Of a stretch of 44,115 nucleotides of DNA, positions 1 to 44,115 are shown one piece after another. Every line of letters starts with the position of its first letter. Position 1 is the first letter of the stretch. Below the pieces are notes generated by a model. That model was not told the DNA's origin, did not search any database, and saw nothing but the letters and a program-made list of their open reading frames with translations. Made by a program: the position numbers and the translations under genes. This stretch comes from Ruminococcus sp. (GTDB taxonomy: Bacteria > Bacillota > Clostridia > Oscillospirales > Ruminococcaceae): assembly GCA_017622925.1 (NCBI GenBank), contig JAGAQC010000022.1, positions 1 to 44,115 of the forward strand. The letters run 5' to 3'.

Positions 1-37
1 CAGTCAGATTTTTTGTCAGATTGCATAAAAACGACAC

Positions 38-62
38 AGGCATACTTTGTGTATGGCAAGGA
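38..62 (-). repeat. 25-nt core shared with right-end element
   Basis: These 25 nt are the exact reverse complement of 43783-43807, the middle of a 161-bp inverted-repeat element near the other end of the window. The flanks (1-37, 63-120) resemble that element only loosely, with a run of T and then a purine-rich stretch in matching places. It is probably a decayed or divergent copy. The core itself contains a short palindrome, CATAC...GTATG. The rest of 1-145 holds no gene that I can support. Confidence 0.6.
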
Positions 63-145
63 GTTTTTGTGTAATATGACAGAAAATATGCAAGCAGATG
101 ACGTGCCAAGCTGAAAGCGGTATTTGATCAGTGATTCCTTAATTA

Positions 146-841
146 TCAGGAGGTTGACGATTCGGCGTAAGCTTTAAGTATCAGCGAAGCATCGACTGCA
201 TCGACAGAAGAATCGCCGTTCATATCGGCATGTTCAAGCATATCCCGCTGTAACACCTCGGAAATTTCACCTGCCACCTGACAATTGGAATAGTATCCCA
301 AAACGTAAGAAGCGTCGGAGGCGTCAACAGAGCCGTCATAGTCCACATCGCCACGCTCGAAGCCTTTGCCGTATGCGCACATAAGTATAGGTATTTCACT
401 ACCGTCAATATCTCCGTCATTGTCTATATCGCCGTATTTCTCAATATTTTCAAGCATATCGTTGTTAAGCGTCAAATAACAATCGTACATTCCGTCTCTT
501 TCAACAAGCTCGTAGTTCTTTATACAACTGTATCTATAGTTTTGGGAGAACGAACAAATATACTGCCTTCCCTCAAAAACGACAGGCGTATTATCCGTCA
601 TTACATTAGATATATAATACATTATCACAACAGCGTCGATCACGTCGAACGTGCCGTTTCCGTCGAAATCAGCGAAATATCTGCCGTCCTTAATTCCGTC
701 CGAAAGCTCCTGATAATACTCGTCATTAGTGTTGAAGTCAGCCGCATTCGGATATTTTTCGTACTCCGCAGCAGATGCGGAAAAAGGTACAACTGATGCC
801 GCAAGGCATACGGATGTCATAAATGTCAAAATTTTCTTCAT
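146..841 (-). CDS. Secreted protein of dockerin-like calcium loops
   Basis: This 231-residue protein starts with a clear signal peptide (lysines at 2-3, hydrophobic core, Ala-X-Ala cleavage near residue 24). The mature part has four loops of the D-x-D/N-x-D/N-G type seen in type I dockerins and EF-hands: about residues 58-69, 138-149, 165-176 and 206-217. The last two are spaced and flanked like the two halves of a dockerin. No catalytic or carbohydrate-binding domain is visible; residues 85-135 are unrecognised. In related bacteria dockerins bind cohesins on scaffoldins, so an adaptor, scaffold-associated or calcium-binding role is possible, but that is inference. The start has a good ribosome site (AAGGGG, 8 nt upstream) and a near-perfect promoter at 906-934. 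Confidence 0.75.
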   Translation of the reverse strand: MKKILTFMTSVCLAASVVPFSASAAEYEKYPNAADFNTNDEYYQELSDGIKDGRYFADFDGNGTFDVIDAVVIMYYISNVMTDNTPVVFEGRQYICSFSQNYRYSCIKNYELVERDGMYDCYLTLNNDMLENIEKYGDIDNDGDIDGSEIPILMCAYGKGFERGDVDYDGSVDASDASYVLGYYSNCQVAGEISEVLQRDMLEHADMNGDSSVDAVDASLILKAYAESSTS

Positions 842-905
842 AGTAATTTCCCCTTTCGTCAGTCAATGATTATATAGTTTAAACGGAGATTTGTCTCCTG
901 ATTGT

Positions 906-934
906 ATTATATCACATAACAGACAAAATGTCAA
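906..934 (-). promoter_or_regulatory. SigA promoter of the dockerin-repeat gene
   Basis: On the minus strand TTGACA (929-934) and TATAAT (906-911) are separated by 17 bp, with TGA just before the -10 box (extended -10). Transcription would begin near 899, giving a leader of about 58 nt before the start at 841. Confidence 0.85.
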
Positions 935-1022
935 GGATTATCATTAATATTGTAAAAATGTTATAAATATAGGTGTAATAAAATAGCGGTATATGTAATG
1001 AATGACATGTTTCGACAAAATA

Positions 1023-1976
1023 TTATATATAATTTAAAGTTTTTAGAACAAACAGCCAAGCAGTCAGAGTAAACGCCGAACTCAAGGTCGTAAGCATTAC
1101 CGCAAAGGCTGTTATAGTACCCTTGTGACCGAAGTTTTTCGCCATTACAAAGCAGCTTCCCGTAGTTGCGCTTCCGAGCATTACGAGGATAGCTATGAGT
1201 TTTTCACCCCTGAATCCGATATGTATCGCTATCGGCAGGAAAACCGCGCAGAACAATATAAGCTTCATAAAGCATATTCCCAGCGTGACCCTTACCTTGC
1301 TTTTGGCTTCGCTTGTCTTAAACGACGCGCCGAGAGCTATCAGGGAAAGCGGAGTTGCCATATTTCCCAGATAAGACACGGATTTTGCAAGTATAACAGG
1401 CTGCGGTATACGCAGAAGCGACCACGCCATACCGACCGCTATTCCCAATATAATGGGATTTGTGACGATCCCCTTTAACGTATCGAGGACAAGTTTTTTT
1501 CTGCCGCCGCTTTTTTCTTTCGGGGACGTTGCAGACAGCGCGGTTACGGCGATTATATTGTACAGTGGAACTGTTCCTGCTATCATCAGAGCCGCCATAG
1601 CAGCTTCACCGTAAATATTTTTAACGAATGCGATACCCAGTACCGCCGCCGAACTTCTGTACGAAGCCTGAATTATCTCTCCCCGTTCGGCTTTGTCCTT
1701 ATGAAGCAGGGAATACAAAACCGCCGCGCATACGCTGAGGAGCGTTGCGACTATGCAGAACACGACAAATTTTGTGTCCCACACGACACGAAAGTCCGCC
1801 GAAGATAAGTCCTCGAACAGCAGCGCAGGCAATGTTGCGGTAAAGGTAAATTTATTAAGCTTTGCAGTCGTATGGTCGTCCAGCAATCCGATTTTTTTGC
1901 ATATATAGCCGAATACCATCATTAAAAATACGGGTACGGTGGCGTTCAGACTGAATTTAAGGTTTTCAGCAAACAC
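1023..1976 (-). CDS. AEC family permease (auxin efflux carrier type)
   Basis: This is an integral membrane transporter of about 317 residues with roughly ten hydrophobic segments. It opens with FSLNATVPVFLMMVFGY, typical of the AEC family. Members export or take up organic anions such as malate, malonate or auxin; the substrate cannot be read here. The frame stays open to a GTG at 2015, but no ribosome site precedes that codon. The GTG at 1976 gives an N-terminus that fits the family, so I prefer it, with modest certainty. The gene follows the ykgJ-like gene on the same strand with repeat A1 between them, so it may depend on read-through. Confidence 0.8.
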   Translation of the reverse strand: MFAENLKFSLNATVPVFLMMVFGYICKKIGLLDDHTTAKLNKFTFTATLPALLFEDLSSADFRVVWDTKFVVFCIVATLLSVCAAVLYSLLHKDKAERGEIIQASYRSSAAVLGIAFVKNIYGEAAMAALMIAGTVPLYNIIAVTALSATSPKEKSGGRKKLVLDTLKGIVTNPIILGIAVGMAWSLLRIPQPVILAKSVSYLGNMATPLSLIALGASFKTSEAKSKVRVTLGICFMKLILFCAVFLPIAIHIGFRGEKLIAILVMLGSATTGSCFVMAKNFGHKGTITAFAVMLTTLSSAFTLTAWLFVLKTLNYI

Positions 1977-2016
1977 AATATCACAGCTTTCATTAGTATT
2001 ATTTTCACTATCCACA

Positions 2017-2212
2017 ACTTAAGTGGGGGACTCTGTCCCCCACACCCCCTGCCAAAGGGGTGACCCCTTTGGAATCTCTGTTGTCGTGAATTGGACTGTA
2101 GTAATCCTCATATCTGTACGATGCTGTTAGTCTCCATGATTACCACAGTCCAATTCACGATAATGGACACCAAAAGATAACTCTTTAGCAGAAAGTAGAG
2201 GGTAACAAAATT
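2017..2212 (+). repeat. Composite hairpin repeat, family A copy 1
   Basis: Cassettes in order are a GGGGGAC/GTCCCCC hairpin (about 2025-2041), CCAAAGGGG/CCCCTTTGG (about 2052-2072), and a long hairpin with arms 2086-2106 and 2138-2158 that begin GTGAATTGGACTGT. A conserved tail ends in GAAAGTAGAGGG. The tip of the long stem reads GTAATC/GATTAC; copy 2 has AAAATC/GATTTT at the same place, which is a paired change. It lies between two minus-strand genes and, unlike most copies, is not in sense with the gene before it. Confidence 0.85.
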
Positions 2213-2215
2213 CGC

Positions 2216-2716
2216 TTAGGTTGTAGACAATGATAATAATTCGTTTTCGCTGAGCAGAACCGAATAATTATCATACAATTCATGGACAGCCTCGGGGAAC
2301 TTGTCCGCATAAGCGAATATTTCCTCCGCAAGTCCCTCTTTGAGAAATGCTCTCAGCTCGTCGTGGGACTGTCCGTAAACGCTGCCGCACAGCGAGGAAA
2401 CCGCTATTACCCGACTTTCGCCGCTTTTCATTACACGAAACGGCCATATACGGCAATCAAAAGGTTTATCGTCCCCCAGCATACAGCCGCTTTCGGTGAG
2501 GGCAGGGCAGGAAAACAGCTCGCCGTCTGCGATCTCCCCCGAATTAAGGACAAATCCGCCGCCCTTTTTCGCAAATTTCGCGTCGGGAACTGCGGCTGCG
2601 ACTTTTTCCATAGTTCCAGCCTCGAAAAGCGGAGTTTCCCACACGTCGTACCTGTCGAACACACAGCACAAACGACACTCCGCACAAGCAGCTTTACTCA
2701 GTATTTTTTTTAACAT
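2216..2716 (-). CDS. YkgJ-type cysteine-cluster protein
   Basis: This 166-residue soluble protein has Cys11, 14, 17 and 18 in a C-x2-C-x2-C-C pattern close to the N-terminus. Later cysteines follow the family layout (FSCPAL...GCMLGDDKPFDCRIWPF). These are the hallmarks of the YkgJ / CxxCxxCC family, thought to bind zinc or an iron-sulfur cluster; its biochemical role is not established. It has its own strong promoter at 2760-2788 and a ribosome site (AAAGGCGGTG) before the ATG. It is divergent from the DUF2461 gene, and repeat A1 follows its stop codon. Confidence 0.75.
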   Translation of the reverse strand: MLKKILSKAACAECRLCCVFDRYDVWETPLFEAGTMEKVAAAVPDAKFAKKGGGFVLNSGEIADGELFSCPALTESGCMLGDDKPFDCRIWPFRVMKSGESRVIAVSSLCGSVYGQSHDELRAFLKEGLAEEIFAYADKFPEAVHELYDNYSVLLSENELLSLSTT

Positions 2717-2759
2717 TTATATATACACCGCCTTTAATTAATGATATTAAAACAGACTA

Positions 2760-2788
2760 ATTATATCAAATTATTTCCTGAATGTCAA
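2760..2788 (-). promoter_or_regulatory. SigA promoter of the YkgJ-type gene
   Basis: On the minus strand TTGACA (2783-2788), a 17-bp spacer and TATAAT (2760-2765) preceded by TGA. Its -35 box is only 3 bp from the -35 box of the divergent promoter at 2792-2820, so the two are back to back. Confidence 0.85.
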
Positions 2789-2791
2789 CAG

Positions 2792-2820
2792 TTGAAATTT
2801 ACCCTGAAATATGATATAAT
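2792..2820 (+). promoter_or_regulatory. SigA promoter of the DUF2461 gene
   Basis: TTGAAA (2792-2797), a 17-bp spacer and TATAAT (2815-2820) with TGA just upstream. The leader to the start codon at 2875 is about 48 nt. Confidence 0.8.
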
Positions 2821-2874
2821 CATACTCGGGTCAATTGCAAAAACGCAAATACATAAATTTTGTGAGGTGCAGAG

Positions 2875-3615
2875 ATGTTCAAAGGATTTTCAAAAGAAGC
2901 TATAGACTTTCTTTTTGGTATAAGGCTCAACAACAGCAAGGAATGGTTCGAGCCGAGGAAAAAAATTTACACCGAAAAAATCTACGATCCGCTGAAAGAG
3001 CTTACCGAAGCGATATACAAGCCCTTTGAAAAATCGGGAATGATATGCAAAACGGGCAGGATATACCGTGACGAGAGCTTTCCGCCGTATCTTCATTATC
3101 GGGATACCATGTGGATTTACGTCCGTTATCAGGCGTATTACTGGAACAAAACTCCCACCCTGTATTTCGAGCTTTCTCCCGAGGGCGCAGAATTTGGTTT
3201 TCGCATTTCAAAACCCGAAGCAGCCGTTATGGAAGCTTTCAGACAAGATATAGCCAACGAGCCGCAGAAGTTCCTGAGTATGGCGGACTCCCTCAAAAAG
3301 CAGGGGATAGATTTCGGCGGCGAAGAATATAAGCGGAAAAAGAAATGCACTGTTCCCGAAGCAGAGGAATTTTTCATAAAAAAAGGACTGTCGGCATACC
3401 GCAGAATAAGCGATATACCGCAGCTTAACCGCCCCGAGCTTGCGGAGGAGATAATAAACGTCTTTAAGCTTGTGATGCCGCTGAACGATTATTTCCACGA
3501 TATTGTTGAAAAAATCGAAGTCGAAAAGGCTCTCGACAAAGCGGCGGCTGCCGTTTTGTCGGAAGAACCTGTTCACGAAGCCGTAAAAGCTCCCGATGTG
3601 GAATTTATGTGGTGA
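2875..3615 (+). CDS. DUF2461 family protein
   Basis: This 246-residue soluble protein matches the DUF2461 (TIGR02453) family from its first residues: a phenylalanine/lysine-rich opening, LFGIRLNNSKEWFEPRKK at about 13-30, then RIYRDESFPPY and an Arg/Tyr-rich core (WIYVRYQAYYW). Its length is close to the family norm. No function is known for the family and no catalytic motif is evident. The start has GAGGTG 5 nt upstream. The residues after about 230 look like a species-specific tail. It is monocistronic: repeat B1 and the convergent CPBP gene follow. Confidence 0.75.
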   Translation: MFKGFSKEAIDFLFGIRLNNSKEWFEPRKKIYTEKIYDPLKELTEAIYKPFEKSGMICKTGRIYRDESFPPYLHYRDTMWIYVRYQAYYWNKTPTLYFELSPEGAEFGFRISKPEAAVMEAFRQDIANEPQKFLSMADSLKKQGIDFGGEEYKRKKKCTVPEAEEFFIKKGLSAYRRISDIPQLNRPELAEEIINVFKLVMPLNDYFHDIVEKIEVEKALDKAAAAVLSEEPVHEAVKAPDVEFMW

Positions 3616-3640
3616 AATCACGATGTTAGCTTGCTGAGAA

Positions 3641-3887
3641 TTTTGTTTCCCTTTACTTCTTGTCAAAAGGAGACTGTTTGAACCCTATATCGTAAATTTC
3701 CCTGCATAAAGCCATAAAAATACGGATTCGGATTTATACGGAAGGCTTTATGCAGGAAAATTTACGACAGCAGAGATTCCAAAGGGGTCACCCCTTTGGC
3801 AGGGGGTGCAGGGGTGACTCCCTACAGTGTAGGGAGATGTCACGAAGTGACAGAGGGTACGGGGCGGTTAGCCAGAGTCCCCCTGCA
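3641..3887 (-). repeat. Composite hairpin repeat, family B copy 1
   Basis: Read on the minus strand it has the layout of family A: a GGGGGACTC start, CCAAAGGGG/CCCCTTTGG, then CTGTCGT, a long hairpin, ACGATA and a tail matching A (TTACTT...GTTTCC on the plus strand). The long hairpin is a different sequence from that of A: arms 3691-3713 and 3744-3766, 23 nt with one mismatch. Two further hairpins are present: CTCCCTACAGTGTAGGGAG (about 3818-3836) and TGTCACGAAGTGACA (about 3838-3852). It starts about 5 bp after the stop of the CPBP gene and is in sense with it. Confidence 0.85.
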
Positions 3888-3891
3888 AAGC

Positions 3892-4887
3892 TCACAGCTT
3901 GCTAAGTCCGAGTAAAGCCAACAGCATATTAATAGCGATATAAATTATCAGCAGGGGATTTGAAAACGTCCACATATAATATTTACTCGGCGTATGGTAG
4001 TTTTCCCTGATATAACCGAAAACGGCTTTGCGTTTAACGATAAGCACAATAAGTCCGCCGATGAAAAAAGCTATCAACACACCGTAGTTAAGAATATTTG
4101 CGGCAAGCTCGGGAATCCTGTCCGAAATAAACGAAAGAACGTCCCCGAAAAAGAAATTGTTGGCGATATGCAGGGCTATCGACCATTTTATGCCGAACTC
4201 CATAGCGGCATAGGCGAACACAAGCCCTGCAAAAAAAGCGTATATAGACTGGGTCAGATTAGCGTGCATAACTCCGAAAATAACGGACGATACCAAAACC
4301 GCATATCCCTTGCCGCAGTTCATTTTCTCCAACGTCATCATTGTGAAGCCGCGGTACGTTATTTCCTCCGCAACAGGTCCTATAAAGCCTGCGTACAGCA
4401 TCATTGAAATAGTCGTACTTCCTGCCTGCGAAGCCTCTATGGACGCCTGCGCGGAAAGTCCTATCATATTCAGAAGCGTTTCGATTACCTCGTCAAAAAT
4501 CGCGAACGGCAGTTGTACGCTCATAAGCAGCGTCAAAAGTATAACAAACGCTGTCGGAGTCATTTTACTTCGCCTTGTGAAGATTTTCGGGAGCGTCAGT
4601 CTTTTCATGAAAAACAATGCCAAAAACACACAGCCTGCCGTTACGCCGAGAATCATTCCGCAGTCGGTCTCCAGTAATTTGTCCATCGTATCTTCATACG
4701 AAATTTTGCCGCTTGTTATCGCCGATAATGCGGCAAAAAATACTATCACGGCTATGATAACGGCTATAACTGCGGCGTATAATATCCCCTCATATATGAG
4801 AAGTCCGCCGAAAAGGTGGTACAGCGGTTTCTTGAAGCTTCTTTTTTCGGCTTCATCAGACTGCACCCATGAGTATTGATTATCCAT
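3892..4887 (-). CDS. CPBP family intramembrane metalloprotease
   Basis: This is a 331-residue multi-pass membrane protein. The three CPBP (Abi/Rce1) motifs are present: EEITYRG (Glu174, Glu175, Arg179), FGVMH (His208) and HIANN (His240, Asn244). These coordinate metal in Rce1-type proteases that cleave within the membrane. In Firmicutes such proteins serve in bacteriocin self-immunity, exporter maturation or signalling; nothing here identifies the target. The frame is open to a codon at 4947, but AGGAGGG 5 nt before the ATG at 4887 fixes the start. Only 52 bp separate it from khpA, and most of that is a terminator hairpin, so it either lives on read-through or has a promoter inside khpA. Confidence 0.8.
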   Translation of the reverse strand: MDNQYSWVQSDEAEKRSFKKPLYHLFGGLLIYEGILYAAVIAVIIAVIVFFAALSAITSGKISYEDTMDKLLETDCGMILGVTAGCVFLALFFMKRLTLPKIFTRRSKMTPTAFVILLTLLMSVQLPFAIFDEVIETLLNMIGLSAQASIEASQAGSTTISMMLYAGFIGPVAEEITYRGFTMMTLEKMNCGKGYAVLVSSVIFGVMHANLTQSIYAFFAGLVFAYAAMEFGIKWSIALHIANNFFFGDVLSFISDRIPELAANILNYGVLIAFFIGGLIVLIVKRKAVFGYIRENYHTPSKYYMWTFSNPLLIIYIAINMLLALLGLSKL

Positions 4888-4900
4888 TCCGACCCTCCTG

Positions 4901-4938
4901 TAAAAAATTCCCCTTCCGACTAAACAGAAGGGGATTTT
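4901..4938 (-). terminator. Intrinsic terminator after khpA
   Basis: The stem CCCCTTC (4910-4916) pairs with GAAGGGG (4927-4933), and on the minus strand a run of T (4902-4907) follows. It begins 2 bp after the khpA stop and ends beside the ribosome site of the next gene. Confidence 0.8.
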
Positions 4939-4939
4939 A

Positions 4940-5173
4940 TTATTCAATCGTAACTGTAACTTTGAGATCCTGCTTGGCTGCCCCTGCTCTCATGATAGTT
5001 CTGAGTGCCTTGGCGATCCTGCCCTGCTTGCCGATCACACGACCCATATCGTCGGGAGCTACGGAAAGTCGGAAATTGATAACGCCCTCCTCGTCCGGCT
5101 CGTCCTCAACGATAGTTATAGCAGTTTTATCTTCAACAAGTCCTGCTGCAATTGCATAAAGTAAATCTTTCAT
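4940..5173 (-). CDS. khpA: KhpA, KH-domain RNA-binding protein
   Basis: This 77-residue protein consists of a single KH domain with the GxxG loop (GRVIGKQGRIAKALRT, about residues 43-58). Its opening MKDLLYAIAAGLVED is typical of KhpA/YlqC. In other Firmicutes KhpA pairs with KhpB/EloR, binds RNA and influences cell elongation and division. Its position directly after rpsP in the ffh operon is the standard Firmicute arrangement and supports the name. It is the last gene before an intrinsic terminator. Confidence 0.92.
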   Translation of the reverse strand: MKDLLYAIAAGLVEDKTAITIVEDEPDEEGVINFRLSVAPDDMGRVIGKQGRIAKALRTIMRAGAAKQDLKVTVTIE

Positions 5174-5239
5174 AAGTCCTCCTTAGCTTTGGAAACAGAG
5201 CATGAGACTTTTGTCTCTGCTCCTCCTAAGCTATGCAAA

Positions 5240-5482
5240 TTAAAGGATTCCTTCCTTTTTGAGAAGTCCCTTTACTGTGTCTGTAGGCTGCGCACCCTTT
5301 GAGATCCAATCCTTTGCCTTATCAGCGTCGATCTTTACAACAGAGGGTTCTTTCGTAGGATCGTAGTAACCGATCTCCTCAACGAATCTTCCGTCTCTGG
5401 GGTATCTGGAATCTGCAACAACTACACGGTAGAAAGGAGCTTTCTTAGCGCCCATTCTTCTCAGTCTGATTTTTACTGCCAT
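5240..5482 (-). CDS. rpsP: 30S ribosomal protein S16
   Basis: This 80-residue protein opens with [19 protein letters not shown], followed by [22 protein letters not shown], the near-invariant S16 signature. S16 binds 16S rRNA and helps assemble the small subunit. The length is usual for the family. GGAGGTG lies before the start. It sits between a small membrane-protein gene and khpA in the ffh operon. Confidence 0.97.
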
Positions 5483-5540
5483 TTATATTCACCTCCAAAA
5501 ATTATTTTTTGTATATTCAAGCGGTTGACCGCATTGAAAG

Positions 5541-5774
5541 CTAACTCTTTTTTGAATCCGCCACTACCATCAATATTATAAATATGACGCAAGCGGCATA
5601 AGCTGTACCCCTCAGAATTTTCTGAACCATTTCGTTATCCGTGACCTTGCTCCACAGATTTTTACTTCCGCCTGCAAGTAAGAAAACAACAGCTAACGCA
5701 AAAAACAACCAGCCTGTCGGAGTTTCGGGAAGTCGCCCTCTTATTCTTCTGAGATACAGGTTACCAAAATCCAT
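5541..5774 (-). CDS. Small two-helix membrane protein in the ffh operon
   Basis: I do not recognise this 77-residue protein. It has two hydrophobic segments (about residues 21-36 and 57-72), a basic N-terminus (LYLRRIRGR) and a short lysine-rich C-terminus. Both ends would face the cytoplasm. GAGGTG lies just before the ATG, and the gene starts 8 bp after the ffh stop, so translation is probably linked. Its place between ffh and rpsP, which are commonly neighbours, suggests a role linked to membrane targeting, but that is only a guess from position. Confidence 0.7.
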   Translation of the reverse strand: MDFGNLYLRRIRGRLPETPTGWLFFALAVVFLLAGGSKNLWSKVTDNEMVQKILRGTAYAACVIFIILMVVADSKKS

Positions 5775-5782
5775 AACTCACC

Positions 5783-7165
5783 TCAAAACGGCAGATTTCC
5801 GCCGCCCTTGCCTGTCATTTTATCGAAATTCATACCCGCTATTTGTTTTCTTGCTTTTCGCAGGTTCATTTTTCCGCTTTTGCCCGTGAACTGCTTCATC
5901 ATCTTCTGCATCTGGTCGAACTGCTTCAAAAGCCTGTTGACCTCCTCCACCTTAGTACCCGAACCGGCTGCGATTCGCCTTTTTCTGGAGGGATTGATGA
6001 TCGACGGCTTCTCACGCTCCGCCTTTGTCATAGACGTTATTATCGCTTCTATCCTGTTGAGCTGACTGTCGTCAATATCGGCGTCTTTCAGCTTGTCGCC
6101 CACTCCGGGGAGCATTCCGATAATGGACTTCATGCTGCCCATTTTCTTTATCTGCTTCATCTGATCGAGCAGGTCGTTCATGTCGAATTTATTTTCCTTG
6201 AATTTTTTGGTGAGCTTCTCCGCGTCCTGATGCGTCATAACGTTCTCGGCTTTTTCTATAAGCGTGAGAACGTCGCCCATGCCGAGTATTCTCGAAGCCA
6301 TTCGTTCGGGGTGGAACTGCTCAAAGTCGTCCAGCTTTTCGCCCATTCCCACATACTTGATAGGCTTTCCCGTTACGGAAAGTACAGAAAGTGCCGCGCC
6401 GCCCCTCGTATCGGAGTCGAGCTTCGACATAAGCACGCTTGTTATCCCGACCGCTTCGTCAAAGGCTTTGGCAACGTTTACGGCGTCCTGACCCGTCATA
6501 GCGTCTACAACGAGCATTATCTCGTTGGGATTCGTAAGCTCCTTGATCTTTTTAAGCTCGTCCATGAGAGCCTCGTCAACGTGAAGACGACCTGCCGTAT
6601 CTATTATCAGAACGTCGTGACCGTAGTCCTTAGCGTGAACAAGGGCTTTCTGCGCTATGATAACTGGGTCTATCTGTCCCATTTCAAAGACCTTGACCTC
6701 TGCCTTTGCGCCGACCACCTGCAACTGATTTATAGCCGCAGGACGGTAAATATCGCAGGCTGCCAAAAGCGGACGGTGTCCCTCTTTTTTAAGCATTTTT
6801 GCAAGCTTTGCGGCATGGGTCGTTTTACCCGAGCCTTGAAGTCCGCACATCATGACCACCGTAGGTGGCTTTGAGGCGAAATTTATTCTCGAATTGCTGT
6901 TGCCCATAAGCGAGCAAAGCTCCTCGTTTACTATTTTTATTACCTGTTGAGCCGGAGTAAGGCTGTTCAGCACTTCCTCGCCGACTGCTCGTTCCGACAC
7001 CTTAGCCACAAAATCCTTAACGACCTTGTAGCTTACGTCGGCTTCCAAAAGGGCGAGCTTTACCTCACGCATTGCCTCTTTGACATCTTTTTCCGTGAGT
7101 TTTCCTCTTGATTTCAGCTTTTTAAAGACGTTATTCAGTTTTTCGGAAAGACCCTCAAATGCCAT
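5783..7165 (-). CDS. ffh: Signal recognition particle GTPase Ffh
   Basis: This 460-residue protein has the SRP54 plan: an N domain (1 to about 85), a G domain with the P-loop GLQGSGKTT (about 108-116), DTAGR and the SKLDSDTRGG region, then a methionine-rich M domain ending in a flexible Gly/Lys tail. Ffh binds SRP RNA and signal sequences and delivers ribosomes to FtsY at the membrane. A TTG at 7171 is in frame, but GGGAGGG sits 7 nt before the ATG at 7165, so that start is used. A short GC-rich hairpin (about 7184-7199) lies just upstream of the ribosome site. The gene follows ylxM after 132 bp. Confidence 0.97.
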   Translation of the reverse strand: MAFEGLSEKLNNVFKKLKSRGKLTEKDVKEAMREVKLALLEADVSYKVVKDFVAKVSERAVGEEVLNSLTPAQQVIKIVNEELCSLMGNSNSRINFASKPPTVVMMCGLQGSGKTTHAAKLAKMLKKEGHRPLLAACDIYRPAAINQLQVVGAKAEVKVFEMGQIDPVIIAQKALVHAKDYGHDVLIIDTAGRLHVDEALMDELKKIKELTNPNEIMLVVDAMTGQDAVNVAKAFDEAVGITSVLMSKLDSDTRGGAALSVLSVTGKPIKYVGMGEKLDDFEQFHPERMASRILGMGDVLTLIEKAENVMTHQDAEKLTKKFKENKFDMNDLLDQMKQIKKMGSMKSIIGMLPGVGDKLKDADIDDSQLNRIEAIITSMTKAEREKPSIINPSRKRRIAAGSGTKVEEVNRLLKQFDQMQKMMKQFTGKSGKMNLRKARKQIAGMNFDKMTGKGGGNLPF

Positions 7166-7297
7166 AAACAAACCCTCCCTTTGCGGCGAGCCGCCGCAGC
7201 CTGTGTCGCGTTTCCACTCGTAAACTCGTTAGTACTTACGAAACTCAAATCTGTTTCCGCGTTTTATAGTTTTATAATGCTTACAAAAGCATAATAC

Positions 7298-7633
7298 TTA
7301 CAATAATTTAATTCCGTTATTGACTTCGTTCTTGATCGCATTTTTGATATTGCTGTCGGAAATGGAATCCGCCGCATTATTTATATTTTCAAGGCATTGG
7401 CGCATCGCTACAAGCTGCTTTGCCATGCCGAGCTTTTCCTCATACATTAACAATAAGGATTCGGAACGCTTGATAAGTCCGCATGCTGCCTGACGGGAAA
7501 TTTCATCGGGTTCGCCTATTTCCGCATAAGAAAGGTCCTCATAATAATAAAGCTCCATAGCTTTTCGCTGCTTTTCGGTAAGAAGCTCGCCGTAGCAGTC
7601 AAGGAGCATAGCAAATTCCAGTTTCTTTGCCAT
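7298..7633 (-). CDS. ylxM: YlxM family DNA-binding protein (UPF0122)
   Basis: This 111-residue protein resembles region 4 of sigma factors: LLTEKQRKAMELYYYEDLSYAEI, then ISRQAACGLIKRSE, a helix-turn-helix at about 18-53. YlxM proteins stand before ffh in most Firmicutes and are thought to modulate the SRP pathway; in streptococci YlxM interacts with the SRP. The loop EPDEISRQ is slightly altered from the usual form. GAAGGAGG precedes the ATG. It is the first gene of the operon, about 35 nt after the predicted transcription start. Confidence 0.85.
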   Translation of the reverse strand: MAKKLEFAMLLDCYGELLTEKQRKAMELYYYEDLSYAEIGEPDEISRQAACGLIKRSESLLLMYEEKLGMAKQLVAMRQCLENINNAADSISDSNIKNAIKNEVNNGIKLL

Positions 7634-7674
7634 CAGTCAGCCTCCTTCGGGTGTCAAACAAAATCACTTTACAC

Positions 7675-7703
7675 ATTATACACTATATCAAGCCGTTTGT
7701 CAA
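7675..7703 (-). promoter_or_regulatory. SigA promoter of the ylxM-ffh-rpsP-khpA operon
   Basis: On the minus strand TTGACA (7698-7703), a 17-bp spacer and TATAAT (7675-7680): a perfect match to the consensus. Confidence 0.9.
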
Positions 7704-7899
7704 TAGTGCGCCGATATTTTAAACTGATTTAACCAATGTATCTTCTTCCCTCCAAAAGAAAAGGGCTATACCGAAGTACAGCCATAGTAAGTTTAAATAA
7801 ATATAGAAGGGGAATTGGGGGATCGTTTGATCCTCTTATATTATATTTGACTTTTCTTAAAATAATCTTAAATTATTGCGGTATTTATGCCGAGGATAT
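7704..7899. other. AT-rich intergenic stretch without a gene
   Basis: This lies between the ylxM promoter and repeat B2. An imperfect inverted repeat (GGCTATA...TACAGCC, about 7769-7784) is the only structure noticed. An open frame from 7736 lacks a ribosome site and runs into the repeat, so I do not call it. Confidence 0.5.
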
Positions 7900-8144
7900 T
7901 GTTTCACTGTACTTCTTGTTAAAGGGAGACTGTTTGAACCCTATATCGTAAATTTCCCTGCATAAAGCCATAAAAATACGGATTCGGATTTATACGGCAG
8001 GCTTTATGCAGGAAAATTTACGACAGCAGAGATTCCAAAGGGGTCACCCCTTTGGCAGGGGGTTCAGGGGTGACTCCCTACAGTGTAGGGAGATGTCATG
8101 AAGTGACAGAGGGTACGGGGCGGTTAGCCAGAGTCCCCCTGCTT
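7900..8144 (-). repeat. Composite hairpin repeat, family B copy 2
   Basis: It is nearly identical to B1, including the 23-nt-arm hairpin (about 7947-8022). It differs in the loop of one hairpin (TCATGAAGTGA instead of TCACGAAGTGA), in one base beside the long stem, and in the outer flank. It begins about 10 bp after the GH13 stop and is in sense with that gene, as B1 is with the CPBP gene. Confidence 0.85.
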
Positions 8145-8154
8145 AATCCCGACA

Positions 8155-10044
8155 TTATCCTATAAATCTTGCAGTTACCACAACGTAGCCGTATGGTTGG
8201 ATCGTAATACAGTCGTTCTCATAGCTGCCGTTAAAGGGCTGAAAATCCGCGAAATGTCCGAGCTTCTGCGAAATATCCATAATTTTGACTTCGTCGCCGC
8301 TCCTGTTTACGAATATCAGGTAGTCGATAGGCGTACCCTGTCTTGTAAAGGCGACAACTCGCTCGTCGATCGTTTGTCCGTCGTTTATTACGAAATACGT
8401 CCGACCGCTTTTCATGTTTGGAATGGACTTTCTTACACGGCTAAGCTCCGAAACGTAGCCGATAAGCTCCTTATCCTCCTTGCCCCACGGATAGCAGCGT
8501 CGGTTGAACGGGTCTTTATAGCCTTGAAGTCCCGCTTCGTCACCGTAATAGATGCTCGGAACGCCCGGCAGGAAAAACATAAGAGCCATGGCGACTTTGA
8601 GCATATTTTTGCCCTGCCTGTACTGCTCGTCAGTCAGGTAACGCTCCGCCATCCAGTCCTTGCTCTTGTCATCGCAGTAATCTCCTGCAAGACGGTTAAT
8701 GGCGCGTTCGATGTCATGGGTCGATACAAAGTTCATAAGAACGTCTATGGACGGCTGAGGATAGTTCTCGAGGATAGTCATGATAGAGTAAATGAAATCC
8801 CTCGCAGAACCGCCCTTTACAAAATTGATGATAGCCTCCCTGAACGGGTAATTCATTACGGAATCGAGCTGGTCGCCAAGAAGATAACGTCTTTTTATGC
8901 CGTAGCTCTCCTTGTTTGAAGCGTCCTCCCATACCTCTCCGATAACTATTTTATCCTTGCTGTAGGCTTTTACGGACTTTCTCAGATTATTGAGGAACTG
9001 GTCGGGCAGCTCGTCCGCAACGTCAAGACGAAAGCCTGCCGCGCCCTTGCTGAGCCAGTAGTGAAGCACTCCGTCCTCGCCGCAGATAAACTCCGTGTAA
9101 TCGTCGTTATTCTCAAGCACGTTCGGGAGGGTGTCTATACCCCACCATGCTTCGTATTCGTTTGGATAATTTATAAATGTATACCAATCGTAATACGGAC
9201 TTTCCTTAGACTGATATGCGCCCTGCTCGTCCTTGTAGCGTCCGAACTTGTTGAAATATCGGCTGTCCGCTCCCGTATGCGAAAATACGCCGTCAAGGAT
9301 AACTGATATGCCGTATTTTTTAGCTTCGGCACACAGCTCCTCGAAGTCGTCATTTGTACCGAGCAGAGGGTCGGCTTTCATGTAGTCGGCGGTGTTGTAG
9401 CGATGATTTTCGTGGGATTCAAAGATCGGGTTCAGATAGATGCAGGTAACGCCCAGATCGCTGAGATACCCGAGCTTTGACTGTATTCCCTTGAAATCGC
9501 CGCCGAAATAATCGTTGTTCCAGACGTGACCGCTGTGGTCGGGCTTATACCACGGAGTACCCTCCCAGTCCTCACGGAGAACACGTCCGTCGGGGATATT
9601 TTCGTGAACCTCGCCGCTCTTGCAGAAGCGGTCGGGGAAGATCTGATACATTACGCCGCCTTTCAAGAAATCGGGCGTTTCGTAGTCGTTGGCGTATACG
9701 GTAAGCTGAAAAAGTCCGCCGTCACGTTCCGCGCCCTCATGGCAGTTGACCTTCTTTATATAATGTCTCATGCCGCCGCTGGTATAGGAAAAATAATAGT
9801 AATGAACATCGCTGTAACGGGGAGTAAAATCACATGAATATACGAAGCAGTCCTCCTCCTCGGCGGTAACGCTCATGGGGAGAAAACGCTCCTTGAAGCC
9901 TGTCCTGAAAAGCACGAGAACAGGGGGAAAATCGGGACGTATTTCCTTTGAGAGCCTGATAGAGAAACGGCATGTCACAAACTGCCGCACCGCGCCGAAT
10001 ATGGATTTATACTCAAGCTTCCAAGTATCATATATTGGTTTCAT
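8155..10044 (-). CDS. GH13 alpha-glucan hydrolase (neopullulanase/cyclomaltodextrinase-like)
   Basis: This 629-residue protein has no signal peptide and should act in the cytoplasm. An N-terminal beta domain (1 to about 120) precedes the catalytic barrel. Conserved regions are DGVFSHTG (251-258), GFRLDVADEL (nucleophile Asp341), IGEVWED (acid/base Glu370) and FVSTHD (Asp444). The N-domain and the YQIFPDRF sequence point to the neopullulanase/maltogenic amylase group, which opens maltodextrins or cyclodextrins. It follows glgP on the same strand, so the pair fits breakdown of glycogen or imported maltodextrin. GGAGG lies 10 nt before the ATG. The exact specificity is not readable from sequence. 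Confidence 0.9.
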   Translation of the reverse strand: MKPIYDTWKLEYKSIFGAVRQFVTCRFSIRLSKEIRPDFPPVLVLFRTGFKERFLPMSVTAEEEDCFVYSCDFTPRYSDVHYYYFSYTSGGMRHYIKKVNCHEGAERDGGLFQLTVYANDYETPDFLKGGVMYQIFPDRFCKSGEVHENIPDGRVLREDWEGTPWYKPDHSGHVWNNDYFGGDFKGIQSKLGYLSDLGVTCIYLNPIFESHENHRYNTADYMKADPLLGTNDDFEELCAEAKKYGISVILDGVFSHTGADSRYFNKFGRYKDEQGAYQSKESPYYDWYTFINYPNEYEAWWGIDTLPNVLENNDDYTEFICGEDGVLHYWLSKGAAGFRLDVADELPDQFLNNLRKSVKAYSKDKIVIGEVWEDASNKESYGIKRRYLLGDQLDSVMNYPFREAIINFVKGGSARDFIYSIMTILENYPQPSIDVLMNFVSTHDIERAINRLAGDYCDDKSKDWMAERYLTDEQYRQGKNMLKVAMALMFFLPGVPSIYYGDEAGLQGYKDPFNRRCYPWGKEDKELIGYVSELSRVRKSIPNMKSGRTYFVINDGQTIDERVVAFTRQGTPIDYLIFVNRSGDEVKIMDISQKLGHFADFQPFNGSYENDCITIQPYGYVVVTARFIG

Positions 10045-10074
10045 TGCATGATCCTCCGATTTTTATGTTATCAA

Positions 10075-10127
10075 GAATTAAGAGTTAAAGGACAAGAAAA
10101 ATTCACATATCCAATAACTCTTAATTC
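10075..10127 (-). other. Intercistronic inverted repeat between glgP and the GH13 gene
   Basis: Arms 10075-10087 and 10115-10127 are a perfect 13-bp inverted repeat (GAATTAAGAGTTA / TAACTCTTAATTC) with a loop of 27 nt. No run of T follows on the minus strand, so it looks more like a processing or stability hairpin than a standard terminator. Confidence 0.6.
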
Positions 10128-10136
10128 GCTCTTGTT

Positions 10137-12542
10137 TTATCTCAGATGCCAGATATTATCCGCATACTCCGTAACTGCACGGTCGGCGGAGAAGATGCCT
10201 GCTCCTGCGATATTATTAAGGGACATCTTAGCCCACTTCATCTTATCGTTGTAGCACTCTGTGATATATGCCTGCGCCTTGCGGTAGCTGTCGAAGTCGG
10301 CAAGAACCATATAGGGGTCGCGGTCTTTCAGAGAGTTCGCAACATCGTTGAAGGTACAGCCGTTTATGCCGTGATACATACGCTCGATAGCCTCTTTGAT
10401 GCGTCCGTCGCCGTTGTAATAATTGATAGGACTGTAGCCGCGCGCTTTAAGCTCGTTTACTTCGGGAGTTGTCATGCCGAAAATTACGATGTTGTCGTCG
10501 CCGGCAGCCTCCTTTATCTCGATGTTTGCGCCGTCAAGCGTACCGAGAGTAACTGCGCCGTTGAGCATGAACTTCATATTTCCCGTACCCGAAGCCTCTG
10601 TGCCTGCAAGAGAAATTTGCTCAGAAATATCGGACGCCGGCATAAGTCTTTCGGAAAGCGTTACGCAGTAGTTTTCGAGGAAAATTACCTGAAGCTTCTG
10701 CGAAATTTTGGGATTCTTGCGTATCTCCTCAGAAATAGCCCAAATCATCTTGATTATCTGCTTTGCAAGGTAATATCCGGGAGCAGCCTTAGCCGCAAAG
10801 ATATAGGTCTTGGGAGTATACGGCGCGTCGGGATTTGCAAGCAGGTACGCATAATCCGCAAGAATGTTCATAACGTTGAGGTGCTGTCTCTTGTATTCGT
10901 GCAGACGCTTTACCTGTACGTCGAAGATCCTGTCCGTATCGAGAATTATGCCGCTTGAGGACTTGACGTGCTTTGCAAACTTCTGCTTATTCTCTTTCTT
11001 GACCTCAGCGAGCTTTTCGAGAACAGCGGTATCGTTCTCGAACGCGCGGAAGCTTTCAAGCTCCGAGCCGTCCTTAATGAACTTATCTCCGATAGTCTCC
11101 GTGAGGAGCTTCGTAAGACCGGGGTTCGACTGATAGAGCCATCTTCTGTAGGCAATGCCGTTTGTTACGTTCTTGAACTTATAGGGCGTAAGCTCGTATT
11201 CGTCATGGAATACGGAATCCTTGATTATCTCGGAATGGAGCTTAGATACGCCGTTTACGCTGTGTGAAGCAGCAACGCAGAGGGTAGCCATGTGGATCAT
11301 GTTATCCTTGATGATCGACATACGTGTAGTCTTTGCGCTGTCTCCGCCGTTCTTTTCCATAAGGGACTGACAGTAGCGGTTGTTGATCTCCACGATAATG
11401 GAGAAAATTCTCGGGATAACCGTTCTCACGAGGTTCACGTCCCATTTCTCCAGAGCCTCAGCCATTACGGTGTGGTTGGTATAGGCGAACGTCTTTGTTA
11501 CGATGTCCCACGCCTGATCCCAGCCGTAGCCGCAGTCGTCAAGAAGAACACGCATAAGCTCGGGGATAGCAAGGGTCGGGTGAGTATCGTTGATGTGGAT
11601 AGCTACCTTGTCGGCAAGGTTTTCGAGCGTTCCGTAAACCATCATATGGCTGTTTACTATATCGCCGATAGATGCCGCGCAGAGGAAATACTGCTGTCTC
11701 AGACGGAGACTCTTGCCCTCGGCGTGGTTGTCGTTAGGATAAAGTATCTTTGAAATAGCGTTTGCCGTTGCGTTCTGCGCAAGAGCCTTTGCGTAGTTGC
11801 CCTCGTTGAAGTCAACCATATTGAAGCTCGGAGCTTTCGCCGACCACAGACGAAGAACGGAAACTCCCTCGCTGCCGTAGCCCGATACGTACATATCATA
11901 AGGTGTGGCGACAACGGTATTGTAGTTTACATGGGAGATATAGTGGTAGCGGTCGTCCCAGTATTCCTGAAGATCGCCCTCGAAGTGGACTTCAATGGCA
12001 AGCTCGGGCTTGGGTACGAGCCATACGCTTCCGCCGGGGAGCCAGTTATCGGGAAGCTCGGTCTGCCAGCCGTCCTCCAGCTTCTGCTGGAAGATACCGT
12101 ACTCATAGCAGAGAGAATATCCCATTGCAGGGAATCCCGTTGTTGCAAGTCCGTCGAGGTAACATGCGGCAAGTCTGCCCAGACCGCCGTTTCCGAGACC
12201 TGCGTCAGGCTCGTGATCGAATACCTTTTCAAGATTAATGGTGTACTTTTTGAGCATTGCGCGAACATCGTCGGCAATTTCGAGATTATAGAGACTTGTT
12301 TTCAGCGAACGTCCCATAAGGAACTCCATTGAAAGATAGTATATCTGTTTTCCGCCTACGGAATGGGTATGATTGATAAAGCTCTGTCTCTTATTTCCGA
12401 GAACTTCTACGATTATAGACGAAAGCACCTGATAAACCTGTTTATCGGACGCCTCCTCCGGAGTTACGCTGTAGAGCGACTGGAGCTTCTTAGGGAAGTC
12501 TACTTTGATCTTATCGAGAATCTGCGCTTTTGTGGCTGTCAT
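10137..12542 (-). CDS. glgP: Glycogen/starch phosphorylase
   Basis: This 801-residue cytoplasmic enzyme releases glucose 1-phosphate from alpha-1,4-glucans with phosphate and pyridoxal phosphate. The cofactor site EASGTGNMKFMLNG is present, with the PLP-binding lysine at about residue 657. The N-terminal half shows the family blocks GGLGRLAACYLD and ALAQNATANAISKILYPND. The length is normal for GT35. AAGGAG lies before the ATG. A promoter (12674-12702) and a small leader hairpin lie upstream, and the GH13 gene follows after 92 bp. Confidence 0.97.
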   Translation of the reverse strand: MTATKAQILDKIKVDFPKKLQSLYSVTPEEASDKQVYQVLSSIIVEVLGNKRQSFINHTHSVGGKQIYYLSMEFLMGRSLKTSLYNLEIADDVRAMLKKYTINLEKVFDHEPDAGLGNGGLGRLAACYLDGLATTGFPAMGYSLCYEYGIFQQKLEDGWQTELPDNWLPGGSVWLVPKPELAIEVHFEGDLQEYWDDRYHYISHVNYNTVVATPYDMYVSGYGSEGVSVLRLWSAKAPSFNMVDFNEGNYAKALAQNATANAISKILYPNDNHAEGKSLRLRQQYFLCAASIGDIVNSHMMVYGTLENLADKVAIHINDTHPTLAIPELMRVLLDDCGYGWDQAWDIVTKTFAYTNHTVMAEALEKWDVNLVRTVIPRIFSIIVEINNRYCQSLMEKNGGDSAKTTRMSIIKDNMIHMATLCVAASHSVNGVSKLHSEIIKDSVFHDEYELTPYKFKNVTNGIAYRRWLYQSNPGLTKLLTETIGDKFIKDGSELESFRAFENDTAVLEKLAEVKKENKQKFAKHVKSSSGIILDTDRIFDVQVKRLHEYKRQHLNVMNILADYAYLLANPDAPYTPKTYIFAAKAAPGYYLAKQIIKMIWAISEEIRKNPKISQKLQVIFLENYCVTLSERLMPASDISEQISLAGTEASGTGNMKFMLNGAVTLGTLDGANIEIKEAAGDDNIVIFGMTTPEVNELKARGYSPINYYNGDGRIKEAIERMYHGINGCTFNDVANSLKDRDPYMVLADFDSYRKAQAYITECYNDKMKWAKMSLNNIAGAGIFSADRAVTEYADNIWHLR

Positions 12543-12564
12543 AAACGATCTCCTTTCTGATCGC

Positions 12565-12581
12565 GGCGTATCAGTTACGCC
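12565..12581 (-). promoter_or_regulatory. Small hairpin in the glgP leader
   Basis: GGCGTA (12565-12570) pairs with TACGCC (12576-12581) around a 5-nt loop, close upstream of the ribosome site. It is too short to assign to a riboswitch class. Confidence 0.4.
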
Positions 12582-12673
12582 TTAAAGATTTTACTGATAG
12601 TATTTATTTGTGAGACTTATACGAAACACAATCGGAACTGAACTGATTCCTTGTACATTCAGTATACAATATT

Positions 12674-12702
12674 ATTTTACCATATTTCCCGAAACATTTC
12701 AA
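12674..12702 (-). promoter_or_regulatory. Probable SigA promoter of glgP
   Basis: On the minus strand TTGAAA (12697-12702), a 17-bp spacer ending in TGG and TAAAAT (12674-12679), giving a leader of about 125 nt. The 241 bp between this and the opposite promoter hold no gene; the frame at 12610-12810 has no ribosome site. Confidence 0.65.
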
Positions 12703-12914
12703 TTGTATATTTGTACAAATATTTATCCACGGAATTTACATATTACTGCAAACAGCTTACATTATGACCAAAAAATGAACCAACCGTATGTTCAATTTGT
12801 CTTAAACTGAGTTTTTCTGTTGAAAATTCTGTGCATTAACACAATAAAGTAAATTTTTAACGCGATGTTAATTTGACGGGAACATTATCAATTCTTTTTA
12901 CGAACATTATCTGC

Positions 12915-12941
12915 AAAAAAAATGAAAAAAAATCAAAAAAA
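12915..12941 (+). promoter_or_regulatory. Three phased A-tracts upstream of a promoter
   Basis: Runs of 8, 8 and 7 A begin at 12915, 12925 and 12935, exactly one per helical turn, and end 2 bp before the -35 box of the promoter at 12944. Such phasing bends DNA and resembles an UP element. Confidence 0.7.
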
Positions 12942-12943
12942 GA

Positions 12944-12972
12944 TTGAAATTTCCGAATTTATATGGTATAAT
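12944..12972 (+). promoter_or_regulatory. SigA promoter of the signal-peptidase-like gene
   Basis: TTGAAA (12944-12949), a 17-bp spacer ending in TGG and TATAAT (12967-12972). The leader to 13044 is about 65 nt. Confidence 0.85.
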
Positions 12973-13043
12973 AAATTAGAAGCACTTTTTTTCGGAAAAT
13001 AAAGTGCATGTGTAGAAAGTAAAAACGAAAGGACCTCATCAAC

Positions 13044-14243
13044 ATGGAAAGAAAGAAAAGATTCTCCGTACTGAAACTGCTGATAACGATCGTCTGTATC
13101 GCTTCTATCATAGTATCAGCGGCTGTCAACATTTTATTCGCAGGAGGCAAAACTCCCAAGATCTTCGGAAGATACATTTATGTTATCGGAGAGGATAACC
13201 CTATGGCAGGTGAGCTTACCACGGGCGCAGCTCTTATTTCCATGGACGCTTCAAAGGTCAGCATCGCCACGGGAGATATAATCCTCTGTTACCCTGCCGA
13301 TAACCCCTCAAACCTCTGCCTCAGAAGCGTCAGCTTTGCCGCCGAGGGCGAGGACGGTTCGCTTTCTTATTATACAAAGGATTCCTTCCACGAGGATACC
13401 GAGGGTTCTATCACCAAGGATAAGATCGCCGCGGTATGCACAGGCTACCCCGAAAGCAAGGAGCTGGGCAGATTTATCAACTTCGCTCTCGATATGAAGG
13501 GCAGGATAATCCTCCTCGGCGTTGCAGGTCTGATACTTGTTATTTTCATTATTTCAGCTATTCTCAGGTCGCGCTCCTCGGACGATGAGGAGGACGAGGA
13601 GGACTTCGGCTTCTATGAATACGATGAGGACGACGAAGACGCAAACAGAAAAGCAAAGTCCGCCGATCCACTCTACGATCCTAACCCCGCTGTTTCGGCA
13701 AATCCCGAGTTTGAACGCAAAAAAATGTCTATTGCCGAGAACTTCACTCAGAAACAGGTAAATCCCGAATCTCCCTACCAGAAAGAGAGAGAAAAGGAAC
13801 GCACCATGCAGTTCAAGGCGCAGAAAAGCGGCAGTCTCGGCAGTACTATGTCTTTCTCCACTACAAGCACCGCAGAATCAAGCTTTGCCGCAAGAAATCC
13901 CGGCAATATCTCGTCCTCTGCGCCCACGGCTGAAACGCTCCGTGAGGAAATGCTCAGAAAGACCGCCGAAGCCGAGCGTACAGGCACTTTCAATATAAGA
14001 AAGCCTGCCGAGACCGTTTCCGATAATACGGGCATTCTCTCCGCCGCTCAGGTCGCGGAACTCAGAGGCGGAAACGCTCCTTCAAGACCGGCGGAAACAA
14101 AGTTCGCCGCTCCCAAAAAGAGCAGTTCGCCCGATATTTCCGATATTCTCGGCAAAAGCAGTCCGAGATCTTCAAAGAAGCCCTCGGATATGTCCGTTGA
14201 CGACCTCCTTAAAATGATCGAGGACGAGAAAAACAGATTATAA
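13044..14243 (+). CDS. Membrane protein, signal-peptidase-like without catalytic residues
   Basis: This is a 399-residue protein with a membrane segment (about 10-30), an external domain (31-153), a second segment (155-175) and a long cytoplasmic tail that is first very acidic, then rich in Ser, Lys and Ala. The outer domain follows the SipW-type signal peptidase I pattern: a near-N-terminal x-M-x-x-x-L-x-x-G block, GDIILCYP (77-84), YYTKDSF (109-115), IAAVCTGYP and a closing membrane segment. The catalytic Ser-Met is replaced by Pro53-Met54, and the Thr-His-Arg site reads Cys-Leu-Arg (Leu92). If the match is right, it is a non-catalytic relative. No function is known. AAAGGA lies 10 nt before the ATG. 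Confidence 0.6.
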   Translation: MERKKRFSVLKLLITIVCIASIIVSAAVNILFAGGKTPKIFGRYIYVIGEDNPMAGELTTGAALISMDASKVSIATGDIILCYPADNPSNLCLRSVSFAAEGEDGSLSYYTKDSFHEDTEGSITKDKIAAVCTGYPESKELGRFINFALDMKGRIILLGVAGLILVIFIISAILRSRSSDDEEDEEDFGFYEYDEDDEDANRKAKSADPLYDPNPAVSANPEFERKKMSIAENFTQKQVNPESPYQKEREKERTMQFKAQKSGSLGSTMSFSTTSTAESSFAARNPGNISSSAPTAETLREEMLRKTAEAERTGTFNIRKPAETVSDNTGILSAAQVAELRGGNAPSRPAETKFAAPKKSSSPDISDILGKSSPRSSKKPSDMSVDDLLKMIEDEKNRL

Positions 14244-14278
14244 TTATTTTGCGGCGCAGAACCTTTGTGCCGCGGCAG

Positions 14279-14319
14279 TTCGGCATTTTCCTCAAAACGG
14301 AAAATGCCGAAAATATTTT
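14279..14319 (+). terminator. Hairpin between the signal-peptidase-like gene and the GT2 gene
   Basis: A perfect 13-bp stem (14279-14291 / 14299-14311, loop TCAAAAC) is followed by AATATTTT. It is terminator-like, though the T run is broken. It ends 9 bp before the GT2 ribosome site. Confidence 0.65.
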
Positions 14320-14340
14320 GGTTCGACAGGAGAATTGAAA

Positions 14341-15315
14341 ATGGCAGATGAAAAGACCCTTTATATGGTCGTCCCATGCTACAACGAGGAGGCTGTTCTC
14401 CATGAGACAGCTAAACGTCTGAAAGAAAAATACGCTTCCCTTATCGAACGGGAGCTTATTTCAAAGGAAAGCCGTGTGGTTTTCGTAAACGACGGCTCAA
14501 AAGATAAAACATGGGACATTATATGCGAGCTTCACGCTGCCGACCCACAGTATTTTTCGGGCATAAACCTTGCGCGAAACAGCGGTCATCAGAACGCCGT
14601 CCTTGCAGGTCTCATGACGGTCAAGGATATTTGCAGCATGGCTATCACTATGGACGCCGACCTACAGGACGACATCAACGCCATTGACGCTATGGTCGAA
14701 AAATATCACGAGGGAAATCAGGTCGTGTACGGCGTAAGAAGCGCAAGAAAAACAGACACGTTTTTTAAGAAGTTCACCGCAGAGGGCTTTTATAAGTTTA
14801 TGAAGATCATGGGCGCGGACGTGGTGTACAACCATGCCGACTTCCGACTTATGAGCAGCCGTGTCCTTAAAGAGCTGGCGAATTACAGGGAGGTAAACCT
14901 GTTTCTCAGGGGTCTTGTGCCGCTTATCGGTTTCCAAAGCTGCAACGTTTATTACGAACGCGCGGAACGCTTTGCAGGCGAAAGCAAATATCCCCTGAAA
15001 AAAATGCTTGCCTTTGCGGTAAACGGCATCACTTCGTTCAGCACCAAACCGCTAAAGCTTATAACGACCGTCGGCTTTCTTATGTCTATTATAAGCGTTC
15101 TTGCCATTATATGGGCGTTTGCGGTGAAAATTATAGGACGTTCGGAGCTTGGCTGGTCAAGTACCATGTGCGCTATCTGGTTCATAGGCGGCTTGCAGCT
15201 CCTCGCTCTCGGAATTATCGGCGAATACGTAGGCAAAATCTACGCCGAGGTCAAACAGCGTCCGAGATATATAGTCGCCGAATTTATTAACGAAACTGAT
15301 AATAAAAATAATTGA
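14341..15315 (+). CDS. Family 2 glycosyltransferase, polyprenyl-phosphate type
   Basis: This 324-residue enzyme has a GT2 domain with VVPCYNEE (about 10-17), FVNDGSKD (Asp51) and ITMDADLQDD (Asp105/107, metal and nucleotide sugar binding). Two membrane helices follow (about 230-250 and 262-285), then a short basic tail (KIYAEVKQRPRYIV). This is the layout of DPM1/GtrB-like enzymes that load a sugar onto undecaprenyl or dolichyl phosphate for use outside the cell. An in-frame TTG at 14335 is too close to AGGAG (14328-14332), so the ATG at 14341 is chosen. The GH26-like gene follows after 23 bp. Confidence 0.88.
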   Translation: MADEKTLYMVVPCYNEEAVLHETAKRLKEKYASLIERELISKESRVVFVNDGSKDKTWDIICELHAADPQYFSGINLARNSGHQNAVLAGLMTVKDICSMAITMDADLQDDINAIDAMVEKYHEGNQVVYGVRSARKTDTFFKKFTAEGFYKFMKIMGADVVYNHADFRLMSSRVLKELANYREVNLFLRGLVPLIGFQSCNVYYERAERFAGESKYPLKKMLAFAVNGITSFSTKPLKLITTVGFLMSIISVLAIIWAFAVKIIGRSELGWSSTMCAIWFIGGLQLLALGIIGEYVGKIYAEVKQRPRYIVAEFINETDNKNN

Positions 15316-15338
15316 TATATAATAAGGTAAGGTATCTT

Positions 15339-16784
15339 ATGGACACGATCTACAAAGTGACCTTGGGTAAAGCAAGGTGCGCCGTCGATCTCGGCGACGG
15401 CTCGGAACGCGGAGAATACGTAAATCAGGATTACATTCTCCGTAAATTGGGCAGACCTCACCGCAGTATCTCCCTAATGTACTGCTACTACCCTTTTGAC
15501 GAACAGTGGCCTGCACGTATCTCCGAAGCCATGAAAGACGCCGATATTTCCTTTCAGTGGGACTACCCCTATGACGACTATTTCCCGTATCTCGGAGGTC
15601 TCGGCGGCAATACAAGCGGCGAACCCTTTGAGCAGATGCGTGACGTTCGCCGTCACGGTCAGGACGTTACCCTCACGCTTACTATCGACCCTAACGTTAC
15701 AGACGAAATGCTTGCGGCTATAGGCGACGATCTCAAACCGTTCGGACGGCTCATGCTCCGTATCAACCACGAAGCTACGGGCAACTGGTTCGCCTTTACA
15801 AAACGAGCTTCCTATCAGGAGGTTGCGGACTTTTTCTGCCGCGCGTCACGAATCATCAAGGAACACGCCCCGAATGTTCGGACTATTCTCTGCATCGGCG
15901 GCGTGGAACATCCCGAAAAGGGCGGCGAGATCGAAATGGAAAAGGAGTTCGCTCAGGCTGTCCGTGAGACCGATATTTTCTCCGTTGATAAATATATGGC
16001 TCTGCATTGGGGCTGGCCCTTTGACGTTGCCGAAACGGGCGGAAAATCCCACAACAGAAGCTCCGTCCGTGAGATTTACGACCTGACTAAGGCGAGTTTC
16101 GAGCGGTTCAAATACATATGCGGCGGACTTGCAAAGCCTATGGTAATGTCCGAATTTAATTCAGACGGCGACGTTACGGGAGCTTACGAACAAGCGGAAA
16201 TGGTCGGACTTTTCTGCGATATTCTTAAAAACGAGCAGGCGGACTGGTTCTCGGGATTTACTTTCTATCAGTTCCGCGATCGTGGTCGGCTCGGACTTGA
16301 AATACAAGACCCCAACAACCCCGATGTCGGCATAGAACAGCCCATTTTGCAGACCTACAAGAAGATAATCCACGATTCTTGGTTCACCCCCTCCCTCACT
16401 CAGGGCGAACAGCTTTCCCTGCCCGTTACGCTTCGGTGGGGCGGCGCGGAGGATTCGGACGGTATTGCAGTTCCGCTGCATTTTGACGGCGATCCCCACT
16501 TCTGCGAGGCGATCTTCGAGGACGACTCCAACCTTATGATGGAGCTGAACGGCATGTGGTTCTATAAGTCCCCGAAAGCGCGAACTATCGACCTTATGCC
16601 TGCTTTCTATGAAAAACGGCTCAGCGGCGCGGCGGATATGACCCTTAAAATTTTTGCGCCCCCTGCAAGCGGAGAAAACGATATTTCCGCAGAGGACGGG
16701 CTGTTAAATTATTATTATACCCTTGAAAAACTGCCGAAAATACGTATCCGCACCTCACCTGTCGAACCAAGCAAGGACAGGTAA
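15339..16784 (+). CDS. GH26-like glycosidase without signal peptide
   Basis: This 481-residue protein has a TIM-barrel glycosidase region (about 40-350) and an unrecognised C-terminal part of about 130 residues. LRINHEATGNWFAF (Glu145) fits the acid/base site of GH26 enzymes and VMSEFNSDG (Glu272) fits the nucleophile; IDPNV and WFSGFTFYQFRD also fit such a barrel. GH26 enzymes cut beta-mannans or mixed glucans and are usually exported, but here no signal peptide is present. It follows the GT2 gene by 23 bp, so the two may act on the same glycan. A TTG at 15312 is in frame; AAGG before the ATG at 15339 decides the start. The family call is from motifs only. Confidence 0.6.
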   Translation: MDTIYKVTLGKARCAVDLGDGSERGEYVNQDYILRKLGRPHRSISLMYCYYPFDEQWPARISEAMKDADISFQWDYPYDDYFPYLGGLGGNTSGEPFEQMRDVRRHGQDVTLTLTIDPNVTDEMLAAIGDDLKPFGRLMLRINHEATGNWFAFTKRASYQEVADFFCRASRIIKEHAPNVRTILCIGGVEHPEKGGEIEMEKEFAQAVRETDIFSVDKYMALHWGWPFDVAETGGKSHNRSSVREIYDLTKASFERFKYICGGLAKPMVMSEFNSDGDVTGAYEQAEMVGLFCDILKNEQADWFSGFTFYQFRDRGRLGLEIQDPNNPDVGIEQPILQTYKKIIHDSWFTPSLTQGEQLSLPVTLRWGGAEDSDGIAVPLHFDGDPHFCEAIFEDDSNLMMELNGMWFYKSPKARTIDLMPAFYEKRLSGAADMTLKIFAPPASGENDISAEDGLLNYYYTLEKLPKIRIRTSPVEPSKDR

Positions 16785-16800
16785 CGTAATAATGACGTAA

Positions 16801-16999
16801 ACTTAAAGCGGGGGACTCTGTCCCCCTGCACCCCCTGCCAAAGGGGTGACCCCTTTGGAATCTCTGTTGTCGTGAATTGGACTGTAAAAATCCCCATAAT
16901 CAGCACGATACCGTTAGTCTCCATGATTTTCACAGTCCAATTCACGATAATGGACGCCAAGAGTTTCCTCTTTAACAGAAAATACAGGAAACAAAATCC
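16801..16999 (+). repeat. Composite hairpin repeat, family A copy 2
   Basis: The cassette order is as in A1. The long hairpin (about 16872-16944) has AAAATC/GATTTT at its inner stem where A1 has GTAATC/GATTAC. It begins 16 bp after the GH26-like stop, in sense with that gene. Only 41 bp lie between it and ispD and they contain no visible promoter, so ispD may be read through the element. Confidence 0.85.
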
Positions 17000-17040
17000 A
17001 CTTTAGCCAACGGCATTATCAAGCAAACAAGGAGAACACC

Positions 17041-17718
17041 ATGAATACATCAGTTGTAATTGTGTGCGCAGGCAATTCTACTCGCATGGGCGGCGTAAAC
17101 AAGATACTCATGCCCCTCGGCGATCGGCTCGTTATCGGTCATACTATGCTCGCCTTTGAGCGTTCACCCAGTATCAGGGAGATCATAATAGTCGCCCGTG
17201 AATGCGACATTTCCGCCATAAAAGCCGAAGCGGAGGCGGCAGGCATCACCAAGCTTAAAACATGCACCGCAGGCGGCAGCAGCCGTCAGGAAAGCGTTAT
17301 CAACGGAATGCGCTGTATTTCCAAGGATACCGAGCTTATCGCCGTTCATGACGGAGCAAGACCTCTCGTAAAGCCCGAGCATATCGAAAAAACCGTTAAA
17401 GACGCTTCCGTTTTCGGCGGAGCGACTCTCGGCGTACCTGTAAAAGACACTATCAAGGTCGTTGACGGCGGACTTATTACCGATACTCCGCCGAGAAATA
17501 CGCTTTATATCACTCAGACGCCGCAGATATTCAAGAAAAAAATCTACTTCGAGGGCGTTGACTTTGCCCTTGAACACGGTCTTGATTTTACGGACGACTG
17601 CCAGCTTGCCGAAGCTATCGGCTGCAAGGTCTGCATGACGACGGGCGACTACACAAATATTAAAATTACTACCCCCGAGGATATTAAAATTGCGGAAACT
17701 CTGCTGAACTGCATATAA
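17041..17718 (+). CDS. ispD: 2-C-methyl-D-erythritol 4-phosphate cytidylyltransferase
   Basis: This 225-residue soluble enzyme of the MEP isoprenoid pathway makes CDP-ME from MEP and CTP. The nucleotide-binding opening VVIVCAGNSTRMGGVNK, AVHDGARPLV (about 101-110), TLGVPVKDTIK and ITQTPQIF are all family hallmarks, and the length is standard. AAGGAG lies 7 nt before the ATG. It is followed after 22 bp by ispF; these enzymes catalyse non-adjacent steps of one pathway and are often linked or fused. Confidence 0.95.
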   Translation: MNTSVVIVCAGNSTRMGGVNKILMPLGDRLVIGHTMLAFERSPSIREIIIVARECDISAIKAEAEAAGITKLKTCTAGGSSRQESVINGMRCISKDTELIAVHDGARPLVKPEHIEKTVKDASVFGGATLGVPVKDTIKVVDGGLITDTPPRNTLYITQTPQIFKKKIYFEGVDFALEHGLDFTDDCQLAEAIGCKVCMTTGDYTNIKITTPEDIKIAETLLNCI

Positions 17719-17740
17719 TTAAAAATGAAGGAGTTTTGAT

Positions 17741-18217
17741 ATGTTCAGAATAGGTCACGGTTACGACGTTCATAAGCTGACAGAGGGCAGAAAGCTGATA
17801 CTCGGCGGTGTGGAAATTCCCCATACCGTAGGTCTTTTGGGACATTCCGACGCTGACGTACTGCTTCATGCGATCATGGATTCCATGCTCGGCGCGCTCG
17901 CTCTCGGCGACATTGGCAAGCATTTCCCCGATACGGACGAGGAATACAGGGGCGCAGACAGCATGAAGCTCCTTGAAAGAGTTTCCGCTATATGCCGTGA
18001 GGAGGGATATACTGTCGGAAATATTGATGCGACCGTTATCGCTCAAGCACCCAAGCTTGCTCCTTATATCACGGCTATGCGTGAGAATATCGCTAAAGCC
18101 TGCGGCTGCGAGGTCTCGCAGATAAGCGTGAAAGCCACCACCGAAGAACACCTCGGCTTCACAGGTGAAAAACTCGGTATCTCTGCTCACTCGGTCGCTT
18201 TGATGACCAAAGAATAA
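17741..18217 (+). CDS. ispF: 2-C-methyl-D-erythritol 2,4-cyclodiphosphate synthase
   Basis: This 158-residue enzyme cyclises CDP-ME 2-phosphate in the MEP pathway. [11 protein letters not shown] supplies the metal ligands Asp9 and His11, His43 lies in [12 protein letters not shown], and [11 protein letters not shown] and [11 protein letters not shown] are the usual blocks. It forms a trimer in characterised species. AAGGAG precedes the ATG. A bidirectional terminator separates it from the convergent nifU gene. Confidence 0.96.
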
Positions 18218-18220
18218 TAT

Positions 18221-18262
18221 AAAAATCCCGTCAGAACCAAATTTCTGACGGGATAATTTTTA
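18221..18262. terminator. Bidirectional terminator between ispF and nifU
   Basis: A perfect 12-bp stem (18225-18236 / 18243-18254) has A runs on the left and T runs on the right, so it can serve both convergent genes. It touches the nifU stop codon. Confidence 0.9.
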
Positions 18263-18676
18263 TTCCTCGGGCATGTGAACCTCGCCAACGATAGGCAGAG
18301 GGTCTATTCCCTGACGTGTGTAATAGTCCGAAAGAGCCGAACGCACCGCCTGTTCCGCCAAAACGGAGCAGTGTATCTTTACTGCCGGAAGTCCGTCAAG
18401 AGCTTCGACTACGGCATCGTTTGTAAGCTTCAAAGCGTCGTCTATGGACTTTCCCTTTATAAGCTCAGTCGCCATTGACGATGTTGCGATAGCCGCTCCG
18501 CAGCCGAACGTCTTGAACTTTGCGTCCGTGATAGTTCCGTTGTCTATCTTCAGATACATTTTCATAATATCGCCGCACTTGGCGTTTCCTATCTCGCCCA
18601 CGCCGTCCGCATTTTCAATTTCGCCGACGTTACGGGGATTCGTAAAATGGTCCATTACCTTTTCGCTGTACATCAT
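18260..18676 (-). CDS. nifU: NifU/IscU-type Fe-S cluster scaffold
   Basis: This 138-residue protein is the N-terminal (IscU-like) scaffold domain only. It has the three cluster-ligand cysteines Cys34, Cys59 and Cys103 and Asp36 (AKCGD, FGCGAA, IHCS). It accepts sulfur from the NifS-type desulfurase encoded just upstream and builds [2Fe-2S] clusters. The opening MYSEKVMDHFTNPRNVGEI is typical of the clostridial form. AAGGAG is 11 nt before the first ATG; the second ATG, 3 nt later, is possible. Confidence 0.95.
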   Translation of the reverse strand: MMYSEKVMDHFTNPRNVGEIENADGVGEIGNAKCGDIMKMYLKIDNGTITDAKFKTFGCGAAIATSSMATELIKGKSIDDALKLTNDAVVEALDGLPAVKIHCSVLAEQAVRSALSDYYTRQGIDPLPIVGEVHMPEE

Positions 18677-18712
18677 AATATATCAAACTCCTTCTATTAG
18701 AAAAACTACGCT

Positions 18713-19903
18713 TTATTCGTACTTTTCGCCCTTCATCATCTTTTCCCACACGGGAGACATCGCACGAAGCCGTTCAGCCACTTTCGGAACAGTCTCGATT
18801 ATATAGTCAACATCATCGTCCGTCAAGTCCTCCTCGATAGAAAGACGCAGCGAACCGTGAGCGACCTCATGCTTCAAGCCGATAGCAAGCAGGACGTGGG
18901 ACGGATCGAGCGAACCCGACGTACACGCCGAACCCGACGATGCGCAGATACCGAACATATCCAGCATAAGCAGCAGGGATTCTCCCTCGATACCCTCAAA
19001 GGAAATATTCAGATTTCCCGGCAAACGCTTGTCCCTGTCGCCGTTAAGACGGGTATATGGTATTTTGAGCAGACCGTCTATGATACGGTTTCTCTTTTCG
19101 GTGACTATTGCAGTTTTTTCCGCAATATCTTTACACGCAATCTCTGTTGCCACGCCAAGTCCCACGATAGCGGGAACGTTCTCCGTACCCGCGCGTTTTC
19201 TGCGTTCCTGACCGCCGCCGTGAATAAGATTCGGCAGGACAACGCCCTTTCTCACATACAGCGCGCCGATACCTTTCTGAGCGTGTATCTTGTGACCCGA
19301 AAGCGACAGCATGTCTATCCCCTGACGGTGTACGTCAATTTCAACGTGTCCCACCGCCTGCACCGCATCGGTATGGAAAAGCACCTTTTTTTCCTTGCAT
19401 ATCGCCGCTATTTCGTCTATAGGCTGAATAGTTCCGATCTCGTTGTTTGCGTACATTATCGTAACGAGAGCCGTATCCTCACGTATGGCTTTTCTGACGT
19501 CCTCGGGGTCGATAAGTCCCTTTTCGTTTACGGGAACGTATGTGACCTCAAAGCCGTGTTTTTCAAGATATTCCGTGGTATGGAGTACAGCGTGATGCTC
19601 GATGACCGAAGTTACGATATGCTTTTTGCCTTTCTTTGCAAGCTGCTCGGCAGTACCCTTTATCGCCCAGTTGTCGGACTCTGAGCCGCAGCTTGTGAAA
19701 AAAATCTCAATGGGGTCTGCGCCGATAGCCGCCGCAACTTTTTCACGGGCGTTTTCCACATCTCGCTGGGCGTTTCGTCCAAGCTCATAAATGCTTGAAG
19801 CGTTGCCGTAGGACGTGCGGAAATGGGGGAGCATCGCATTCAATACCTCCTCCGAAACGGCTGTCGTAGCCGCATTGTCCGCATATATAAATCTTTTTTC
19901 CAT
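18713..19903 (-). CDS. nifS: Cysteine desulfurase, NifS/IscS type
   Basis: This 396-residue PLP enzyme takes sulfur from cysteine for cluster assembly. [11 protein letters not shown], the PLP lysine in [12 protein letters not shown] (Lys205) and the active cysteine in [10 protein letters not shown] (Cys327) are present. The frame is open upstream into rnhA, but GGAGG 10 nt before the ATG at 19903 sets the start. It lies between rnhA and nifU, with 36 bp to nifU, so scaffold and sulfur donor are co-expressed. Confidence 0.96.
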
Positions 19904-19919
19904 ATATTTAAAACCTCCG

Positions 19920-20357
19920 TTAACTGAATAGCTCCCTCTGTTCAACAGCAAGGCGGTCGCACCTTTCATTTTCGGGATGACCTGCGTGACCCTTTACCCA
20001 GTTGAATTTTACATCGTGTTTTGCAAGAAGCGGCAGCAGACGTTCCCATAGATCGACGTTCAGAGCAGGTTTTCCGTCCGATTTTTTCCAGCCCTTTTTC
20101 TGCCAGCCGTACACCCAGCCTTTTGTTATGCTGTCAACAACATATTTGCTGTCCGTGGTAAGTATTACGCTGCACGGCTCTTTAAGCGCAGAAAGTCCTG
20201 CTATTACGCCCATAAGCTCCATGCGGTTATTGGTGGTATGAGCTTCTCCGCCGGACAATTCCTTTTCGACCGCGCCGAATCGGAGTATCGTGCCGTATCC
20301 TCCCGGACCGGGATTGCCGCTGCATGCGCCGTCTGAGAATATTTCCACTCTTTTCAT
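19920..20357 (-). CDS. rnhA: Ribonuclease HI
   Basis: This 145-residue enzyme cuts RNA in RNA-DNA hybrids. The acidic metal-binding set is complete: Asp9 ([17 protein letters not shown]), Glu47 (NNRMELMG), Asp69 (TTDSKYV) and Asp134 (NERCDRLA), with His124 in KGHAGHPEN. The length is standard. It is the first gene of rnhA-nifS-nifU and stops 16 bp before the nifS start. GGCGGTGAGG lies immediately before the ATG. Confidence 0.95.
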
Positions 20358-20389
20358 ACCTCACCGCCTTTTTTTGCTTTTATATTTAT

Positions 20390-20398
20390 ATTATACCA
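20390..20398 (-). promoter_or_regulatory. Extended -10 promoter candidate for rnhA
   Basis: On the minus strand TGGTATAAT lies about 33 bp before the rnhA start. No good -35 box is found at 17 bp, so it may be an extended -10 promoter. Confidence 0.5.
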
Positions 20399-20470
20399 AA
20401 AAATTTTCAAAATAGTGGGAATGTTTACTTTTGGAAACGTCTTTTCAGTTAGCATTATCTTACAGAAAAG

Positions 20471-20513
20471 TCAAAAGGCTGCCGTATCCTTTGACGATTC
20501 GGCAGCCTTTTTA
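20471..20513 (-). terminator. Terminator downstream of the pectate lyase gene
   Basis: The stem AAAAGGCTGCCG (20473-20484) pairs with CGGCAGCCTTTT (20500-20511). It lies beyond repeat C1 when read from the pectate lyase gene, so the repeat would be inside the 3' untranslated region. Confidence 0.75.
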
Positions 20514-20561
20514 TATATGTACGGCATCAGCTTAGAAAATTTTATTTCTTTTTTCTTTCAT

Positions 20562-20750
20562 AGGGAACGCCCTCTCTTGCAGGGCGTTCCCTCTCCAAAA
20601 CCGATTCACGGAATCGGTTTTGGATTCACCCTTTGCGGAGCGCTTAAACGCTATGCAGGGCTTCGCCCCGCACCCCACCAGAGGCGCTGCCTCTGGACTC
20701 CGCCAAAGGGACACCGTCCCTTTGGAATCCCGATATTAGTTCGCTTAAGT
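20562..20750 (+). repeat. Composite hairpin repeat, family C copy 1
   Basis: Cassettes in plus-strand order are AGGGAACGCCCT/AGGGCGTTCCCT; a stem CCAAAACCGATTC/GAATCGGTTTTGG; a GGAGCGCTTAAACGC hairpin; a GCAGGGCTTCGCCCCGC hairpin; CCAGAGGC/GCCTCTGG; and CCAAAGGGAC/GTCCCTTTGG. Read on the minus strand it starts about 18 bp after the pectate lyase stop. Confidence 0.88.
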
Positions 20751-20768
20751 ACATTGAGTTGCGTTAAA

Positions 20769-23291
20769 TTATCTTCTTTTACCGAGTATCTTTCTCAGAG
20801 TTATCATATCGTAAACGTCAATAACGCCGTCTGAGTTTGCATCTCCGCCCGTACCCGAAACAAGGGGTTCTTCGCCGAGGAGGTGCATTGAAAGCTCAAC
20901 AAGGTCGGCAATGGAAATATCGCCGTCCCCGTTGGCATCTCCGGGAATGACCTCGGGAATGTACGGCTGCGCAAATACCGTATAATTCACACACTGATAC
21001 GTCTGACCGTTGCTGCCCAGAGAAATAAGATCGCCCGGGAACGCCGCCCACTTGTATATCACAAAAGTCACATCGTTTGAAATCGTCATGGTCTCGGGCA
21101 TTTTCTCCCAATATTTCAAGAAATCGGGCGTATTCTCAACACGGCTGTCAACCGCCACGTAAAGGTCAATATCGCCGTTTGAAACGAACGTAGCCGCCTC
21201 GCCCGTCGTACCCTTGGCGTCGCATGAGGTCATGAGTATTTCCGCGCCGTTGAGATAATCGGGCAGCTCCGTTATAGTGAAATCACGGTCGCCGAAAACA
21301 GCCGAGCCTACGCCTGCGTTATAGTCTATCCTCCATGAACCGGGGTTCGCCTGATCCGTTACCTTGACATTCGAGAACATCGCTCCATTCATTGGAAGTC
21401 CCTCGCTGCCGAAGATAAAGCTGTCCGCATTGAGCAGATAACCCTCTCCGCCCTTAAATTTGATATACAGATCGTGTACTCCCGTTATCGTGGGAATGCT
21501 GAAAGTCTGCTCCTGATAATCCGAAAATCCGCTTGTACCTCTGAAGCTGACCGATGCCGCAGGTTTACCGTCCATGCTGTCGAGGTAAAGCTCCATGACT
21601 GCGGCATTTCCCGATATTCTGCCGCCGAACGTTCTTGCGCCGTCGCCGAAATCAACTCTCGGATACATTGCATAGTCACCGTTTTCGATAAAACCTATAT
21701 TCTGCCCGCCTGTTGATAAATCCTCAATAACTACGCCGTCATTTACAGAGGTAAGTGATTCGGCTTCGATAGTTTCAAAAGCCGATCTTGCAGGAAATCC
21801 GGGAAATCCCGGAGTTTCAGGCGAAAGAGTTACAACACCTTCAGGGAATGAATTTACAGTAAGGTCATTTATATAATACTCGATATTCATGTAGCCCTGA
21901 CCGCAGTAATCGCCCTTGTAATCAGTCGGGTCGGCAGGATCGAGTCCTCTTGCAAGCTCCCAATCGTCCGCCATTCCGTCGTTGTCCCCGTCTGTTATCT
22001 CCTTTTTGAGGACGGCGGCAGGATATTCGTAGGTCACGCCGCACTTGACCTTGTACTTGTCAAGGTCGGTCATGGCTGCGTCGTATTCGGAAGTTCCCGA
22101 GCATGAGCCTGTGCCGTTTTTCGTTTCGTCTGCGCACTGACGGTCGATAGCGGTACGCTTTTCGGGAGAGATTCCGTTGCCTGCAAAGCTTACTACATGG
22201 TCGAACGAGGCTTCGGCGGACTCCGCTCCCTCGACTGAGGAAAGATTCTCCCCTCCCGAACTGATAGCAAACGGAACGGCGGAATACAGGTCGTCCTTGG
22301 TAATTCCTATAGACGCTTTCACGGAAACTCCCGACCAGTTGTCGTTTGTAATGGCGTGAAGCGTTCCGTCCTTGTTGATAAGTCGGTTGCCTGCGCAGTA
22401 CACCTTGAAATTCTCGGGAGAAGTGCTGCTGTCAACGTACATCCAGTGGTAGCCGCCTGTCGTGGAATTGCCTGCTTTAAGAGTGTTGTTGACGTAATTC
22501 ACATGACCGATAGTGCCGTATGCCGTCTGATAGCCCCAGTCGTAGATGATATTGTTGGTGAAATCGGCGGTATATGTACCCGACACCTTTCCTCGGAAAT
22601 TTCTGGAAACGTTATGGATAATAAGATTGTGGTCAAAGGTCAGCTCGCCCTTGCCCATCATCATACCGAAACCGTGAAGTCCCTTTTTATGACCGCCCCA
22701 TGAATCGGCAGGTCCTATAACGGAATACTGGACGGTGTAGTTCATATTATTTGAGTAAAGTCCCCACTGCTCATCGGTCGTCCAACCCATTGAGCAATGG
22801 TCGATTATGGAATTTGAGCCTTTCGCTCCGCCCCACGCGTCATTTCCCGAGCTGGTAGAAGCGTAAGGTCCGGGGCGTGAGCTTATGTAGCGGCAGATGA
22901 TATTGTCCCCTGCCATACCCATTTTGTAGTTTTTCAAAGTGATGCCCGAGCCGCCCGGAGCTGTCTGTCCTGCAATGGTAATATTGCCCTGACATAAGAT
23001 ATTGCTTTTAAGCTCGATAGTTCCGCTTACATCGAAAACTACGATACGTCCCGATTTGCTCACGGCGTCACGGAAAGAACCTGCGCCGCTGTCGTTGAGA
23101 TTGGTAACGTGGTAGACCTCGCCGCCCCGTCCGCCTGTGGCGTATTTTCCGCCGCCCACAGCTCCCGGGAACGCCAAAATATTTCCTGCCGCTTCTGCTG
23201 TTTGCGGCATAGGTAAAACGCCCGAGGCTCCCGAAATAATTATAGTTAAAGCGGCAAGAGCCGAAGATAATCGCCTGAAAGCCTTTTTCAT
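20769..23291 (-). CDS. Secreted PL1-like pectate lyase with CBM and dockerin
   Basis: This 840-residue protein has a signal peptide (1 to about 35) and a right-handed beta-helix pectate lyase region of the PL1 type (about 37-430; AFPGAVGGGKYATGGRGG, IIDHCSMGW, HNVSRNFRGK). A calcium-type segment TDGDNDGMADDWE (433-445), a CBM6/35-like module (about 505-628), an unrecognised beta domain (about 638-775) and a C-terminal type I dockerin (784-840, two DxNxDG-type loops) follow. It should cleave pectin in the cell wall and dock to a cohesin scaffold. Upstream in-frame starts are rejected because AGGAGG lies 8 nt before the ATG at 23291. Repeat C1 follows its stop. Confidence 0.9.
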   Translation of the reverse strand: MKKAFRRLSSALAALTIIISGASGVLPMPQTAEAAGNILAFPGAVGGGKYATGGRGGEVYHVTNLNDSGAGSFRDAVSKSGRIVVFDVSGTIELKSNILCQGNITIAGQTAPGGSGITLKNYKMGMAGDNIICRYISSRPGPYASTSSGNDAWGGAKGSNSIIDHCSMGWTTDEQWGLYSNNMNYTVQYSVIGPADSWGGHKKGLHGFGMMMGKGELTFDHNLIIHNVSRNFRGKVSGTYTADFTNNIIYDWGYQTAYGTIGHVNYVNNTLKAGNSTTGGYHWMYVDSSTSPENFKVYCAGNRLINKDGTLHAITNDNWSGVSVKASIGITKDDLYSAVPFAISSGGENLSSVEGAESAEASFDHVVSFAGNGISPEKRTAIDRQCADETKNGTGSCSGTSEYDAAMTDLDKYKVKCGVTYEYPAAVLKKEITDGDNDGMADDWELARGLDPADPTDYKGDYCGQGYMNIEYYINDLTVNSFPEGVVTLSPETPGFPGFPARSAFETIEAESLTSVNDGVVIEDLSTGGQNIGFIENGDYAMYPRVDFGDGARTFGGRISGNAAVMELYLDSMDGKPAASVSFRGTSGFSDYQEQTFSIPTITGVHDLYIKFKGGEGYLLNADSFIFGSEGLPMNGAMFSNVKVTDQANPGSWRIDYNAGVGSAVFGDRDFTITELPDYLNGAEILMTSCDAKGTTGEAATFVSNGDIDLYVAVDSRVENTPDFLKYWEKMPETMTISNDVTFVIYKWAAFPGDLISLGSNGQTYQCVNYTVFAQPYIPEVIPGDANGDGDISIADLVELSMHLLGEEPLVSGTGGDANSDGVIDVYDMITLRKILGKRR

Positions 23292-23376
23292 ATAAAATTC
23301 CTCCTGTATCTCAGTTTTATTTGCAAATAGTATCATGTTATAAATTAGCACATTTGGCACAAATCACAAAAGCTGA

Positions 23377-23440
23377 TAGCCTTTAGCTGTTAGCTTAACG
23401 AACACCTTAGCTAAAGGCTAATGGCTAATGGCTAATGGCT
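23377..23440. repeat. Inverted repeat and 7-bp tandem repeat upstream of the pectate lyase gene
   Basis: TAGCCTTTAGCT (23377-23388) and AGCTAAAGGCTA (23409-23420) form a perfect 12-bp inverted repeat. It runs into a tandem GGCTAAT repeat, three full copies and four more bases (23416-23440). It lies between the SpoIID-like stop and the pectate lyase start and may be a regulatory site, a terminator-like hairpin, or slipped sequence. No clear promoter was found in 23292-23569. Confidence 0.6.
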
Positions 23441-23569
23441 TCATTGTGCAATTTGCTGTATAATGCTCATTTATAGTTCATAATTAATTATACATGATTT
23501 TTTACAAAAAAACAATACAAAATAACGCTTTTTTATAAATTTATCGGGATTATTTTATGAAAAAAGCTC

Positions 23570-24583
23570 TTAACTCACTCCGACTATCTCCGCTTTGCTG
23601 TAATAGTGTTCGAGGATCTCACGCCACGTACTGCCCTGCTGTGCCATGTAATTCGCTCCGTACTGCGACATTCCCACGCCGTGACCGTATCCCCTTGTGG
23701 TGAAAATTATCTTGCCGTCCTTACAGCTTACCGTGAAATCCGCCGAACGAAGTCCGAACGTTTCACGTATTTCGCCGCCCGTCACCTCTATTCCCCCTGC
23801 TTCTGCCGTAAGAACCGTTCCCGAGGGGGATTTTTTCTTTATAACGAGCCATTTTTCGGGGTCTTCTTCCAACTTTATGCCCTCGAACACCCTTTCAAGC
23901 CTTGTTTTGACAAACTGCTCGTCTATCTCAGTTTCCTCGATATAACCCGGAGCTTCCATGTCCGCTTCGCTGTCCGTAGGAACAAGATATTCCACAGCCG
24001 CGCCCCACACGTTTTCTGCGCTTTCCGTCTTGCCCGAGGACATCGAATGAAATGCCGCGATTATCGGCTCGTCCTCGTATACCATTATATACGGCAGTAC
24101 CTCGTCAACAGCGGCGGCTATCTTCTTATAGTGAATATCGTAGTTCTCCCCGAAATAATGATGTATCATTTCGTTGGTGAAAAATCCCTGATACTTGTTT
24201 GGGTCGTCCGAAAAATCGGCGTTTCCCAACGCGGGGTCGGGGGACTTCTTCTGTATCTCACGCTGTCTTTCCGCATACGTATGAGCTGCGACCGCCTGCG
24301 CTTTCAGAGCCTCCTCCTCAAATGAAGCAGGCATTTCCGCTGCGACCGCTCCTATAACGTAATCTCTCACGCTTACTTCGCTGACTACCCCCGACGAGCA
24401 GTTCAGCACCCTGTACGATCCTGCGGCGGAAGTTTCGTCGTCCTCCTCCTCGAAAATATATTCCTTGACGGCTATTTCATCTGATTTTGCCGAAGCCTTA
24501 CCCGTTTTTCCGATAGCAGTCGGAACTGCCGGTATGACCGCCGACAACGCCAAAAATATCATCACAGTTAAAACTTTTTTCAT
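23570..24583 (-). CDS. SpoIID/LytB-domain protein
   Basis: This 337-residue protein has a signal peptide or N-terminal anchor (1 to about 22). The SpoIID core follows: AVAAEMPASFEEEALKAQAV, AAHTYAERQ, AFHSMSSGKTESAENVWG, and near the end TRGYGHGVGMSQYGANYMA. In spore formers SpoIID is a lytic transglycosylase for peptidoglycan during engulfment; related proteins occur in non-sporing Clostridia and may remodel the wall. No other sporulation gene is in the window, so a sporulation role cannot be claimed. Its length is normal. AAAGGAAG lies before the ATG. Confidence 0.88.
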   Translation of the reverse strand: MKKVLTVMIFLALSAVIPAVPTAIGKTGKASAKSDEIAVKEYIFEEEDDETSAAGSYRVLNCSSGVVSEVSVRDYVIGAVAAEMPASFEEEALKAQAVAAHTYAERQREIQKKSPDPALGNADFSDDPNKYQGFFTNEMIHHYFGENYDIHYKKIAAAVDEVLPYIMVYEDEPIIAAFHSMSSGKTESAENVWGAAVEYLVPTDSEADMEAPGYIEETEIDEQFVKTRLERVFEGIKLEEDPEKWLVIKKKSPSGTVLTAEAGGIEVTGGEIRETFGLRSADFTVSCKDGKIIFTTRGYGHGVGMSQYGANYMAQQGSTWREILEHYYSKAEIVGVS

Positions 24584-24688
24584 AATATCTTCCTTTCATT
24601 GTACTGTCAACTGTTTGAGCAGGGGGACAATGTAAGTAACTTAAAAAATTATTTTTTTGTAGTGACACGGCGTGCCGTGTTCTTAATA

Positions 24689-24877
24689 AGGGAACGCCCT
24701 CTCTTGCAGGGCGTTCCCTCTCCAAAACCGATTCATGGAATCGGTTTTGGATTCACCCTTTGCGGAGCGCTTAAACGCTATGCAGGGCTTCGCCCCGCAC
24801 CCCACCAGAGGCGCTGCCTCTGGACTCCGCCAAAGGGACACCGTCCCTTTGGAATCCCGATGTTAGTTCGCTGAAGT
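24689..24877 (+). repeat. Composite hairpin repeat, family C copy 2
   Basis: It is almost identical to C1 (the loop of the variable stem is ATG instead of ACG). It is preceded by a palindrome ACACGGC-GT-GCCGTGT at 24665-24680. This is the only C copy not placed after a stop codon: it lies in the divergent region between the SpoIID-like and citrate synthase genes, upstream of the promoter at 24973. Confidence 0.88.
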
Positions 24878-24972
24878 TACGGACATTGCTTTGGAATCTC
24901 CCCTTACAGCAATTTTAATTAATAATTTCACCGCCCTGTCACAAATCTTACACATTTATCACAGAAAAGCGA

Positions 24973-25001
24973 TTGACACAGAACATATAATGATGTATAA
25001 T
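24973..25001 (+). promoter_or_regulatory. SigA promoter of the citrate synthase operon
   Basis: TTGACA (24973-24978), a 17-bp spacer and TATAAT (24996-25001): a perfect consensus match. The leader is short, about 26 nt before the start at 25034. Confidence 0.9.
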
Positions 25002-25033
25002 TAATATGTATATTTATTTTAGGAGTGATTTAT

Positions 25034-26407
25034 ATGCCGTCATTTAGTTCAGGTACCAATATAAAAAATTTATGCAGAGAGATGTCCGAAAATTCCATTA
25101 TCGACCCTGCTCTCTACCAAAAATATCACGTTAAAAGAGGTCTGAGAAAAAGTGACGGAACAGGCGTTGTTGCCGGTATTACCAAGATTTGCAACGTTCA
25201 CGGATATGTCATAAACGAGGGCGAAGTCGAGCCTATCCCCGGTCAGCTCATCTACAGAGGCTACAATATCAACGATCTCGTTCAGAACGTTGAGGAAGAA
25301 GACCGCTTCGGCTTTGAGGAGACTGTCTATCTCCTGCTTTTCGGCAAGCTCCCTACAAAAAAGGAGCTTGACAATTTCTGCACCCTCCTCTCCCTCAGCC
25401 GTGAGCTTCCAAACGGATTCGTTGAGGATATGATACTTAAAGCTCCCTCCAAAAATATAATGAATAAGCTCTCACGTTCCGTTCTTGCCCTGTATTCCTA
25501 CGACGAGGAGTGCGAGAACAAGTCCCTTGAAAACGAAATGAGAACTGCTGTAAGCCTTATCGCCAAGCTCCCCGTTATCATGTCAAACGCCTATCAGGTC
25601 AAACGGCGTGTTTTCGACAACCAAAGCATGATAATGCACCCGATCAACTACGAGGAAAACACGGCGCAGTCCATTCTCTCGCTGCTCCGCCCAGACAGAA
25701 AGTATACCAAGGACGAAGCGCAGATGCTCGACCGCCTGCTTATGCTTCAGGCGGAACACGGCGGCGGCAATAACTCGACATTTACATGCCGTGTGCTTAC
25801 TTCATCAGGCACAGACCCGTATTCGGCGTATTCCTCCGCTATATGCGCCCTTAAAGGTCCTCGTCACGGCGGCGCAAATATTCAGGTCATAAATATGCTT
25901 GACAACTTCAAGGCGAATATCAAAAACTGGGAGGACGAATCCGAAGTCGCCGACTACATGAGAAAGACTATCCGCAAGGAGACCAATGACAGATCGGGAC
26001 TTATCTACGGCATGGGTCATGCGGTATACACCGTTTCCGACCCACGCGCGGTAATTCTCAAAAAGAAAGCCTTTGAGCTTGCAAAGGGCAGAGAGATCGA
26101 AGCGGAATTCAGACTTCTTGAAACTATCGAGCGGCTCACTCCCGAAATTTTTAAGGAGATCAAGGGCAGCGACAAGGCAATGTGCGCAAACGTTGACATG
26201 TATTCGGGACTTGTTTACCGTATGCTCGGCATTCCCGACGAGCTTTTCACGCCCCTTTTCGCCGTTGCAAGAATGGCAGGCTGGGCGGCTCACCGTATGG
26301 AAGAAGTCCTTACGGGAAACCGTATAATCCGCCCTGCGTACAAATCCATTGCCAAGGAGCTTGAATACGTTAAGCTTGCGGACAGAACTGCTTCGGAGAA
26401 TGAATAA
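25034..26407 (+). CDS. gltA: Citrate synthase
   Basis: This 457-residue enzyme joins oxaloacetate and acetyl-CoA. The blocks GQLIYRGYNI, HGGGNNSTFTCRVLTSSGTD, CALKGPRHGGAN and GMGHAVYTVSDPRA contain the catalytic histidines and the aspartate region of the Si-type enzyme. In an anaerobe it probably feeds glutamate synthesis through a partial cycle. A GTG at 25025 overlaps AGGAG, so the ATG at 25034 is used. The next gene starts inside its last codons. No other citric-acid-cycle gene is adjacent; instead a lipoprotein and a two-component system follow. Confidence 0.95.
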   Translation: MPSFSSGTNIKNLCREMSENSIIDPALYQKYHVKRGLRKSDGTGVVAGITKICNVHGYVINEGEVEPIPGQLIYRGYNINDLVQNVEEEDRFGFEETVYLLLFGKLPTKKELDNFCTLLSLSRELPNGFVEDMILKAPSKNIMNKLSRSVLALYSYDEECENKSLENEMRTAVSLIAKLPVIMSNAYQVKRRVFDNQSMIMHPINYEENTAQSILSLLRPDRKYTKDEAQMLDRLLMLQAEHGGGNNSTFTCRVLTSSGTDPYSAYSSAICALKGPRHGGANIQVINMLDNFKANIKNWEDESEVADYMRKTIRKETNDRSGLIYGMGHAVYTVSDPRAVILKKKAFELAKGREIEAEFRLLETIERLTPEIFKEIKGSDKAMCANVDMYSGLVYRMLGIPDELFTPLFAVARMAGWAAHRMEEVLTGNRIIRPAYKSIAKELEYVKLADRTASENE

Positions 26408-27713
26408 ATATTTTAAAATAACCGCCGCCCTGCTGCTTATATCCGCGCTGAACGGCTGCACTTTCGGAACAAGCATAGACAATCTTATGACCCCTCCGAA
26501 GCTCAGCATCGAACAAGAGCAGATATACAACGCTCTTACCGATGCGGCAGGCGGCGCAGTAAGCCTTAAATACCCGAAATCGGGAAAGTATCTCTCCGCA
26601 TTCATCGTTGAGGATATTGACGGCGACGGCGGCAACGAGGCTGTTGTTTTCTACGAGAAAACAGGTCTTGCAGCCCCCGAAAATACCCTGCGTATCAATA
26701 TCCTCGACCGCGGAGACAACGGCAAATGGCGGTCGGTCTACGATACTCCCGCGGACGGCTCGGAAATAGAACGGGTAATGATCTCGCAGCTCGGCGAAAA
26801 CAGCCGAATGAACCTGATAATCGGCAGCAGCCTTATAAACCGTTCCGAGAAAACTGCCGCCGTCTACAGCTACAGCGGCGGAAAACTGGAGCGGACATTT
26901 TCCGAATCGTACTCCTTTATAGACGTTACCGACCTTGACGGCGACGGGGAAAACGAATTTCTGCTGCTGAAAGGCTCTGCAAACGACTCCCCTGCCGCTG
27001 CGGAGGCTTATAAGCTCGATTCAGGCGGAAAATACCACCGCTACCGAGCCGAACTCAGCGGCGGCTTTACCGAGTTTGACGCCGTAAGCTACGGCAGCCT
27101 TTACAGCGGCGAAACGGGTCTTTATATAGACGCTGTTTCGGGAAACGGCTATATCCAGACCGAAATCGTCTTTATGAACGAAAAGGGACTGCAAAAAGCG
27201 TTTTCCGACCAGAATCAATCGTTTATGACGCTCAGACCCTCCGGCTGCCGTTCTATGGACGTGGACGGCGACAGCTCCCTTGAAATTCCCGTACAGACTA
27301 TAGCTCCCGGCTACAGCGACGTTCCCGAGGGAGAACAGCTTAGTCTCACGGAATGGCTCACCGTTTCCGCCGCAGGCAGCGGAGAATCAAAATATATCTC
27401 CTATTACAGCGTTGGCGACGGGTATATTTTTATTTTTCCCGAAAAATGGCGTGATAAGGTAACGATAAAACGTGACGCAATTAACGACGAAATAGTCGTG
27501 TGCGCCTTTGAAAACAACGAAATGGGCAGAGAGCTTCTGCGGATATACTGCGCGGAGGACGAAGCCTCCCGTGAGGATCGCCTGTCGTCAGGGTACATGC
27601 TTCTGCGTACTAAGGGCGATTCCGCATACCTCGGCTATATACCGAACTCCGACTCCGACGACGGTCTGTCCATAACCGAAGCCGAAGCCGCAATAGGCTT
27701 TAAGTTTAGTTAA
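26400..27713 (+). CDS. Lipoprotein with FG-GAP-like calcium repeats
   Basis: This 437-residue protein has a lipoprotein signal peptide: a hydrophobic stretch then ALNGC, with Cys20 the lipid site. The exported part contains DIDGDGGNEAVVF, DLDGDGENEFLLL and DVDGDSSLEIPV, which look like FG-GAP/VCBS blades that bind calcium in beta-propellers. No enzyme motif is seen. Its ATG at 26400 lies inside the citrate synthase gene (8-bp overlap, coupled translation), and the response regulator starts 15 bp after its stop. It could be an external sensor or partner for the kinase, but that is inference from position. Confidence 0.75.
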   Translation: MNKYFKITAALLLISALNGCTFGTSIDNLMTPPKLSIEQEQIYNALTDAAGGAVSLKYPKSGKYLSAFIVEDIDGDGGNEAVVFYEKTGLAAPENTLRINILDRGDNGKWRSVYDTPADGSEIERVMISQLGENSRMNLIIGSSLINRSEKTAAVYSYSGGKLERTFSESYSFIDVTDLDGDGENEFLLLKGSANDSPAAAEAYKLDSGGKYHRYRAELSGGFTEFDAVSYGSLYSGETGLYIDAVSGNGYIQTEIVFMNEKGLQKAFSDQNQSFMTLRPSGCRSMDVDGDSSLEIPVQTIAPGYSDVPEGEQLSLTEWLTVSAAGSGESKYISYYSVGDGYIFIFPEKWRDKVTIKRDAINDEIVVCAFENNEMGRELLRIYCAEDEASREDRLSSGYMLLRTKGDSAYLGYIPNSDSDDGLSITEAEAAIGFKFS

Positions 27714-27728
27714 TTATGGGGGAATTTT

Positions 27729-28430
27729 ATGAAACGTATATTGATTTGCGAGGACGAGGATACCATAAGAGAATTTGTCGTCATCAATCTTAAAAGAGCA
27801 GGCTATGACGTGGTAGACGTGAACTGCGGCGAAGCGGCTCTCAAAACTTTTGAATCAGAACACGGGAACTTCGATATCGTCCTGCTCGACATCATGATGC
27901 CCGGTATAGACGGCTTCACCGTATGCAAGAAAATACGTGAAAAAAGCTCTACTATCGGCATTATCATGCTTACCGCAAGAACTCAGGAAATGGACAAGGT
28001 AAGCGGTCTTATGATAGGCGCGGACGACTATATCACAAAGCCCTTTTCGCCCTCGGAGCTTACGGCAAGAGTTGACGCTATTTACCGCCGCGTCTGCATG
28101 AGCTTCATCAAAAACGAAAAGCACAGCCTTGTTGAAAGCGGTCCTTTCGTGCTGAACCTCAAAAGCCGCACAGTCACCAAAAACGGCGTGCCTATCGAGC
28201 TTACCCAAGTGGAATATCAGATACTCGAATACTTCATGAACAACAAAAATACCGCCCTCGACCGCGCAAGTATACTAAACCACATTTGGGGCGAAAGCTA
28301 CTACGGCGACGACAAAATAGTTGACGTAAATATAAGACGCATACGCATGAAGATAGAAGAAGAACCGTCAAGTCCCAAATATATAATCACTATATGGGGC
28401 TACGGCTATAAGTGGAATGACGTTCAGTAA
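27729..28430 (+). CDS. OmpR/PhoB-type response regulator
   Basis: This 233-residue protein has a receiver domain with the acidic pair Glu8-Asp9 (ICEDED), phosphorylated Asp54 (VLLDIMMPG) and the DDYITKPF lysine. A winged-helix DNA-binding domain follows (about 130-230; LTQVEYQILEYF, VDVNIRRIRMKIE). It should be phosphorylated by the kinase encoded next: its stop and the kinase start share one base (TAATG). GGGGG lies before the ATG. Targets are unknown. Confidence 0.95.
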   Translation: MKRILICEDEDTIREFVVINLKRAGYDVVDVNCGEAALKTFESEHGNFDIVLLDIMMPGIDGFTVCKKIREKSSTIGIIMLTARTQEMDKVSGLMIGADDYITKPFSPSELTARVDAIYRRVCMSFIKNEKHSLVESGPFVLNLKSRTVTKNGVPIELTQVEYQILEYFMNNKNTALDRASILNHIWGESYYGDDKIVDVNIRRIRMKIEEEPSSPKYIITIWGYGYKWNDVQ

Positions 28431-29827
28431 TGGCAAGAAAAAGTATCACCAAACGCTGGGTATTCAATAATCTCGGCGTTATCGTACTCGCTCTTATCGT
28501 TATCGAGCTGGTCGTTATATACGCTATACAAAGCTATTACTACAGCTCCGCTAAGCAGTACCTTATCTCTAAAATAAACGCCGTTACAAGCGTTCTGAGC
28601 ATTCATTCTCAGGACAGCTCCGCCAACTTTTCCGCCGAAGTCCGCAACATGCTCGAGACCTTCAACGAAAAGGACAAAATAGAGCTTATGGCTATAAACT
28701 CAAAGGGGCGCGTTGTGCTGACTTCTTCGGGATTCTCCCCCGATGCGGACGCCCTCATGCCCGACTACGAGGACGCCATGAACAACGGTCAGGGCAGCTA
28801 TATCGGCAGACTTGAGGGCGGCGAAAAAATTCTTGCGGTATCCGTTCCGCTGTCGTCCCTAAACAGCGAATACAGCTCCGTCCGCATGGTTACGTCCCTT
28901 ACGGAGATAGACAATACCATAAAAGGCTATATCCTCTTTGTTACGGCGGTCTGCGCGGCTATAATCCTCATCATCGTCATTACGGGACTTTATTTCGCAG
29001 GCTCTATCGTCAAGCCGATACGTCAGATAAGCGGCATTACTCGTAAATTCGCTATGGGCGACTTTTCCGTGCGCATACAAAGCAATACGGACGACGAAAT
29101 AGGCGAACTGTGCAGCTCTATCAATCACATGGCGGACGAGCTTTCTTCGGCGGAGGCTATGAAAAACGAGTTCATCTCGTCAGTCTCCCACGAGCTGAGA
29201 ACTCCCCTTACCGCTATCAAGGGCTGGGCGGAAACTCTTATGGTCGACGGCGGCGAAAATCCCGATACAATGAAAAAAGGCGTCGGCGTTATCGTGAACG
29301 AGACTGAACGTCTGTCCCAAATGGTCGAGGAGCTTCTCGACTTCTCACGCATGCAGAACGGTCACTTTACCCTGCAAAACGCTACTCTCGACATTCTTGC
29401 CGAGCTTGGGGACGCAGTTCTCATATATTCCGACAAGGCTCGCCGTGAACAGATACAGATAATCTATGACGAACCCGAAATGCTGCCCTTTGTGTACGGC
29501 GATAAGAACCGCATTCGGCAGGTTTTCATTAACGTTATCGACAATGCCGTAAAATACTCCGAACCCGGAGATACCGTGACGATAAAAGCAAGAGAAAAGG
29601 ACGGAAAGATCGTCGTTTCGGTCAAGGACACGGGCTGCGGTATAAAAGAAAGCGACCTTGCTAAAGTTAAAACTAAATTTTATAAGGCGAACCATACAAG
29701 ACGAGGTTCGGGCATTGGACTTGCCGTTGCGGACGAAATTATCGCCATGCACGGCGGAAAGCTCGATATATACAGCTCAGGCGAGGGAAAAGGTACTACG
29801 GTAACGATCACACTTCCTCCAAAGTAA
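28430..29827 (+). CDS. Membrane sensor histidine kinase
   Basis: This 465-residue protein has two membrane segments (about 15-33 and 166-190) enclosing an outer sensor domain of about 130 residues. A HAMP segment, a HisKA domain with SVSHELRTPL (His254) and an ATP-binding domain (VFINVIDNAVKYS, KDTGCGI, GSGIGLAV, GKGTTVTITL) follow. The layout is that of PhoR/WalK-type kinases, without a visible PAS domain. It is translationally linked to the response regulator. Repeat C3 starts 4 bp after its stop. Confidence 0.95.
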   Translation: MARKSITKRWVFNNLGVIVLALIVIELVVIYAIQSYYYSSAKQYLISKINAVTSVLSIHSQDSSANFSAEVRNMLETFNEKDKIELMAINSKGRVVLTSSGFSPDADALMPDYEDAMNNGQGSYIGRLEGGEKILAVSVPLSSLNSEYSSVRMVTSLTEIDNTIKGYILFVTAVCAAIILIIVITGLYFAGSIVKPIRQISGITRKFAMGDFSVRIQSNTDDEIGELCSSINHMADELSSAEAMKNEFISSVSHELRTPLTAIKGWAETLMVDGGENPDTMKKGVGVIVNETERLSQMVEELLDFSRMQNGHFTLQNATLDILAELGDAVLIYSDKARREQIQIIYDEPEMLPFVYGDKNRIRQVFINVIDNAVKYSEPGDTVTIKAREKDGKIVVSVKDTGCGIKESDLAKVKTKFYKANHTRRGSGIGLAVADEIIAMHGGKLDIYSSGEGKGTTVTITLPPK

Positions 29828-29830
29828 CAG

Positions 29831-30019
29831 TCAAGCGAACTAACATTGGGATTCCAAAGGGACGGTGTCCCTTTGGCGGAGTCCAGAGGCAGCGCCTCTG
29901 GCAGGGTGTGGGACAGCGTCCCACAAAGCGTTCAAGCGCTCCGCAAAGGGTGAATTTTCAAACAGTCCTGTGGACTGTTTGAAAAGAGGGAACGCCCTGC
30001 AAGAGAGGGCGTTCCCTTA
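29831..30019 (-). repeat. Composite hairpin repeat, family C copy 3
   Basis: It reads in sense with the preceding kinase gene, 4 bp after its stop. The variable stem is TTCAAACAGTCC/GGACTGTTTGAA instead of the CCGATTC stem of C1 and C2. The central hairpin is TGTGGGAC/GTCCCACA instead of the GCAGGGCTTCGCCCCGC form. It is followed at once by a shortened A element. Confidence 0.88.
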
Positions 30020-30047
30020 ATGAACAGTGTAGAAACACGTCACACAC

Positions 30048-30191
30048 TCCCTTTGGAATCTCTGTTGTCGTGAATTGGACTGTGGAAATCCCCAAATTAA
30101 CACGATACTGTTAGTCCCCATGATTCCCACAGTCCAATTCACGAGAACGGACACCAAGAATTACCTCTTTAATAAGAAGTAAAGGGAAACA
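30048..30191 (+). repeat. Composite hairpin repeat, family A copy 3 (5'-truncated)
   Basis: It has lost the first two hairpins and begins inside the CCCTTTGGAATCTCTG cassette. The long hairpin (about 30071-30143) and the tail are complete. It stands in tandem with C3, suggesting insertion into, or recombination with, the neighbouring element. The 63 bp to the next gene show no clear promoter. Confidence 0.82.
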
Positions 30192-30254
30192 CTGTTCTCA
30201 TTAAACCGATAAATCGGAAGATGCGCAATATTGCAAAATTAAAAGGAGTTCACA

Positions 30255-31232
30255 ATGTCTCAAAAAAGCAATAAAGAAAAATTCAAATCAAAAATAGGCG
30301 GTCAGGCTCTTATCGAGGGCATTATGATGCTCGGTCCGTTGAAAGGAGCTATGGCATGCCGACTGCCCGACGGCACTATCGACCTTGAAGTATGGGACGA
30401 AAACAACGGCAAGCAAGCCCCGTGGTATAAGAAAACGCCCTTTATCCGCGGCTGCTTCAACTTCGTTTCTTCTCTTATCAAGGGCTACAAATATACCATG
30501 AAGTCCGCAGAAAAACAAATGACCGAGGAGGAAAAAGCCGAGGAGGACGCTAAAAAAGCCGCCAAATCAGGTACGTCCGCTTCTTCTGATGACGAAAAGC
30601 TGTCAAGCTCCGCCTTTGACATTATTATGATAATCGGCTCTGTTCTCGGCGTGGGAATTGCCGTGGGACTTTTCTTCTTCCTGCCTAAATTTTTGGTGGG
30701 ACTTATCCCTGTTGCGGCAGATACGGGCATTCTCCGCTCCATGCTCGAGGGTATCGTGAAAATAGCTCTGTTCGTCCTGTATATGTGGGCGGTGAGCCTT
30801 ATGAAAGACATCAAGCGGCAGTACATGTACCACGGCGCAGAACATAAGACCATAGCCTGCCATGAAGCCGAGCTTCCCCTGACTGTCGAAAACATTCGCA
30901 TGCAGTCAAGATTCCATAAACGCTGCGGCACAAGCTTCATTTTTATCGTGCTTCTTATCGGAATTTTCGTGATGTGCTTCGTTCCAAAGGGGCTTCTCTG
31001 GTGGCAGAGGTCGCTCATAAGCATTGCCGCTTTGCCGCTTGTGGTGAGCATTTCCTACGAATGTATACGTATCGCAGGAAGTCATGACAACCTTTTTACA
31101 AAGCTCCTGTCCGCTCCGGGACTTGCAATGCAGCGGATAACTACCCGTGAACCCGATGACAGCATGATCGAGGTAGCTATCGCCGCTATGACCCCCTGCA
31201 TTCCCGAGGATAAGGAGGAGGACAAGTGGTAA
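30255..31232 (+). CDS. DUF1385 family membrane protein
   Basis: This 325-residue protein has the DUF1385 signature: IGGQALIEGIMMLGP near the start, then YMYHGAEHKTIACHEAELPLT in the middle, followed by RFHKRCGTSF and further membrane segments. Four or more hydrophobic stretches make it an integral membrane protein. An acidic/lysine-rich stretch at about 88-118 is probably a cytoplasmic loop. The family has no proven function; the paired histidines and cysteines suggest metal binding. AAAAGGAG lies before the ATG. Its end overlaps the start of prmC by 7 bp, a link seen in other Firmicutes, so it belongs to this operon. Confidence 0.85.
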   Translation: MSQKSNKEKFKSKIGGQALIEGIMMLGPLKGAMACRLPDGTIDLEVWDENNGKQAPWYKKTPFIRGCFNFVSSLIKGYKYTMKSAEKQMTEEEKAEEDAKKAAKSGTSASSDDEKLSSSAFDIIMIIGSVLGVGIAVGLFFFLPKFLVGLIPVAADTGILRSMLEGIVKIALFVLYMWAVSLMKDIKRQYMYHGAEHKTIACHEAELPLTVENIRMQSRFHKRCGTSFIFIVLLIGIFVMCFVPKGLLWWQRSLISIAALPLVVSISYECIRIAGSHDNLFTKLLSAPGLAMQRITTREPDDSMIEVAIAAMTPCIPEDKEEDKW

Positions 31233-32089
31233 GCAGACTTGAACTCTACAAAAGCTGCGTAAAAATATTAACGGAACATAATATCGACGACGCCGAATTT
31301 GACGCTATGTGCATTTTTCAGCAGGCGTTCGGAGAAAAAATTCCGCTGTCCAAACCTAACGAGACAGCCGACAGTTCGCATATTAATAATGTACATAACG
31401 CTGTTGAACGCCGCTGCAACGGCGAGCCTTTGCAGTACGTTCTGGGCGAATGGGATTTCTGGAAATACACGTTCAAGGTAGGCGGCGGAGTTCTTATACC
31501 TCGCCCCGACACCGAAACGCTGATCCAAAACGTGCTTGATATATGCGAAAAAAACGCCCTCAGCTCGCCGAAAATTCTCGATCTGTGCAGCGGCAGCGGT
31601 TGCATTGCGGTAACTCTTGACAAAGAAATTCCACAGTCCGCCGTTTACGCTGTTGAAAAATTCGGCGCGGCGTTCGAGTACCTCAAAGAAAATATAAAGC
31701 TGAACGATTCGGACGTTACTGCGGTCATGGCGGACGTGCTTCTGCCCGAAAATGCCGTAAAGTTCAAGGATTTCGATATTATCGTAAGCAATCCCCCCTA
31801 CCTTACGCAAAAGGACATGACCGAGCTTCAGACAGAAGTCCGAAAAGAACCGAGTTCCGCTTTATACGGCGGTACGGACGGTCTCGACTACTACGAAAAA
31901 ATGACCCCCATATGGAGAGATTCCCTTAAAACAGGCGGTTTTCTCTGCTATGAATTCGGCATGGGTCAGGAAAACGCCGTCGGCAAAATATTGCTTGAAA
32001 ACGGCTTTGAAAATTTGAGCTTCGCCCGTGACGGCGGCGGCATTATCCGCACTGTCACGGCAGAAAAATCGGAGGAATATCATGGCTAA
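31226..32089 (+). CDS. prmC: Release-factor glutamine methyltransferase PrmC
   Basis: This 287-residue enzyme methylates the GGQ glutamine of peptide-chain release factors. The family's N-terminal helical domain (1 to about 85), [10 protein letters not shown], the SAM-binding [15 protein letters not shown] and the substrate motif NPPY are present. The start is GTG with AGGAGGAGG upstream; it overlaps the previous gene by 7 bp. The end overlaps recA by 8 bp, so the three are coupled. Confidence 0.95.
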
Positions 32090-33293
32090 AAAGGAACTTA
32101 AACAAAAACCCGCTGTCGTTCAGGTCACGGCAAAGGAGGACAAAAAAACCGCCCTTGCAAGCGCATTGAAGCAGCTTGAAAAAAAATACGGCGCAGGTGC
32201 TGTAATGCGTCTTGGCGAAACTAAAGTGCTGAACGTTGACTCTATCCCCACAGGCTCTATGACCCTCGATATGGCGTTGGGTATCGGCGGCGTTCCGAGA
32301 GGTCGTATCGTTGAGATATACGGTCCCGAAAGCTCGGGTAAAACGACTGTCGCTCTGTCTATCATCGCTCAGGCTCAGAAAATGGACGGAGAAGTCGCCT
32401 TTATCGACGTTGAACACGCCCTCGACCCCGTATACGCTAAGGCTCTCGGCGTAAATATCGACAACCTGCTCGTTTCTCAGCCCGACAGCGGCGAACAGGC
32501 TCTTGAAATTGCCGAAGCTCTCATACGTTCGGGCGCGATCGACGTTATCGTTCTCGATTCTATCGCCGCTATGACTACCCGTGCCGAGATCGACGGCGAA
32601 ATGGGCGATCTTCATGTCGGTCAGCTTGCCCGTCTTATGTCGCAGGCTATGAGAAAGCTTACCGCCGCTATCTCAAAATCAAACTGCGTTGCTATTTTTA
32701 TCAATCAGGTTCGTGAAAAAATCGGCGTAATGTACGGCAACCCCGAAACTACCCCCGGCGGTCGCGCTTTGAAATTCTATGCGTCCGTGCGTATCGAGGT
32801 CCGCAAGGGCGAGCCTATCAAGGACGGCGGTCAGATTATCGGCGCAAGTACCAAGTGCAAGGTCGTTAAGAATAAGGTCGCTCCGCCGTTCAAGGAGGCG
32901 GAGTTCGATATGATGTACGGACAGGGTATCTCACGTACAGGCGAAGTCCTCGATATTGCCACAGACCTCGAAATTATCAAAAAGGGCGGCTCGTGGTTCA
33001 GCTACGGCGACCGCAAGCTCGGTCAGGGTCGTGACAACGTTAAGGAACTTCTCAAAAACGAACCCGAACTTATGAAAGAGATCGAGGAGCTTATCCTTAA
33101 ACGCAAGGACGAGGTCATCGCCAAAACTGCCGCCAAAGCCAAGAAAAAAGGCAAAGCCGCAAATGCCGCCGCAGAAGCCGCAGAGGGCGAAAATACGGAA
33201 GAAATTGCTCCCGAACCCGAGGAAACTTCCGAAAATCTCGATATTCTCGAAAATATCGACGACGATTTCGAGGAGTTCACTCCTGCTGAGTGA
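32082..33293 (+). CDS. recA: Recombinase RecA
   Basis: This 403-residue protein drives homologous recombination and LexA cleavage. Walker A is GPESSGKTT (81-89); [40 protein letters not shown] and the [14 protein letters not shown] block are all typical. The C-terminal tail after about residue 350 is longer than usual, first Lys/Ala-rich, then strongly acidic. GGAGG lies 6 nt before the ATG at 32082; longer in-frame starts fall within prmC. It has no visible LexA box because it is inside an operon. Repeat C4 separates it from recX. Confidence 0.98.
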
Positions 33294-33336
33294 TGTTGTT
33301 TGTTCTCTAAACGCCATAAATTTAAGAGATCTAAAA

Positions 33337-33560
33337 TCGGGATTCCAAAGGGACGGTGTCCCTTTGGCGGAGTCCAGAGGCAGCGCCTCTGGTGGGGTGC
33401 GGGGCGAAGCCCTGCATAGCGTTTAAGCGCTCCGCAAAGGGTGAATTTCAAAACAGTCCAGTGGACTGTTTTGAAAGAGGTGACTCCCCACGGGTGGGGA
33501 GATGCCCGAAGGGCAGAGGGGACGGCACGAAGTGCGCCCTGCAAGAGAGGGCGTTCCCTT
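33337..33560 (-). repeat. Composite hairpin repeat, family C copy 4 (with extra cassettes)
   Basis: It lies 44 bp after the recA stop, in sense with recA. The variable stem is CAAAACAGTCC/GGACTGTTTTG. Extra hairpins are inserted at about 33480-33535: CTCCCCACGGGTGGGGAG, GCCCGAAGGGC and GGCACGAAGTGC. The first two stand in the same flanks (GACTCC...GGAGATG, then CAGAG) as the B hairpins TACAGTGTA and TCACGAAGTGA, but with different stems. recX follows 38 bp later, so the element probably lies inside the recA-recX transcript. Confidence 0.88.
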
Positions 33561-33598
33561 AACGATGCAGAAAATATTATAAGAAAATAAGGTATTAC

Positions 33599-34222
33599 AT
33601 GGAAATAACGTCATTAACTCAATATAAGGGTACTACCTACGAAATGGAGCTTGACGGCGAACGAAAGCTGTATCTGCATATCGACATTATCACGGATTTC
33701 GGACTTGCCAAAGGCATGGAGATAGACCGCCCCAAGCTGAAAAAAATTGTGTATGCCTCGAATTTTCGCCGCGCCTACGAATACGCTCTCTATCGGCTGG
33801 ATTATCGGGACTACTCGGCTGAGGAAATTTTTGAAAAGCTCGTACAGACCTACAAAAACGAATCGCTGTGTCTCGAGGTCGTTAAAAAACTCGCCAAAGC
33901 AGGCATAATAAACGATAAACGCTACGCCGAAAAGCTCGGCAGACGGTTCGTTGAGGGGAAAAAATACGGTTACAGCCGCGCAAAACGTGAAATGCGCCAA
34001 AAGGGTCTCGACGAGGAACTGGTCGAAAATGTCCTGCAACAATACGGCGAACTTTACGAGGAAAATCTGTCGGAACTGCTGAACACGAAATACAGCCGTT
34101 TCCTCGCCGACAGCTCCGACAGAAAATCAGTGGAAAAGGCTAAAAACGCCCTTGTCCGCTTCGGCTACAGTTATGATGAAATAAACAGAGCCGTAAAAAA
34201 TTATTTTGAAGATAACTTATAA
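33599..34222 (+). CDS. recX: Regulatory protein RecX
   Basis: This 207-residue, mostly helical protein has the RecX three-helix repeats (ALYRLDYRDYSAEEIFEKL, AGIINDKRYAEKLGRRFV, KGLDEELVENVL). RecX binds RecA filaments and limits their activity. It lies 305 bp after recA on the same strand with a composite repeat between, so both may be on one transcript, with the hairpins setting their ratio. AAGG lies before the ATG. Confidence 0.9.
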   Translation: MEITSLTQYKGTTYEMELDGERKLYLHIDIITDFGLAKGMEIDRPKLKKIVYASNFRRAYEYALYRLDYRDYSAEEIFEKLVQTYKNESLCLEVVKKLAKAGIINDKRYAEKLGRRFVEGKKYGYSRAKREMRQKGLDEELVENVLQQYGELYEENLSELLNTKYSRFLADSSDRKSVEKAKNALVRFGYSYDEINRAVKNYFEDNL

Positions 34223-34238
34223 AAAGGGTGTGCAGATT

Positions 34239-35582
34239 ATGCCTATTAAAGTCGGAATGGTGTCCTTGGGATGCTCGAAAAACCTTGTGGATTCCGAAAG
34301 AATGCTTTACAAGCTGAAAAAACACGGCTATGAGCTTGTTACCGAACCCGGTCTTGCCGATATTGCCGTAGTCAATACATGCGGATTTATAAAGTCCGCC
34401 AAAGAGGAGGCTATCGAAACTATCCTCGAACTCGCCGCGCTTAAAAATGACGGCACTCTGAAAAAAATCGTCATTACAGGCTGCCTTACAGAACGCTACA
34501 AAGAAGAAGCGGCGGAGCTTTTCCCCGAAGCCGACGCCGTTATCGGTATCGGAAACAATAAGGATATTGTTGATATTTTAAACGAAGTCATGGCAGGCGA
34601 ACGCATTGTTAAGTTCGCCCCTAAGCTTGACGCTGAACTTACGGGCGAGAGAATAATTTCAACGCTGCCGTTTTTTTCCTATCTGAAAATCGCCGAGGGC
34701 TGCTCCAACTGCTGTACCTACTGCGCAATTCCCATGATTCGCGGAAAGTTCCGCAGCGTGCCTATGGAGGACGTTTTGGCGGAGGCTCGAAGTCTTGCGG
34801 AAAACGGCGTGACGGAGCTTGTCGTTATCGCTCAGGACACCTCCCGTTACGGCGAGGACTTGTACGGCGTATCGAAACTCCCCGAACTGCTGAAAGAACT
34901 GTGCAAGATAGACGGCTTGAAATGGATCCGCACTCTCTACTGCTATCCCGAGCGTATTACGGACGAACTTCTGGACACTATCGCTTCTGAGGAAAAGCTT
35001 GTGAAATATCTCGAAATCCCCATTCAGCACTGCGACGGCGGTATACTCAGCCGCATGAACCGCTGGGGCGACGAACAAAAGCTTGAAAACCTCTTTTGCC
35101 ATATCAGAAAAAAAATATCGGGGGTTATCCTGCGTACAACGCTCATAACAGGCTTTCCCGGAGAAACTGAGGAGCAGTTCAACAGCTTGGCGGAATTCGT
35201 TCAGCGTGTGCGTTTCGACAGGCTCGGCTGTTTCCCCTATTCCGCCGAGGAGGGTACGAAAGCCGCCGAGTTCCCCGACCAAATAGACGAGGAAACTGCC
35301 GCCCACCGTGCCGATATTATTATGGAACAGCAGCTTGAAATTAGCTGCTCCAACAACCAAAGGCTCATGGACTGCGAGCTTGAAGCAGTCGTTGAAGGCT
35401 ACGACCGATTCGGCGAATGCTTCTTCGGACGTACTGCCGCGGACGCTCCCGATATTGACGGAAAGGTTTTCTTTACCTCTGAAAAACCCCTTGCTATAGG
35501 CAATTACGTTAAGATCAGAATAACGGATACGCTTGATTATGATTTGATTGGAGAAGTGATTGAGAATGAATCTGCCGAATAA
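34239..35582 (+). CDS. rimO: Ribosomal protein S12 methylthiotransferase RimO
   Basis: This 447-residue radical-SAM enzyme adds a methylthio group to an aspartate of S12. The N-terminal UPF0004 domain has three cluster cysteines (SLGCSKNLVDSE, VNTCGF, TGCLTERY). The radical-SAM motif is CSNCCTYC (CxxxCxxC) in EGCSNCCTYCAIPMIRGKFRS-type context, and a TRAM-like domain closes the protein. SLGCSKN and DSERM favour RimO over MiaB. The frame is open from 34206 inside recX; the ATG at 34239 gives the family N-terminus but has only a weak ribosome site (AAAAGGG). It overlaps pgsA by 17 bp. Confidence 0.93.
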   Translation: MPIKVGMVSLGCSKNLVDSERMLYKLKKHGYELVTEPGLADIAVVNTCGFIKSAKEEAIETILELAALKNDGTLKKIVITGCLTERYKEEAAELFPEADAVIGIGNNKDIVDILNEVMAGERIVKFAPKLDAELTGERIISTLPFFSYLKIAEGCSNCCTYCAIPMIRGKFRSVPMEDVLAEARSLAENGVTELVVIAQDTSRYGEDLYGVSKLPELLKELCKIDGLKWIRTLYCYPERITDELLDTIASEEKLVKYLEIPIQHCDGGILSRMNRWGDEQKLENLFCHIRKKISGVILRTTLITGFPGETEEQFNSLAEFVQRVRFDRLGCFPYSAEEGTKAAEFPDQIDEETAAHRADIIMEQQLEISCSNNQRLMDCELEAVVEGYDRFGECFFGRTAADAPDIDGKVFFTSEKPLAIGNYVKIRITDTLDYDLIGEVIENESAE

Positions 35583-36150
35583 GCTGACTCTGCTGAGAGT
35601 TGCGCTGATACCGTTTTTCCTTTTGTTTATATATCTTGACGTGCCTTTTCATTTCCTTTTGGCGTTATTTATCTTCACCGCCGCTTCTATAACCGACGCT
35701 TTGGACGGAAAGATCGCAAGAGCAAGGAATCTTGTCACTAATTTCGGAAAATTCCTCGACCCTTTGGCGGATAAGGTGCTTGTTATCTCTGCGCTGACGG
35801 TTTTTGTGGAGCTTGACGAGGTAAACATGGGCGCTGTGCCGCTTATCATCATTACCGCAAGAGAATTTATGGTCTCGGGACTTCGGCTTCTTGCGGCTGA
35901 CAGCGGAGTTGTCGTAGCTGCCGGAATATGGGGCAAGCTGAAAACGGCGTTCACTATGGTTACTATCGTCGCCGCCCTTTTATGGCTCAGCATTTGCCAT
36001 GATTTCAGCTTCAATATCCCCAACGCCGTTGTTACGGCTGCGGACGATATTATTATCCCCGTTCTTATCTGGGTTTCCACCATTCTGACGGTAATTTCGG
36101 GACTTATCTACCTTAAAGGCTACTACCACCTTATAGATTCCGATAAGTAA
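35566..36150 (+). CDS. pgsA: CDP-diacylglycerol-glycerol-3-phosphate phosphatidyltransferase
   Basis: This 194-residue membrane enzyme makes phosphatidylglycerol phosphate. The CDP-alcohol phosphotransferase motif is complete: DALDGKIARA...GKFLDPLADK. About five hydrophobic segments surround it, and it opens MNLPNKLTLLRV as usual. An in-frame TTG at 35560 is 6 nt after GGAG and cannot be excluded; the ATG at 35566 gives the usual family start. It overlaps rimO, so translation is coupled. Repeat C5 starts 18 bp after its stop. Confidence 0.95.
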   Translation: MNLPNKLTLLRVALIPFFLLFIYLDVPFHFLLALFIFTAASITDALDGKIARARNLVTNFGKFLDPLADKVLVISALTVFVELDEVNMGAVPLIIITAREFMVSGLRLLAADSGVVVAAGIWGKLKTAFTMVTIVAALLWLSICHDFSFNIPNAVVTAADDIIIPVLIWVSTILTVISGLIYLKGYYHLIDSDK

Positions 36151-36167
36151 CTCGGAATGTCATAAAT

Positions 36168-36356
36168 TTAAGCGTACTAACAATGGGATTCCAAAGGGAC
36201 GGTGTCCCTTTGGCAGAGTCCAGAGGCAGCGCCTCTGGTGGGGTGCGGGGCGAAGCCCTGCATAGCGTTTAAGCGCTCCGCAAAGGGTGAATTTTCAAAC
36301 AGTCCTACGTACTGTTTGAAAAGAGGGAACGCCCTGCAAGAGAGGGCGTTCCCTTA
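36168..36356 (-). repeat. Composite hairpin repeat, family C copy 5
   Basis: It is in sense with pgsA, 18 bp after its stop. The variable stem is CAAACAGTCCTACGTACTGTTTG, in which the tip has changed and pairs less well than in the other copies. A further short hairpin (GGGACGGCGTGTCCC, about 36390-36404) stands alone beyond it, like a stray cassette. Confidence 0.87.
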
Positions 36357-36443
36357 ATAGAGATAATTTTTTTAATTTAATGAAATTTGGGACGGCGTGT
36401 CCCTGCTTAAATCAACAACACTTAAACCAATGGAGGGGTGAAA

Positions 36444-36830
36444 ATGAAATACTGTGCGGCTCAGGTAAAATACATCATAGCGATACACGAACTTGCGGCG
36501 GTATCGGACGAGGTGAAAAGCGTTGATATTGCCCGTCATCTCGGCGTGTCGAGGTCAAGCGTCAGCAAGACCCTGCGTTGTCTTGCAAATTCGGGTCTCG
36601 TTTACGAGGATTTCGGAATAAGCGTTGCTCTTACGCCTGAGGGCGAGGACGCTGTCAGCGATATTTTCCGCAACTTCAACGAGGTCTATATTTTCTTCCG
36701 CCGATTTTTGAAGCTCCCCCATGAGGACGCCCATAAACAGGCTCTTACTTTCGTGACCACTTTCCCCGAGGAAACCTGCGTCAGACTGAAAAAAGTAATT
36801 CGCAAGAACGTTCACAAAAATTCCAACTAA
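36444..36830 (+). CDS. Small winged-helix regulator (DtxR/MarR-like)
   Basis: This 128-residue protein has an N-terminal winged helix: VKSVDIARHLGVSRSSVSK (about 26-44), LANSGLVYED and a VALTPEG wing. This resembles DtxR/MntR metal-dependent repressors, and a shorter helical part follows that could dimerise. The metal ligands of DtxR are not evident, so the signal it senses is unknown. A GTG at 36438 is in frame, but GGAGG 7 nt before the ATG at 36444 fixes the start. It stands alone, with repeat C5 before it and a strong terminator after it. Confidence 0.75.
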   Translation: MKYCAAQVKYIIAIHELAAVSDEVKSVDIARHLGVSRSSVSKTLRCLANSGLVYEDFGISVALTPEGEDAVSDIFRNFNEVYIFFRRFLKLPHEDAHKQALTFVTTFPEETCVRLKKVIRKNVHKNSN

Positions 36831-36870
36831 AAAATAACCGCCGTGTTTTCAGAACGGCGGTTATTTTTAT
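36831..36870 (+). terminator. Intrinsic terminator after the winged-helix gene
   Basis: A perfect 14-bp stem (36831-36844 / 36854-36867) is rich in GC at its tip and ends in a T run. It starts directly after the stop codon. Confidence 0.9.
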
Positions 36871-36902
36871 ATTCCATTTTAAATTGTTGACAATGCTTTT
36901 CT

Positions 36903-37091
36903 AAGGGAACGCCCTCTCTTGCAGGGCGTTCCCTCTTTCCAAACAGTCCACAGGACTGTTTGGAAATTCACCCTTTGCGGAGCGCTTAAACGATTTGTGG
37001 GACTCTGTCCCACACCCTGCCAGAGGCGCTGCCTCTGGACTCCGCCAAAGGGACACCGTCCCTTTGGAATCCCAATATTAGTTTCATTAAG
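36903..37091 (+). repeat. Composite hairpin repeat, family C copy 6
   Basis: Read on the minus strand it starts about 15 bp after the stop of the large regulator gene, so it has the same sense relation as C1, C3, C4 and C5. The variable stem is CCAAACAGTCC/GGACTGTTTGG and the central hairpin is TGTGGGAC/GTCCCACA with loop TCT; C3 has loop GC-rich here. The same GGGACTCTGTCCC core starts repeats A1 and A2. Confidence 0.88.
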
Positions 37092-37106
37092 TTCCCTGCT
37101 TAATTT

Positions 37107-39329
37107 TTAAACGCTCTCAAAACGTCTGTAAGAATTTGGGCTTACGCCCGTTTGCTGCCTGAATTGGCGGAGAAAATATTTATCATCGTCATAACCGCAC
37201 CTCTGCGCTATTGCCGTCAGATTCAATGCAGAAGTCAAAAGCAGATATTTCGCCAAAGATATTCTGCTTTGTATAAGATCGCGGTGAAAGCTTACCCCGA
37301 ACGTTCTCTTGTACGCCGCCCGAAAGTGTCCGCAGCTTATATGAAATTCCCGACACACCTCCTCGGCGTCCCATTTTTTCTCGGGAGCTGCATATACAGC
37401 CGTTCTGAGGTCTATATAACTGCCGTAGCTGCCGATTTTCCGCTTATCGTAGAGTTCCGCCGTCATATCGTTTATTTCCTCGGAAAGACTTTCCATTATC
37501 TCCTCAATAGACGCGTCCGCCGCAGGTACGGTAACTCCCCCGTGAACTATCATATCCGACTTTTTAAAGGACTTGAACACGGGCGAATGTATGATAAGAG
37601 CCGTAAGTCTGTCGATTATCAGCTTATCAAAATCTTCTGAAAATTTCCCCATGACCGCATACACGTACTGTCCGTCCGACAGTCTCGCACAAATTGCGCT
37701 GCCGTCTGCCGAAAGCTTTTTCAGACAGCCTGCCGTTTCCAGATTGAGCCTGACCTGCTGTTCCTTTTCGTCTATCCTGCTGTTATCGGCAAATATCCCC
37801 GACTTTAGCATGACTACGGCAAGCATATCTCCATTTTCCGCCTTGCCGAGAGATGTTTCAAGCTCCCGTTGAAGTCCTTCCTTATTATATAGCCCTGTCA
37901 GAGTGTCGTGAAATACCGAAAGATTATTGTACTCCAGCAGCTCGTTTATATCATTTTTCATTCGCAGCACGTTCAGGGCGTTTACTGCGGCGTTTAACCA
38001 GCCTGTCGTAACGGGGTCGTAGCAGTCGGGTTCGGTGTACTGAAAAATGAAATATCCCAATTCTATACCGTCCGTAAACATCGGCACAAAATACAAAAAC
38101 AGCCTTTCGCCTGCGCCGTAAAGCTCCTCGGTAAAAAGATTGCTACGTCTGAAAAAATGCGGCTCCGATTTGACCTCGATCGGACTAATTATCCTGTACA
38201 AGGTCATCATTTTATCGTTCGAGCTTACGTCAAGCTGCGATTCTTCCTTTAAATTGCACCAGTTCTCGTAAAGACACAGATACAGTCCCTTTAAATTCCT
38301 TATAAGATACGTGTAATCCTGCAAGGCTCTTATATAGTCTTTCAGTGAACGGCAGAGCGCAAGCTGCTGCTCGAAATTTCCGCATATCGTCATGCTGTTA
38401 TGGAACTGCTCCCGACGTACCTCCTCCAACTCCTCGCGAAGATATTTTTTATCTATTCCGCACGAACACGTATCGCCGCATATCATACAGCCCCCCAAAG
38501 GTATTTCCTTCGGCTTTTCTCCCGTTAATATCCGATGAAGCTCGCTGACCGCCCTTTCGCCTATCGCCGACCTGTTGCGCAGATATGTCGTAAGAATGGG
38601 CGAATGATAAAACCGCTCTCCCGAATATTCATAGCCTACGACCGTCACATCGTCGGGCGGATTTATATTATGCGCAAAAAACGTATCTATAAGTCCGTAT
38701 GCCATATAATCGTTGGCGCATATTATAGCCTGCGGAAGTCGGCGTTTTCCCTCGATATACTCCATTGCGGCTGCTTCTCCCGAGGACATCCAAAAATCGC
38801 CGTATATCACATTTTCTTCGGGAAAGTCTATTCCCTTTTCCATAAGTACGTCCCGAACGCCGTCCACACGCTCGCAAGAAGTCTCGATATGCTTCTGACC
38901 TGTGAGGACGTGTATATCCGTAAAGCCGTGTACGTCCGTAAGATGATGCGCAATATCCCTGAAATCCTCCCGAACGTCGTTATTTATGCAGACGTGTCCT
39001 TCCTGTTCTGTTCCCGTAATAATTATAGGCACTTTATTTTTGATTATTTTATTATATATGAACTGCTGCATCTGAGTTCCGATAATTGATTCAGCCATTA
39101 GAATAATTCCGTCTATTCTGTCCGATCCCGCAAGCTCGTATATCTTGTTCTCGACCTCGATATGACCGAAATACTCGCTGAAATCGGTAAAATTATATAT
39201 GTTTGATATTACCGCCGTGTAATATCCCAGACTGTCCGCGCGCTTCATTATGCCGTCAAGCATAATACGCTGCTCACGTTCCGATACACGCGTCGCCACT
39301 ACTGCTATCAATGGCTTTCCGTTCAGCAT
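37107..39329 (-). CDS. Regulator: sugar-binding fold, inactive GGDEF-like domain, AraC HTH
   Basis: This 740-residue soluble protein has three parts. Residues 1 to about 285 match the ligand-binding core of LacI/GalR regulators (PLIAVVATRVSEREQ, DGIILM, PQAIICANDYMAYGL, VTVVGYEYS) but lack the LacI DNA-binding end. A cysteine-rich turn (CMICGDTCSC, 281-290) and a middle region follow. Residues 474 to about 605 resemble a GGDEF domain (DTLTGLYNKEG) whose active motif is replaced by RLSDGQYVY (549-557). Residues 648-740 are an AraC helix-turn-helix pair (CGHFRAAYKRTFG, IAQRCGYDDDKYFLRQF). It is divergent from the xylanase gene, so it may sense a xylan-derived sugar and control it; this is inference. 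AGAGGG lies before the ATG. Confidence 0.85.
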   Translation of the reverse strand: MLNGKPLIAVVATRVSEREQRIMLDGIMKRADSLGYYTAVISNIYNFTDFSEYFGHIEVENKIYELAGSDRIDGIILMAESIIGTQMQQFIYNKIIKNKVPIIITGTEQEGHVCINNDVREDFRDIAHHLTDVHGFTDIHVLTGQKHIETSCERVDGVRDVLMEKGIDFPEENVIYGDFWMSSGEAAAMEYIEGKRRLPQAIICANDYMAYGLIDTFFAHNINPPDDVTVVGYEYSGERFYHSPILTTYLRNRSAIGERAVSELHRILTGEKPKEIPLGGCMICGDTCSCGIDKKYLREELEEVRREQFHNSMTICGNFEQQLALCRSLKDYIRALQDYTYLIRNLKGLYLCLYENWCNLKEESQLDVSSNDKMMTLYRIISPIEVKSEPHFFRRSNLFTEELYGAGERLFLYFVPMFTDGIELGYFIFQYTEPDCYDPVTTGWLNAAVNALNVLRMKNDINELLEYNNLSVFHDTLTGLYNKEGLQRELETSLGKAENGDMLAVVMLKSGIFADNSRIDEKEQQVRLNLETAGCLKKLSADGSAICARLSDGQYVYAVMGKFSEDFDKLIIDRLTALIIHSPVFKSFKKSDMIVHGGVTVPAADASIEEIMESLSEEINDMTAELYDKRKIGSYGSYIDLRTAVYAAPEKKWDAEEVCREFHISCGHFRAAYKRTFGVSFHRDLIQSRISLAKYLLLTSALNLTAIAQRCGYDDDKYFLRQFRQQTGVSPNSYRRFESV

Positions 39330-39360
39330 AATATCCCTCTTTTCGCCGATGTCATCAACC

Positions 39361-39550
39361 TAAGCAAGGGGACGCCGTCCCCCTGCACCCCCTGCCAAAG
39401 GGGTGACCCCTTTGGAATCTCTGTTGTCGTGAATTGGACTGTGGAAATCTTCAAATCAATATGATGCTGTTAGTCTCCATGATTCCCACAGTCCAATTCA
39501 CGAGAATGGACACCAAGAGTTACCTCTTTAACAGAAAGTAAAGCGATACA
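39361..39550 (+). repeat. Composite hairpin repeat, family A copy 4
   Basis: It is a full A element; the first hairpin is GGGGAC-GCC-GTCCCC where A1 and A2 have a TCT loop. The long hairpin is about 39429-39502. It lies between the predicted promoter (39592-39620) and the start codon (39329) of the large regulator, that is inside its leader, in antisense to it. Confidence 0.85.
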
Positions 39551-39591
39551 ATATCCTCTTATGTTAATAACATCAAAATCATCCCAAATTT

Positions 39592-39620
39592 ATTATACCA
39601 TGAGCTTTTGAAAAAATCAA
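39592..39620 (-). promoter_or_regulatory. Predicted promoter of the large regulator
   Basis: On the minus strand TTGATT (39615-39620), a 17-bp spacer ending in TGG and TATAAT (39592-39597). The leader would be about 255 nt and would contain repeat A4. No other promoter is evident nearer the gene. Confidence 0.7.
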
Positions 39621-39662
39621 GAAAAAATCTTCATTTTATCCACCTATTCTGCAATTTGTGGG

Positions 39663-39691
39663 TTGTGAATATTTTGTGAATGTTGTATAAT
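39663..39691 (+). promoter_or_regulatory. Predicted promoter of the xylanase gene
   Basis: TTGTGA (39663-39668), a 17-bp spacer and TATAAT (39686-39691). The -35 box is weak, as expected for a gene needing an activator. The leader is about 110 nt. Confidence 0.7.
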
Positions 39692-39734
39692 AAGAATACA
39701 ATGAAAACGAAACGCACAAAAAGAAACTGCAATG

Positions 39735-39748
39735 ACAGAAACTTCTGT
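39735..39748. promoter_or_regulatory. Small palindrome in the xylanase leader
   Basis: ACAGAA-AC-TTCTGT is a perfect 6-bp palindrome about 38 bp downstream of the predicted transcription start. It might be an operator or a chance match. The rest of 39692-39808 shows nothing else. Confidence 0.3.
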
Positions 39749-39808
39749 ATACTTTGACTTGCCGTCTGCCGTTCGGTTTCAAAAATTTTTTATGAAGGGA
39801 TGATTAAA

Positions 39809-42800
39809 TTGAACAGAAAAAAGCTTATAGCAGCCGCGACCTCGGCTCTCTGCTTTGCAACAAGCTTTGCTGCCATGCCGCAATTGGCAGGTATGCAGTC
39901 CTTTGCGACCGAAGCTGTCCGCAATGATTTCGAGGTCACCTATGAAGGCTGGCACGGAAGCGATGTTGACTCATACGTTGAGGCTATAGACGGCATCGGC
40001 TTCGACAATTCGAGAGGTATGCTCGTCAGCGAACGTACTTCCTCAGACGCAGGCGCTGTGTCGTCTAAGGGCTTTTACCTTTGGGGCGGTATCAAGTACA
40101 ACTACAGCGTACAGGTAAAATCCGAAACAGACGAAGTTTTCCATATCTCGCTTCTCTATAAAGACGAAGAAACGGAAGAAGCTACAACTGTTGAGCTTGC
40201 CACCCAAAAAGTTAAAGCAGGCGAGTGGACTGAGATCTCAGCCTCCTACAAAGCTCCCGAAAACACCTATGAATACGAAATAACTATTTCAACAGAATCT
40301 ACAAACGATTTCGTTTTTGACGATGTTGTTATCTCCTCAAAAGAGGGCAGAGCTATCGAAGCTAAGGCTGCTGACGGCGGTCTTAAAGACGCGTTCAACG
40401 GCTACGGTTTCCGCGTGGGTAATATCCTCAACGGCGGTACTATCAGAAATTCCGCTATCACGGCGAATTTCCTGAAAGATTACAACGCGGTCGAATGCGA
40501 AAACGAAACAAAGGCTGACGCGGTACTCAGAGCTAACGGTTCGACTGATACGAATATCAACGTAAGCCTTGACAACTGTTCTGCTATCGCGGACTTTGCG
40601 GCTAAGAACGGTCTGGCGTTCCGCGGACACGCGTTCGTATGGCATAGTCAGACGCCGGCATGGTTCTTGAAGGAAGGCTTCAACAGCAACGGCAACTGGG
40701 TATCCCCGTCTGTAATGGATAAGCGTCTTGAAAGCTATATCAAGAACGTTTTCGCAGCGTTCGAGAGACAGTACCCGACCCTTAACCTCTACGCCTACGA
40801 CGTCTGCAACGAGTGCGTATCGGACGACTCAAACAGAACTAAAAACAACGGCGGCGCGCGTGAACCCGGCGACAACAACGTTCAGGGCGGAAAGTCCGCA
40901 TACGTAGCTGTTTACGGCGACAACAGCTTTGTTGAAAAAGCTTTCACATACGCAAGAAAATATGCTCCCGAGGGCTGTAAGCTGTTCTACAACGACTACA
41001 ACGAATACTGGGATCACAAGCGTGACTGTATCATAAATACTATCCTCAAACCGTTAAAGGAAAAGGGACTTATCGACGGTATGGGTATGCAGTCTCACAT
41101 CGACGCAGGCTACAATACGTTTTCGGGTACGGTAAACTATCTCAATGCAATGGATATGTACCTTAAACTCGGACTTGAAGTTCACGTATCGGAGCTTGAT
41201 ATTTCTCTTAGCGACGGTCAGACTCTTAACGATCAGGCGAATAAGTACGAAGCGATCTTCAAACACGCTATGGAAGTAAATACTCAGGGAACTTTCCCCG
41301 GCAGAGTAACGCTTCTTCAGGTTTGGGGTCCCAACGATGCAAACACATGGATCAGCGGCGACAAGAGTCCTACGCTTTACGACAAAAACAATCAGCCTAA
41401 AGCGGCTTACAACAAGCTTATGCAGCTCGGCGACGGCAACGGTCCTCTCGAAGGCTTTGAGGGCGGCGGCGAGGTTGCACCTCCCGAGCCTAACGAATAC
41501 GGCTGGTGGTATCAGTGCGGATTCGAGGACGGTGAGAGCGGTTGGACCGACAGAGGCGGAAATACCGTCAGCTCCTCCTCAGACGAGCATTACACCGAAT
41601 GGGGCAGCAAGTCCCTTAAAGTAACCGACAGAACGTCCGCTTGGATGGGCGCGTCCTATGCTCTCAAATCAAATATCTTCAAAGCAGGCGAATCCTACAG
41701 CTTCTCGGCGCACGTTAAGCAGAACTCAGGCGAATCTGTTAAATTCATGATGAAGATAGAGTATACAGACGGCAGCGGCGAAACGGCATACGATGAAGTG
41801 GCAAACGTAGTCGCTCCTGACGGAAAATGGGCGCAGCTTGTAAATACAAGCTACACTATCCCCTCGGACGCTTCAAATGTTAAAATTTACATCGAGACAG
41901 AGGAATCTCTCACTGATTTCTACATCGACGAGGCTATCGGCGCAGTTGACGGAACAGGTATTGCAGGCGAAGGTCAGCCCGATGTTCCCGTTGACCCCTC
42001 AACTATCATTGTCGGCGATACGAACTTCGACGGAACTATCGAAGCTCTCGATATGGTAAACGCTCGTAAGGCAGTTCTCGGCGATATTACTGACGCTGCT
42101 ATCCTTAAAGCCGCTGACGTTGACAGAAGCGGCAAGGTCGAAGTAAACGACCTCGTTCTTCTTCAGGAATACCTCCTCGGCAAGATCAAGCAGTTCCCAG
42201 ACAACAGACCGGCAGTCGATACGGCTGCTATGGAAGCCGTTTTCAAGGGCGTAAATATCGCTGAAAGCTGGAAAAAAGAGGGCGAAAACAACGTTCTCTG
42301 GACTCAGAGATTCGGCGCAGACCCCGGCTTCATGGTCTACAAGGACAGACTTTACGTTTTCACTACAAACGATGCCGTTGAATACAACTCAAACGGCGAA
42401 ATTCAGGTAAACACTTACAATTCAGGCACTATCAACTGCTTCTCCTCCGCAGACCTCGTAAACTGGACAGACCACGGCGCGATCCCTGCGGCAGGCAGAA
42501 ACGGCAGAACTAAAAACGGCGCGGCTAAATGGGCTACATACGCATGGGCTCCCGACGCTTGCTGGAAAACTATAAACGGTAAAGACAAATTCTTCCTCTA
42601 TTTCGCGGACAGCGCAGGCGGTATCGGCGTTCTGACTGCCGACTCCCCCGAGGGACCTTACACCGATCCTATCGGCAAGGCTCTCATAAACAAAAGCACA
42701 CCCGGATTCAACGATGTAACATGGCTTTTCGACCCTGCCGTACTGGTTGACGACGACGGAACAGGCTACCTCTACGTTGGCGGCGGCGTTCCCAGCGGTA

Positions 42801-43663
42801 AGGCTGCCGACCCCGGTACTGCAAGAGCTGTTAAGCTCGGCGCAGATATGATCTCGCTTTCAGGTCAGTACGAGAGAATGAATCCTCCCTACCTCTTTGA
42901 AGATTCTTCTATCCTTAAAGTCGGCGACACTTACTACTATTCTTACTGCACAAACTGGTCTACAGGCGGAAATCCCTACGGCTTCAACAATGCTGAAATT
43001 GCCGTAATGACGTCTAAAGACCCCATGAAAGGCTTCACTTATAAGGGTATCGCTCTTAAAAACCCTGCCTCCTATAAGCTTGACGGCGGCGGAAATAACC
43101 ACCACTCAATAGTTGAATTCAAGGGCAAGTATTACGTCCTCTACCACAGCCGTAATCAGTCAAGAGCTATGAACATTCAGGCTAAAAATTCCGACGGCAC
43201 TATTGATTTAGGCGGAAACTACCGCTCATGCCACCTCGACGAGGCAACGTTCTCAAACGGAATGTTCTCCGCTACGGGTACGATGAAAGGCGTTTCTCAG
43301 ATCGAGACCCTCGACCCGTACAAGACTGTTCAGGCTGAAACTATGTCAAGTCAGTCAAAGGGCATCAGCGTTGACGGACTTCAGGATACTAAGGTCATCG
43401 GCAAAAAGGGCGAATGGACAAAGGTCAGCGGCGTAAACTTCAAGAACGGCGTTGACTCCGTAACTATCAAGGCTTCATCTTCAAACGGCGGAAAAATCAA
43501 GATCTGCACAGGTTCTCCCAACGGCGATGTTATCGGCTACGCTGATCTTTCATCTTCTATGGGATCCGTTACAGTTCCCGCAGTTTCAAGCGTATCAGGC
43601 ACAAAGGACGTTTACTTCGTATTCAGCGGCGACGTTCAGTTCGATTCTTGGAGCGTTAAGTAA
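39809..43663 (+). CDS. Secreted xylanase fusion: CBM-GH10-CBM-dockerin-GH43-CBM
   Basis: This is a 1284-residue protein with a signal peptide (1 to about 35). Modules in order: CBM22-like (about 37-180), GH10 xylanase (about 190-545; acid/base Glu335 in DVCNE, nucleophile Glu462 in VHVSELD), a second CBM4/9/22-like module (about 565-715), an internal type I dockerin (about 735-797), GH43 (about 810-1150; Asp838, Asp975, Glu1063) and a CBM6-like end (about 1172-1284). It should cut xylan and remove side chains or short xylosides while docked to a cohesin. An ATG at 39800 overlaps the ribosome site AAGGGATGAT, so I prefer the TTG at 39809, 8 nt from it; the ATG would add three residues. The large regulator is divergent. 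Confidence 0.93.
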   Translation: MNRKKLIAAATSALCFATSFAAMPQLAGMQSFATEAVRNDFEVTYEGWHGSDVDSYVEAIDGIGFDNSRGMLVSERTSSDAGAVSSKGFYLWGGIKYNYSVQVKSETDEVFHISLLYKDEETEEATTVELATQKVKAGEWTEISASYKAPENTYEYEITISTESTNDFVFDDVVISSKEGRAIEAKAADGGLKDAFNGYGFRVGNILNGGTIRNSAITANFLKDYNAVECENETKADAVLRANGSTDTNINVSLDNCSAIADFAAKNGLAFRGHAFVWHSQTPAWFLKEGFNSNGNWVSPSVMDKRLESYIKNVFAAFERQYPTLNLYAYDVCNECVSDDSNRTKNNGGAREPGDNNVQGGKSAYVAVYGDNSFVEKAFTYARKYAPEGCKLFYNDYNEYWDHKRDCIINTILKPLKEKGLIDGMGMQSHIDAGYNTFSGTVNYLNAMDMYLKLGLEVHVSELDISLSDGQTLNDQANKYEAIFKHAMEVNTQGTFPGRVTLLQVWGPNDANTWISGDKSPTLYDKNNQPKAAYNKLMQLGDGNGPLEGFEGGGEVAPPEPNEYGWWYQCGFEDGESGWTDRGGNTVSSSSDEHYTEWGSKSLKVTDRTSAWMGASYALKSNIFKAGESYSFSAHVKQNSGESVKFMMKIEYTDGSGETAYDEVANVVAPDGKWAQLVNTSYTIPSDASNVKIYIETEESLTDFYIDEAIGAVDGTGIAGEGQPDVPVDPSTIIVGDTNFDGTIEALDMVNARKAVLGDITDAAILKAADVDRSGKVEVNDLVLLQEYLLGKIKQFPDNRPAVDTAAMEAVFKGVNIAESWKKEGENNVLWTQRFGADPGFMVYKDRLYVFTTNDAVEYNSNGEIQVNTYNSGTINCFSSADLVNWTDHGAIPAAGRNGRTKNGAAKWATYAWAPDACWKTINGKDKFFLYFADSAGGIGVLTADSPEGPYTDPIGKALINKSTPGFNDVTWLFDPAVLVDDDGTGYLYVGGGVPSGKAADPGTARAVKLGADMISLSGQYERMNPPYLFEDSSILKVGDTYYYSYCTNWSTGGNPYGFNNAEIAVMTSKDPMKGFTYKGIALKNPASYKLDGGGNNHHSIVEFKGKYYVLYHSRNQSRAMNIQAKNSDGTIDLGGNYRSCHLDEATFSNGMFSATGTMKGVSQIETLDPYKTVQAETMSSQSKGISVDGLQDTKVIGKKGEWTKVSGVNFKNGVDSVTIKASSSNGGKIKICTGSPNGDVIGYADLSSSMGSVTVPAVSSVSGTKDVYFVFSGDVQFDSWSVK

Positions 43664-43717
43664 TTCTAAGGTTGTATTCCGGCTTCGTTATCTGCACAAT
43701 TGCGGAGTCGGATATAA

Positions 43718-43878
43718 GAGCCTGTTCAGTGTCTCCACGCGAACGTCTTTTCGGCAAATCTTGCCGAATCCTGCGTCAAAAATCCTTGCCATACACAAAG
43801 TATGCCTGCGAATTTTTTCCTTGTCTTCGACAAGATTATGCACGAAAATCCGCACGCGTTGAGATACTGAACAGGCTC
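43718..43878. repeat. 161-bp inverted-repeat element (MITE-like)
   Basis: The ends 43718-43741 and 43855-43878 are 24-nt inverted repeats with two mismatches, starting GAGCCTGTTCAGT. Inside are two perfect hairpins, TTCGGCAA-ATC-TTGCCGAA (43750-43768) and CTTGTC-TTC-GACAAG (43820-43834), and the 25-nt core (43783-43807) found again at 38-62. No open frame in it looks real. It could be a non-autonomous mobile element or a structured RNA. Confidence 0.75.
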
Positions 43879-43916
43879 ATAAAAACAAACATTATTGTAA
43901 GGGCAAGACAAATCAG

Positions 43917-43950
43917 AAAACCGGTCGTTTGGGTTACGACCGGATTTTTC
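43917..43950 (+). terminator. Terminator downstream of the xylanase gene
   Basis: CCGGTCGT (43921-43928) pairs with ACGACCGG (43935-43942), followed by ATTTTTC. It lies about 255 bp after the stop, beyond the 161-bp element, which would therefore be transcribed with the gene. Confidence 0.75.
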
Positions 43951-44044
43951 TTTATATATTATATTAGCTTCAAAAATACAATAGTTGTGTAGAAAATTGT
44001 ATGTGTAAAGAAAACACAGGCGAACATAAATACAAATTGTAGGG

Positions 44045-44115
44045 GACGGCGCCCTCGACGTCCCGAGTTTTAAGAAAGTCTCAGGCACCAATTTCGGGAC
44101 GTCGAGGGCGCCGTC
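44045..44115. repeat. 22-bp perfect inverted repeat at the window edge
   Basis: The arms 44045-44066 and 44094-44115 are perfect 22-bp complements (GACGGCGCCCTCGACGTCCCGA) around a 27-nt middle. It may continue past the edge. It is a GC-rich hairpin like the cassettes of the composite repeats but not identical to any of them. From 43951 to 44044 nothing else is seen. Confidence 0.75.

What the first reader, a model, noticed from the sequence alone, without database searches (positions are those of the whole stretch)
2017..39550. A composite intergenic repeat system built from exchangeable hairpin cassettes
Twelve elements (2017, 3641, 7900, 16801, 20562, 24689, 29831, 30048, 33337, 36168, 36903, 39361) are strings of short hairpins. 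Families A and B share their outer cassettes and tail, yet the long central stem is a wholly different sequence between the same flanks (TGTCGT...ACGATA). In family C the second stem is CCGATTC/GAATCGG in two copies and CAGTCC/GGACTG or a close variant in four. Swapping a whole stem while keeping its surroundings suggests cassette exchange by recombination or strong selection on pairing rather than sequence. I know of REP, BIME and similar repeats in general, but cannot say whether this family is described.
Basis: seen in the sequence. Interest (0 to 1): 0.75.

Follow-up and report, generated by a model that had tools for sequence, protein, structure and literature searches.

The report
IS4-mobilised modular hairpin MITEs in Ruminococcus
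A gut Ruminococcus carries more than 200 copies of short repeats built from swappable hairpins; many bear the ends of a transposon that probably moves them, and one hairpin tip differs from copy to copy while its stem stays paired.

Summary
The window is contig 65 of a 2.5-Mb Ruminococcus assembly; the motif shared by all twelve elements occurs 227 times there, its control pattern never, and at least 5 times in 25 of 89 other congeners.

61 pairs of inverted repeats (CACTGTCTACAACTTAAG type) show a sharp 10-bp target duplication (identity 0.72 against 0.43 by chance). A congener has an IS4-family transposase with such ends and a perfect 10-bp duplication; this genome shows ends of a related IS at contig breaks. 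So the repeat-bounded copies are MITEs. Most C copies lack these ends and any fixed duplication: their mobility is unproven.

Cassettes are real: a three-hairpin cassette sits at several places inside elements, in both orientations, in three genomes. Stem arms change together, with no G-U excess. One triloop has 25 types in 79 hairpins here but 3 in 27 hairpins of two congeners.

Verdict: new variant of a known kind (modular MITE, as BOX), with an unexplained tip hotspot.

The parts
2006..2232 (+). A element with both TIR1 ends (2006-2023 and 2215-2232); central hairpin 2084-2160; no clear 10-bp duplication at this copy
3632..3886 (-). B element; central hairpin 3690-3767; cassette X about 3815-3872
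7888..8142 (-). B element, 96% identical to the one at 3632; central hairpin 7946-8023; cassette X about 8071-8128
16800..17009 (+). A element (approximate ends, no recognised TIR); central hairpin 16870-16947
20553..20750 (-). C element, CCGATTC/GAATCGG stem; central hairpin within 20591-20627 (strand given in the reading direction GGGATTCC to GTTCCC)
24680..24888 (-). C element, CCGATTC/GAATCGG stem; central hairpin within 24718-24754; a weak TIR1-like match at 24871-24888 (3 mismatches)
29833..30021 (+). C element, CAGTCC/GGACTG stem; central hairpin within 29952-29988; absent from relative L003
30045..30206 (+). left-truncated A element; central hairpin 30068-30144; absent from relative L003
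33318..33552 (+). C element with cassette X at about 33481-33535; central hairpin within 33443-33479; relative L003 has an A-type element at this site instead
36163..36358 (+). C element, imperfect stem tip; central hairpin within 36289-36325; absent from L003
36895..37092 (-). C element; central hairpin within 36933-36969; absent from L003
39347..39592 (+). A element with TIR3-type ends (GATGTCATCAACCTAAG on the left, GTTAATAACATC on the right); central hairpin 39427-39503; absent from L003

Best explanation
A family of non-autonomous elements (MITEs) in Ruminococcus whose cargo is a string of hairpins. Shown: the TIR1-bounded copies carry 10-bp target duplications, and a transposase gene of the IS4 family with the same ends and duplication length exists in a congener, with ends of a related IS in this genome. 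Shown: hairpin cassettes, above all cassette X, occur at several places inside the elements, in both orientations and in more than one element family. Inferred: the IS4-type transposase moves these MITEs in trans; pieces are reshuffled between copies by recombination or copying; the arms are kept complementary by arm-templated copying (template switching in replication) rather than by selection on an RNA. The C copies without recognised ends are read as relatives that share the hairpins, not as proven transposition products.
For: 10-bp duplication in 61 TIR1 pairs, 0.72 against 0.43, 20 of 61 at 90% or more against about 1% of mixed pairs, 9 and 11 bp near chance; stricter subset of 37: 0.759 against 0.429. 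L295: 446-aa frame, 17-nt identical ends, perfect 10-bp duplication, YREK spacing, NCBIfam IS4 family 139.5 bits over cut-off 115. Own genome: left ends at contig ends C3, C42, C52 and right end at C43 with a 37-aa fragment 73% identical. TIR1 matches 7 of 8 fixed positions of the published IS231-subgroup end pattern (counted by eye against PMC2266710). Five shared intergenic sites differ from L003. Cassette X at many positions. Two-sided stem changes 129 of 1036 C cells, 52 of 1518 A, 29 of 1176 B; no G-U excess.
Against: Only 31 of 124 A/B and 7 of 94 C copies have TIR1 at both ends under the stricter rule; 30 A/B and 60 C have none of the three end types. A scan of C copies found no duplication at any offset. 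TIR2 (6 pairs) and TIR3 (2 pairs) duplications are inconclusive. No intact transposase of this kind was found in the window's own genome, and among 149 genomes only G018 has the full-length one. The C stem alone shows more kinds of G-U than A-C (6 against 1). Reverse-complement pairing of triloops, expected from loop inversion, is not significant under a composition null (P 0.29).
Confidence: 0.66

Rival explanations
1. The elements are kept for an RNA-level job (bidirectional terminator, mRNA 3' end protection, attenuator), so stems are conserved by selection on pairing of the transcript.
For: Two-sided stem changes far above shuffles; copies lie between genes, with more convergent than divergent sites, 46 against 26 of 188 placed copies (P 0.024). 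BOX repeats are predicted to affect co-transcribed genes (PMC3049150, passages).
Against: No G-U over A-C excess overall (54 against 63 cells). No Rfam family at its gathering score in the window. Position 5 of the C stem is A-T in 39 and C-G in 35 copies with no intermediate, which is an unlikely path by single steps. Orientation to tandem genes is mixed.
Confidence: 0.15
2. REP/BIME-type palindromes moved by a RAYT (Y1 transposase).
For: Short, palindromic, intergenic, high copy.
Against: No Y1_Tnp domain in the own genome, which is 87.8% complete; 10-bp duplications and long terminal inverted repeats point to a DDE transposase.
Confidence: 0.04
3. Passive repeats: old duplicated intergenic pieces spread and homogenised by recombination alone, the TIR1 copies being a minority captured by an IS.
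For: Most C copies lack ends and duplications; modules reassort, e.g. H3 alleles against stem types 11/16 and 9/12, Fisher P 1.0.
Against: TIR1 duplications are sharp, and elements are absent at shared sites in a relative about 83-93% identical. It could still be true of family C.
Confidence: 0.15

Closest known systems
BOX elements of Streptococcus (pneumoniae, suis)
   Same: Modular intergenic repeats with separate end and inner modules, folded structure, TIRs and duplications; different end modules around the same inner boxB in S. suis (PMC3049150, passages).
   Different: BOX varies by tandem boxB number; here whole hairpins are inserted inside other hairpins or exchanged, ends are of IS4 type, and one triloop is hypervariable. 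Sequence homology to BOX was not tested.
MIC231 and other IS231/IS4-derived mobile cassettes
   Same: Non-autonomous elements with IS231-like ends; IS4 family makes about 10-bp duplications (PMC2266710, passages; MIC231 seen only in listings and one mention).
   Different: MIC231 elements carry other cargo (recalled); here the cargo is hairpins only, in more than 200 copies of the core motif.
TIMEs (Tn3-derived miniature elements)
   Same: Miniature elements that make mosaic non-autonomous transposons (PMC4133298, title and start of abstract in a listing).
   Different: Tn3-family ends rather than IS4; no hairpin cassettes known to me.
REPINs and REP/BIME
   Same: Palindromic intergenic repeats (PMC3116915, PMC3733652, listing only).
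   Different: Need a RAYT; none found here.
Small dispersed repeats of cyanobacteria that insert in structured sites (recalled, not read)
   Same: Very small mobile repeats inside other repeats or hairpins.
   Different: Other sequences and hosts; recalled lead only.

Membership tests
MITE (non-autonomous, IS-mobilised) | terminal inverted repeats | tested here: met
   68 TIR1 pairs; but strictly only 31 of 124 A/B and 7 of 94 C copies have both ends
MITE (non-autonomous, IS-mobilised) | target site duplication of fixed length | tested here: met
   10 bp in the TIR1 set; not met for C copies as a whole; inconclusive for TIR2 and TIR3
MITE (non-autonomous, IS-mobilised) | ends match an IS of the host | tested here: met
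   IS ends at contig ends of the own genome; intact IS only in congener G018
MITE (non-autonomous, IS-mobilised) | movement shown between strains or in an assay | tested here: inconclusive
   five sites differ from L003, but borders are not clean; no assay
IS4 family (for the helper L295) | YREK motif with spacing 2-3-6, single ORF, about 10-bp duplication | tested here: met
   YFKRWPVEVKFDIVK, one 446-aa frame, 10-bp duplication; NF033592 over cut-off; definition
IS231 subgroup | ends CAT-------AA--TAA--- | tested here: inconclusive
   7 of 8 fixed positions, third base C instead of T (by eye); no tree of transposases made
REP/RAYT | Y1 transposase in the genome | tested here: not met
   no PF01797 match, genome 87.8% complete
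BOX elements | modular inner repeats between end modules | tested here: met
   module tables; resemblance of plan only
BOX elements | sequence homology to boxA/boxB/boxC | not tested
   no BOX sequence was compared
known structured RNA | Rfam match at gathering score | tested here: not met
   0 in the whole window; 8 sub-threshold matches in 29780-30260

The most novel reading that the evidence does not exclude
Two processes not known together in bacterial repeats: (1) cassette X is itself a mobile hairpin that enters loops and bases of other hairpins, its third hairpin differing by entry site; (2) the triloop of the C central hairpin is a structure-dependent mutation hotspot in this lineage, so each copy ends up with its own tip, while arms are rewritten together by template switching.
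Probability: 0.3. Interest if true: 0.8.

Novelty: new variant of a known kind. Interest (0 to 1): 0.58.

Why it matters
If right, one genome offers about 70-120 near-identical hairpin copies per family in which arm-templated rewriting of stems and tip mutation can be counted, a natural test of the proposal that template switching makes and keeps hairpins (PMC8794818, abstract and outline). It also gives an IS4-type transposase and MITEs for a genus of gut fibre degraders, and an explanation of why such assemblies break at these repeats.

Tried and rejected
A fuzzy search for TIR2 pairs timed out and was replaced by local alignment, whose lower-case right flanks were printed reversed but not complemented and were not used for duplications.

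Insertion into pre-existing palindromes: flanks of 61 TIR1 copies are no more inverted-complementary than mixed pairs (5.88 against 5.72, sd 1.40). Rejected for TIR1; not tested for TIR2.

Loop inversion as source of triloops: 7 reverse-complement pairs among 22 types; P 0.013 under a uniform null but 0.29 under a composition null. Not established.

RAYT and Rfam families: none. ISAs1-like transposase L252 in the own genome has no TIR1 in its locus. Fixed duplication for C copies: scan over offsets and 4-12 bp found nothing (best excess 0.09). Literature: searches gave no description of these repeats; the library is open-licence PMC only, so this is weak evidence of absence.
Full report
WHAT IS THERE. 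The window is contig C65 of a 2,503,476-base, 76-contig genome, 87.8% complete; the best relatives of its large 39800-43663 protein are Ruminococcus. All twelve elements are confirmed. They share the motif CCCTTTGGAATCYC: 227 places in the genome with at most one mismatch (117 forward, 110 reverse), none for the pattern read backwards. Family-specific patterns with up to 3 mismatches give 124 (A and part of B), 103 (C) and 46 (B) (they overlap). I fetched 136 stretches around 209 places outside the window.

DISTRIBUTION. The exact motif is in 49 of 149 genomes searched, own included: 46 of 89 other congeners and 2 of 59 genomes of other families in the order (counted from its table). A 14-base motif found once or twice is weak evidence; 25 congeners have five or more (up to 108 in G064). 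Some hit loci differ in plan after the first hairpin.

ENDS AND HELPER. A/B copies often lie between inverted repeats of type CACTGTCTACAACTTAAG. In 61 pairs the 10 bases outside match at 0.72 against 0.43 for mixed pairs; 9 and 11 bases are near chance; 20 of 61 match at 90% or more against about 1%; the target is AT-rich, TT....AA. A stricter count gives both ends in 31 of 124 A/B and 7 of 94 C copies, one end in another 33 and 16, none of the three end types in 30 and 60; the 37 usable strict pairs give 0.759 against 0.429. Other ends exist (TIR2, TIR3) but their duplications are inconclusive. In G018, locus L295 holds a 446-aa PF01609 frame between CACTATCCACAACTTAA repeats and a perfect 10-bp duplication, with the YREK spacing of the IS4 family (motif and 10-bp rule from passages of PMC2266710) and an NCBIfam IS4 match over cut-off. 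In the own genome three contigs (C3, C42, C52) end about 140 bases inside a sequence that begins with TIR1 and resembles the left part of L295, and C43 ends inside a right part with a 37-aa fragment at 73% identity: probably a multi-copy IS collapsed by assembly. An intact own transposase was not seen. C1 ends in a second IS-like left end, CAATGCCAACAACTTAAG, inside an A element.

FAMILY C. Its left end is conserved to about AACTTAAGCGAACTAACAT, its right end to CCCTTA, and no duplication appears at any offset in 75 copies. Two inverted copies carry the left-end sequence at the right end too (L126, L147). How most C copies moved is open.

SITES IN A RELATIVE. Locus L003 is collinear with window 28760-43881 in segments 83-93% identical. 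At five intergenic sites it differs: 412 bases with two elements against 22; 269 (C) against 206 (an A-type element); 281 against 0; 240 against 84; 230 against 67. The borders are not clean, and loss in L003 is possible.

CASSETTES. The central A/B stem has at least seven forms (A 66, B1 36, B2 13, S3 3, S4-S6 one each of 121). The left hairpin is short or carries a long insert with A (10 of 66), B1 (15 of 36) and B2 (3 of 13) alike, while the tail mostly follows the stem. In C, the third hairpin's two main alleles combine freely with two main stem forms (11/16 and 9/12, Fisher P 1.0) but less so with a third (1 of 12 typed). The insert, cassette X (TGACTCCC..GGGAGATGTC..GACAGAGGG plus a third hairpin), was found 39 times in the own stretches, 16 in 20 stretches of G063, 14 in 20 of G035. 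Positions include the A left hairpin, the C last hairpin, the linker before the second C hairpin, the second hairpin tip (reverse), a CAAGGG hairpin tip, the third hairpin and the GCGCTCC/GCAAGG linker (reverse). The third hairpin differs by site. Two A-site copies (L160, L222) have inner hairpins of the C-site type, so the exchange crosses families. A half-X pattern is in 0 of 290 other genomes of the class sampled outside the genus.

STEMS AND TIPS. C central stem: 1013 of 1036 cells Watson-Crick, 129 changed on both sides; on 53 distinct rows 98.0% paired against 84.1% in shuffles, 97 two-sided cells against 24.0, covariation 0.406 against 0.150 and at most 0.154 when slid; the count of further pair types is not beyond shuffles (34 of 500 reach it). 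Related rows inflate such counts. A: 1425 of 1518, 52 two-sided; B: 1126 of 1176, 29 (7 of 122 rows of other type or false dropped). Departures: G-U 30, 17, 7 and A-C 48, 11, 4 for A, B, C; in all 54 against 63 (P 0.46, cells not independent), so neither strand shows the wobble excess expected of RNA selection; C alone leans to G-U in kinds (6 against 1). The C triloop columns have entropies 1.77, 1.95, 1.54 bits against a median minor frequency of 0. Of 3-base windows it has 25 states in 72 copies, the next non-overlapping 8, median 2; all 6 pairs identical in the other 167 columns differ at the tip, as do 61 of 67 pairs with at most 2 differences. In G063 and G035, 27 hairpins have 3 triloops and vary at the stem base instead; 27 drawn from the own 79 have 15.4 on average and never fewer than 9 in 100,000 draws. 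The A loop is also variable, up to 17 states per 3-base window. The tip hotspot is thus real and lineage-specific; its cause is unknown. Template switching, which homogenises arms and inverts loops (PMC8794818 abstract; PMC8604942 start of abstract), fits the arms; loop inversion was not significant.

CONTEXT. Of 188 placed copies 116 lie between tandem, 46 between convergent and 26 between divergent frames, a crude ORF-based count; convergent over divergent P 0.024.

MECHANISM. Most likely an IS4-type transposase moves TIR1-bounded copies by cut and paste; hairpins inside are reshuffled by copying between repeats; arms stay complementary by arm-templated synthesis. The first step rests on ends and duplications, the others are inference. 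Novelty: a new variant of the modular MITE kind, nearest in plan to BOX (PMC3049150, passages).

Noticed in passing
L326 (G000:C47), about 789-818: A 30-base TIR1 remnant, CACTATCCACAACTTAAGTGGGGGACAGTG, between flanks that match at 9 of 10 bases; looks like an internal deletion between GAC repeats of an A element.
   Followed up: partly
L323 (G000:C33) and L324 (G000:C34): TIR1-bounded small elements without the core motif, one with a different hairpin cargo, one almost only ends.
   Followed up: no
L321 (G000:C1, contig end): A second IS-like left end (CAATGCCAACAACTTAAG) inside an A element's first hairpin region.
   Followed up: partly
C copies, e.g. L131, L150, L160: Many C copies are followed by a further hairpin of the ACACGG..CCGTGT type, a possible extra module.
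   Followed up: no
G063 and G035 loci L330-L369: There the base of the C central stem, not the tip, varies with paired changes.
   Followed up: partly
contigs C3, C42, C43, C52, C58, C57, C1: Contigs end inside TIR1-bounded repeats, so the assembly breaks at these elements.
   Followed up: yes
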